NCBI RefSeq assembly: GCF_019059575.1
Contig: NW_024883495.1
Location: 1-64,000, forward strand
DNA from: Amphibalanus amphitrite
Taxonomy: Eukaryota; Arthropoda; Thecostraca; Balanomorpha; Balanidae
Length of the DNA stretch: 64,000 nucleotides
Direction of reading: 5' to 3'
The notes below the pieces were generated by a model, which worked only from the letters and a program-made list of their open reading frames with translations, was not told the DNA's origin and ran no database searches. Both the position numbers and the translations under genes were made by a program. This document shows, piece after piece, positions 1 through 64,000 of this stretch (its first letter is position 1; every line of letters starts with the position of its first letter).

Positions 1-325
1 ATGACGTCAATGGACTTAAAGTAAAAAAATACAAAAGACGAGATAATTTCAAAATTTGAGTTGCAATTTTTGTCCCTCAACTTTCAACCTACCCCATCAA
101 CTTTTCAAACGTTCCCGGGTCACCACTGCCCATCGTGCAATTCCAATGCTATGGCAAAGTTTTATCTGAAAGTTTAAACGTGCCCGATAGACTGGACGCG
201 GTCCCCTCCGTCCACTCACGCTCTCTGGTCTCTGTACGGTCATCGCTGACTGGTCCAGCATCCAACGCGCTGGGTTTATAGAAATTTGGTTAAAAGAAAT
301 GAACATATTTTAATGAACGAATCCA
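1..325. other. AT-rich intergenic sequence, no gene seen
   Basis: There is no open reading frame with exon-like codon use, splice sites or recognisable protein. A TGACGTCA word starts at base 2, as in several of the mobile elements further on. I see nothing else to annotate. Confidence 0.6.
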
Positions 326-1331
326 TTAACCGCGCACCGACGGGGGGGGCGGATATCCGCCCCCCTGAGGTTTTTCGCGGATAGCGGGAAAACCGCGGCG
401 CGTAGCGCCGCGAAATTGGTATGACTATTCTCATCAATTTTACACATGGTGTGCAAGTTTGAACCTCCTAACTTTTAGGTCAGGTCACCAGGTCACTTTG
501 AATGACCCAACCTCAAGTCACTTTTTTGCAACTTTGTCACCGTGCCAGAGCTACAGCAGATGTCGGAGGCCTTTGAAAGTCGCAGGATGTTATTAGGTCA
601 TTAGTAGCTACAATTTGTATATCTCGGAATTTTGATGTCGGTGACCTAAGGTCAGGTCCATTTCGCGACCTCCCCATTATAAGTCAATGGGGGAAAAATC
701 AACTCCCTGTTTTTACCACTAAAACGGGTCGGAATGGCCCCATATACCATACATGACTTCACATACGATCAACTTTCACTACCTTGAGGTCTGTTTTGCT
801 GTTGGGCAGCTGTAAGGTCATGTGACGTCATCAAAGGTCACCAAAGGTTTTTTGCCAATAACTCCTTACAGCAACAAGATACAGCCGCGCGGATGGTCTC
901 ATTGTGTTCAGCTCGTCAAGACGCATCGAATGATATACATGATGACCTCGAGGTCACGTGACCTGAGGTCAACCTTTGACCTTGACCTTTCGAGGTCAAC
1001 ATATATATCATTCGATGCGGATTGACGAGAGGATCACGATGATGCCCTTAGTTTGTTCCTATCTTGACTACTTCGAAAGTTATTCGAGAAAAACCCTCTC
1101 CATATCTAGCGCCGCCATTTTGACTTTTTCGACCCCTGTGACGTCATCTTTGACCTGACCTGAAAATGACCTTTGTAAAAATTGTAGACCTTGTCCGTGC
1201 GTATCCGATGCCGTTTACCGCTTGTCGCTATCTTGCTTCGTTCTCGAGATCTCAGGGGGGGGGGCGGTCATCCGCCCCCCCCCCCCCGTCGGTACTAAGT
1301 TGGCGCAGACCCCCGTCGGTGCGCGGGTTAA
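326..1331. mobile_element. piggyBac-like MITE, copy P1 (about 1.0 kb)
   Basis: The element is bounded by TTAA on both sides (326-329 and 1328-1331). The left end reads TTAACCGCGCACCGACGGGG and the reverse complement of the right end reads TTAACCCGCGCACCGACGGGG, so the ends are inverted repeats. TTAA target sites and CCC-starting termini are hallmarks of the piggyBac superfamily. G-run/C-run hairpins lie at 342-365 (GGCGGATATCCGCC core) and 1255-1287. On the right, about 17 bp separates the outer repeat from a second CCGACGGGGG copy; the left end has no such spacer. There is no transposase reading frame, so the element is non-autonomous. The interior is dense in AGGTCA/TGACCT words and has TGACGTCA near 824 and 1140 and a GGTCACGTGACC palindrome near 952. 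Confidence 0.8.
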
Positions 1332-2129
1332 GTAATAAAATGAAAATTATTAACAGGTTATTACCACATGCCGAGGTATCCCTTTAACATTAGCACGTGC
1401 ATTTGGGAAATGGCTTCGGCCCGCCTCGGCTAATGTTGAAGGTATTTGGGAAACGATTCGGCCCTAGGGCTTTTTGATTTTCCCAGACAAAATTTTACTG
1501 AATATTCTGAGCGGAAGAACCAATTTCAAAGAAGATATTTACGGATTGTGTGTTCACTAACAGTAACAGCAAAAGTAAGTGACTGCGTGTTTACTTACTT
1601 TTGCTGTCAACGTAATTCAACTAAACAAGGTTATCGTTCCAATGCCAATGTATTTATTGCTGCAGAACATGGTCGGAAATCGGAATAATAATTATTTCTA
1701 CATAATGCACGCAAAAAACGATCAATTTAAATGCGTGAAGCATCTTAACGTGCCACAATGAAACATTTGATATTGTTCCAGCCTTGGTTCCAGCTGGGAT
1801 CCAAGACGCGTTTGATTCAGCGTTTCGCCCAATTTTCAGTTTTCCTCACGGTTTCCTCACTCCTGCTGGACTCCATATCTTTATTCTAACTTCTGGCGCT
1901 TCACCATCTTCATCCTCAGCTTTTTCAAACCCTAAATAAGGGGGAAGTAGGAATTTCATCTTTCATACTCAACGCAGCCCAATAATGAAAAACACAAAAA
2001 ATAATCACGGTGACTATAAATATGAACATAGTACTGATATAATATTAACACAATATTAAGATTAAAGTGTAAAATATCAAATGAATATGATCTATTAACT
2101 GTTGCGCCGGTACGGCATGTGGTAAATCT
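1332..2129. other. AT-rich intergenic sequence with one hairpin
   Basis: No gene is supported. The one clear structure is a perfect 14-nt inverted repeat, CAGCAAAAGTAAGT (1567-1580) against its complement (1593-1606), with a 12-nt loop. A short degenerate direct repeat around ATTTGGGAAA...TTCGGCCC lies at about 1400-1470. Confidence 0.5.
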
Positions 2130-2266
2130 CTTCCCAACCTTGGGCTGTGAAAATGCAGTTTTATTCACCTCGGTTTTTGGCTACGGACCTCGTGCCTACC
2201 GGCACTCGGTCCTCCGCACAAAAACCTCGGTGAATAAAACGCATTTTCCCAGCCCGGGTCGGGAAT
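2130..2266. repeat. Small foldback (hairpin) element
   Basis: About 137 bp folds almost end to end on itself. The left arm, containing TTTTATTCACCTCGGTTTTT, is matched by an inverted copy in the right arm, and the centre (CCTCGTGCC...GGCACTCGG) is also palindromic. No target duplication is obvious. It looks like a palindromic MITE; no protein is encoded. Confidence 0.6.
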
Positions 2267-2414
2267 ATATATTATTACATGTGGGAGCACTGGCGCTGGA
2301 ACTTTCTCAATGTTGGAGCCGGGCTCGAGGCAGTTTGAACTCATTTCTTTCCATGCAACGCCATAGGGTAAATTACGAGCGAGCGGTGTCTTATGGTTTT
2401 TTAGATACCTATAT

Positions 2415-2955
2415 GACTTTTTACTTTTGACTTTTTCTTATTTGACGTTTTCCATTTGATTTTTATCATTTTGACTTTTTTGCCGTTTTTTCACTTTTTG
2501 TCTTTTGACTTTTCGCGTTTTTTGACTTTTTGCCATTTGACTTTTTGCTTTTGACTTTTTGCGTTTTTGACTTTTCGCCATTTTGACTTTTTGCCATTTG
2601 ACTTTTTTGCTTTTGACTTTTTTCGTTTTTGACTTTTCGCCATTTTGACTTTTTGCCATTTGACTTTTTGCTTTTGACTTTTTGCGTTTTTGACTTTTTG
2701 CCATTTTGACTTTTCGCCATTTGACTTTTTGCTTTTGACTTTTTGCGTTTTTGACTTTTCGCCATTTTGACTTTTTGCCATTTGACTTTTTGCATTTTTG
2801 ACTTTTGGACGTTTTGACTTTTTGCCATTTGACTTTTTGTCTTTTGACTTTAATCCGTTTTGACTTTTATCCATTTGACTTTTTTCCATTTGACTTTTAT
2901 CCATTTTGACTTTTTGCATTTGACTTTTTGTCTTTTGACATTTTGTCTTTTGACT
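2415..2955. repeat. TTTTGAC/TTTTTGCC minisatellite
   Basis: About 540 bp of degenerate tandem repeat built from TTTTTGCCATTTGAC and TTTTTGCTTTTGAC words, with a rough unit of 20-22 nt. One strand is almost pure T/G/C. On the minus strand all three frames read as Lys/Ser/Gln-rich chains because of the repeat, so these are not genes. Confidence 0.85.
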
Positions 2956-2961
2956 TTTTGT

Positions 2962-4790
2962 CCTGGAATCAGTGCATTCATATATTGAATCGCGGCACGA
3001 TATTCGCCATATTGCAGCCATTTCGTCACAGTGCAGGTTTAAAGTGACACAGGTTCAGGCATATTAGACATATCGCACATTATTCGTCAGATCGTTTCAA
3101 TTTCGGGGTCCCGCATGTAATTTAGGCACTGTTCAGTAAGACGGCATTGCATAAATAAATAATAACTATTTTTATTTGACATTTCACGCTACCTGAGCCT
3201 CCAATGACACTCGTAGTCAGTCAGCAACGCAAAAAAGTCAAGTAGCCAGCTGCACTGCTCTGGATGCAAGAGGTAAAGGGTATTTAATGTTTCATCTGGG
3301 TGTCTTAGCTTCAATCATATAAGACATAGTGCACATAATTCGTCGGGTGCTTTTATATTCGGCATGAGCAATATTTTTTCGGCTTTGTTCAATCAAATTC
3401 GCCATGATGCTGAAAGGCGATAACAAGAATCCATAGCATTTCTGATCTTTTTGAACCAGCAACGAAGTTATGCACCCGATTCAGAAGCCCTGAATGCCAC
3501 GTGACCGCCACTTGACCGTGTCACCGAGTTCTTAGAGCGAGACTAATGATAAGTTAATTCCTGAGAGCTGAAACTGCATTTGAGCAGGTTTTTGAACAAG
3601 ATTCACGCTACTCTTGACAGACAGATGGGGGCTTTCAAAAATATTTTCCCAATCTAGCAGCGAATTCACTTGAACATCGCCTAAATCGCTTTGCTGGACG
3701 CCGACTATCAGGCCACATGACGAAACCGTGCACGATGACGAAATTGAACCTACGGCTCACTGAATTTGAGCGCACCATCCTCTAAATTGATTGTTCTTCT
3801 TTTGAAACGTGTGCACTATTACCGAATATCATGCACTTGGCCGAACTAGAGGTGCGCTATGCCGAACTGTCGAAATCGGTTGCGCTATTACTGAACTGTG
3901 TGCACTATTTCTATATTTGGCCGTAAAAAGGTGTAGCGCATTTCACGTTCACGTGACATCCCACATTCTTCATTAGGTCCATAGCTTTGCTGAGGGCTTA
4001 AGTTGCGTAGGAAGGTGAGATTTGCTTACATAATCGATTATTTATACCGTGCTGGATTTATTTGAACATTGCCGTAAGCACATGCCGTATGTCGAAATTA
4101 AATTAAAGGGACCCTCCCACCTTAACATTAGATTTGAGTTGAGATAGCCAAAATGGGGTCCCTGGCTCACAATTACCGGTTTCGGCACTCACAACATCGA
4201 GAAATGCCTTAAATCGGAAATATTGAATTTCAAAATTGCAGCATTTTGATTCAGAGGGGCTAATGCTTAGGAATACCCCTCTGAATGTGTGACGTCAGCG
4301 CAGATATCTAACGATTTTTAAATGTTTGACTAAAACGTTTTGTAGCACGCGGTGGTATATGCTATTTGCGCGCAACATCTGCCGCAAACGCCGCACTCCT
4401 AAAATAAAGTCGCTAGAAACAGCTGAGATCCCAAAAAAGTAAACAAAAGTAAAAGTCTAATATCTTGAAAACCGGTGAATATTTTTCGGTGAAATTTGGT
4501 AGATATTCGTTTTCGCTCTTTCTGAACCGAGCGACATCACTTTCATGCCAATTCATAAACTTTTTTGAAGGTGGGAGGGTCCCTTTAACCTGACGAATTA
4601 TTATTTGCACTAAGTCCAATATGTCTGAACCTGGGCCACTTTTAACTACACTATGACGGAGTGGGGTGCACAATGACGAATATCGTGCCGCGATTCAATA
4701 TATGAAGGCACTATGCCGAACCGTCGAAATCACCTGCACTATTTTTGAAATGTGTGCACTTCCGCCTAAATTGGGCGTAAAAAGGTGTAG
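2962..4790. repeat. Degenerate composite element with inverted ends and internal repeats
   Basis: The segment at about 2965-3088 (containing TTGAATCGCGGCACGATATT) returns inverted at about 4589-4720. A block at about 3850-3939 is repeated directly at about 4706-4790; both share CTATGCCGAAC, GTCGAAATC, GTGTGCACT and end in GTAAAAAGGTGTAG. This is the outline of an old transposon with long inverted arms. A younger 486-bp MITE sits inside the right part. No transposase frame was seen. The word TAAAAAGGTGTAG also occurs in the element at 9382-9979. Confidence 0.55.
4103..4588. mobile_element. TTAA MITE, family M2, copy a (486 bp)
   Basis: The ends are TTAAAGGGACCCTCCCACC and its inverted complement, with TTAA as the presumed target duplication (4103-4106, 4585-4588). 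A near-identical copy of exactly the same length lies at 43017-43502 in the opposite orientation, differing at only a handful of bases in the parts compared, so the family has moved recently. The element is nested inside an older repeat. No functional reading frame is present; the short minus-strand frame over it occurs in both copies only because the DNA is duplicated. Confidence 0.85.
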
Positions 4791-5577
4791 ATGATGTCAT
4801 TACTCATTAGTCATTGTGCTCTGAAAATAATCAATATTTTCTTGAATGCAAAATTTCAGTCATATAGCTTGCTGTTTGCAGACTGCACATGTCTACTGTA
4901 GTATGCATTCTTTGTGTTCTAGCATGACAAATTTACAATCTGCATTAATTGCAAGTTGCAACATAGGTATGCTGGAGTACTCAGTCACTGCAGTCAATTG
5001 CCAGGGCACCTCATATGGCTCGTACATGGCACCCCTTCACGGCTCACGCTGGCCGGCCGGGCTCACCACCGACCCCCACGCTCGTGTCCGATCAATTTCA
5101 TATTTGCTTGCCTGTTTTGTTTTTGCCAGATCTTGCTATTAGCCACCTGTCAGGGCCCAATCTCACCAAGTGCGGTAAACCCATTTTGCGGTAAACTACC
5201 CCGCAGTCGATTAAGCTGGCAGCATGTTTGAACAATTATCATCAAACTGCGCTCGGGCCACCAGAGCTCTCAAATCGTTATGAGGCATCATCCAAGAACC
5301 TTGGTGATGACTTAATTAAGTTATGGCACTTTCACACAATGTCTGCTAAACGAAAATACGACATTTGGTTGTGAAAACTAGCAAAACTCGTTTGCCGTCC
5401 TCGGAAAACGAAATTGTTTCCCGTCCGTGACGTTTTTTCTCGCACTCTGATTGTGCTGCACAGTCAGCGATGTTTTATATCAATGGTGGGGATATTCCAT
5501 TGTCAAGCGCATGCTTGTTTGCAGCGAGTGGCGAGGTTTACGCTCTAGGCTAACCGCTTTGCCTGGTTTATTTCCAG
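4791..5577. other. Intergenic or 5' intron sequence upstream of the export-adaptor gene
   Basis: The next gene needs an upstream exon that ends with one base of the first Asp codon. I looked here for a short exon carrying the start of a UAP56-binding motif and found none that is convincing. The sequence is mixed AT/GC with no repeat structure of note. Confidence 0.4.
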
Positions 5578-8500
5578 ATGACTTCATCAAGGCGAACCGC
5601 GGGATGTTTCGGCGCGGCCGCGGCGGTGGCGGAGCCGGACGTGGATCAACTTCAACCAGAGGTATGTTACCATCCCGCCATTCCCCTCTGCTTGTCCCTC
5701 TGTACGTGTACTGCAATTCTAATAAAAGGTTCCAGAGATATGTTTCTCGTGAATACAGTTACCTAATCGGCTAATAGTGCTATTATGTCTAATATTCTTC
5801 TTAGATCTCAAACATCACGCAGACTGTGTAGCAAGGTGTTTCATTTACACGGTGATGCGATTCCACTTTCAATTTTACTAATGAGGTCATCTCAAGGAAA
5901 AAGTGAGCACGTGGGTGAGGACCGCTGCCGAAACAGGTTAGCTGCTCCACTTCGGACTGATAGCAATCTACCCAGACGCTGTGCAAATCCAATCCCTCTA
6001 TTATATCTCTGTCTACTGGCTACAATAATTTAGCCTGGGGTGCGGAGCCGGAGCCGGAGCTGGAGCCGGCATATTTTGCCCGGAGCCGGAACCGGAGCCG
6101 TGAAACAATAGTTACCTATAGCCCGAAGCCGGAGCCGTCAAAGAAGGGGGCGACTCCGGCTCTTTTTTAAGGAAAAAATTATTGACCTAGTTCGGTTTGA
6201 CTAGGCACTAAAACATGTGATATTCAAAATATGAAAATAGCCTTGTTATGCAAATACAGAATTAACCCTCGCCCGTATAGGGGGGGGGGGGGTCGAACGG
6301 ACCCCCCCCCCCCCTCGGTTTTTCGCGAATAACTCGCGTAAAAAGCGGCCGATCGCGACGAAACTTTCAGCACCCTCGCGTTAATCAATTTTACACCTAC
6401 CCTGAAATTTTCATGACCCTGACCCTAATGACCTTTGACCTGTGACCTACTTTTCGAGACCATGTTTGGCCGGAATCGCGATTCGGCGTATGTCTGCTCG
6501 CATTAGCCGCGCGTTTGCAGTCTTTTCGTGGTTTTAAGCGTTCAAACATGGGATATGATGCTGCTCCCATGCATTAGGGTGGGTGTCAAGTCAAGGTCAC
6601 CGGAAGGTCAGGTCAGGTCACTGACCTTTGATGACCTCGGTTCACTTTTTCGAGTTTTACACGTTTCTAGGCCAGTTTTTGGAGCTGAATTCGAATTTAG
6701 CAACCATATGAACATTTACGAAGTAGTTTTGGCACCTTCGTAACATGTTACGAAGCTGTCAGAGGTGGTTGCCACCTACTACGAATACCCTTACTGGTTG
6801 ACCTGACCTGACCTGACCCGACTTGGCCTAAATGCATGAAGACATCATCTGTGATCATAACTAACATGATATTCGTGATCAGCACCCCGAAAACCCCATA
6901 ATAGCCACGCTTTACGACTTTCTAACAGGTCCCGATTTTCCCGACTTTTGGGTCATTGACCTGACCTGGAAGGTCAACCGATGACCTAGGGCCTTAAAAT
7001 TGGGATCATCGGCTTCCTCTCGTCACGGGCAACACGCTCGCTTTTTCCGCGAAGCTCTAGCTCGATCTGGGGCGAAACGGCAAGGGGGGGGGGGTCCAAC
7101 GGACCCCCCCCCCCCCCTTATACGTTCGCGGCTGGAAAAACACCAATACGGGCGAGGGTTAACGTGCACCAATCCCATCGTCTTTTTTCTTCCACCCGTA
7201 TTTAATTGCATACTGCATAGGGGATGTACAGTCTGTCTTAAAAGTACCGCGCTAAGTGACGGTGGATCCATCAAGCCTGGCTGAGGAAGGGCCTACAAAA
7301 TTTGAGTCACCGAAGCAACTCACATCCTCGTCCATTCCCAAGGTCAATTGGTTCGGTGTCTTTCAAATTATAGCAGGCCCTACCTCAGTCAGGCTTGATG
7401 GATCCACCGTCACTTTGCGCGGTACTATTAAGACAGACTGTACTGAGTATTGGAGCCGGAGCCGCCGGAACCGGACCATTTTACTCGGAGCCGGAGCCGG
7501 AGCGGGAGCCGATTTTTTCTCCGGAGCCGGATCCGGAGCCGTCAGAAATTTCCACGGCTCTGCATCCCTGATTTTAGCACATGCTAATTTTGTGATGTTT
7601 GCAATATTGTCAGCTCAAAAAGATATCTTGTTGTTTTATTCGGTATACCTATCGGGTATGCACTGCATTGCTCCCCAATAGATCAAGGGACTAGTTACAG
7701 ATCGGCAGCTGTGACACGCCCCAGTGCCACGCACGCAGCCCAGTCGGACTGACGCCGGCTTCCCGAACCAGTTTGTAGATCTTCGTGCTTCGAACCCAAC
7801 GCTCCATCGAGCAGACACACGTGGATTTTGTGGCGCCGGCGTATCATTGATGCGTAACACATCGACAAACGTTGTGGTGTGTTCACTACTTCCGATGGCC
7901 ATTCGTCATTCGGGATTGTGTTTACGAGTATATAACACAACACAGACTGACAGAGCCATGAGCATAAGATTCAATACAAATATAGTAAAACATGAGACTT
8001 AGCAAGCTTTGCTTCCCGACGGACAACGGGATTTCTTATCGGTCAAAAAAAAAAATGCGTAATGTCTCTGACTGGTCCTGCCCTACCTCGAGCATATAAT
8101 GCCACGAAATAGTTTGATACGTTCGTCAGGCTTCCTTTGAAGAGAAAAATGGCAAAGAAAAATAACTAACCCGTGAGACCAGTAGCTGACCAATAGATTG
8201 TTAGCTGCCATCGTGTCCACCCGTCACCAACATCTGTCTGCCTCCTGCAGGTGGCCGGGGCCGCGGTCGGGGTCAGAGCCGCGGCCGGGGCACCTCCCGC
8301 GGCCGCTCGACATCGCGCGGCGCCTCGCGCGGCTCGGCTCGCGGCGGCCGCGGCAGCTGGCGCGAGGCGTCGCGGGACGGCCGGGCGGCGAGCACGCAGC
8401 GCGGGCGGGGGCGCGGCCGCGGCGCCGGCCGCGGTCAGCGCGGCGCCGCGCGCTCCACCAGCCGTGCCTCCTTCGGCCAGAAGTGGCGGGCGGCCAGCGC

Positions 8501-11500
8501 GCGCATGGGCAGTCACCTGGAGTCGGCCAAACCAACCGCCTCACCGCTCAAACGCAAACAGGTCAGAGCTCAGGTTCGGCCGCGCCGGCCGGCCAGAGCT
8601 GTCATTACGTTGCCATGTTTGAGTTTCGTTGAAATGCGGTAGGGGTAACAAAACAATAGTGGTTGATGCTAGGATCGGTATCGGAAATTTACTTTTCTTT
8701 TGAGTGATATGGCACACCGGCACCCTTCTTTCACTAGAATATGCACGTTGTGTCTCCCATGTTTGTCCCAAAGTCATTCACATTCCCCAAGTCAGCATGC
8801 TTACCTCTTCTCTTCTGGTTGCTCTGTAGTCTGCATTTCTCACACTTGTGAGAGAATAACCGCTTGAATTTTGTTCGGGGCTCTGATATGTAACCCTGTG
8901 TGATGTGTGCTGTTAATGTGTAGCTGCACGATGCCGGGTGTCTCCCTTTTGATGACTATGCTCCAAACCCAGTGTTACTCTCCTCAGCTTCCGAAGACTG
9001 CAGCGCACGACGGACTGGGCCTTCCCTTGAAAATACCGGCCACACTTCCGCGCGTGCACCGTAACCTAATCCGGACCACTTTTGATGCCCTACAGGTGAT
9101 GCGTCCCCTCACTAATGGAATGGTTTTATATAGCACAGGTGGTTGAATATAATGTAGTTTGGCTGATGTCTTGTCTACCTTAGCACGGAAATGCTTACTC
9201 ACGATACCCGAAAATAAGGCGTCTACGTTCGTTTATCATCCATGTTATTCCATCCGCTGTGTCTTTGGTGCTAGGCTAGTCTTTGTAAATAAGAACACCT
9301 TCCTTGCGCCTTCTAATCGCTATAACATACTGTCTCACTTATGGATAACTTATTAAATAAGCTGTCGGCATGGATGAAGTATTCCTGGATAGGTCACTCC
9401 CTATTCCCCAACACTAGCGCCTGCGACCAAGCGGCCGCCGTGGTGGCGGAGCGCCGAAACATCGGTAGATAGTGCACCGGCGGCCGCCGCCGTTTGGGTC
9501 CATGCTGTAGACGCGCTAGCACAGGGCAAAATTAGCGAGCTTTAGCTCGGAAAATACGATTTTAGACACTTTCAACATGTTTCTACAGCATTTTAGGCGC
9601 GATTTCAAAAAGTCAAAGACCAAATTCAAAACGTTCACGTGCATTTTGAACGTAAACTTTTTGAATTTGGCCTTTAACTTTTTGAAATTGCGCCTAAAAA
9701 GGTGTAGTCCTTTCTCATAGTTGGTAAGGCTCCATTTAACACACGGCACCATTATTAGGAGCCCAAAAACTGGGCCGACATTCCTGACTTGTCAGTGCAA
9801 ATTGTCGCCAACTACCATTGCTCCTCAGCAATCACACAAGTCCTTTTTGATGAATAAATATGTAAATGTTAACTTTTTGCATGTTTTCGCCCGTAGGACG
9901 CAATACTAAAATGGCGCCGGTGCCCTATCTGCCGTGAAATTGGGTGGTCGGAAAATCGGCGGAGTGTCCTATCCAGGAACACCTAATCCATGCTGTCGGT
10001 TAAATCATTAACAATGTGAGCAAAATGCCAGTTGATACAGTTTCATCCACTTATAGCCTCGACTGAGGAGCATTGTTGTGTCTGACCGTGGTACGATTCG
10101 TTCTCAGCTGGCTGTGAAAGCTGTGCGAGGCTCCAAGCTCGCCGGAAGGCTGGGCACTCCTGCTAAGGGCGCTAAGGTACAACACGCTCAGCCTTGACTG
10201 TCATGAATTAATGCTGATTTGGCTTCTTCCCACACCGCTTGCAATCAGCATGCTAAGGAAAAATGATAATTCGCTAGCTCAATAATAATTGACATAACTC
10301 TCGATTTCGCTGGCCGTGTACCCCGTTTGTTTTCCGTCGCGTCTCTCCTGGGCAACCATTAACTGTTGTGTTCAACAGCGGCTGACGACGCTAGCGCTGA
10401 AGAAGAAGCGACAGGCGCTGCAGCAGCTGACCACCAGCAGTAGACAGCTGAGTCGCATCGACGCCAGGGATCAGATCATCATGAAGCGACGCGGCCTGAC
10501 GGTGCGTAGGCTTATCGTGGTATCCGACATCCTGGCAAAATAAAGTTCAGTTCAGTTCGGTTCAGTATGTTTTGATAGCAAAGGACAGGAACAGCATCAG
10601 AGAAAATAATCGCGGATTGGCCAGCATTTCCTGGTTTGTTAAACTTATTCGATAAACACGAACTTTGGGTGCTTATTTTTGCTACATTGATGTACGTAGC
10701 TCTTTGCTCTCATTCAGTTGATGTAATCGATTTGCTTTTATCTCACGCTGCTCTGGTTTTCGAGTAGCCGTCCATAACCCGTCACCCCTGTCCACCAGAC
10801 TGTCTCGGCGGCCACGGCTCGGCGCGGTCGGGGCGCTGCCACACGGGGTGGCGCTCGGGGTGTTACCGCGCGGTTAGGGGCCCGCGGGGCCGCCGCCCGC
10901 CGGCCGGCGCCGCCCCAGCAGGGAGGCAGGATCCAGGTGTACCACGACGGGGTGCCGGCAGCGACCCCGGCGCGACTGCGGCGCCCGCTGAACCGCACCC
11001 GGCTGACGGGCAGCTCTGTGACTGCCCCGGCCGGCTCCAGTCTACTCACCGTCCAGTTCAAAAACGACATCGCCGTCCGACCGATGCGCACAGGTGGGTA
11101 GCCGCGACACGCGGTGGAACTGGAACGTAGTGTTGGATGTCGTATTGGGATTCGGAGGAAGACTTAGGAGTAATAAATGATATAGGTAGTTTGTAATTTT
11201 GTCGTTTCTTTCTGACTCTGTAACGTATCTACAAGGCCAGTGTGTACTTAGGATCCGGATGTTTTTATACTGTGCCACATTTCCATGCCAGGTGCTGGAA
11301 GTATTCCCCCTGTCCTCAAGTCGCTGACCTGCTGACCCACGCTCACAGCGCCGGTGATGGACGACGACGAGGACATGGACGACATGCTGCCACCGTCGCC
11401 GCCGCCGCTGCCCCCGCCGCCGCCGCCGTCCCGGACTCGTGGCGGCCTGGACCCGCGCATACAGCAGGAGATTGCCGCCATCCAGGCGCGGGGCCGCTCA

Positions 11501-11623
11501 CAGCACCAGGCGTCGGCCGAGGGCCGGCAAAGCGCCGGCGTGAGCAACTTCCGACCGACGGCAGCGACCAGCAGTCGGACGCTGAACGACCGCTTCACCG
11601 CCGACCGCCTCATCTACTCGTGA
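5578..11623 (+). CDS. FYTTD1: UAP56-interacting-factor-like mRNA export adaptor (5' end missing)
   Basis: Six exons join in phase: 5578-5661, 8251-8561, 10108-10176, 10379-10501, 10799-11093, 11349-11623, giving 385 visible residues and a TGA stop at 11621-11623. All introns are GT-AG. The first exon found starts DDFIKANRG, matching the end of the UAP56-binding motif of UIF and ALYREF (LDDIIKLN). A long RGRG/SRG-rich region follows (residues about 10-130), then KRRGLTV, a second RG-rich stretch, SLLTVQF, an acidic/proline run (DDDEDMDDM, then polyproline) and a C-terminal TLNDRF. The last three motifs occur in the same order in vertebrate UIF (RRGLKV, ILTV, TLNERF). Family knowledge: UIF binds the DEAD-box helicase UAP56 and RNA in the nucleus and hands mRNA to NXF1. 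The RG content also recalls CHTOP, the main alternative. Introns carry a piggyBac-like element, a mariner-like MITE and a 598-bp element. The start codon lies upstream and was not found. Confidence 0.6.
6037..6170. repeat. GGAGCC-rich repeat, copy 1
   Basis: A run of GGAGCC hexamers with variants (GGAGCTGGAGCC, GGAACCGGAGCC), interrupted by TTTTGCCCGG and ending in a T-run. A related block lies at 7446-7570 in the same intron, so this is a dispersed repeat family rather than coding sequence. Confidence 0.6.
6262..7162. mobile_element. piggyBac-like MITE, copy P2 (901 bp)
   Basis: It has TTAA at both ends (6262-6265, 7159-7162) and inverted termini TTAACCCTCGCCCGTAT. G-run/C-run hairpins lie at 6280-6314 (GGTCGAACGGACC) and 7084-7117 (GGTCCAACGGACC). 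The right end has a spacer of about 20 bp between the outer repeat and a second CGTATA copy; the left end does not. The interior has many TGACCT/AGGTCA words, including a perfect AGGTCA-C-TGACCT palindrome at 6615-6627. No transposase is encoded. The element lies in the first visible intron of the export-adaptor gene. Confidence 0.82.
7227..7442. mobile_element. mariner-like MITE with TA target duplication
   Basis: Long inverted repeats start CAGTCTGTCTTAA and run about 50 bp on each side, sharing GTGACGGTGGATCCATCAAG. TA dinucleotides flank both ends (7227-7228, 7441-7442), as expected for Tc1/mariner insertion. The body of 212 bp has no coding capacity. It sits in the same intron as P2. Confidence 0.7.
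7446..7570. repeat. GGAGCC-rich repeat, copy 2
   Basis: GGAGCC hexamers with TTTTACTCGGAGCC and CCGGATCCGGAGCC variants, related to the block at 6037-6170. The two blocks are separated by P2 and the mariner-like MITE, so they may once have been closer together. Confidence 0.55.
9382..9979. mobile_element. MITE-like element with TTCCTGGATAGG ends (598 bp)
   Basis: The termini TTCCTGGATAGGTCACTCC and the reverse complement of the right end (TTCCTGGATAGGACACTCC) match with one difference. A second, internal inverted repeat of about 50 bp per arm spans about 9591-9697, with TTTTAGGCGC arms around an ACGTTCACGTGC centre. No target duplication is clear and no protein is encoded. It lies in intron 2 of the export-adaptor gene. 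Confidence 0.6.
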
Positions 11624-12987
11624 GCGGCGCCGACCGACGGACGGCAGACGCGCTCCGACCCAACAGACTGTTTGCAGTGCCAGCCTGAGGGGTTTCTGCC
11701 AGGCCTTATTTAAACCGAACGCTAGGCTTTAGTTTATGCCAGAACTTCATGTGGATAAGACACAAATCTTGAATATTGATTAGTGCTGTGTGTTCGTTTA
11801 GAAGAGCAATATGCACTTCTAAATGCATTATAAAAAGTTGATCTGAGTTAGCGGTGTGTCGAGGCGCGGACATTGCTTCTCTAGAGCGTCGTTTGTTTTG
11901 TGTGATCTTTCGCCTTGCATAGCTTCCATCGATCACGTGGGGATGATTAGCTCTCCTGGAGCACCTTGCAGTAGCTCTTGGCTGCCGAATCAAAGAACAT
12001 TCGACAACATCTCATTGTGCATAGAGCCTAAGTTGGTTGGTTCTGAACCGACGCGTAACTTGTAACGGCGACACTGCGGCGCTGACTTACTAATACCAAA
12101 CATCGGCTAATGGCTCTGGTTGCGGCCGGAGAGGGTCGGTGAATGGGAGTGTTGCCACAGTGGGGATATCGGGTCTGCCTGGCCGTCTCGACTAGAACCC
12201 GGCACTGCCACAGCCGCTGCGGTAACCCTAGCGGTAGAGTGGCGGTAACGGGCGGTGGAGTGGATTGAGTCCGTGCGGACGCGGAGCAGGCTGCTCACAG
12301 CGTATAATGACGACAGCGGACGGCCGTTGTAGTTGTGTTCATAATTTGTGACTAAATACATGATTGTATTGTTTGGGTTGTTTTCGTCGGGCGGGAGGAG
12401 GCAGGGGAGACGGGACGGGCTAAGTGTCATTTTTTTAGGTTGGGTAGGATTTATGACTCCAGAAACCACCAGGGCCCGTCTGGCGCAGCGTCTCGCATCT
12501 GCGCGACATTTGGTATAGTCTGATAATCACCGACGACGGATCTGAAAGAAATGCCTTTTGTAGCCTTCTATCTAAATAACACATCAGTTCACTGACTGAA
12601 CAGTTTATTTGCGGTCCCTTTATACCAACTGCTTTGAACCAAGGGATATAAAACAGTGATAAAACACTCCTTGAACGACGCCCCCACGGTAAAGATGAGC
12701 AATCTGCATTCATCATATGCCAAAGGGAGCATGCCACTAAATTGTGTCTGAAATATTTTCGCTGATGGCGCTTTTCAATGCAGACAACTACTGCGCATAA
12801 GACAAAAAAAGTGTTCACCAAAGTATTTTTGAGCTTACGTAAGCAGATATTTTTATGTACGCCCAATTGACAGACGAGGTTTAAAATCTAGCAGCATTGA
12901 TTGGTGTAAATAATAAGATTCAGCGGCCTGCTTGTAATTTCGAACAGAAATTGGGAGCGGCGCAGTGACATTACCGGCGGTATGGCA
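11624..12987. other. Export-adaptor 3' UTR and intergenic sequence
   Basis: This follows the TGA stop. No AATAAA was found soon after the stop, so the transcript end is unassigned. A GC-rich patch lies at about 12100-12480 and AT-rich sequence follows. No exon or repeat of note was seen. Confidence 0.4.
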
Positions 12988-15900
12988 ACCAATGGCACTG
13001 CTGTCAATTTAGCAGCACTTTGATTATCCAACTACAGTTTGATATTCAGGGTGCGTCGATTTCGCCCAAACTTGCCCCAGGGACCAAGTCTGACACGCTG
13101 AGCACGAATCTGGGGCCGTATTCACGTCGATCATTTTCGTAAGAATTTTCTTAAGTTTGACCTACTTCTTAAGTAAATTTTTTTATTCACGTGAGCTCCG
13201 TCGATAAAAACTTAAGAAGTGTTGACGTGAATACCAAATTATACTTACGAAAGAAAATCGACTTACGAAGTCGACGTGAATACGGCCCCTGGTGTCAGAA
13301 ATCCGCTATTCTCAACCGATCACCCAAATTTACCGTTTTTGAGTTCGTCCATCTACAGATTGACAAACTCCAGGGGCCATCGATCTGGCCCAAAAATGGG
13401 TCTTAGGGACCAAGTCTGACACGCTGAGCACGAATCTGGTGTCAGAAATCCGCTATTCTCAACCGATCACCCAAATTTACCGTTTTTGAGTTCGTCCATC
13501 TACAGATTGACAAACTCCAGGGGCCATCGATTTCGCCCAAAAATGGGTCTAGGGGACCAAGTCTGACACGCTGAGCACGAATCTGGTGTCAGAAATCCGC
13601 TATTCTCGACCGATCACCCAAATTTACCGTTTTTGAGTTCGTCCATCTACAGATTGACAAACTCCAGGGGCCATCGATTTCGCCCAAAAATGGGTCTAGG
13701 GGACCAAGCGTGACACGCTGAGCACGAATCTGGTGTCAGAAATCCGCTATTCTTAACCGATCACCCAAATTTACCGTTTTTGAGTTCGTCCATCTACAGA
13801 TTGACAAACTCCAGGGGCCATCGATTTGGCCCAGAAATGGGTCTAGGGGATCAAATCTGACACGCTGAGCACGAATCTGGTGTCAGAAATCCACTTTTCT
13901 CAACCGATCACCCAAATTTACCGTTTTTGAGTTCGTCCATCTACAGATTGACAAACTCCAGGGGCCATCGATTTTGCCCAAAAACGAGTCTAGGGGACCA
14001 AGTCTGACACGCTGAGCACGAATCTAGTGTCAGAAATCCGCTTTTCTCAACCGATCACCCAAATTTACCGTTTTGAGTTCGTCCATCTACAGATTGACAA
14101 ACTCCAGGGGCCATCGATTTCGCCCAAAAATGGGTCTAGGGGACCAAGTCTGACACGCTGAGCACGAATCTGGTGTCAGAAATCCGCTATTCTCGACCGA
14201 TCACCCAAATTTACCGTTTTTGAGTTCGTCCATCTACAGATTGACAAACTCCAGGGGCCATCGATTTCGCCCAAAAATGGGTCTAGGGGACCAAGTGTGA
14301 CACGCTGAGCACGAATCTGGTGTCAGAAATCCGCTATTCTCAACCGATCACCCAAATTTACCGTTTTTGAGTTCGTCCATCTACAGATTGACAAACTCCA
14401 GGGGCCATCGATTTTGCCCAAAACTAGTCTAGGGGACCAAGTCTGACACGCTGAGCACGAATCTGGTGTCAGAAATCCGCTATTCTCAACCGATCACCCA
14501 AATTTACCGTTTTTGAGTTCGTCCATCTACAGATTGACAAACTCCAGGGGCCATCGATTTCGCCCAAAAATGGGTCTAGGGGACCAAGTGTGACACGCTG
14601 AGCACGAATCTGGTGTCAGAAATCCGCTATTCTCAACCGATCACCCAAATTTACCGTTTTTGAGTTCGTCCATCTACAGATTGACAAACTCCATGGGCCA
14701 TTGATTTTGCCCAAAAACGAGTCTAGGGGACCAAGTCTGACACGCTGAGCACGAATCTGGTGTCAGAAATCCGCTTTTCTCAACCGATCACCCAAATTTA
14801 CCGTTTTGAGTTCGTCCATCTACAGATTGACAAACTCCAGGGGCCATCGATTTCGCCCAAAAATGGGTCTAGGGGACCAAGTGTGACACGCTGAGCACGA
14901 ATCTGGTGTCAGAAATCCGCTATTCTCAACCGATCACCCAAATTTACCGTTTTTGAGTTCGTCCATCCACAGATTGAGTAACTCCAGCTGGCACTCAAAA
15001 ACGGTAAATTTGGGTGATCGGTTGAGAAAAGCGGATTTCTGACACTAGATTCGTGCTCAGCGTGTCAGATTTGATCCCCTAGACCTATTTTTGGGCCAAA
15101 TCGATGGCCCTGGAGTTTGTCAATCTGTAGTTGGACGAACTCAAAAACGGTAAATTTGGGTGATCAGTTGAGAATAGCGGATTTCTGACACCAGATTCGT
15201 GCTCAGCGTGTCACACTTGGTCCCCTAGACTCGTTTTTGGGCAAAATCGATGGCCCCTGGAGTTTGTCAATCTGTAGATGGACGAACTCAAAAACGGTAA
15301 ATTTGGGTGATCGGTTGAGAAAAGTGGATTTCTGACACCAGATTCGTGCTCAGCGTGTCAGATTTGATCCCCTAGACCCATTTCTGGGCCAAATCGATGG
15401 CCCCTGGAGTTTGTCAATCTGTAGATGGACGAACTCAAAAACGGTAAATTTGGGTGATCGGTTAAGAATAGCGGATTTCTGACACCAGATTCGTGCTCAG
15501 CGTGTCACGCTTGGTCCCCTAGACCCATTTTTGGGCGAAATCGATGGCCCCTGGAGTTTGTCAATCTGTAGATGGACGAACTCAAAACGGTAAATTTGGG
15601 TGATCGGTTGAGAAAAGCGGATTTCTGACACCAGATTCGTGCTCAGCGTGTCAGACTTGGTCCCCTAGACTCGATTTTGGGCAAAATCAATGGTCCATGG
15701 AGTTTGTCAATCTGTAGATGGACGAACTCAAAAACGGTAAATTTGGGTGATCGGTTGAGAATAGCGGATTTCTGACACCAGATTCGTGCTCAGCGTGTCA
15801 CACTTGGTCCCCTAGACCCATTTTTGGGCGAAATCGATGGCCCCTGGAGTTTGTCAATCTGTAGATGGACGAACTCAAAAACGGTAAATTTGGGTGATCG

Positions 15901-16197
15901 GTTGAGGATAGCGGATTTCTGACACCAGATTCGTGCTCAGCGTGTCAGACTTGGTCCCCTAGACTAGTTTTGGGCAAAATCGATGGCCCCTGGAGTTTGT
16001 CAATCTGTAGATGGACGAACTCAAAAACGGTAAATTTGGGTGATCGGTTGAGAATAGCGGATTTCTGACATCAGATTCGTGCTCAGCGTGTCAGACTTGG
16101 TCCCTGGGGCAAGTTTGGGCGAAATCGGCGCACCCTGAATATCAAACTGTAGTTGGATAATCAATCTGCTGCTAAATTGACAGCTGTACCAATGGCA
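12988..16197. mobile_element. Foldback transposon with 147-bp satellite arms
   Basis: A 3190-bp inverted structure (12998-16187) is flanked by the direct repeat ACCAATGGCA (12988-12997, 16188-16197), a 10-bp target duplication. The outer ends match as inverted repeats (GCTGTCAATTTAGCAGCA, then TTGATTATCC, then CAAACTTGCCCCAGGGACC). Inside, a unit containing TGACACGCTGAGCACGAATC repeats at 147-bp spacing: about 12 copies on the plus strand (about 13090-14985), then about 8 inverted copies (about 15000-16110). The inversion point is near 14985-14995. No transposase is visible. The architecture resembles Foldback elements of flies, which have tandem-repeat arms and 9-bp duplications. The right edge ends 233 bp before the importin beta start codon. 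Confidence 0.85.
13112..13289. mobile_element. Small palindromic MITE inside the first satellite unit
   Basis: The inverted ends GGGGCCGTATTCACGTCGA and TCGACGTGAATACGGCCCC bound about 178 bp rich in CTTAAG and CTTACGAA words. It interrupts the first satellite unit: the spacing from the first TGACACGCTG to the next is 147 plus about 181 bp. Target duplication is ambiguous because the ends overlap the host CTGG. No coding capacity. Confidence 0.75.
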
Positions 16198-16420
16198 ACA
16201 AACGGCATGCGTGCCGTCTTTGCGTTGTCCGTTGGTGAAGCGTGTGCCGCGCGGGTGTTCCCGTAATCCAATATATGTTGTATAATTTACCATAAGTACC
16301 AAGCATCAGCTACGTGAGATTGGAACGGAGACATTCCACTTCGATATTTCGCCCACCAGCAACCCCTAGTCGTGTAGTTAGGTCATTATTGTGTTTTAGG
16401 CTTATATTAATATTGAAAAG
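16198..16420 (+). promoter_or_regulatory. Probable promoter and 5' UTR of importin beta-1
   Basis: This is the only single-copy sequence between the foldback element and the importin start codon, so the promoter must lie here, within the element, or beyond it. I see no canonical TATA box at a suitable distance; TATAATTTACC near 16277 is the nearest AT-rich candidate. The start context is AAAAGATGA. Confidence 0.4.
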
Positions 16421-19400
16421 ATGATATCCGAATCAGCTGGACAGCTTATTCAAATCCTAGAGAAGACAGTTTCGCCTGGTAAGTAAAAGTTTTCTTCCAT
16501 TTCATGTTTGACTGAATTCTTATCATGCTATTTTATGTTTGATGTGATAACATACCTAATTGTGTTGATGTCAATATCATCAGTCTCCTCTTGATAACGT
16601 GATTCAGATTAGACGCTTTTACATAGGGTTTGTTGCAAGCTTATATCTCCGTCCTTGATGTTGCAAAAGATGCCAATGGTGCTTAACAATTTACAAAATG
16701 ATCCCCTCTAAATATTTGAAAACCACTGCATCAAAATTATTGCCAAATAAACGAGCTAGAGCATCGTAAAAAATGTTATGTATACGCGACTATTGTTGCT
16801 GGGCCTGACATAGGTCCTTACTTCATACTTGTTGTATTTTTACCTGTTGTTTTTTAACTTTGCATAATCTCTGAATATTTATGCCTATGGTGTCCTGGAT
16901 GAACTGCTTTTTCCTGTTAACATTTCAACGATTGCTGAATTTAACAATTTGTCACACACTACAAGTTTACTCTGGTGGAAAGGAAATGATTTTGCAGATG
17001 CATCAATGTCAGATGGGGATGGTGCACAGGATTAAATCATTGAATATTACTTAAGCTAATTTTTATTGAAGAAATTTGGTTTGTTACCTACCTATTTATT
17101 TGACAACATTTGTTGCCACGAAGTACTGCTTGAAAATTCACGTGTGAGGTTGGTTTATGTTTCTGGAAAGACAACCTACTCTTAAATTAAGAAGTTTAAA
17201 AATAAAATCATTTTTAATTTTGCTAAAAAATGCATATATCATTCCCTTGCTGTCTTAATTCAAAGTCTTCTAATGAATGAAGCTTTTTTGTTCTTCACAG
17301 TTATGCATTAGTAATAAAGATACATTTTAGATAGTCCAAATAATTTGTGAAATATATTTGCTGCAGTAAAACTAAGTTGGCAAAACTTATTTTGCATCCT
17401 TCTTCCTAGCCTGGGGCATTTTTGTGATTTGAAACCTGCCATTGGTGTGCTTCCATTCTAGATACCCCTCTCTGAAATTGCACTTCTTGATTCCAAAGGT
17501 TGTAACATTGCAAATTGTAGGATATTGACAATCTCACTATAAGCTGGTTTTGCCCATGGCTCATTATTCAGGATGACTGTCAACTGATCCACTGCTCCTA
17601 GATTACTGCAATTTAGGATGTTTTCTAATTATTTCAGCTTACAACTATTCCTATACTGTTCTCCTAATTTCAGAAGTGTTATATTGCTGACCTGAAATGA
17701 TGAAAATGTACATTTTGACAGATGTGATTAGATGGTCAATTACCTTACATTGCCTTAGCTTAAAGTAGAGCCATAAGAATTAGAATAGTCATTTTTATAG
17801 CACCTTACACAATTAGGCATTCTTTTTCAGATAAGGCAGAACTGGAACAAGCTCAGCAGTTCTTGGAGCAAGCAGCATCACAAAACTTTGTAAGTAATGG
17901 CCATGTGTAAATGGTGGCAATTTGATGACTGGTCCATGGTCGCCTTTGTGGTGAAGCACACTTTGCTATTGAGTGTGCATTAAGGAAGCATTTTTTTTTA
18001 TTTGGCATAAAGCAATCACAGAACTTCTGGAGTATTTGCTTCTTCTGGAGCAAATACACAGTGCTTTAATGCTCAGTGTATTTGCACATAATCAGTGATT
18101 GACAGTTTTCTGTTATTTGTTATACATGATTTCTCATTTTATCGTTTGCTCCTGTAATATCTCCATGTCTCTGGCTCCTGTAATGTCTCCATGTCTCTGA
18201 CACCGGGCCACGGCCCGCGCTCTGTCCACAGCCCGAGTACGTGAAGGCGCTCTCGGACATCCTGTACCATGGCGCCAACAGCCCGGTGGCTCGGATGGCG
18301 GCCGGCCTGCAGCTCAAGAACACGCTCACCTCCAAGGACACCACCGTGCGCGCCATGCACCAGCAGCGCTGGCTCGACTTCCCTCCCGACGTCAAGGAGC
18401 ACGTCAAACGAAACGTGAGCGGCGCTCGGTGGACCGCGTCGGGTGGAGGCGGGGGAAAACAAACGACGGGCGCGGGTCGGGGAGACACTGCGGAAAAAAG
18501 AGTGGCCGATTGTTTTTCCCTCACGTTCTCGTGCCTTTTGGAAAGGTGTTTGTGGGGCGTTTACGTTCATCATCATCATCATTTATTTCGTATGACCTCC
18601 GCATGTTCACGGCTTTTCGGCTCAAGTGTCAAGTTTACAGTAAGAACATAAAAACACAGCAGTTACACAAAAAAGATGTAAAGAAATGCTAAATGACACA
18701 GAGATAAAACAGTGCCCCCACCCACCCCAATCCCCACCCCCACCCAGTGAGTAAGTTGAAGTTGTACGTACAACATTGTCCTGACGCATCATGTAGATAA
18801 CGTTGTGGCAGCGCATGCAACCTTATCTACACGTTGCACACGCTGCTTGCAATCATGCCCATATTCATTGTGCCTCTGCTGCTGCATTAAGTATTAACTA
18901 TTCCATGTTTTGTTTTTAAATAAATCTTCTCACTCATCCACCCCTGTTCAGATTCTGGCGGCGCTGGGCACGGAGAACAACCGTCCGAGCTCAGCGGCCC
19001 AGTGCGTGGCCTACATCGCCATCGTGGAGCTGCCGCAGAACCAGTGGACCGACCTGGTGTCGGTGCTGGTCAACAACGTCATTGGGCCCGGCTCCACCGA
19101 GATCATCAAGGAGGCGTCGCTGGAGGCCATCGGATACATCTGCCAGGTGGGCTATGGGCGGCTGGTGGAGGTTATGAGCGGCTGGCAGGGTTATGAGCGG
19201 CTGGTGGGGGTTGATGAGCTGCTGGTGGGAGTTTATGAGCTGCTAGTGGAGGTTTATGAGCGGCTTGTGAGCGGACATGGGGGGTTTCCAGGAGTGTATC
19301 ATAATGTGTGTACCGGGGTAGTGTAACGGAAGCATCTACACTCGGAAACGTTGTATTGCTGTCGCTACCGTCGTTTACCACGATGCCACTGTCGCTGTCC

Positions 19401-22400
19401 TCAGGATATCGACGCCGAGGTGCTGGCCTCTCGCAGTAACGAGATCCTGACGGCCATTATCCACGGCATGAAGCGCGACGAGCCCAGCAGCCACGTCCGA
19501 CTGGCGGCCACCAACGCGCTGCTCAACTCGCTCGAGTTCACAAAGTCCAACTTCGAGAAAGATGTACGTGAGAAAATTCAATCGTGGTGACGTGTGCTAT
19601 AATTGTTGTTAAGATGAACTACAGAAGAAGGTTTTGTATCATTTTCATTGGGCTACAAAGTGTTCAGCTGTTCAATTATGAAAAATATGACCTTTGTTTT
19701 ATTTTCACTTCAACTATCTGTCTGTTCGTTCACTCTATTGAGCCTATTTTAGGACGACTCGCTATGTCTCGCGCTGACGTAGCTGACGTGTGCCCCCAGG
19801 CGGAACGTCACTACATTATGGAGGTGACGTGCGAGGCCACTCAGTCCTCCGATACGCAGATCCGAGTGGCCGCGCTCCAGTGCCTAGTCAAAATCATGAC
19901 CAACTACTATCAGTACATGGAGACCTACATGGGCCCGGCGCTGTTTGCGGTGAGTGTCACTACCGGTGGGGGGGGGGGGCAGGGGAGCGGGCTGAGAGGA
20001 TAAGATGTGGACTGACTCGGCACAACACCACACGCGGGGAGATTGGGTGAGTCAAAGTATGAGTGTTGGATGCTGGGTGTGTATGCTTTGGGAAAGGGTG
20101 GTGGATACTGGCCCGAGTTAAGTGCTTATCAAACTGCATTGTTGATTGTGGGATTCGGGCGTTTAATATCACTGATAATGGGCTAGTGCTAAGGCGTTTA
20201 TCAATACCGATAGTCCGATAGCTTTTAATATATATTAACACATGGTTTCCCGTGTGTAAATGGTTTTAACGCACGACGTGCATGGATTGGAGCACGAGTG
20301 TGTTAATGCACGAGTGAAACGAGTGCATTAACGCACAAGTGCTCCATTCCATCCACGAGTGCGTTAAAACCATTTATGCACGGAAACCATGTGTTAAACT
20401 AATTAATACATGCTTAACGGTGCGAATTTAAATGAAAATTAAACCTAGTCCATGCCACTAAAAAGGGCCCTTTATGGGAAATCTTAGAATAAAGTCAATG
20501 ACCCTTCCGAAAAACCAGTCGAGAAAGTCATCACTGCACGCGCGTGCACCAATTTAAATTGGTGCACGGCTACCTTCGAATTAACGCACGGTTAATCTCC
20601 AGTGAACGCACCGTAAAGTATGTATTAATTTTCATTAAGGAACGCCGAACGGGCTCCGGGATTCCTAGCATACAAACATTTTATCGCAGGAAACGTAAAC
20701 TTAGGTTATCAGCAGTGGTTTGGTCACGTTACTGCATTGTTTGTTATTATTTTATCGTTGCAAATAATAACTAATATTGCAATTAACTAATACTATATTA
20801 CTAATTAATATTGCAATTAATGATCATCATCATAAGTCGAGGGCTCACTCCGGCGTCGAGTCTCGGCGCTTTGACTCGTCATCGCTGACCCGTTTCCTCC
20901 CGTTTTGCTGCCTCTCCGATTAGCTCACACTGATAACCCCCGTTTTGGTTCTTCGGTCAGCTCACACTAACTAACTCCCCTCCAGCCTTGTTTGTCCGAT
21001 CAGCTCAAATTAACTCCACCATTTCGTCTGTAACTCTCCGAACCCTCAGTCTGACTTCCCCCGTTCCGTCTCTCGGCAGATCACCCTGGAGGCGATGAAG
21101 TCGGACGTGGACGAGGTAGCGCTGCAAGGTATCGAGTTCTGGTCATCCGTCTGTGACGAGGAGGTCGACCTGGAGATCGAGGCACAGGAGGCCGCCGACC
21201 TGGGACGGCCGCCCGAACAGACGAGCCGCTTCTACGCCAAGGGCGCGCTCCAGTACCTGACCCCGGTGCTGATGGAGCGGCTCACCAAACAGGTGCGCCG
21301 GCATCATGGACGGGAGTCGTTGATAGGGTGGAAATCAAAAGGGGGAATTCATAGCTGGTACGGTAGGTATCCATCTATCAGTAGGTGGAAAGTTGCTGTC
21401 GCTGGCCGGGTGGCTGGAATCAGTAGTATTTAGCGAGTGTTTGAAAGGCAAAGGGCAGGGATCTGCGAAGCCGTGGCGGGCCCTTGTGCTCTGTTCGGTC
21501 GCCGGCCTCGCCAGGGCCGGCACAGGGCGGTTCACCGGCTGAGTGAGAGGCATGGGGTATAGGTCGATGCGTTGTGACTCGAGTAGGGACTATTTTCCTG
21601 TGCGATTGCCTATCATGTGAAATGGATAACTCGCGCTTTTATTTATTTCTGTGACGCTATTGTCACATCATGCACTTGAAGAATCGATAAGGCCCGATAC
21701 ACGGCAAGAACAGTAATGCTATACTTGGTTTGTTCAATGCGTCATCTAGCTGATACCTTTGACAAGTGGCTATTGCTCAGAGAATAGTACATTCAATGAA
21801 ACAATGTGCTTGCAGATGTAACTAAAGTGGTCTTGAGGATTGTTGACTTGTAATTTCTTAGTACCTACCTAGTTGACATAGTGATGACGGCTCTTTTAGC
21901 TCATTGCACTCAGTACTCAGTGCGCCCATGCTCATTAATCGACTGCTGCTCACGCCCATATACCTTCTGATTTTGCAAACAGCTGTTTTAGCATTGTCCC
22001 CCTGTAGTATCACCCTTATCCTCCCGATCGTGTCCTCACTGACTGGCGGGTGTGTTCCTCAGGAGGACGGCGATGACGAGGAGGACTGGAATCCGTCCAA
22101 GGCGGCCGGCGTGTCGCTCATGCTGCTGGCCTCCTGTGTCGAGGACGACATCGTGCCGCACGTCCTCCCGTTTGTGACGCAGCACATCAAATCGGCCGAC
22201 TGGAAGTTCCGCGACGCGGCGCTCATGGCCTTCGGTGCGTACCGGGGACGGGCAGAAAACAGGAAAGGGTAGCCGTCGGGAAGGATGACTAGAAAAGAAA
22301 ATTGATTCGTTCACGTAGCTATCGTCATTATTATTCTTGTTTGATCGCAAACTGCAACTATGACTGGATTGATGGCCCGGCCTAGGATGAATGAACTTGC

Positions 22401-25400
22401 TGTATCGGACGCATTCTTTCTTGTTTTCGGTTATGTGAGTGTGCTGCTCTTACACAATGTTGCAGTATTATTTTTCCTTTTTCTATTTGCTACTCGGCCG
22501 GTTGACTTCTGTTGGTTACCGGTCTCGGTAAAGTGTAAACCACACCAATAACGTACTCGTGCGACCTATGTCCGGCAGGCTCGATACTGGAGGGTCCGGA
22601 CAGCACCAAGCTGAAGCCGCTGGTGGAACAGGTGCTGCCCATCCTGATGCAGCTCATGAAGGACCCTGTCGTGGCCGTCAAGGTAAGCTTGCGCAGATAT
22701 TGGAATGCAGCTGGGTTCTCGGCGTTTGCTTCTCTCGTCTTTATTTTAGCATATCTTGATGAAAGGCGACTGCAGCAGCTTTTGTGACTACTGAACTGCT
22801 GATTATACGCTTGAATACAAAAATATAAGCGAAGTGTTTTAGTCTTGAGAAAACAGCCCATTACTTCCAAATAGCATGTGTCACACACTGAATTTTGATA
22901 GGAACATTTTGAGCTACCACCACCGGCGCACCGTTCATTTATCTACCTTGGCTTGCCATGACCCTCCCTCCCGTTCTCTATCGTCTCCGCCAGGACACGG
23001 CGGCGTGGACGATCGGCCGCGTCTGTGAGCTGATACCGGACGCCACTCTGAACGAGGCGCACCTGCCGCCGCTGCTGGAGACGCTGGTGGCCGGCCTGCA
23101 GGCCGAGCCGCGGGTGGCCACCAACGTGTGCTGGGCCATCTCGGCACTCTCGGAGCGGGCCTACGAGTCGGCGCAGAGCCAGGGAGAAGACGAGTCCACC
23201 GACCCGGAGACCTACCTGCTCTCCAAGTACTTCGAGGCGCTGGTGGAGCGTCTGCTCGAGACGACTGGCCGCGCCGACGGTAACCAGGTGAGCCGTGAGC
23301 GTCTGAGAGCTGAGCAGGGTTGTATTTTTCCTTCTGTATGCCACTCAGCTGGTATTTGATGGTGTTTGCTGTAGGGTGAGTGAACAGAGACTGCTGAGAG
23401 GGTGTCTGAAAGGGCGAGTGTCTGCTGTGACTGCAAGGAGCGATGAATGGGGAATTGTTGTGGAAGTCGATGAGTTGCTCTGACCGCCCTCTTGTGTTCG
23501 CCTGCAGAGCAACCTGCGCAGCTCGGCGTACGAGGCTCTGATGGAGATGATGAAGAACTCGCCCAAGGATTGCTACGCTACCGTGCAGAAGACGGTGGTG
23601 GTGATCCTGGAGCGGCTTCAGCACGTCCTCCAGATGGAAAACCACATTCAGAACAACAGGTACGTCTCTCGAACTACATCTATAACTCAAACCTAAGGCA
23701 ACAGCTCCGTAATGCTGTGTTATTAAACATCGACCATGCGAGGTATTCCCCTATCTATGGGCGCAAAAAAAAAACCACCTTTGCAGTCGACGCGCCCCAA
23801 AGTCCCCATAAACAAACAAGCATTCCCCCCTATTTGACTTGCCCATGTCCCCCGGCAGTGACCGGGCGCAGTACATCGACCTCCAGTCGCTGCTCTGTCC
23901 TAGCTGACCTCTATTGTCCCCCCGGCAGTGACCGGGCCCAGTACAACGACCTGCAGTCGCTGCTGTGCGCCACCCTGAGCAGTGTCCTTAGGAAGGTGAC
24001 TGCGGAGGACGCGCCGCGCATCTCGGACCAGATCATGACGGCTCTCCTGCAGATGTTCGCCAACCGTGAGTGGCCTTTCGGCTGCCGTGCCTGAAAACGC
24101 AGACCGTAGTGTTATCGTTGGGTATGAAAGGGGGGAATTGGAATAGCCAATGATTCGATTGGCTCATGGGTGGTTCCGTAACCTCGGATGGCATCGGCTC
24201 CTACATCGCGTGACCTGCTTCCAATGCCCCCGTCCCTAATAATTGCTGTCCGTTATCTGTCATGCATATTTCGTCTCTTTCTAATCATTGTCGTGTCCCT
24301 CTCAGCAGTGTCACTGCGGTGCACCCTTTTATTTCTAACCAACCTTATTACCCTCTCGACCCTCAGCGCGCGTGGGCAGTGTGCAGGAGGACGCACTGAA
24401 CGCCGTCTCCGTGCTGGCCGAGGTGCTCGGTGAGCAGTTCATCAAGTACCTGGACGCATTCAAGCCGTACCTGCTGATCGGACTCCGTAACCACACCGAG
24501 TACCAGGTGTGCTCGGTGGCTGTGGGCCTGGTGGGCGACATCTGCCGAGCGGTGGGCGCGCGAGTGCTGCCACACTGCGACGACATCATGAACATCCTGC
24601 TGGAGAACTTAGGGGTGAGTACGGCGGTCAGATACAGATCAGATATCGAACAGAATATGAATGGTGACACACACATGCTATAAGACGGCAGTATGGGATG
24701 TAAGACATTCGGTAGCTTGGGGTAATTTTATTTGTATTTCAAGAATGTGTTTGTTTTTAGATGAACTAGTTGAAATGTTTTGGGCACTGTCTTTCACTTT
24801 TCGTCCAAAGTCGATGCTCTTCAAGGTTCAAGCTATTTGATACGCATTGTGCCCGTCAACGATTAAACTGATGTGAGTAGTCAACATCCAAGCTCTCTAG
24901 TCTCCATGGCACGTCTCCATCACCACCATCGTACCCTGACCGACGACCGTGTCCCTCTTCCCTTCAGAACCAGTCGGTTCACCGGTCGGTGAAGCCGCAC
25001 ATTCTGACCGTGTTCTTCCTTTGTCCCTCAGAACCAGTCGGTTCACCGGTCGGTGAAGCCGCACATTCTGACCGTGTTCGGCGACATTGCGCTGGCCATT
25101 GGCGGCGAGTTCAAAAAGTACCTGGACGTGTCACTGCAGACGCTGATGCAGGCCTCTCAGGCTCAGGTGGACCGGGTGAGTGTCACTACTCTATTCGTAA
25201 CGTTCTTTCAAGTGTTCTGGTATCTGGTATATCTGGTATCGAGTTTTGTGATTCGTTATCATGTCGGTTTATTTAAGACTCCCTTCACTTTCAGTCGGAC
25301 TACGAGATGGTCGACTACCTGAACGAGCTGCGGGAGACGTGTCTGGACGCCTACTCGGGCATCATCCAGGGCCTGAAGGGCGACGGTCAGGTGGCCAGTC

Positions 25401-26311
25401 CGGACGTGCTTCTGCTCCAGCCGCACGTGGCCTATATCATCCAGTTCATCTGCGTGGTGGCCAGCGACCAGGAGCGATCAGAGAGCAGTCTGGGAGCCGC
25501 CGCCGGCCTCCTCGGGTAAGTGGGGAGAGGGACGGTCGGGGAGGGAGGGCAGTGTCCCAAAATTTACCAGTTTGGGTGGGAAATGACATCGAAATCAAAA
25601 TAATTTTCCACTCTCACCTCCAACTTTCCAGAGCAATTTTTCACTCCCTATTTTACCAATAAAGAGCATCTGCGGGTACCTTTTACCTCCCTCCATTTTC
25701 GATTCAATTATCTTATAAAGCAGCTCCCACATCCTTCAACATTCACAAATGCATTGTTGATCCCTGTTTTCCGCTCTTTTTTGTGCCTTCCTGACTGGCA
25801 TTTTTCCACTCTCAGCCCTCGTTCTAGTGACGAATATTCCCCTCTCACACCCAAGCCGAAATATAATTTTGGGACGCTGAGGGAGGGGGTCATGATAGGG
25901 ACTCAATGTTTACGAGCTCGATTCCCTGTTACCTTTTATGTTTCGGCCTGTGCACTGTGTAGTTGTGTTGCCTCTCACCGCTCACGTTTCCACCGGTACA
26001 GCGTGTCCAACATCTGACATTTTATCTGTAACCTACCGTAACATTTCCGACTTAGTATCAGCTCGCGGGCAGCGGCATATTGTCTGATCTCTCCCCTCTC
26101 CCATCAATGATCTGTTGTCTGACCTCTCTCTCTTCCCCGCAGTGACCTATTGTCGGCGTTCGGGAGCGCCATCCTGCCACTGGTTGATAACGAGGCCATT
26201 AACGAGCTGCTGACGCTCGGCCGGCGCTCCAAGACGGCTCGCACCAAAACGCTGGCCACCTGGGCCACCAAGGAGCTGCGCAAGATGAAGAGCGCCGCCA
26301 GCAGCTGGTAA
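16421..26311 (+). CDS. KPNB1: Importin subunit beta-1 (nuclear import receptor)
   Basis: Sixteen coding exons join in phase: 16421-16478, 17831-17889, 18232-18414, 18952-19146, 19405-19563, 19800-19949, 21080-21292, 22063-22234, 22579-22682, 22994-23287, 23508-23659, 23929-24065, 24367-24614, 25032-25175, 25295-25515, 26143-26311. The total is 885 codons plus stop; the human protein is 876 residues. Importin beta-1 carries cargo, often through importin alpha, into the nucleus and releases it on binding RanGTP. Visible marks are the N-terminal [11 protein letters not shown], the importin-N region (about 25-105), HEAT repeats throughout, [14 protein letters not shown], an acidic loop at 340-348 (EDGDDEEDW; human DENDDDDDW), [16 protein letters not shown] and [10 protein letters not shown] near the end. 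No key block is missing. The TAA at 26309 overlaps a strong splice donor (CTG|GTAAGT), so the last residues may differ by splicing. Several introns carry tandem duplications at their 3' ends. Confidence 0.97.
18148..18199. repeat. 26-bp tandem duplication at the end of importin intron 2
   Basis: GCTCCTGTAATATCTCCATG and its following six bases are repeated once with a single change (18148-18173, 18174-18199), about 30 bp before the exon 3 acceptor. Confidence 0.8.
19147..19270. repeat. Minisatellite at the start of importin intron 4
   Basis: About five degenerate copies of a 24-nt unit around GTTATGAGCGGCTGGTGG begin at the splice donor itself (CAG|GTGGGC). The first unit therefore overlaps the 5' splice site. 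The reading frame stays open into the intron by chance of the repeat. Confidence 0.75.
20235..20397. mobile_element. Palindromic TTAA MITE in importin intron 6
   Basis: 163 bp with TTAACACATGGTTTCC at the left and its complement at the right; the arms continue inward through GTTTTAACGCACG and AATGCACGAG. TTAA at both ends fits piggyBac-type insertion. The element is nearly a perfect hairpin. Confidence 0.7.
20399..20635. repeat. Second inverted repeat in importin intron 6
   Basis: The arm AATTAATACATGCTTAACGG at about 20401 pairs with an inverted copy near 20612-20635. The centre contains the palindrome GTGCACCAATTTAAATTGGT followed by GCAC. It abuts the TTAA MITE, and the two may form one composite. 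No protein. Confidence 0.5.
20913..21026. repeat. Degenerate tandem repeat before importin exon 7
   Basis: Three copies of about 40 bp share CGRTYAGCTCA and AACTCC words (starts near 20913, 20951 and 20994) and lie 50-170 bp before the exon 7 acceptor. Confidence 0.5.
23859..23928 (+). pseudogene. Duplicated, degenerate start of importin exon 12
   Basis: A 70-bp segment holding a splice acceptor (CCCCCGGCAG) and the first bases of exon 12 stands immediately before the functional copy. In the exon phase it reads [15 protein letters not shown] then stop, against [16 protein letters not shown] in the real exon at 23929. Several substitutions separate the copies, so the duplication is not a simple assembly error. 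Use of the upstream acceptor would truncate the protein; 70 is not a multiple of 3, so reading through would also shift the frame. Confidence 0.85.
24968..25031 (+). pseudogene. Perfect 64-bp duplication of the importin exon 14 start
   Basis: The sequence from AACCAGTCGGTTCACCGGTC to TGACCGTGTTC is repeated exactly 64 bp apart (24968 and 25032), each copy preceded by a CAG acceptor (CCCTTCAG and CCCTCAG). The copy at 25032 keeps the importin frame into [10 protein letters not shown]. Choosing the upstream acceptor adds 64 nt and shifts the frame. Perfect identity means it is recent or an assembly artefact. Confidence 0.85.
26078..26147. repeat. 35-bp tandem repeat spanning the importin exon 16 acceptor
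   Basis: TTGTCTGATCTCTCCCCTCT...ATCAATGATCTG is followed by TTGTCTGACCTCTCTCTCTT...CCGCAGTGACCTA. The second copy contains the working acceptor and first exon bases. The upstream copy has CATCAATGA where the acceptor CCGCAGTGA should be, so it cannot splice. Confidence 0.55.
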
Positions 26312-28540
26312 GTGACATGGGGAGAGAGGGGAGAGGGAAAGAGGGGTTACTGCCGACCCCGAGGGTAGAGTGGGGAAGGAGGCGTCTGGATGGAGTGACG
26401 TTGTGTAGGTACAGAGCTACGGGCTGGTCGGTGGAAAGGTGGCGACTCAGCGGTTTTCGAACCTAATGTCATTTAGAGCTGTTAAAAGGGCGACGCAGAC
26501 TGGGTGTGAAGAGTGTCCCGTATTCCCGATATACGTATGTTTGCTTAGCTCCCATGCGAACTATTTGGACAGCATCAATCGTCGATTATATGTATGGTCG
26601 CAAAAAGACTGATCTCCAGTCAAGTATTATCTACGAAGCATACTTTTTCTTAGATACCGAACCACCACAATGGCTTCCGATCGAAATATCCGAGAAAGTT
26701 TCCTTTTTCCTTCTTCCTCTTTTCCGGTTTTCTAAGATCCTTCAGCGTTGGGATGTACAATGAATCCTTCAGTCTGGATCCTTCTGGTGGTTGGCTGCTT
26801 GTTGCCGCTCTGCCTGTATAACTACGCTGTACAAATGCACAGGGAACTACGCGTGCTTTCCGTACTTAATTTTTTAGCTGCGGCTCGATCCGTCTTGGTC
26901 AACCGAGCTTGCAGCATGGTGAAAAGGGACCTTTCGCTATAAATGCAATTTCCTTTAGATTTGTACGTTTCAACACTTAGCTTATTATGTCGACGGGCAA
27001 TTTCCTGGATGGATGGTGTGTAAGGATATAAGGATGATGGCATGTCTCCGTATGGCTCTGTAGGTTCATAGGTAACAGTAGACCGAAAAGTAGATATATC
27101 ACAAAGTATAGCAGCAAGCAGTAAGGGACCCATAAACTTTTGACCGAAACACTAGCGCGAGCCCCATATCTTACCTGACGTGATTTATATGTTGTGTATC
27201 CTCCTCTTTTATTTGGATGACATTTTTGGGTCTACTGTTATCTATGGTCGAACGCATACGAGTGTTTGGATTAAAGAACGTTTGATATCTGGGCTACACA
27301 TGTATGTATGCTGAGATGACTGAATGTGTATAGAAGCGTTCAAACACCTCAGGATGTGTGGGAGTGCACAGCAGGGCCGTGCTGGATGGCGTTACGTTGA
27401 CTCAGGTTCTTCATATTTTGGATCACGTTTTTTACCGATCACCTGATGCTAATGTGAATTAAAAAACTGATAATTTTGCTCCGTAGTCTTAGAAAGTTTT
27501 TATCATTTTCCGAGCGAGTTCAGCCATGTACAGAGTATGGCGGCTAAGTTCGAGCTCACTGTATTATCCAATTGTACACACTGAGTCACAGCGCCCCCTC
27601 GCGTGGCCCTGTTGCGCCGTGTGCCTGTCTGTGTGAGCGGCCGGTATGAGTGGTGTGACGTGACCGGTGTGTGCCTGACCCACAGATGGCCGCGACTCGA
27701 CCCCCATCGGACCCTCGGGTGGCGCGTCGGTGGGCGCGCGTGAGAGCGAGAGAGCGAGCGAGCGAGAGAGAGGTATGCGGCGTGCGTGTAGCGGACGAGA
27801 CGCCTGGACGCGACGACGATCAACGCTACGACGACGCGCGCGCGCTCGGCCGACCGCCCTGTGATAGGCCGGCGAGGCCGGCCCGGCGGGAGGAGGGACT
27901 CTGAGCGTGTCAGATGCGGGCGGACGGCCAGCGCGGCAGCCCGCGGCGCGGCCGCCCCCCACCCCCTAGACACGCTGTTGTTGTTTTTGTACTGCGCGTC
28001 GCGCTGCCGCCGAGACGGGGCGGAGGAAATTGTTACTGCCTGGTGCCATGTGCGGCGCCCGGCCGGCCCCCACCGGGGCGTCGCCGCGCCGCCGGCGCCT
28101 GACCACCGACCTCGACAAACGGACTCTGAGGTAGAGAGCGTGCCTGAGCGCCAGAGAGCGAGCGACTGACTGTGTGACTGAGCTGTGCGAGTGGTGAGCT
28201 GCGTGGCGGGCGCGCTGTGTGCAGGGACGGGCGGCCAGTGGGGCGCGGCAGAGCGAGCCGGTCTGGTGCACGGCGCCGCACCCCGCCGCGCGCGCCCTCT
28301 CAGTACCTTGCTGTGCTGTCTCCGGGGTTCTGTATCTGCTATTTCCCTCTGTCTCTGTCTCTGTCTCCCCCGAGGCGCGGTCGGACGGTCTCCGGTACGC
28401 CCGACCGCGCCGGCTTCTGCATCTCTCGACCCCGTGTCCTTTCGTACAGAACGTCGGAGATCTGAGCGACCCAAAAAGCGGGCGAAATTTCTCGTTTGGA
28501 CTGTACGGAGGACAACTAATAAAGATTCCTTTCATTTGAA
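26308..28540 (+). other. Probable last intron and 3' UTR exon of importin beta-1
   Basis: Donor CTG|GTAAGT at 26308 overlaps the TAA stop. A good acceptor, GACCCACAG|ATGG, ends at 27685. Joining them gives AGC AGC TG|A, that is, a TGA stop in the same place, so the protein would end SS rather than SSW. The exon 27686 to about 28540 is GC-rich, without a conserved reading frame, and reaches AATAAA at 28518 followed by a GT-rich stretch. I infer a 1378-bp intron interrupting the stop codon. The intron itself holds nothing else recognisable. Confidence 0.5.
28518..28540 (+). terminator. Polyadenylation signal, probably for importin beta-1
   Basis: AATAAA at 28518-28523 is followed about 20 bp later by a GT-rich element (TGTGAGTTTGAGTTT). 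A second ATAAA-type signal is at about 28570. These are the first good signals downstream of the importin 3' exon. Confidence 0.5.
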
Positions 28541-29346
28541 TGTGAGTTTGAGTTTCCAGATCATCGCTAAATAAACCTGAACGTTTTTTATGGCCTCATT
28601 TCTCAGCACCGCAAGGCTCCTGGGTCTTAGTATTGATGAATGATGCTGGTCCGGTGCGTGAGATGGCTCCAAATATCCTCGAATGTTTTCCGAGATGATC
28701 GATAGCTGACTCGTGTACGATCTCGACGATGAATGGCTGCTGTACGTACATCTGGATGTAAGATGTGAGAGCGACTACTAACCACCCGTAGGAAACTGGG
28801 TGAGTTAAGTGTGTGAGATGATAAATCGACATAAACATTAACCGCCCTAGTCCCGTCTTCAGCGAAAATAAGCGGTACTGGGTTATCAGTGACATCTTTC
28901 GGCTATCTAAAGGGAATTTTCCTCCGGGCCGTGGTGTGAAAATGCCCAGCTGGGCGGCATGAGTCGTGGGTTCGTATCTGGTTATCCCAGGTGAAAGGTG
29001 TAATTCCATAAGCTTGCTTTCTGAGAATTCATGGATATTGAAGTGGTCTGGACTATGCCTAACACGCTGTTATGCATATTTGTTTGAGAGCAGAATAACA
29101 ACTGAGGAGAAATATCTAAAATATCTAGCGATAAAATATTATTCGACCGTTCGGGTAATTCCTTGGAACGGCACTTGCAAATGAACTGTTATGTAGTAGG
29201 AAAACAACAGGGATTATTTCCGCATTTTACGCTGTCAAGTTGAAGCTTTCTTGTGACTGACGCTTGCGCTAAAGACGCCAGAACGTTTGTCGCCAATGTC
29301 ACATTGCATTCGTGAACGTAATATAAACCGGGTTCTGTTCCGGGAC
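28541..29346. other. Intergenic sequence, no feature seen
   Basis: Mixed-composition sequence between the importin 3' end and the next mobile element. Short open frames occur on both strands, but none has splice sites or protein-like content. Confidence 0.45.
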
Positions 29347-30308
29347 TTAACCCTCGCACGACCAGGCCATTTCTCATAACACGAACGATCAGGGGGGGGG
29401 GGGGGTTGTTACGACCCCCCCCCCCTGGCGTTTCGAAACGGAAGGTCGTAGAGCTTAGCGGAAAAAACCAACGGATTGCTCTCAACGAGATCTCGCGATT
29501 GGTGGTATATTTTTTGGTCCTAGGTCAACATTTGACCTACTTATGACCGGTCAAAGGTCAAATTTTCCGAAAAAATCAAACTTTTTCAACTTTCCGCGGC
29601 GATTGCGGCAAAACGGTGGGAGATATCGACTTGAAACCTTCACTATCGTGTTCCTTGATCAATTCTCTATCGTTTGGTATGTATTTCGTTTCCCTAGCTC
29701 TAAGAATGGCGCGTTGGGAGCGCCGGAAGTCGGCAAGGTCACAGTCGGCGGCAGAAATTCAAAAAATCAAAATTTAAATTTTTGAAATCTGATTGTATTT
29801 TTGGATTTGGGAGGTCCATTTGCTCCCTATAGAAGCTAATATTGCTGCATATTCCCATTGAGGTGACAAGAATTAGCAAAATAGTGGTTCGGGCGCTTTT
29901 CAAAAATAGTACCGGACGCTGTTCCTCTTGTGACGTCATAGCTCCGTGACCTGACCTGACCCGGTCAATTTTCTTGCACCACACGATAGCCAATGCTTGC
30001 CCCAACATGCATGGGAAGTTTCATCATGATCCATCAAACAATGTGGGTATCACCGGCAGAAAACCTAGGGATTCGGCGCACACGTTTGGTAACTGTCGGC
30101 CGGAGGCTGTACCTCTTATGACGTCATAACTCCGTGACCTGACATGACCCGATCAATTTTTTTTCGGCAAAAGATGCGCAAAGGTTGCCCCAGAGGGTAT
30201 TGAAAATTTCAGCCCGCTACGACAAGCCGTTTAGCGTGCACTTCGAAAAAACCTCAGGGGGGGGGGGGGTTGATACAACCCCCCCCCCCCTAGGCGTTCT
30301 AGGGTTAA
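29347..30308. mobile_element. piggyBac-like MITE, copy P3 (962 bp)
   Basis: It has TTAA at 29347-29350 and 30305-30308. The ends are TTAACCCTCGCACGACCAGG (left) and TTAACCCTAGAACGCCTAGG (reverse complement of right). The outer match is limited to CCCT plus scattered bases, so this copy is more diverged. G-run/C-run hairpins are at 29392-29425 and 30257-30290 (GGTTGATACAACC). Here the spaced terminus is on the left, so P3 lies in the opposite orientation to P1, P2 and P5. TGACGTCA occurs near 29931 and 30119, and TGACCTGACCTGACC near 29948. No transposase. Confidence 0.75.
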
Positions 30309-30514
30309 ATAACAGCTATCGGCTATCACTCAGGGATCATACCATGAGCCAAAGGGACTCCTGGTGACCACCGGAGCAGCCATTATGTCGGGGTCCCGCA
30401 GCCTCGATGGGTCCACGTCGAGGCGGGCCGGTCAGCCGAGAGGGACATACTCCGGAACATCGACCTCCTCTGGGCACATAGAAACTGCGTGCCACTATCA
30501 GTCGTTAGGAGCGA

Positions 30515-30775
30515 TAGCCTGCAACGGAATGCATGTCAAATACCGGACGGGAACTGTAATAGAGCACGCACACGGCACTAACGCGGTGAGGAACTGCAAC
30601 AGAACACACGTCACTAACACTAGCGGGGAACTGCAACAGAACACACGTCACTAATATATCTGAGGAGCGATAATGGTACCACATCGTAAACTTTGGATGA
30701 CATCTGCAACAAGAAACAAGTCACTTACAACAGACCGCAACTGCGACAGAGCACATGATACTCAGGCTGGGGGGA
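30515..30775. repeat. GGAACTGCAACAGAACAC minisatellite, block A
   Basis: Degenerate copies of about 33-36 bp built on AACTGCAACAGAACACACGT then CACTAACAC. It shares GAGCGATAAYGGWACCACAT with the larger block at 33525-34045, so both descend from one array. Not coding. Confidence 0.7.
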
Positions 30776-31200
30776 TCCGTGCTATCGTAAGTTATATCGG
30801 ACGTGGCTGCGAAACTTCTCTCGGTACGAAACTTCTCTTGATCGGAAGAAAATCGGAGGGATGAAAAAGAAAGAGCGGCAAATCGGAGCTACGTTGTACG
30901 TAAGTTGTTTCGCAGCGTTTAAATGCCAGTTTTACTACGATTTAAATGCCAAGCAGATCAGCTGACCTCGTAGTACCATGTCGATAAGGTCGAATTCCCC
31001 ATACGTCTATAGTGTAAAAGTGACCCTTATTGCAAATAGGCTGTCAGGGACATCTCCTCCTCTGTAAATTTGGAGGGATCATGTGTCGGCATTCCCATGT
31101 TCGTTTCGGAGTCCATCTGTTCCATTTGGAGCCCGTCAGTTGGCGTCAAGAGTTGGCGCAGCGAGCGCCCCGAAGACTGCGTCTGCGCACGAGGCTTCGC

Positions 31201-31345
31201 GATGGAGGAGTATTTTGACGAAATCGCCCTCGCTGCAGAAGAAATAGAGGGACTTGTTGAGAAAGAGGAGGCCGCAGTGTGCCGACGACTTTAAACTGTA
31301 CGCCAACGCCAAGACCAAGGCAATCAGGGGGCGCTCGGATGATCG
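31201..31345 (+). pseudogene. Possible decayed coding fragment, unrecognised
   Basis: ATG at 31202 begins an acidic stretch reading MEEYFDEIALAAEEIEGLVE, then EKEEA, which ends in a stop. A single-base shift near 31279 continues as CADDFKLYANAKTKAIRGRS. The composition is more protein-like than the surroundings, suggesting a frameshifted remnant of a gene or transposon protein. I do not recognise the family, and chance remains possible. Confidence 0.25.
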
Positions 31346-31354
31346 GGAGGTTTC

Positions 31355-31520
31355 AATTGATCAGGGACCCACCAGGTGACCAGGGACCCCTCTGATAACC
31401 AGGGGTCCTTCCAGTAACCAGGGACTCCTTCAATAACCAGGGGCCCCTCAGTAAACGTGGGCCACTCAGGTTACTGCAAGAGACAGGAGTCCCTTATAAC
31501 CAGGGACCGGCAAGGTCTCT
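31355..31520. repeat. AACCAGGGACCCC tandem repeat
   Basis: About six degenerate copies of a unit near 25 bp around TAACCAGGGGTCCTTCCAG, merging into the next minisatellite. Confidence 0.6.
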
Positions 31521-32650
31521 CAGGTCCATTTTTGACAAAGCTGTTATTGACGTCATATGCGAGCCCTTTGCCACCAGCAGAGGGCCCTTTCAAGCCTTTT
31601 TAGGGCCGTTTAACGTCTCTTGAGTTTCCTTTGAGGCTAAGGGCCTCTTCAGCAGCCGAGGGGTCTTTGAGGCTTTTTTGAGGGCCTCTTAACGTCAGCT
31701 GAGGACCGTTGGACGCCATCTGAGGACCGTTTGGTGCCTTCTGATGGCCAGTATGTAGATGCCAACTGAGGGCTCTCTGACACCAGCTGAGGGCACGCTG
31801 ACACCAACTGGGGGCCTCCTGACACCAGCTAAGGGCGCTTTTATATTTGACACGAGCTCAGGGCCCTTTGACGCCCTTTGAGACCTTCTGAGGTCCGTTT
31901 GACGCCAGCAGAGGACCCTTTGGGGTCATATGAGGGCCCTTTGCTGCCTTCTAAGCGGCCTTTGAGGCTTTTTGAGGGCTGCTTGACGCCACCTGAGGAC
32001 CGTTGCGGTTGGACTCCAGTTACGGACCGTTTGAGGCCTTCTGATGGCCATTTTGCGACAACTGAGGGCCCTCTGACACTAGCTGGGGGCCCTCTGACAC
32101 CAGATAAGGGCCCTTTAAGGCCTTCTGAAGTCCGGTTGACGCTAGCGGAGGGCCTTTTGAGGCCAAATGAGGGCCCTTTGAGACCTTATAAGGGCTCATT
32201 GAGACTTTTTAGGGCCGCGTGACGGCATCTGAGGACCGTTGTACTCCAGCTGACGACCGTTTGAGGCCTTCAGATGGACTTTTGGCGCCAGCTGAGGAGG
32301 GCTCACTGACACCAGCTGGGGGCCCTCTGACACAAGCTAAGGACTCTTCAAGGCCTTCGGAGGGTCGTTTGACGCGAGCTCAGGGCCCTCTGACGCAGGT
32401 TTAGGGCCCTTTGACGCCCTTTAAGGTCTTCTGAGGTAGGTTTAACGTTGGCTGAGAGCCCTTTGAACCCATCTGAGGGCCCTTTGAGGCCATCTTGTGG
32501 CCCTTCATTTGGCCATCTGAGGGCCCTTTGACACCAGATGAGGGCCATTTGACGCTAACCGAGGGCCCTTCGAGACCATCTGAGGACCCGGTGACCCCAT
32601 CTGTGGGCCCTTTGAGGTCTTTTGAGGGCCATTGAAATTTCACCACAATA
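31520..32650. repeat. TGAGGGCCCTTTGA minisatellite
   Basis: About 1.1 kb of degenerate repeats of TGAGGGCCCTTTGACGCC and CTGACACCAGCTGAGGGCC words with a rough unit of 20-30 bp. Long frames are open on both strands only because of the periodic sequence. The self-complementary GAGGGCCCTT core makes every unit a small palindrome. Confidence 0.75.
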
Positions 32651-33524
32651 CCCCTGGCTGCGCTACTGGGCATTTATGGACTCGTATGGGCCTGCTGGGG
32701 AACGAGATGGGCCCTCCCGGTCTTTTCAATCATTATTTCAGTTCATTTTACATGGTCTTCGGCGGTCTAAAGATTAGGGGCCCCAACTCGAATGGGGGGA
32801 GGCCCGTGTGCCCTCTCCCGTGTGCGGCCTTGCCGACACTACACCGCTTCCCCTCCCTCCGCCATAAACGCACCTCTGCACTGTTAGGCGCCGACAAATA
32901 CGGACCGGCGCCGCAACCGGCTCCCCCGCGGCCTGCCTCGCGTTGACATAGCCCTTCCCGAACACCAGTGTAACCCCCACGCGGCCTAGGTATCGCCGCG
33001 CCCACCTGTCCGCGGCGCGACCTCTGATGGCGTATCGGATCATTGATGGTGCGATACATGTTTTGGTGAGATTTTCGCAATTAACGCGAAAAATTGCCCA
33101 AAACACTTTTTAAATTTCAAAATTGAAAAAAGTGATTACAAAAATGACGTGAAAGTGACCGTTTTCAACGTGTAAATTTAAAACGCTCTAGCGCAGCCAT
33201 TTTTGAAGAAATCGACTTCAAATTTTGCACACGTGTTCATCAACCATATTTGTTTAACATATATTTCGGTTTTGTGAAAATTTTGAAAATTTCTTATATT
33301 TTTCTCTTGAGAAAGAGGTAAAGCTTCACTACGATCGGCCTTCCGATCGACCGAGAAGATTCGTAAAGTTAGTTCGTATCTTCACCATTTGCGATACAAC
33401 TTGCGTATCTACTTAGCCTACGATGTGATGGATCCCTCCAATATCTGTTCCGATTCAACTTACGTTTGATCGCAACTGCGAGGTGCCTTGCGATCACATG
33501 GATCCCCCCAGCCTCACTACCCTA
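32650..33524. other. Intergenic sequence, GC-rich then AT-rich
   Basis: About 32790-33030 is GC-rich with scattered short open frames on both strands, and about 33060-33400 is AT-rich. No splice-supported exon and no clear repeat structure. Confidence 0.4.
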
Positions 33525-34045
33525 AACTGTAACTGCATCAGAACACAAGTCAGTAGCACCGGCTGGGAACTGCAATGAAACACATCACCAGCGGCCCTTC
33601 ATGGGAACTGCAATAGAGCACAGATCACTAACACATGGATGGAAACTGCAATAGAACACAGGTAACTAACACTACCGGGGAACTGGAACGTAGCAAACGT
33701 CACTGACACTGGACAAGAGCGATAACGGAACCACATCGTCACTCTGGATGGGAACTGTAACAGGAAACACCTCACTAACTTACGGTGACTGCAATAGAGC
33801 AATCATCACTAACACTAGCCGGGAACTGCAATGAAGCACACGTCACTAACACAGGTAGAGAACTGCGTAGGCCGTAGGGCACGTGTCGGCTAAGGAAACT
33901 GAGACTCGAGTGCTTCATCACAGCACGCCCGCTGTAGGTATAAAGCCTAACTGGAATTGCAGCAAAGCAAATGTCACTGGACACTGGTACTGGACGGAAA
34001 GTGAAAGACAACACGTCACTAACACAATGCAAGGATCGCAAAGCA
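33525..34045. repeat. GGAACTGCAATAGAACAC minisatellite, block B
   Basis: A dozen or so degenerate 33-40-bp copies of GGAACTGCAATAGAGCACAG then CACTAACACT. It is related to block A (30515-30775) and, inverted, to the array at 49750-50090. It ends directly before the P4 element. Confidence 0.7.
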
Positions 34046-34052
34046 TATGTCA

Positions 34053-35236
34053 TTAACCCGGCAGGCGGTGGGCCTACCAGCCACCTTCCGCGCGGTGGGG
34101 GGGGGGCATTTTTTTGCCCCCCCCCGTATCTCCGAAACTACTGAACGGATCCGGAAAATTCAAACGGCGTTCGATAGCCCTGTCAAATTTGTCGAGGGAA
34201 ACCAAATTTCATTGACCTCGGGGTCACCGATGACGTCACAGGTCAGGTCAAAGACAAAATGTTTCACCGTTCACGGGGCTTCTAGGGAAAGCGCTATAAC
34301 ACCGAGTAAAACGCATTTTGTCGAAAATCAGCGATGAGGCGTCAGTTGTCTAGTACATATGTTGCTATTAGAGGTCACCGGTCATACCAGGTCAGGTCAC
34401 CAAAGGTCACCAAGGGTCACCACATGAGCCCAACTTTACTAAGGTTATGCGATGCATGTTTTATGGCCAGTTTTTCATTTCCAACTCAATGGTGTTGGTT
34501 ATAAGACCATCAGGTACGGTTAAGGTCACTTTCTGGTGGAGGTCAGGTCAAGGTCAGGTCAAAAAAGGTCAAATTTCAAAGTTGATATTTTTGCATAAAA
34601 TGGGTATCGAATCAATGCAGCTCGTCACGGGGAGTCTAATGGTGGTCTTTGTTTTGCGCTACGAGGTCTAGAATTGCTAAAAATTGAGTTTGAAAATTTG
34701 ACGTCATCAATTTTGAACAGTTTTTTCGCTATAACTTGGCCAAAAAAAGAGGTATCGATCTCAAATTTGGTATGTAGATAGAAGGCGGTAGGTACTATCA
34801 CATATATTCCGGTTTTTTCGAAATTCAAAAAAGTGTTTGGATTTTTCGGCTATTATATTCGAAAAATCTATTTTTTGATTTTTGGGGGTCAAAATCCAAA
34901 AAAATCGAAAAACCGAAATAGCAGTTTTGTAGCCCTTTTGATTCCACACCTTTTATGTCTGAAACATTTTTATGTATCTCTAAAGCTGTAGGCCTGACAG
35001 CTCTTCCCGCGAAACTTTTTTTTGGGTCGAAAATGGCAAAAATGACGTCACTCTGACGTCATTAGCGGCCAACCTATCATAGCCATTGGAAAAATTTTTG
35101 GTCACCATGTGCGCTAGCTGCTCCCGGGAGGGTACTGAAAGTTTGGTGACGATCGGCGCAGCGGTTCTCGAGATATATCGAAAAAACTAAAGGGGGGGCA
35201 AAAAATTGCCCCCCCCCCCACCGCCTGGAAGGTTAA
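34053..35236. mobile_element. piggyBac-like MITE, copy P4 (1184 bp)
   Basis: It has TTAA at 34053-34056 and 35233-35236. The ends are TTAACCCGGCAGGCGGTGGG and, inverted at the right, TTAACCTTCCAGGCGGTGGG. Hairpins lie at 34097-34125 (GGGGCATTTTTTTGCCCC) and 35192-35219. The left end is the spaced one, with about 20-25 bp before a second GCGGTGGGG. The interior has AGGTCACCAAAGGTCACC at about 34400, a four-base-spaced direct repeat AGGTCAAAAAAGGTCA at about 34555, and three TGACGTCA sites. Its right TTAA is also the left TTAA of the next MITE. No transposase. Confidence 0.82.
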
Positions 35237-35791
35237 AGGAAATAGTTCACTTTCACGAAATTATTTTTTTTTTTGCAATGATTTATTATTTTTTATGTTC
35301 AAAATAATCAGCAAAGAAAATAAAACCTTTTTATAACAAAAGATTTTTTTCTATATTTTGATATAGGAAGAACTTTTCAGTTTCTGTAAGGCACACGCGA
35401 TCCAGTATGAAAAGAGCATGGCTCCCGAAAATTCTTCAGAAACAGAGAAATTATCGCAGCCACCGGCATTTGGGCGATCTGCTCGATCTGATAATGTTCC
35501 CCTGAATGTCCTAATTGATCAGTACGAGAATTTCTCTAGAGTTCTCGTAGATAATTTCTCTAGTTTCTGAAGAATTTTCGGGACCCCATGCTCTTTTCAT
35601 ACTGGATGGAAATATATGCAAGGCACACATCCTCAACGCAAGACACCTTTTTCGGGACGAGAAATAGAATATCTTTGCCTAGGGTGATCGTTGGGCTGTA
35701 AAAGCTCCTGATTTATGCTCGTCTCAGCCCAAGCTACGGAACTGCTATTCCAGTTCAAAACCCATGTTAAAAAGTGAACTATTTCCTTTAA
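35233..35791. mobile_element. TTAA MITE, family M3 (559 bp)
   Basis: The ends are TTAAAGGAAATAGTTCACTT and its inverted complement, with TTAA at 35233-35236 and 35788-35791. A second internal inverted repeat pairs about 35399-35455 with about 35555-35610 (arms contain CCAGTATGAAAAGAGCATGG and GAAAATTCTTCAGAAAC). Non-coding. It abuts P4, sharing one TTAA. Confidence 0.8.
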
Positions 35792-38700
35792 CACCGGATG
35801 GGAATTACATGGAACAACAAGGAACAGGTTACCAGCACTTCAAATGAGAGCAGCATTAGAGTATACAGCATAGATGTATTTGTAAAACAGCATAGATGTA
35901 TTTACCTCGGACGCTTTATGCATCCCGCGCTGCGTGCATTGAAATTTGAAGCCTACAGGTGGCGTCAATAATACCGAACATTCCGAATAGCGATTACTAG
36001 CATGCTGTTTATCGTACCGCTGCTTGGTGTAAGGCTGTGGAAAATTGAAATAATGCGTCTAGACAAGGGTATGTTTTTCTTATACCGTTATTGATAGGAC
36101 TAGCTCTGAAAACAATTGAAAAACAACCGAGAATAATTGAATGAATGATGTTATTCTGTCAATACCCACATGCTTATCACATTTTTACAACGGTTAAATA
36201 ATTTTGCATCATTGCAACATGCATCAGGTATTTGTTTTCTGGTCCGTACCTCAAGGCTGTCCTCGCCCCCCCCCCCCCCCCCTATAGGCTATATCTGACC
36301 ACAACAGACATTATTGACCCCAACCGCTGTGATTAAACGCCGCCTGAGCAATTCAGGCCGCCAATCCATCACGCAGAGGCACCGGCCCCAACGAGGGGCC
36401 GTTTCAGTTTAACAGGGTGCCGCCGGGTCCATTACGTCCCGCGGCGGAAGTGCCGGCCGGCGCTCTCCCGTGTGCGTTGCGCCAGTGTCGGCCTCCGGGA
36501 GAGGTTAATTAGCACTCCTGGATCGGCGCGCGTCGCGTTCATGCGTCACACGCACCTGTTTAATTACATGTTTACCTGCGGCGGGAGGCGGCGCTATCAC
36601 GGCTGGTTAGGTGACGGGATGTCTGTCTGTCGGCACTGGCTGGCTGGCGTGTTTGGTAGGCAGCGGCTGTCAGTGACGGTCGTGTCAGTCTGTTAGAGCG
36701 GTGAGAACCACCCACTGACTGTCAGTCAGAGTCGATACTACCACCCATGTACTGTCAGTCAGAGCGGTCAGAACTTGGTCAGAATCGCCCGGCAGCTGCA
36801 CGCTGGTGACCGGTGGAGTGGGAAGGGGTAACGATATCAGAACAGTCACAACCCGTTCGAAACAGCCAGAGTCGTGGCATAAAGGAATGAGCGGGGTGAA
36901 GTGAATCTTTTTTTCTCGTTGACTGGACTTAACATGGGATCATGAAAGAGCTAACTATAAAATAGAAATAATGAATGCTTATATGATATATTATTCTTAA
37001 AGCTAGGCCTTTTTAACGGATGCATGCTGGTAATTGCCTCATGATATTCTGGCAAAAATACTTACAATCAAACCCTAGCCCTGTCTTTTACTTCCGCAAC
37101 TCAACCACTGGTTTAATGTTTTGATTCACAAAAGCCTTCTGCCATTACAGGCGTGAGTGCACAGCAAGAGCGTGACGCCGATATCCTTCCTGTCGATTAG
37201 CCGAGACGAGACGACACACCGTTCAAGTTGATACGAACATGATTACATCGTAAAGTGCCCTTCTGAAAACGGTGTGAGCTGAAGCGACCGTTGAGAATAG
37301 TGTGAATCTCCACCGGACAAAGAATAACCATGTCGTACACGACGTGGCTCTAACTGCCTTCACCGTTTGCGCACATGTCGAGCCCGGGTTGTGAGAACGG
37401 CGAGGCGACCGTGTCGTCATCCAGGAACCGCTGAGCTTGTTACGGCCGCGACCAGACGCTCGTAGCTGCGAAACAATAGATCGTAGAAACTGCGACCATA
37501 GAAACAAGTGAATGTGAAATCACTGCGGCAGTCTGTGGATTGTGATTGTGATTGAGCGCCCATGGTTAGTGGGCGTACGAGTCCGATTGTCGAAACGGGT
37601 GATAACTAGGTGCCCAAGGAAAAGCCAGTGGTGGGCGTGCTCGTCTTGAATATACAGTTTTATAATTTGTGAGGAATGCAAACTTATATGTTCATAGCTG
37701 TGCGATGCAACATACATGTGAATTGTGCAATAAGATAATACTCGTACAACGTTTAACAGCATGAATAGGACATATTTTGAGGTATTTCGCTTCCTTCGTT
37801 TTTCTTATAGGTAATTACGTCAATAATCACGCCTAACGGTAACTTGATTACCGGCGACCACCAAACCAGTGTTGTGCAAGGCGCTTATTAATTCCGTATG
37901 GAAATGTCACAGCGGCGGGCGGTCACCTGGGAGCGTTACCTCACTGTGCTGGGACAGCCGGCAGCGCGACCGGCGGCCGCCGCGTGCCGCAAATCACTCC
38001 CGCTGGCGAGAACATGCCCATTATCGACCCGATTGGTCCACGACCAGACATATTAGCGGTTTTACGAGCCCGGCGAGCACCCGAGGCAGTCCAAGTAAGA
38101 TGTGCGCGACCTGATCGGAGATCTGATCTGGCCATCGGAGCACACTTCGTCCCGGGAAGCGTCGACTCACGGTGATGGGCGCGTCGTTTTTGGCTCGTGC
38201 GCCGCACGTCGCCCCAGTTGCGCCAATTTTGGATGATGGACGGTATGGGCGAGTCTGGTCGTTAGGGTAGAGATGCCGTTTGGGAAAACGGTGGTCGAGT
38301 TTACGAAATGCCCGGCGTCGGTAGCTTTGTTCCTGGCGGGGGGCAGAGACGGTGCAGTATATGCCTTATTACACGTAATTAGAGTAAAGTGATGACCTTC
38401 CCAGGGGCAAAGCGTGTCTGATGTACATACACATGTAATTATGCATTACGGCGCTTACTTTCATGAGCGATTTAATCAGTGCCGACAGAAGAAATGCTAT
38501 CCGGCGGACAGATCCAGCTCTGCGGGTCCATTCCGATTAAAATTCATTCATTTCAAACAGGAGTCTTGTCTTTATGGAAGGTCAGTGTCATTAGCTTACG
38601 TTAGGGTTTGTTCGTGATATTTCAACTACCGTCACGGTAGCTTTTACAGTGCTTTCCAACCCCCGATATTACCATCAAATTTTTGTGACGACCTTTTCGT

Positions 38701-39173
38701 CACCCTGACGGCGCACCAAGCCATATCTATACAAATTAATACTCTGTTTATCGTGTGGTCGCCGGTGTTATCATCCCTATTGTTCGTCATAGTGAAATAT
38801 TTCACACCAACACTCGTCTGTCCGTGGTAAGCGCTAAGGAACAAAAGACCAATCAAGAATGGAGCACGGCCTACGCCTTTGACCGGTCACAAGTTCACCG
38901 TCCTACTGTCATGTTGTTGATGATGGAAACAATGCCGATAGAAGACCGATAAAGCATGTTCCTCGTAGAAAAGATTTGTCTTTTAATCTTAATGGGCTCC
39001 CATTAATTTACCACTGCTTGTTGGACTCGCTATCAGGATCCGAAAAGGCCATCTTCAGTCTTGTTTATTGCGGCTTTTGCTGCGAGCGAGTGCTTCTTGT
39101 ATCTATGGGCGTCAAGGTGCCTTTTCTCGAAAGGAGATGCAACATATCAACCGTCCTGGCATGCATGTAAGCA
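35792..39173. other. Unassigned intergenic region with GC-rich islands
   Basis: A C-run lies at about 36266-36282, followed by a GC-rich island at 36340-36680. A short direct repeat (ACCACCCA...CTGTCAGTCAGAG, twice) spans about 36708-36768. Another GC-rich island is at 37900-38210. The islands could be regulatory. No exon is supported on either strand. Confidence 0.4.
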
Positions 39174-39422
39174 TAGACCACTATATATCTATATATAGAT
39201 ATATAGTGGTATATATATCTATATATATACCACTATATATCTATATATAGATATATATCTATATAGATATATATCTATATAGTATAGATATATATATAGA
39301 TATATATCTATATAGATATATATCTATATAGGTCTATATATATAGATATATAGACCACTATATATCTATATATAGATATATAGACCACTATATATCTATA
39401 TATAGATATATAGTGGTCTATG
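39174..39422. repeat. AT-rich palindromic repeat (TATATCTATATATAGATATA)
   Basis: About 249 bp of nested TATATCTATATAGATATA palindromes. The outermost ends, CATAGACCACTATATATC and GATATATAGTGGTCTATG, are perfect inverted repeats, so the whole block folds into a hairpin. GACCACTATATATC recurs internally. Confidence 0.8.
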
Positions 39423-41159
39423 ATGTAAGTACCTAATGCTTCTATTGAAATAAAATAATCTCCATGTGTGACATTTTTTAGTCTGCATGCGACGTGGTGC
39501 CCCTCGGCGACGTCACAGTTCTTTCCTGAAGTCCCGTCTCATGAGGTGAAGGTGCGTCCCGGCCGGCCCGGGTGGCGGGCTCATCAGGGGACCGTGCAGT
39601 GATGGGACTCGCCGGACCGCCTCTCCACGGGCGCAGTGAACCGTGGCAGGGGTGACGGCCCACAAATGCCGACCGCCGGCGTCGAGCGTCGCGTCGGCTA
39701 TCCTCTCCCAGTGGAAAGCGCAGTCATTGCGCAACGGCAACCAATTCGGGACGTTTTACCCGTCTGTTTTTACATGTCGCGCGAGTGTCGCATTCGCGTC
39801 CCAAACAGGCATTACGTGCGGCCGGGGGCGCCGGCTCTGTCCCGTGGCGCGGTCGTGCACGGGTCGCGGCGCGGCCAGCACGCGAGGCCGGCCGTAATTG
39901 AGTTGGCCGACAGACCGTCTGTGGTCCCTCAGCCGCTCCCGTCTCTGCTCCGCGCCGCTTCGTACCACAGGAGGTGAAGGCTGACTGGGTCCCAGCGCCG
40001 ACACGGCGCGCCCGACACGACTGATGTCTGAATCCAGTGGCTGATATGGGTGATGCGGCCGCCGCTCGGTCGAGTTTATGACGGGAGCTCGGCGGGGCGC
40101 CAGCTGCTTGTGGTCGGCAGCCGCTGCTACCGCCGAGATACACGACAGGTGTAGCGCAGAGATGACTCTGTCACACGGCCAGTGTCGAAATGTTTTGGGC
40201 TGGTGTCGGAGAATCACCGATGTAGAATGCTGCTCCCTCCAGATACACGTATAAAACAAGTGGTTGCTTGAACTCGAACGCTGGTCTGACGGAGCGATCA
40301 GTCTTTTTTTTTTTGTCTGTTATTTTATGGCTCGGTGAAGTGGGTGGAGTAGAAATAAAGTGAACAGGAAACTGGTGGCGGATTTTCACCATAGCTCCAG
40401 AACGGAGTAGATGAAGTTTCACCTTAATTTCACAAGAAATTTGCAATTAGTAGGTGCGTTGCATAGGCATATATAACCTACTGTGCTAATGATATCGTCA
40501 TCGCTGTAGGCTCTGATATTATCAGAGCCTCAAGCGATGACTGTGCACCGTTGCCATGCCTTATATCAAGGCCAGTGTTGCAATATCTGCGTGAAGCGGT
40601 GACCCGTTTCCCAGCACGTGATGAGCACATTTGCGGGCAGTTCACACATCCATTTATTATGCGATACATCAAGAAGTTTCATGCCGGGCCCACCACCGCG
40701 CTAGTGTACCCACCTTGCATCGAACCTAAGGCACTACGCTAACTGGGATCGAGTCCGACTTGAGTCGCGCCCAGCTCCGGCCTGGTAGTGCTGTAGGTTA
40801 ACCCGAAATTCATTCGAGTCAGACCTGGCGGCACCAAAGCCCAGCGCTGACTGTCTTCTGTCTAATGTTGTAGCTTGACTAGCGCTGTTGCCGCCCCTTT
40901 TCCGTCGCCTGCACCGGTGCCATGTGTCGGGCCTGTGTGGAGAGCGTGCGACTGCGAGTGCGCCGCTGCGGTGGCCGCCGGGGCCGCCACGGGCCTCTAT
41001 ACCGTGCTCCTCCACCACCTGTCGTCCTGCCGTCGATCTGCGTGCCGAGGGTGGCGCGGCAGCGAGTCGCGGTGACGATACCGGCGCGGTCGGAGCCGTC
41101 GTGTCAGAGCCCGGTGACGGTGCGGGGAAGGGGAGCGGGCCGCGGCCGCGCCCCGGGCC
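39423..41159. other. Unassigned region, mostly GC-rich
   Basis: GC-rich at about 39490-40150 and again from about 40740, with overlapping open frames in several frames on both strands, which is expected by chance at this composition. No pair of splice sites frames a convincing exon before 41160. Confidence 0.35.
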
Positions 41160-42125
41160 ATGGCGTGGAGGGACGGTGGGGCAGCCGGCCCGTCCGGTCA
41201 CCTGGCGCCGCGGTCCGTACCCAGCAGCGAGGAGCGCCTCAGTCCAGTAAGTATACGGAGCTGGCAGGGTGACTGGTTGAGTTCTACTCACCACAGCTGC
41301 TAGCGCACGGGGAGTAATAAGGGAGTTAATCTTTATCTCATTATGCGTCATTGTTATAAATAAATAACATAAAAGATGGGTATTTATATGTATCTTTAAT
41401 TCGATTTATGCCATATTGCACAAACCCACTTCAATTAGCACAAGCAATACTTTGATTTCGACGTGATTGCGCAACCGCTGTCATAAATCCATCCACAGCC
41501 GAGCCTGTCAGTTGACGTCATCATATTTGGCCGTTGGATGACGCTTAAACTCCGACTCCCGCCGTAGAAACTGCGATATAGCGAGCGGAACGACCAACAT
41601 TCGGCTGGCTGGCCGGCCAATGACGATTTATCTCCGCAGAGAGGCGTTTACATTCCACTCCGGCCTTACCCAACCAGTTTGTGAAGGCTTGTTCGCACGA
41701 TTCTCGTCAGACGTGAGACCCCATATCGAAATCGCGGTGCTTCGACCATTGAAGAGATCATCTCTCGGTCCTCCTGATCTGAGTTTTGCTCGGAGGTTTC
41801 TGGACAGTATTGTCATCCCATGTCGACATTCGCCACTCGGCGGTGCTCTGAGTGGAGGTCATGCTATTGAGAGCGGTGGGGTGAGAGCGTGTCACATGCT
41901 GCGGAGAGCGATGGTGAGAGGCGCCGGAGCCACGTAGGATCCACGCCCGGGATAGTGCTGGTAACATTCATCTCCAACTGTACCTCGGCTCCTGCGGCGG
42001 GGTCCTCGGCTGTCCCCATTCTGCAGCGGCTCGGGCTGCTGCAGCGGCCACCGGGTCACCACGAGGTCGCGGCTGGAGCTCGGAGCGGCCGTTACCGCGT
42101 GCTGAACTCTGACGAGGCTTTGTAG
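41160..42125 (+). CDS. Tentative two-exon small protein gene, unrecognised
   Basis: ATG at 41160 has a strong context (GGGCCATGG). The first exon (41160-41246) reads MAWRDGGAAGPSGHLAPRSV then PSSEERLSP and ends at donor CCA|GTAAGTATA. An acceptor ending ATTCTGCAG at 42026 opens a phase-matched exon (42027-42125) ending GRYRVLNSDEAL and TAG. Together they give 61 residues, rich in Arg, Gly, Ser and Pro, with no signal peptide or membrane segment. I do not recognise it. Either exon could instead belong to a larger gene with long introns, or be chance in GC-rich DNA. Confidence 0.3.
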
Positions 42126-43016
42126 CATTTCTGGCGGCAGATGGGTGAGCGTTTCCTTTGTGAGAAAAGTCGGCGGGACAAACACTCGTCACAGGCGGGA
42201 GAACCGAGCGTTATGTATTTGGAGGTACTTTTTTGACAAATGATGCTTTCGAACCGGTATTTGTTTTTAAAGAAGTTAAAAAGTTTGATTGAATATATAG
42301 GTACTCATTTTAGTTGCCGTGAACAAAGGTTATAAACACAGAATTATATGGCTAATACCTACTAGCAGCGAGCGGACGACAACCAGCAGCGCGTCTTTAA
42401 AGACGCGCTGCTTAAAGACCGGAGTCGAAGATCGGCGTAAAAACCACCCGCGGTGATCACCGCCGGCCATCAATTTTACGGTTCGGCTCATAGTGTGCGA
42501 ATCGTTGCTGTCGACAGCTGCTCGTTACAACAGTTATAATGACGGGAATACACCTACGTGGTACGAATTTCGACTGAGGCTGCCAGCACCTATCTGACCA
42601 CCCAGCGCTAACTTACTGACTCTCTCACTCGCTCACTCATTCTCTTGCCGGCAGAGGACATTGCACAGCGATTTCTTCAAAAGAAACTTGCCAGTTCGGC
42701 CTCTGTATGTCTAATTTGAAGAATAAAAAACTCGGCTCGAAAATCAATCACCTAAAACTCACTAGTTTTTCCTCTCAAAACCTTTTCTTCCTTTGGCATA
42801 TGAACTCTACGTATAGTTTCAAGCCAGCTGAATGAGTAAGGAGAGTTCTCGAAAATATTAATTTGAGACGGCAATAAACGTCATCAAGCTGGACGTTCTC
42901 CTTATGGCGTGTTTTCGGGAATCGATGCATATCTAACGGAATGACTATTGGATCGCTGCAATAGACTGCTCGCCTCGGTCGAACTGTAATTGAGATCGTG
43001 AGCGTGCAATCACACT
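42126..43016. other. Intergenic sequence with a perfect 28-bp palindrome
   Basis: The palindrome at 42385-42412 is centred on GCGTCTTTAAAGACGC with AGCAGC/GCTGCT outer arms and has no loop. An AATAAA-like word (GAATAAAAAA) is at about 42720. Nothing else was recognised. Confidence 0.5.
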
Positions 43017-43502
43017 TTAAAGGGACCCTCCCACCTTCAAAAAAGTTTATGAATTGGCATGAAAGTGATGTCGCTCGTTTCAGAAAGAGCGAAAACGAAT
43101 ATCTACCAAATTTCACCGAAAAATATTCACCGGTTTTCAAGATATTAGACTTTTACTTTTGTTTACTTTTTTGGGATCTCCGCTGTTTCTAGCGACTTTA
43201 TTTTAGAAGTGCGGCGTTTGCGGCAGATGTTGCGCGCAAATAGCATATACCACCGCGTGCTACAAAACGTTTTAGTCAAACATTTAAAAATCGTTAGAAA
43301 TCTGCGCTGACGTCACACATTCAGAGGGGTATTCCTAAGCATTAGCCCCTCTGAATCAAAATGCTGCAATTTTGAAATTCAATATTTCCGATTTAAGGCA
43401 TTTCTCGATGTTGTGAGTGCCGAAACCGGTAATTGTGAGCCAGGGACCCCATTTTGGCTATCTCAACTCAAATCTAATGTTAAGGTGGGAGGGTCCCTTT
43501 AA
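43017..43502. mobile_element. TTAA MITE, family M2, copy b (486 bp, inverted)
   Basis: This is the same element as 4103-4588 in reverse orientation: TTAA at both ends, AGGGACCCTCCCACC termini, and matching internal sequence (for example TGCAATTTTGAAATTC and GCCAAAATGGGGTCCC). The identical length and the few differences point to recent movement. Confidence 0.85.
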
Positions 43503-47545
<4,043 letters not shown>

Positions 47546-47971
47546 ATGACTGAAACGTCGGCCTTATTGCCACAGATCGCGCGGCCGGACTGGGATCTGG
47601 ACCGTTCGACACCGACCTACCACTCGCTGGAATGGAGCGGGAGTTGCGCCAGCTCCGGGGGTCGCCGGCTGAGCTTCAGCAGCTCCGGCCACCGCCATGA
47701 GCTCGGTCCCGACAGGCCCGGACACCCCGGGAACCGAGCCCGGTTCTGGCGCAGCCGCCACTCGGAGCACGTCTTCATGGTAAGCCCGCCGCTCACCGTA
47801 GCGTGTCACCGTGTGATTCTCGGTAAACCCTGTCTGTCGAGCTGGTGTTGGCGTTATCTGCCCACTCGATCAGCCGTCCAGCATCCGTTTCTGGTCTGCG
47901 GAGAGTCCGACGGCCGCGGTATCGTGGTGAATCGTCAGGAAATGGTTCCGGGATGTCTCATGAAGGCGTGA
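47546..47971 (+). CDS. Tentative small protein gene, unrecognised
   Basis: ATG at 47546 opens a 141-codon frame ending TGA at 47969-47971. A donor-like ATG|GTAAGC at 47780 and an acceptor-like GCCGTCCAG ending at 47881 would remove 102 bp in frame, leaving 107 residues. The first part reads MTETSALLPQIARPDWDLDR and is rich in Ser, Arg, Gly and His; the end reads GIVVNRQEMVPGCLMKA. No domain is recognised. Coding is suggested only by the open frame combined with frame-keeping splice sites. Confidence 0.3.
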   Translation: MTETSALLPQIARPDWDLDRSTPTYHSLEWSGSCASSGGRRLSFSSSGHRHELGPDRPGHPGNRARFWRSRHSEHVFMVSPPLTVACHRVILGKPCLSSWCWRYLPTRSAVQHPFLVCGESDGRGIVVNRQEMVPGCLMKA

Positions 47972-49749
47972 TCGGCTACTTGGGCTCGAGAATCAAGTCT
48001 CGGAAAAGCTGCCGGAATTTCTGGAGATGTCATCGTCGAAGGTCGTGCTCGATGACGTGCTGGGAGCATTGTTAATCGTAGGCGGTATGCTTAGGGGGGC
48101 AATGTGATCTTAAAAGAAGCACCTATCTCTTTAAAGAGGCTATCTATACCTACCGTGGTTTAGAGTTACTATGTGGTTCAGGCCACGCTGCAACATGAGT
48201 TTGAATATTTATTTGCGTCCACGTTCTTGTGCGCCGATAAATCATAAGGCTATTTGTCTTTATGCTATGGGAGCGGCACATTTTACTCTGGGAACAAAAC
48301 GTGACACATTATCCTGCCAGTAACACTCATACGCACTTAGCGTAACATATTCACGAGCCACTTACGACCACATTGCAAACACCGCCGAGAGCTGACTCAA
48401 TGAAACGACCTTGCTTCCGATTCAGTATCAGCCCAGTTCCGGTGCGCGTCCTTGAACCTTTTGTAGGGGAAAGGTGCCGGATGTTCACCGTCCTCTGAAG
48501 GTCCCCACTCCTACCCCTGCCTATCGCCGGTCCGCCCGGCAACCGGTTCTTGACTCAGCGCTATCTGTTCAGCGTGATCGCCGGAATGTATAGGGGCTTC
48601 CGCCGTCTGCACGGCCATGATGACCGCGCTACCAGCTCGTACCATGGAGAAGGACGAGCGCGGAGGGGTGAGCTAATGACCCTGCCTGCCGGCGGGCCGC
48701 TGATGCCGTCCTGTGGCCGCCGGGGTCGGTGTCTGAGCGACGCGTCCGCCCCGCGGCGGCTGGGGAGGTGATGTCAGCGGACAGACGCGGGCAGGGTATG
48801 CGTCAGTCCTGCGGCGAGATGGCCCTGAACCGGGGGCGGCCCGGCCCGGCACCGGCCGCGCTGAGCTGGCCGCCGCGATCTGACGCGATCCTTATGCATC
48901 CTGATTCCAAACTGCGGCCCTTCAGCCTTGGCACGGAAGGATGAGGTTACGATGGTAGGCCAAATCACGCTACTCCTATACCCAACATATGCTTCAAGCA
49001 GAGGCGTTAACATGACGTGCTGATAATTTCTTTAATGTTTGCTGCATCAGTACACATGGTATGCAATTGTTAATGACATAAAGAGACCGTCGGCAGTGGC
49101 TGCCATGACGGCACTTTCTAACGGCGCGGCCGTCCCAGACCTTGCCGCGGCAGGATGTTGCGCTATGGGCCGTGTCAGAGCGGCCGGCGGGGTTCCTACA
49201 CGGCCCACATGCGTCATTGCTCGTCAGAGCCCGCCGTCGGACGCCCGTAAACACTCACATCCGTCTTTCCCGAAACAAACACCGCCTAATAGAAAACAGC
49301 GGCCGTATCGGAGCGGCCGCCGCCGCCACTGATATCGGTGTGACCCATCTTTGACCTGCTGGGAGCGCGGTGCTGCCACTGCTCCAGGTTATGGCCGCGC
49401 GCCGACCGGCGTTACGCCACAGCGACGCTCCACGCGGCTACACGGCGGCACATGGGCTGCTCGGTGCAGCAGGTGGGGAGACGTGTCCGCTCACAGCGGC
49501 GTGCACAGTTACAGCGACGTGCACAGTTACAGCGACGTGCACGTTCACACACACAGTCCGGTTTGAAGCAGAGTTCACACGGATGGGACGGTTAGACGGT
49601 AGTGATGGCGCGGAGATAATGCGTGGTGAAAAAATCACATGCTGGTTTTGACGAGCTGCAATTAGCGGTGTTCAATATCCCGTGTGGTCTATACGGGAGT
49701 GCCCGATGACACCCGACTCAACTGTGGTAAAACATTGGTGATATACGTA
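47972..49749. other. Unassigned GC-rich region with a weak exon candidate
   Basis: At about 48617 an ATG ATG opens MMTALPARTMEKDERGG, followed by a donor-like GGGTGAGC at about 48665. No partner exon was found. The remainder is GC-rich islands (48530-48950, 49080-49500). A short direct repeat of GTGCACAGTTACAGCGAC lies at about 49500-49545. Confidence 0.3.
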
Positions 49750-50090
49750 CTACATCCCTCACTGCAGTTTCTAATGCTGGTGTTATACGCATGTCCTTTA
49801 TCGCAGTCTCCGGTGTTAGTGCTATACACATATCCTTCATTGCAGTCTCCGGTGCCAGAGCTATGCACATATCCTTCATTGCAGTCTCCGGTGCTAGAGC
49901 TATGCGATTGCGCAATGCGCATATCCCTTCATTGCAGTCTCCGGTGTTGGTGCTATACACATATCCTTCGTTGCAGTCTCCGGTGTTAGTGCTATACACC
50001 TATCCTTCGTTGCAGTCTCCGGGTGCTATTCATGTGCTATTCACATATTCTCTACTGCAGTCTCTTGCATCGATGTTGAAAGTAAAACTG
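49750..50090. repeat. TTCATTGCAGTCTCCGGTG minisatellite
   Basis: Seven or eight copies of a unit of about 40-45 bp, CATTGCAGTCTCCGGTGTTA then GTGCTATACACATATCC. Its reverse complement (CTGCAATGAAGG...CACTAACACCGG) is related to the minisatellite at 33525-34045, so one repeat family occupies at least three places in the window. Confidence 0.75.
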
Positions 50091-50131
50091 TAAATATACA
50101 CAAATAATACTCTGCACTACCCTCAGTGTTA

Positions 50132-50367
50132 GTGTTGCATCAAACCCATCTATTGCGGTCCCCAGCACGGGTGTTTTTCACCACCGCTGAGTCTCCAATG
50201 TAGGTATTATACAGTACACAACCCGTCACTGCAGTCTCCCTTGTGGTTACCCACACTTGGCTGTCCCTATGCCTGGCTGTGCTTTCAAGCACTTAACTGC
50301 AGATAAGGTAAAGTGTTGCATCAAACCCATCTATTGCGGTCCCCAGCACGGGTGTTTTTCACCACCG
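50132..50367. repeat. 55-bp direct repeat pair
   Basis: The 55 bp starting GTGTTGCATCAAACCCATCT and ending TTTTTCACCACCG occur at 50132-50186 and again at 50313-50367 without visible change. Between them is another degenerate minisatellite unit. This suggests recent local duplication. Confidence 0.8.
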
Positions 50368-53274
50368 TTATTCCGACTCACGTTTGCAGTGATCGTGAAA
50401 CACCACATATCTTTGACACAACATTGAAAGTAATTTCGCCACGCCGCGCTTCAGAATATTGTATCTAAATGGTGCCGTTCTCTAGGACGCTAGTGCATAT
50501 CATGATCTAGACCTACGAGTAGAAGGCTTGCCAAGCAGCCAAGCTCAACATATACATTTCTGTGTTCAGCTGAGTGTTTCACGGGGCGGTTGAACTCAGT
50601 CGACTGGGTAACCGCGAATGCTGCAGCTTGAGGATATGGAGAGCGAGCCGAGTTGGCCGAATCGGCCGTCGTGGTCGATTTGGCCGTTGGCCTTGACCGC
50701 ACTTGAAATAAATTAGGAAATGTTACCACGGTTGGGCCTGCCTCGAGCCATGTTGAAGACGCCGTGTGGCAGGATTTACCAGTAGTTTAAACTAGGCTAT
50801 ATGGTGTGGTAAGATGATGCAACTGAACTGTTTTGTCGCCTACATAGTAACACAAGAACCAGATTGCGGTCGCGATTCTTTAAATTTGCGTACGAATTTA
50901 TCCAAATAACTATACATGTGTGATTACTGGTTATCGAATGTATTTTCCAGTTTTTCTTCAAGTTTTGCATTCATAATTGCGACAAAAAAAAACTTGGTCC
51001 TTAAAAAAGCAATCTATTATCGTTGTTGCCTTTTGAGGCAATAAGGCGTCACCGTGGAATGCGCGTCAGTGCCAGCGTCAGTGCCAGTGACCGCCGAGTG
51101 CTTCTCTTCAATCACACGCCGATTCGGTGAAGTGGCTCATTAACGAGGTGGGTTTTATCGGCGGCTGTAACGGTCATTTAGCTTTGTGATATTACTGCGG
51201 TAAAAATTACTGCGTGATAACAGTCTAGATGACTTTACTATTTACTTATAGCAGCTCCCATGTGAAAACCGTGGTCAAAGTATTTAGTGCGTCTTCACGC
51301 CGTATGTGCCGCATCTGCAAAAAGAGCACTCTGCCATTTATGATGAAATCTTACTAACTCGTTAGTGCTACGCAAATGGCACATCATATTAAAACTACTG
51401 TTATTTCCCTTGTAAAATCAATTCCTTGACTATAATAGTTCAAAGCATATTTCTGCGGGCTAAAATGGCGCTAAACATCATTCGAAATGAAACTGATTTG
51501 GATGTCACCGTTTACGCAAAGGTTGTTACTTTGCACAATAGTCCATTCACCTTATATGAAGTATTTAATGGGCGACAGTATCCATTCTATTGATATCCAG
51601 CTTTGCCTCGAAGACCAGTCTAGACCAGAACAAGGCGCTGGTCTTCAGTCTCGATAAAGTCAGATACAGTGACGTAGACATATGTGATGACGTCAGACAA
51701 CTAGAATGACGTCATTGGACGCCCCGGTGCCTCGCGACCCTGGCACAGTGGCGATACAGGGAAGGGCACTGACTGGCTCAGGCACGGATCGCGCCTTAGT
51801 TAACGGATGAGTCATGTGGCGCCTGATTGCTCCAGAGAGCTCCAGAGAGCTTCATAACGCATAGTCAACATCAATGAAGGTAATGCCAACCATAAACAGC
51901 AATGTTCACTTGGGATGTAAATTTCCTTTCGTTACCGCTCAAAAAACAATGGATGATTTTACATTCAAATACCGCCTACATCTGCTTCATCTAGAGCGTG
52001 AAACTGGCCATACAAACCACACCTTTAGGCTTTATGCATGACCGCTTAAGAGTTAGTGACCCGAAGATGATCAGGAAGATGTAGGGACGCTCCCCGGTAT
52101 TCATGCCAGTCACAGTGCTTTGCAACCATGTCAAGGTGCTGAAGCAAGCCATTTAACCCCTTCAGAAGCAACGCAATGCTTCCTGCTCAACCTTTGCTCA
52201 CTGTGAACTGTCTGCAGTGTTACAGGCCGCCTTCCGGGCTAGCCATTCTCTGGCTGTGTTGGGCTATCCCACATAAATTCGATTCGCTGGAGGGTATAAT
52301 CGCTCTCCCACGGCCGCCGGGCCACTCCCGGGACGCGGGGTCAAGCTCAGGGAGGGTCCTTGCCTTTCAAACCACCGACCGTCTACCCAAACGCGCCCAT
52401 CCGCTGCGCTAGGAGTTACCCGTCGAGATATCGGCCCGGGCCAGACCCTCTGGCTGTTTGCGACAGTCCGTCGGCGCTCAACGCACGAGAGAGTATTCCG
52501 AGTCTCGTCCAAACACCTGGCGCCCAATGTTGTTCTGGTGTAGCATGCATTATTCAAACACGCCCACGCCATGCTCTATTCATGCAACGAACGATGTCCT
52601 CACAGGGTGGGGAAGCTGTGAAATGCATCGAACGACTCAGAACTCTGGGCCAAGGTCTGGGGCGCGACACACATCTCATGGCTAATCGGTCGCCTGCGTC
52701 ATCGGTCCGTGGGAGAACGGCGAAATCTTCGCTCGCTTGCACAGCGTTTGACCGTTGGCGGTTGACCGGGCATATCAGGAGTTGTGTAACGCTCGCCAAT
52801 GCTCCGTCGCAGCCGCGTTCATACATCAGTGGGCGCCGTGCCACGGGGGCTGTGGCCCCGGTGGCTTGTCCCATGGGTGTGCCATTGCTGGGGGTGTGCA
52901 ACGGAAACGCAATGGGCGGCCTGTTGCGCAACGGGTGGGTGGGTGGCAAATGGCAAATCTGCCACCATTTTTATGCTCACTTATTTTTTTAAATCTTCAT
53001 AGAAAGCTACGAGCAAAAGGTCAGCTTTTGGTCTAACGTTTTTTCCATACTTTTTCTTGGAGTCGCTGCTGTGCTATATCTTGTTAAAACATCGATAGCT
53101 ATAATTTTCTAAATAAATTGATGACAAAACCTTCTAACTCTTACGGGGTACGCACGTGGTAAAATGACAAAATCAGCATTGCACTTTAGGTCTTCACAAA
53201 TTGCGAGCCCACGCGGATCAAATTACTCCTGCAATGCTGACGATGAACATCATGGAATTCGTGTCTGCTACGCA
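50368..53274. other. Unassigned intergenic region
   Basis: AT-rich to about 52150, then GC-rich. The longest open frame (52360-52992) has no exon boundaries and unremarkable composition. The only clear local signal is a pair of TGACGTCA palindromes, listed separately. Confidence 0.35.
51688..51714. promoter_or_regulatory. Paired CRE-like palindromes
   Basis: Two perfect TGACGTCA octamers at 51688-51695 and 51707-51714, 19 bp apart start to start, with a near match (GTGACGTAGA) about 20 bp upstream. TGACGTCA is the CREB/ATF consensus. Here they lie outside the piggyBac-like elements, in otherwise single-copy sequence. Confidence 0.4.
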
Positions 53275-54184
53275 TTAACCCTCGCCCGCACATGGGGGGG
53301 GGGGGGTTGCCACCCCCCAGGCAGTCTTTCTGCTCTGCACTCAACATTTTTAGAGCTAGAAGGCTGATTTTTCGTATAGCTGCTTGTCTATCCTTTCTTG
53401 ATGTCCACTGAAAATTTCAAGTTTCTGTGATTTTTGGTTTCGGAGATATGACCTTGTTTTTCAGGTCATGTCATGACCCAAATGGCCAATTCTCAACATC
53501 TTGCGTTTGTCATGGGCCTTGTGAGCTTTTGACACCCTGATTTCGGCCTTTTTTGCCAATCTTACCTCCCACCTATCATGGAACATGTTGTTCGACGATG
53601 TACAGGGGTCAAGGTCAGGGTCAAGGTCAACCTAGGTCATCTAAGATAATTGCGTTTTAGGCAAGCTGAATTTACTTTTTGTGAAGTTTTTTGACTGCAT
53701 TTTTGGTAAAAGCTTCTCAGATCATGATTTCATGTGATATGGACCCAAAAACAATCGGTGCACACATCAGTATACACACAGACACACACAGACATACAAA
53801 CACATATAATTGACCTTGACCTAACTTGACCTGAAATGACCTCAGCAGCAAAATTCTGGTCGGATAGTGTGACAAAGAGGTTCTAGCTGGCTTGACACCA
53901 GAAAACAGCATCGTCATCGGTATTTGATAAGCAGCGCACTTGATATCCAACGGTGACCCAAAACAGCAACATTTTTTAGTTTGACCTGACCTGGAAGGTC
54001 AATGACTGACCTGAGAAGGTAAAACTGGGTATCATTGGATTCGTCTCTTCCCAAAGAATCTTTTTGGTCTTTACTGCTAAGCTCTATCTCCAACAGGAAC
54101 GAAATGGCGCGGGGGGGTGGCAACCACCCCCCCCCCCCATGTGCGTTCTAGGATGGGAAAATGGCATGTGCGGGCGAGGGTTAA
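53275..54184. mobile_element. piggyBac-like MITE, copy P5 (910 bp)
   Basis: TTAA at 53275-53278 and 54181-54184 with perfect inverted termini TTAACCCTCGCCCGCACATG. Hairpins lie at 53294-53318 (GGGGTTGCCACCCC) and 54111-54138 (GGGGTGGCAACCACCCC). The right end has a spacer of about 20 bp between the terminus and a second CGCACATGGGG; the left has none. The interior has GGTCAAGGTCAGGGTCAAGGTC near 53610 and TGACCTTGACCTAACTTGACC near 53811. No transposase. Confidence 0.85.
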
Positions 54185-57100
54185 GACAATTTCCGCCCGG
54201 AGTTGCGTCCTCCAGTGTGAGGAATGTCACATTCTCACGTGGTGTGACAAGCTCACCCGTCTACTAAAAAGCGTCTGGTTTTTAAAAGTCCCGTACAGGT
54301 CCTACCAGTTCTGACAGAATCACTTCATCTGACAGTCCTAAGTTGTACTGATCTCAGGCAGCTTTTGCCAAATTGTCAGGGAACTCAGATTTGTTTTTCA
54401 ATAGAAAAAACACAATTCTAAAGAATAGTGTTTTAACTATTGACAACAAACCTTCGGTTACAAAGACTTAACCCTCCTATACGTTGGCTTCGCCTTTTTG
54501 GCTGCTGGCTCAACCACTAGCACATCATCTATTCAGCATTCGTCTCCCTGCTTCCAACCCCACCCATACCAGCTGCTGACCCCTGCATCTCTTCCATTCC
54601 TCTCAGACCCGGCATTAACCATCGTCCGTCTCCCTTGCAATCACCGCCCTCCTTCCCATTACCCCAACTATACTGGACCGGCCGGGGGCAGATCGGGACT
54701 AGCTGGGACGGTCAGTATGCGTCGGCCCCACCCGGCCCGAGGCACCCTCCCCGCCCCACTGTATCGCTCCGGTCAGCAACAGGACGTGATCACCGCTTGT
54801 CCGTCGGTAATACCGCGCTCCACACGATTTACGGGCCGTCCGAGGCAGTGGCGGGCCCTGTTGCACAACTCGGATCGAATCCGGGAAGATGGAAATGCCG
54901 CGGCGATGGTATGGTTCAGGGGGATGGTTGGTGTTTTCCTCGTCATGAAGAGGTGGCAGATCACGCGCGAGAGAGTGAAATATGCGTCACCGGAACCGCC
55001 CACCACTGCACTGGCGATAAACAAATATCCGCTACAGTGTTCATGGTCTGCCTTCATTGTTTATTATTGTGTGAAAGTTGATTCCACGCAATGGTCGTTT
55101 TGACATCGTCCCGGGTTATGGTATTTGGTCGCCGCCGTTTACGTAAATTGCCATATGATCCACACCACTCAGTGACCAACTTTGCGCCGAATCGCCACTT
55201 CGCGTGCTACTTCACCCACGCGAAATAACTGAACGGAAACGTCACGCAACAACTTCGGCTATATCTTACTTAGCCTGTCACTGACGCTTAATTTTACCAG
55301 TCTCGGATCCGTTCAACGATTTATTTGGTTCACTTTCACTCGCATCAAGCCGATGCCTTCAGGCCGCTGGTGGTCGGGCACGGTGACAGTTTAGGCAGCA
55401 ATTGACAAAAACGACGACGTGATTGTACGCCCCAAGTGCGGCCACAATAACGTGCTTATGTGGCTCGGTGCCTTTTTGTCCGCCTTCATTGCCCGTGTCG
55501 CCCGATTTCGACGTCGTCGATAAACGCCAGTCCCGACAGCAAGTAGCGAGAAGTGGTCATTGTGGGTTCAAGCCCAGTCCTGTGTTGTCTCATGATATAT
55601 TGTCACCGAGCTGGTCGAGAAAATAAACGTTCACAGGACAGCTGTTTGGATAATGAACATATATGTTTAGAATGATATGCACTGCGGTTCAGGTTGAAGT
55701 TTAAATAATAGAGAGCTACCAATTTACACTTTATTCGCTAGATGCTCCGCCAGGCTAGGCACGAATACTCGTCTGGCGCTAGGATCGATTTACAATCGCT
55801 CTTCGGCGATTCAATTCAATTCTGTTCAATTATTATTCAATCTGTTACTAGAAACGAAATTAACGTTCTAAGCGTTTGTATGAATATGCGCGTGAATCGC
55901 CCGATAAATGTTTGGAACGATATCCTTGAGCATAATCCATTAAAGAATCCTTTTGTCCATCGCCAGATACGTATGCCAGCGAGGCTCGCCAAAAATTCCT
56001 ATGTCCTGTAAGACTTGCTACTAATGCCCACTGTCATAGCTGCAGTTTTCAATGACGTCTAGCCTACCCTCTGCAATAACTATCCGCCGCCTTCGTGTCC
56101 TGTTCTCCCGCTGCGGCCGCTTTCCATTGGGCCCCATTGGCGCTGTGCGCTGTCGGGCGACTCTCTCTGCAGCCTGAATAATCACGGCCTGTCACCACTG
56201 CACAGACTCCATGCAGCGGCCCGGGTGTGGCCCGGCACACGACCTGTCCAGGAACAAAGTCGGCCCGTGACTACCGTGTACGGATCTGTGCCGCACACTT
56301 TGCCATTGTTGCAGACGTCAGCATTGTACGAGTTACTGCAGCATTACGAGAGCTGTCATTTCAGGCGGCCAATGCATGCTGTAGACTAGTGCAGGCTGAT
56401 TTCAACATCTTTGGAGGTAAACGGTATTGCTTTAGTCTTAGAGTGACAATATGCCCATGGTGCAGAACCGGTATGCTGAATCAAACCTGTGCGCTCATAT
56501 ACGTCACTGAGACATTCGTTACCGTGCACCCATAATATTCAGACCTGCACCCAGGACTCCAAGTAGGGCAGGTTATTCGTCTTGCCCACGGGACTAGAAA
56601 TAGCCGTCTGCTCACTGTCATATATCCGCGTATTTTACCGTCAAGCCAAGCTACACATGGGGAACAAAGATGCCTAATCACGATCCGTACCTGACGGCAA
56701 AGGCGGATCCCGTCAAGCTACCAAACTCCTCAATATCATAACTACATCAGCTCAACCGCGCCGTCTCCACCAGCTGACCACTCTCGTCCGAAACTGGGGC
56801 AGTTCTCCGTGACACCGCCGCAGCTGAGAGCTTCAGCAGCTCAAGAGGGCTCGAACCACCCCCTCCTGTCCCTGGCCCTGTGAGTGTGAGGAGCTCCGCC
56901 CGCCGGCCCGTCCACCCGCTCGGCCGCCGCGCCGGGCGCCGCAGTCGGAGACGGGAGGGGGCGGTGTCGGCGGCAGCGGTGGAAGTCACAGGGCTGCAGG
57001 TCGCAGAGTGCGCCGTGACGCCGTTGGGGACGGACGGGCTAGCGCGGTGCGCGAGGCCAGAAGCTGCCTCAGTGACACTGGTGAAGTGAATAGGCAGTGA

Positions 57101-57428
57101 CACTGATGAACTAAGTGAACGTCAGTGACTCCTTATATCGACACGTGGTGGATTCTAGTGACGGGCTGATTGAGGTGTCCCTCGTCTATGCCCAGGCGGT
57201 GCGCCGTTCGGCGACGAACGCCATTCAGAGCGGAGGTCTGTCAGTTCTCGGTGGGTCACATCTCAATCAGTGGACTTATTCAGAAGAATCAATCTACCTC
57301 CTGTTACCACTCTGGCGACTGGCAGTGACGGCAACCGACGGACTATCCAGGACCGACTGAACACGGACGCCCTCGGGGCGGCACGAGAGGACTCAAATTT
57401 CAACTCGTGAGTGCAGTGACGCGCAACC
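54185..57428. other. Unassigned intergenic region and probable 5' UTR
   Basis: TTAACCCTCCTATACG at about 54469 resembles a piggyBac-like end, but no partner was found. GC-rich islands are at about 54650-55010, 56090-56280 and 56850-57080. The last few hundred bases may be 5' UTR or promoter of the small gene at 57429. Confidence 0.35.
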
Positions 57429-57755
57429 ATGGTGCTGGATCACTCGGGACAGTCCTCTCTAGTGACGGCCTCGTCCTCGGAGCTGGTTAGTGAGGCGAGG
57501 ACGGGCCGCGAGGACTCGAGGAGGAAGCGGCGGCGACTGAGACGGGTGTCGACCAAAAGGCCCAAATACCGCCGGCCGGTGGTGCGACGAATCAGCACAA
57601 AGATACTCGGCAAAAAGCCGGCAAAAAGGAAAAAGAATCCACTCCAGTGGCTGGTAAGTGCAGAATGGTGGTTGATTTTTTTTTAAAACAAATTGCATCT
57701 CTCTTAACTATTGAAACATCATTTTCAGCGAAGCATTTGCTGCTTCCCGTGTTGA
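57429..57755 (+). CDS. Candidate small polybasic protein with cysteine-rich C-terminus
   Basis: ATG at 57429 has a good context (CAACCATGG) and an in-frame TGA 12 bp upstream. Exon 1 (57429-57653, 75 codons) ends CTG|GTAAGT. A 75-bp intron with a CTTAAC branch-like site and ATTTTCAG acceptor leads to exon 2 (57729-57755), which ends TGT followed by three in-frame TGA codons. The 83-residue product has a Ser/Thr/Glu-rich start, a long Arg/Lys-rich region (about 31-70, with RRKRRRLRR and KKPAKRKKN) and the C-terminus WLRSICCFPC. A basic stretch followed by clustered C-terminal cysteines recalls lipid-anchored proteins, but no CAAX box is present and the family is not recognised. Nuclear or nucleolar targeting by the basic region is equally possible. 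AATAAA lies at 58317. Confidence 0.45.
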
Positions 57756-60700
57756 TGATGAGACTGAACGATGAGCTTATCTTACAGCTTCGAAATCTTA
57801 GAGCTAAAAAAGTCACGATAAAAATAATGTGTAAGCGGATCTCGTCAACGACTAAGAAAGCCTTATTTAATTGCTTTTCCAATCTATAAGAACAGCAGCG
57901 TTACTAAGAACACAAAAGCCAAATCACTCTCCTATCTGCCAAGCTCTTTATTCCTTTTTTTGCGATGAAAATTAAGATAATGGCTACTCATCACATTAAC
58001 AGTTAGGTACTTCAACACGTGCAACGCATGCTCGAGTCAGAACACACGCTTGCTCCGTTTCCATTTTCCTTCCATGTTGTAACTACGTCTTTCCGGTGTA
58101 ACTCCGCAGCACAATATTTCCTTAGCCGTGCATTCTACGAGCACCAGTATTATGCATTTACCGTTTTATTGAATGTGGTCGCCAGGCATTCTGGCTCGCG
58201 TTACTGCCACAGGGAAACCAACGAGCAGAAACCGTCAGTCTTTTCTGGAAATCAGCGGTAGTTGTTCGTCATGCTGACAAAGACACTGAAGAGTGATTCG
58301 AGCAATCGACTTCAGCAATAAAGTCGAGCTTTAGTACATATGTAGTCACGAGGCGCCACGTAAGCGCATACTTACCACTTCGTTTCTGGAGAGGAAAGAG
58401 GAAATTTGGCTGCGTGAAAGTCGGCAGATGTTCGTCTTCCTCTCGCTGCATGGATAAGGGATCAACTAGGGATCAGCTCTAATGAATTACATAATTTCAA
58501 TAGAAAAAACGTCAAAAAGTTTCTACGTCAGCCTGTCAAAACATATTTATGTATACCTAGGTCAACAAGTAGTAATTGGAAAATTACACCGCAAGTCAAA
58601 TTGTTTGAAGATTTCAATTAGCTCGTACATGTCATTATGGGGGTTTTAGAATGTTGCGACCACCTATCATTGTGAAAAAGAGTTAATATTTTTTCTTCGA
58701 ACAATGCGAAAGTAGCGCTACTGTGATAGAGCTTAGGCATATCTAAAAATTGCCGATGCGATTTCAATCAATCAGTAGGCTGAACTTCAACCACTGCTCA
58801 GTACTTTCAATGTGAACGGGGCGTGGGCGATATGTAAGATCGGTTGGTGGGTCCCTAATGATGAGCAATCAATTAGACTATCGCACACCAGGGCCTTAAA
58901 CGGACCACACAGTCTACCATTCGGACTAAAATAATTTATACGTGTAAGGTTTTTGTTTTGTTTTCGTGCAGAAAAAAAGTGCTAGAGATATTCCTATCGC
59001 AACATAAAACGACGGAGGTTGACAAATAATTGTTTTAGTGGCTTGGAGATATAACTCAATCTTCCTACAGAACCTAAATACCGTCACGTTTCCGCGTATT
59101 CTCTCGCCAGGGAAGAGGTGTGCACGTGGGCCCCCACGTTCCGTCCGTCCCACACCGTGGCGGCACGGGCTCACTAAGGAACGTTCCATAACCTTCCCTC
59201 CCCCTCCCCTTTTGTACCGCCGTCCACGGAACTCTAGCTATGCCGTATTGCGACACTGGAGCTGACTCGTGACATGCTTCTGGTTATGCTTTCGATCTTA
59301 ATTGAAAATGAATTACCTCATAGCAGCCCGCATTTCCCCGTCACGCTGCATAATACTGAGTTTGCCTATTGTATCGTGCATTTCTGAAATACTGCATCAG
59401 TCTGAGATTTTCGGTGCCTCGGCTCATGACCATAGCGACAAAGTTTAACTTAACCTGTGACGTTCGGAGATCCAGCAATGTTTTACGCCATCCATCGCCA
59501 AACAGCCATCACAGATGGGCTACTTCAACGTATCATAAATAGCATATGCGGCAGTAGCCCTTATCTTAGGCAGAGGCTAGTACATAGCCCCAAAGTTTAA
59601 GTCTACACACTTGCACTTTTCTCGTTTAGAAACATAACGGTAACATACTTTTATTGTGATGATTGATACGCATCATACCTACGATGATGGATCTGTAGTT
59701 TCGTATCCTTTGCTATTTCGATTAGACATCGGACCCAGCACCGTCTCGGCGACCACTGATCCTCTATTGTGACCGCTCTGACCCGTCTATGACCCGGTGA
59801 CCGGTCAGGTCAGACCAACAGTAACCCCGTACCCATATCTCAGCCCAGCCCCATCCACCATTGTACTCCCACCCCTACACTTCCGCCTGATAACCGTGGA
59901 GCTCCCAGCTCTGCCGCCTGTCGTTGCTATGCCAACCGCTGTTGATTGGCCGGCGGCTGTATAGCACTGACGAGAGATATCTGCGCGGCCCGCGGCGCCC
60001 CAGTGTGACATATATTATTCATTAAAAGGGAGAGCCGACGGGTGGGTCCGGCGACGCGCAGGCGGTGAGAGCCGGCGTGCATTGTTGGGCTCCGTTATCT
60101 ATGACCGAGTGTGTGTGGGGAGACAGTCCGCGGGTGCGCCACCAGATGCCTCGCTGAGATGCAGGACCATTACAAAGTGTCCAGCTGATGGCGTCGATAG
60201 ATGTGGCTGGGCTTAGCTGACGAGGTGTGACAACCGGAAAAGATTTTCAAAGTGATGACCTTTTTACTCGTAATCAAGCTTCTCGCCATGTTTAGGCAAA
60301 TACGCAAAATAAGTCATACTAGCACAGCGTTCCGTAATCTCCTGCGCATTTTTACGCACGCTGACAGAGGGGGACTAATCCCCCAGAGACGTGTCCAAGT
60401 CGCTCTCCAGGTTTCCCTCAGCCTTGACGTAGCACCACCTCACCCTGTGTACACATGTCACAAGTCACACCCGACACCGCCGTGTCCGTCGAACACGGTA
60501 AACACGACACTGCTGGCGCGGCGCGCCCGTCAGAAACTCGGTAAAGTAGAACAGCACACAAATCCGCCGGGGCGAGAGCGGCACACTCCAAGGATGCCCC
60601 GCCCGACCGCAACAACAGAAGAATCCAGTCGAGCCGAACAAAGCCACGCCGATTCCCGATTTCTGCACAATTGCGGCCGCGGGCCGGCGGTGTGTCGGCA

Positions 60701-61890
60701 GGGTCACCCGCCACTTATGCTCGCCGCCAGCGGCGCCGCCCGCTCCAGTTTCGTTTGAACGAGTCTCCCGGCCGGCGGCTAGTACAACTCCAAACGTGTG
60801 GGCGTGGGACGCCTTAGTCGCCTGCCCTCCGCGGCGCCGGGCGACCCCCGCCCAGCGCCTGACACGGGTGGCCCTCGGGTAATTAGCATAATGACTGACA
60901 CGGATCAGCTTAGCTCTCAGCAGCCGGCGGGCAGCGGGATGGGACGAGCGGGGTGTGGCAGAACCTCCGCGGAAAACGGCGCCCACCTCTCCCAAATAAC
61001 TCGTGCCCGAAGGTCGGTGCGCGCGCTGAGAGCGTGCGCCGACGATCCTAGTTAAAGTGCGGCCACGAACGATATCGCAACTGTGCCGCGGCGGCGGCGT
61101 CTTCTCAGCGATTGGCACACGTCGCGGCTGGCGTGCCAGACCGGCTGCTGCCACGCGAGACTGTAGCATAGCATCACCAGGCATGATCGACATGGTTGTC
61201 GCTGATTTGAGACGTTGACTACTACATGACAGATCATGTCGGGGGTGATTTGATCAATTATTGGATGGCATGTCTACATAGGACTCTTAGGGAACAAGGC
61301 CAGGGAGACCAGCAGCAAACAAATTATTGATAAATGAATCATTTGATTGGGACATATGTATTTGCATAAAGGACACGAACAAAGGTCAAGCTGGTCAGAA
61401 TGTTAGTGTAATTTGTGGTACGGAATCCTCCCATTTCGGACACTTAGAACGCGTCGCAGGTCTGGCCTCTACCTCGACAACTCGAAGGCAGAAGCCTCGA
61501 CCATGCCTGATAAAAAGCAGCATATTACTTTCACATAATATTATCCCAAAGCCAACATCTTAATTCGCTAGACCAATAATTTACCACGATCTAACGCCGA
61601 CTGCGCCGCTGGGCATCCCGGCCGCATTCACAGCACGCATAGTCCCGTGAACCTTGGCGTCTGACGGCCATTGCTAGCGCGTCGATGCCGGCCGTTGCGT
61701 GTCTCATTGCTTCAACAATACCCCGCCGAGTTCGCTGTTCTGTAGGGACCGGACAGAGGCGCACGGAAGGTACAGCCCATCTAAATTACCCATCTAAATG
61801 TGTAAGAATGTAGTTAATTTATCATTTGAATAGTTTAGATTAATCGACATTTCATGACGGGCATTATACGAGTATGTTTATTTCTAAGGC
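57756..61890. other. Unassigned region downstream of the small gene
   Basis: The first 560 bp may be 3' UTR up to AATAAA at 58317-58322. AT-rich sequence follows to about 59050, then GC-rich islands at 59100-59270, 59740-60250 and 60380-61180 with chance open frames on both strands. No splice-supported exon was found. Confidence 0.35.
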
Positions 61891-62011
61891 GTGGATTTGC
61901 GAGGCGCGCTGAGGGACTGAGGGCACCAGAAATCTCCACACTCGAACACTTCTCGCAAAAGCGTAAGCTGTGATTGGCGGGCATCCTCGGAACTACTGAC
62001 TCGCCTCTGAC

Positions 62012-62996
62012 CCACCAGAAGCGCCGCTGAGCTCCACTGGACCCGGGCGATCCTCATCTTTCTCATGCCACTGAGGACGTCTCTCTGTGCCACCAGGCGC
62101 CGGTGACGCTCCGCTAGACCCGAGACTATCCCCAATATCGCTAGGCGGCGCTGAGGGCCTGTGATCCGCCAGACGGCGCTGGGCGTCCTCCGGGCTTGTA
62201 GCTCCACATACAGCTCCACCTTCGCAGGTGGCGCTGTATCTCTCTCAGTGACCAATCGGCCTGTGCTGTCTCCCAAATACTAGCAAGTGACCCCGCTGAG
62301 GCATTCTCTGAACCTGCACTGCCCTCTCACTTCCATCACCTGTCCGTGCTTCTATCCTCAGGATACCGAAATCCTTCTCCTCCACGCCACAATCCCCTTC
62401 CGGGCTGGGCAGGCAACTTTATCTCATGCGGGCTGCTCCCTTGGAGCGGCACCGCTGCTCCCGAGGGAGCGCACCCCGTAGCCGGGTGCAGTGAGTGCCT
62501 TGGGGCTGGGTGGCCTGTCCTCTGGACGGGCTCAGCCTCGGCGACTCACTAGGGTGCCTGCCCAGACCAATGTCTCCCCCTAATTCCTATCATCCTTCCG
62601 GCTCTGCAATGGTCTTGTCGACCGAAAGGGCCTAACCCAACAAAACAAAACAAACAAACAAATCACTTCCATCGTGGTGCTGTGTATTTTTCAGTGAGCA
62701 GTCAAGCAGCATTTAGATTTAGCACGTGACCCGCCAAAGAGCGTCGGTGTGTTACCTAACTAGACGGCGCCCTGAGGGTCTGTCTCTGAGACCTGCTAGA
62801 CAGCGCTAGGGGGTCCGTCCCTGAGACCCGCCAGAAGGCGCTGTATGGCGACCTCGAGCTGAGCTCACGCTCCCTAAGTGGCGCTGAATCTCGCCATTCG
62901 TAGGTGTCGCTCGGGCTCCTCCCGATCCCTTGGTCGCTGAGACTCCCTTATGCTCACCAGATGGCTCTGAGGGTCTTGGCCCCGCGAGGTGGCGCC
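62012..62996. repeat. Degenerate repeat of CTCF-like words (CCAGRNGGCGCTG)
   Basis: About twelve variants of a CCGCCAGACGGCGCTG word occur at 62012, 62090, 62139, 62166, 62223, 62758, 62792, 62827, 62872, 62899, 62955 and 62983, mostly in the same orientation and 27-78 bp apart, with CTGAGGGYC often following. The word resembles the animal CTCF core (CCASYAGRKGGCRS); CGCAGGTGGCGCTG at 62223 is a close match to the insect form. The array is split by a SINE-like insertion. Binding is not shown. Minus-strand frames through it are not genes. Confidence 0.6.
62327..62673 (+). mobile_element. SINE-like retroposon with target duplication
   Basis: The direct repeats TCACTTCCATC at 62327-62337 and 62663-62673 flank about 325 bp that ends in an A-rich tail (CAAAACAAAACAAACAAACAA). 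Target duplications of 11 bp plus an A-rich 3' tail are the signature of LINE-mediated retroposition. The body is GC-rich and non-coding; a tRNA-type promoter was looked for but is not clear. The insertion lies within the CTCF-like array. Confidence 0.7.
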
Positions 62997-64000
62997 ACAG
63001 CCATGTGTTGCCCGTTGCCGGTGGTGCAGAGGCCGCAGACCCGAACTCATCCCAATTGATGTCAATTGATGTCACACCTACCTCACGTGGCATTTATCAG
63101 CCGCAGTAATTTAAAATCAAAACGTGGCACATTCGTTTCCTTCCTACTCCCTTTCATCCGTCTCCTTCCGTCCTTAGGACTTCCCATCCCCAGTCACCTA
63201 GGGGAAAGTGGGTGTATTGCGCCCTCCTAACCAATTGCGCCCACCAACATTCCCACGGATTCAATGGCATGTTTTGAATTTTGTGTTCGAAAACATTATT
63301 TCCCCCACTGGATAGTTCCTTTTATGGCCCAAACTCCCCGATGAAGCCAATCAGCAAGGCTCATTACGCCGTCAAAGATGTTACGGCGTTTTCTTAGCTT
63401 TTTTGCAGCATTTTGAACCGTTGGCTATAAAAATGTGTGATATTTGTGTGCTTTTCAGAGTGATATTTAGAAAGAAAAACTCTTTTTTCATTATATTTCA
63501 CTAAAACAGTTAACTTCCTTCAACATCTGTATGATAACTTCCTCGCTTTTATTAAAAAGTACCTCAATTTTAATTGCGCCCATGGCAATTGCGCCACGGG
63601 GGCGCAAATAGAATAATGGTGTAGCTATTGTATATCACGACAGCATGAATGCATCATTAACTGATTGCAATAAAGAAAGAGTTTAATGTCAGGCAGGGGA
63701 GCAACCCGCTGTCGTCAGTCCGCAAATTATTTCTCTCGTCAAACTTATAATGCAGCTGCCATTTAGGCTACGAACTTGTGGTGTAATTGACAAAATACGA
63801 CATTTTCAACATGGACTCAGGCGTGAGAGGTGACAGCTATGATAAAAAAGTAGAAACTGATGTCATAAAGCTGTCGAAACAATAAAAATTATTAATTTTG
63901 AGAGAAACGATTGAAAATGTAACCGTATAGGCGCATACGTTCACATATATCTAGTCGGTTACAATAAACGTTTTCGTTGCACTTTTACAAGCGTACGAAC
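62997..64000. other. Intergenic sequence with a possible TTGCGCCC element
   Basis: At about 63200-63245 and 63570-63610 the words ATTGCGCCC, AATTGCGCC and GGGGGCGCAA recur, partly inverted, around AT-rich sequence, suggesting an old transposon remnant. Otherwise AT-rich to the window end with no gene. Confidence 0.35.

What the first reader, a model, noticed from the sequence alone, without database searches (positions are those of the whole stretch)
326..54184. Five piggyBac-like elements share a G-run/C-run hairpin and one spaced, one unspaced terminus
P1 (326-1331), P2 (6262-7162), P3 (29347-30308), P4 (34053-35236) and P5 (53275-54184) all have TTAA ends and CCC-starting termini. In each, one end goes straight from the terminal repeat into a long G run, a short loop and a C run; the other end repeats the inner part of the terminus after a spacer of about 17-28 bp and then has the same hairpin. 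Canonical piggyBac also has one end with a short spacer and one with a long spacer before an internal repeat, so the asymmetry fits transposase recognition. The inner terminal sequence differs between copies while the architecture is kept, implying several co-existing subfamilies. I know of no described MITE family with G/C hairpins in this position.
Basis: partly seen in the sequence, partly recalled or inferred. Interest (0 to 1): 0.85.

Follow-up and report, generated by a model that had tools for sequence, protein, structure and literature searches.

The report
piggyBac-type elements with G/C-run terminal palindromes
Five short jumping-gene copies in this animal genome belong to large families of non-coding passengers of a piggyBac-type transposon, whose ends carry long runs of G and C where the well-known moth piggyBac has its protein-binding palindrome, and some families seem to have traded their end sequences at those runs.

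Summary
All five elements have TTAA and a G-run/core/C-run palindrome at both ends (10 palindromes, 0.03 expected). One end is unspaced (G run starts 16-19 nt from the start of TTAA), the other spaced (44-46). Each has at least 40 near-full-length copies, window copy included. Five transposases, grouped with 100/100 support, all lie between such ends; for one (L050) the ends were looked for because of the tree and found. P3 looks like an internal-deletion derivative of one of these elements. The group is nearest Trichoplusia ni piggyBac, whose ends are likewise offset by 27-28 bp and whose palindromic internal repeat binds the transposase's cysteine-rich domain; the G/C palindrome sits in that place. 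What seems new is the form of the palindrome, and mosaicism: in two pairs, bodies 90-100% identical up to the palindrome carry tips only 51% alike. Binding of the palindrome, and recombination at the runs, are inferred. Doubling forward-strand pattern counts gives about 34,000 unspaced and 39,000 spaced ends genome-wide.

The parts
326..1331 (.). P1, non-autonomous piggyBac element, 1006 bp; left end unspaced, right end spaced
   Evidence: TTAA at 326 and 1328; 40 of 40 scored copies near full length, window copy included, 98-99% apart from itself
342..365 (+). P1 unspaced-end palindrome G8-CGGATATCCG-C6, 16 nt after the start of TTAA
1255..1287 (-). P1 spaced-end palindrome; tip and duplicated inner box occupy 1288-1331
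   Evidence: offset 44 in 10 of 10 further copies
6262..7162 (.). P2, non-autonomous piggyBac element, 901 bp; left end unspaced, right end spaced
   Evidence: TTAA at 6262 and 7159; 40 scored copies, window copy included, 94-96% apart from itself
6280..6314 (+). P2 unspaced-end palindrome
7084..7117 (-). P2 spaced-end palindrome; tip 7118-7162
29347..30308 (.). P3, non-autonomous piggyBac element, 962 bp; left end spaced, right end unspaced; looks like an internal-deletion derivative of the transposase-bearing element at G000:C44:1060842-1064816
   Evidence: TTAA at 29347 and 30305; 40 scored copies, window copy included, 98-99% apart from itself; P3 1-320 and 566-962 match the two ends of C44 at 92.5% and 98.0%
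29392..29425 (+). P3 spaced-end palindrome; tip 29347-29391
30257..30290 (-). P3 unspaced-end palindrome
34053..35236 (.). P4, non-autonomous piggyBac element, 1184 bp; left end spaced, right end unspaced
   Evidence: TTAA at 34053 and 35233; 40 scored copies, window copy included, 96-98% apart from itself
34097..34125 (+). P4 spaced-end palindrome; tip 34053-34096
35192..35219 (-). P4 unspaced-end palindrome
53275..54184 (.). P5, non-autonomous piggyBac element, 910 bp; left end unspaced, right end spaced
   Evidence: TTAA at 53275 and 54181; 40 scored copies, window copy included, 98-99% apart from itself
53294..53318 (+). P5 unspaced-end palindrome
54111..54138 (-). P5 spaced-end palindrome; tip 54139-54184

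Best explanation
P1-P5 are non-autonomous piggyBac elements mobilised in trans by transposases of one group related to Trichoplusia ni piggyBac. Each end is a recognition module: TTAA, a CC(C) tip, an inner box of about 11 bp and a palindrome. The unspaced end has the box once. The spaced end has it twice, 27 bp apart, before the palindrome. By analogy with T. ni piggyBac, the transposase core would read tip and box, a dimer of C-terminal cysteine-rich domains (CRDs) would bind the palindrome, and the extra box at the spaced end would seat a second transposase dimer. In this lineage the palindrome consists of long G and C runs around a short family-specific core. Shown: TTAA ends, spacing, copy number, transposase-bearing relatives with the same kind of ends, and P3's two ends on one of them. 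Inferred: the binding itself, trans-mobilisation, and that the elements can still move.
For: Spacing: at 71 G/C palindromes in the window and the loci then held, 65 distinct termini with TTAACC within 100 nt; offsets 16-19 (30) or 43-50 (35), none between. With looser runs and more loci, searched to 60 nt, 168 termini split 84/84 (it includes the 80 ends fetched as known copies). The box shows one self-shift peak, at 27 bp, in 18 spaced-tip representatives, two of them P2 variants (0.596 against 0.24-0.35 at other shifts from 18 to 33; best shift 27 in 12 of 18). Transposase-bearing relatives: 5 of 5 in the group lie between such ends (C44, C1173, C33, C778, C702). In 7 of 7 other piggyBac families with both ends located, no G/C palindrome in the 70-90 nt printed. 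Protein, T. ni piggyBac 6x67 against piggyBat 9c0f in bits: L048 268.6/109.8, L058 195.4/77.9, L036 255.3/96.9; outside the group L022 41.6/99.6, L009 77.2/111. D268, D346, D447 and D450 of T. ni (counted off the alignment) are conserved in 5 of 5 group proteins. Foldseek of the AlphaFold2 model of L048: best 6x67, 6.6e-37. Place: the mean centre of the palindrome is 24-31 bp after TTAA in the unspaced families except two single copies (34.0, 35.5); T. ni CRDs are centred at about bp 25 (that this numbering starts after TTAA is recalled). The palindrome extends beyond the runs: the first three core pairs are symmetric in 32, 22 and 28 of 43 against expected fractions 0.44, 0.27 and 0.31.
Against: No binding or transposition was tested. 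G-run length varies from 6 to 17 between copies, so the centre of the palindrome is not fixed to the base as in T. ni. A near parent was found only for P3; P2 has a relative (C778, 85-90% in most pieces), P4 a weaker one (C702, 77%, against 84% for its relative Q28); P1 and P5 have only partial matches to these. The CRD loop between the second and third cysteine is 21-23 residues against 11 in T. ni, so the DNA-binding mode may differ, and the CRD is weakly predicted in the model. The fourth core pair is not symmetric beyond expectation (14 of 42 against 0.26).
Confidence: 0.85

Rival explanations
1. The G/C runs are by-products of slippage: a short GC palindrome is the real CRD site and the run length is neutral.
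For: Within each family the core is nearly constant while run lengths vary; mononucleotide runs slip readily (general knowledge).
Against: In the 40 further copies of P1-P4 the detected G runs were never shorter than 6 (the scan required at least 4 and copies were chosen by similarity, so decayed runs may be under-represented), and G/C runs recur across 18 spaced-tip representatives. Compatible with the best explanation as a refinement.
Confidence: 0.4
2. The runs act as nucleic-acid structures (cruciform, G-quadruplex, RNA hairpin) rather than as a protein-bound palindrome.
For: They are strong inverted repeats next to the ends; long G runs could form other structures (general knowledge).
Against: The palindrome sits at fixed offsets from TTAA like those of T. 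ni, shifts by 27 bp together with the inner box, and was seen at the ends of one transposase group only, among those with ends located; a free structure needs none of this. I ran no folding test.
Confidence: 0.1
3. Tips differ between elements with matching bodies because tips evolve fast under co-evolution with transposases, with no recombination.
For: Coral CMITEs also have bodies more conserved than their TIRs (PMC2872659, parts 1 and 2 of 4 read).
Against: P1 and the element nested in C702 are 90-100% identical in each of fifteen 20-bp blocks inward from the palindrome, yet 51% in the tip; P4 and the element in L045 are 90-95% in 12 blocks against 51%. The tip of the C702 element recurs many times in the genome.
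Confidence: 0.15

Closest known systems
piggyBac of Trichoplusia ni (transposase structure 6x67/6x68)
   Same: TTAA target, DDD transposase, CRD with the same order of zinc ligands, palindromic internal repeat just inside the tip, one end with a 17-bp insertion plus a duplicated box, shift of 27-28 bp between ends (PMC7351741, passages and section 9)
   Different: Palindrome made of G and C runs of variable length, not the 19-bp repeat with an A-tract; tip sequences differ; CRD loop between Cys2 and Cys3 is 21-23 residues, not 11; an estimated 34,000-39,000 ends of each kind, largely on non-autonomous copies by inference
piggyBat of Myotis lucifugus (9c0f)
   Same: piggyBac superfamily, repeated motifs at the left end (PMC11707139, passages)
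   Different: The three group transposases searched are more distant from it than from T. ni piggyBac; piggyBat has no matching palindrome on its right end
CMITE families of Acropora corals
   Same: TTAA MITEs tied to piggyBac, several tip families on a conserved body (PMC2872659, parts 1-2 of 4 read)
   Different: About 100 bp long; no G/C runs and no fixed joint between body and tip mentioned in the parts read

Membership tests
piggyBac superfamily | TTAA at both ends (target duplication) | tested here: met
   5 of 5 in the window, 40 of 40 further copies
piggyBac superfamily | CC(C) terminal motif in inverted orientation | tested here: met
   10 of 10 ends in the window; 8 of 10 read CCC, P1 left reads CCG and P4 right CCT
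piggyBac superfamily | DDE_Tnp_1_7 (PF13843) DDD transposase in members with the same kind of ends | tested here: met
   C44, C1173, C33, C778, C702; catalytic aspartates conserved in 5 of 5
T. ni-type piggyBac | asymmetric ends with a duplicated inner box and 27-28 bp shift | tested here: met
   against PMC7351741
T. ni-type piggyBac | palindromic internal repeat at both ends, centred near bp 25 of the unspaced end | tested here: met
   means 24-31 with two exceptions; the sequence is unlike the T. ni repeat (recalled)
T. ni-type piggyBac | CRD binds the palindrome | not testable with these tools
   inferred from CRD similarity
T. ni-type piggyBac | transposase nearer T. ni than piggyBat | tested here: met
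   3 of 3 group proteins searched; the two others searched are nearer piggyBat
MITE | no transposase gene, high copy, homogeneous length | tested here: met
   at least 40 copies each, close to the query in length; the ORF listing gave one run of 120 aa or more touching an element, at the left end of P4 and mostly in its flank; it was not compared with transposases
MITE | usual size under 500 bp (PMC2872659) | tested here: not met
   901-1184 bp; better called non-autonomous piggyBac elements
piggyBac superfamily | mobility (empty sites) | tested here: inconclusive
   a nested G/C-palindrome element in C778 sits at a TTAA that is undisturbed in P2; no second individual was available

The most novel reading that the evidence does not exclude
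The G/C runs work as joints. Because every tip module ends in the same kind of run, recombination or template switching at the runs can swap a whole recognition module (tip, box, palindrome core) onto another body, letting a successful non-autonomous body change the transposase it follows. This would be modular exchange of specificity in a DNA transposon through a shared low-complexity seam.
Probability: 0.35. Interest if true: 0.75.

Novelty: new variant of a known kind. Interest (0 to 1): 0.55.

Why it matters
The puzzling left/right asymmetry of piggyBac is kept almost to the base pair across 18 spaced-tip representatives with different sequences in one genome. This is a natural experiment on what the transposase complex needs: spacing and a palindrome, not one given sequence. 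It also offers several transposases with matched ends, including open frames of 666 and 683 codons, for testing how the CRD recognises a palindrome, and a test case for how non-autonomous elements change partner.

Tried and rejected
The first look among the best PF13843 matches (L009-L038) showed G/C palindromes near some transposases but none recognised as a pair around its own. The partners appeared only when body similarity was followed and flanks were extended. L028 looked like a transposase-bearing G/C element but is a 604-aa piggyBac without G/C ends nested in one. C1726 (L059) has two neighbouring G/C elements that do not enclose its transposase. My first C778 and C392 composites used the wrong strand and were redone. 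I first read the P4/Q28 similarity beside L050 as a neighbour; it proved part of L050's own element, so the search for L050's ends was not fully blind. An idea that an Arg before the first CRD cysteine (T. ni Tyr558) reads the G run was dropped: several proteins outside the group (L009, L010, L015) have Arg there too. Viral contigs: 3 and 3 pattern matches, which look by eye like unrelated hairpins; no relative of the transposase. A genome-wide mid-gap control for the spacing did not complete, so the absence of intermediate offsets rests, which see only termini with TTAACC and runs of at least 6 or 5. Ends were not located for 11 of the 25 transposases in the tree and only one end for L037, so 'no G/C palindrome outside the group' covers 7 families.

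Full report
What is there. The five elements are present as described. Each is bounded by TTAA and each end carries a G run, a short core and a C run. These are the only 10 palindromes that the G6+/C6+ scan of the window finds; simulations give 0.03. For each element the genome search scored 40 candidates, the window copy included, and all 40 are near full length: identity apart from the window copy P1 98-99%, P2 94-96%, P3 98-99%, P4 96-98%, P5 98-99%. These are lower bounds; the first look gave 1,541 to 6,751 candidates. In 40 other copies (10 each of P1-P4; no P5 copy was fetched) TTAA is at both ends in 40 of 40 and the palindrome at 80 of 80 ends. The offset is 17-18 or 44-45 in 78 of the 80 and 49 and 51 in the other two (both P2); the core is nearly constant within a family and the run lengths vary.

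Spacing. At 71 palindromes in the window and the loci held, 65 distinct termini have TTAACC within 100 nt, at offsets 16-19 (30) or 43-50 (35). With looser runs, more loci and a search to 60 nt, 168 termini fall at 16-20 with two stragglers at 24 and 27 (84 in all), or at 43-51 with one at 57 (84); this set includes the 80 ends fetched as copies of P1-P4, so it is not independent. Genome-wide, the unspaced pattern matches 16,844 times on the forward strand with 0 for the reversed control, and the spaced pattern 19,315 times with control 2. Reverse-strand counts (53,540 and 60,349) are inflated by multiple starts in the C run, so I double the forward counts: about 34,000 and 39,000 ends, an estimate. 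A count at intermediate spacing was requested repeatedly and never answered. The inner box is repeated at the spaced end with one peak at 27 bp (18 representatives, two of them P2 variants; 0.596 against 0.24-0.35 at other shifts; best shift 27 in 12, 26 in 3, 28 in 2, 22 in 1). The paper on the T. ni structure says that RE63 has a 17-bp insertion and a duplication relative to LE35, with RE bp 34-63 almost identical to LE bp 7-35 (PMC7351741, passages). The spacing agrees to about a base pair although the sequences differ.

Transposase-bearing relatives. PF13843 gives 116 matches, all 116 scored of 232 candidates. Body similarity led to C44 and C1173: P3 1-320 and 566-962 flank a transposase at 92.5% and 98.0% in C44, 92.9% and 96.2% in C1173, in elements of 3975 and 3977 bp with P3's ends. 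C33 (4723 bp, 666-codon frame) and C778 (P2-like flanks at 85-90%, one 47-bp piece at 98%; its right TTAA reads CTAA) also have both ends. In a tree of 25 representatives, the rows of these four elements and L050 stand on one side of a branch with 100/100 support (the root is the midpoint, and the label of the four rows alone needed 2 changes because L050 lies among them). L050's ends were not known to me; its flanks showed a spaced end at offset 44 and an unspaced end at 17, 5973 bp apart, with 15 of 16 tip letters alike. That region holds nine palindromes, so some pairing was likely by chance, but the relative Q28 matches at exactly these two ends (1-127 at 82.6%, 157-1142 at 84.5%). So 5 of 5 members have such ends. 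Of the other 20 rows, 8 rows (7 families; L012 through its near-copy L019) have both ends located and show no G/C palindrome there; L037 has one end located; 11 are unresolved, one of which (L062) groups with L051 and L053. The last part of L047 is out of frame relative to its relatives, and C778's frame lacks the N-terminal part.

Protein. The group is nearer T. ni piggyBac than piggyBat (268.6, 195.4 and 255.3 bits against 109.8, 77.9 and 96.9 for L048, L058, L036), the reverse of L022 and L009. The AlphaFold2 model of L048 (mean pLDDT 75; the CRD weakly predicted) matches 6x67 best. The CRD ligands follow the T. ni order, with 21-23 residues between the second and third cysteine against 11 (4 proteins with the domain in frame). 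In T. ni a CRD dimer binds the palindrome at bp 17-33, centred near bp 25, and bends it. Here the unspaced palindromes have mean centres at 24-31 bp, 34.0 and 35.5 in two single copies, and their symmetry extends about three pairs inside the runs (32, 22, 28 of 43 against 0.44, 0.27, 0.31; the fourth pair, 14 of 42, is near the expected 0.26). Some other piggyBac families of this genome show different palindromes just inside one tip (L009, L035, L053/C531; seen by eye). I therefore take the G/C palindrome as this group's version of the internal repeat. That it is bound is inference.

Mosaic tips. P1 and an element nested in C702 are 90-100% identical in all fifteen 20-bp blocks going inward from the palindrome, while their tips are 51% alike and the palindrome cores differ. 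P4 and an element in L045 show 90-95% in 12 blocks against 51% (the 13th block is the end of the fetched DNA). P2 and C778 show 75-100% over five blocks, where a nested insertion follows, against 57%. Among 23 spaced-end representatives, 16 pairs have bodies at least 75% alike and 10 of these have tips below 70%; among 16 unspaced ones, 7 and 4. The opposite case, tips at least 75% alike with bodies under 60%, is 1 of 10 and 1 of 8. The pairs are not independent. The P1/C702 body is not a single accident: a body motif next to the palindrome occurs 4,050 times at spaced ends (2,002 + 2,048, control 0; no letters returned). On contig C1, 21 places are listed. Matching them by eye with the lettered lists gave 9 with P1-type tips (4 at the spaced end, 5 by the partner unspaced end) and 5 with the other tip (2 and 3); 7 could not be assigned. 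The break at the spaced end falls in the G run. At the other end of the C702 element the similarity to P1 stops about 277 bp inside, not at the palindrome, which fits a replaced segment. Exchange at the runs is the simplest reading, but the mechanism and its frequency are unproven.

Limits. One individual, one assembly, unnamed species. Copy counts are lower bounds or estimates. Literature: open-access text searches only (listings, abstract beginnings and the passages or sections cited).

Noticed in passing
326-1331, 6262-7162, 29347-30308, 34053-35236, 53275-54184: GGTCA/TGACC motifs are 8.6 times denser in the five elements (87, 17.5 per kb) than in the rest of the window (120, 2.0 per kb), in clusters spaced by roughly 175 bp. 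They resemble nuclear-receptor half-sites (recalled); role unknown.
   Followed up: partly
13289-16104: Two arrays of a 147-bp satellite in opposite orientation, arms up to 740 nt, 94-99% complementary.
   Followed up: no
18184-23359: Stretches that encode parts of importin beta (2 of 5 frames tested match Pfam, one tested matches importin beta-1 structures).
   Followed up: no
L022-L032: A second piggyBac family without G/C ends has 11 copies with a 604-aa open frame, about 99.3-100% identical, hence probably recent activity.
   Followed up: partly
L081; flanks of P2 and P4 copies: Elements insert side by side at the TTAA of another element's tip: 3 of the 40 copies abut another tip, a fourth is doubtful (by eye); in L081 two unspaced ends share a TTAA.
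   Followed up: no
L009, L035, L053: Some piggyBac families of other types have non-GC palindromes just inside one tip (seen by eye).
   Followed up: no
46288-46491 and 31379-32630: A perfect 204-bp GA repeat, and a field of diverged repeats of about 19-21 bp.
   Followed up: no
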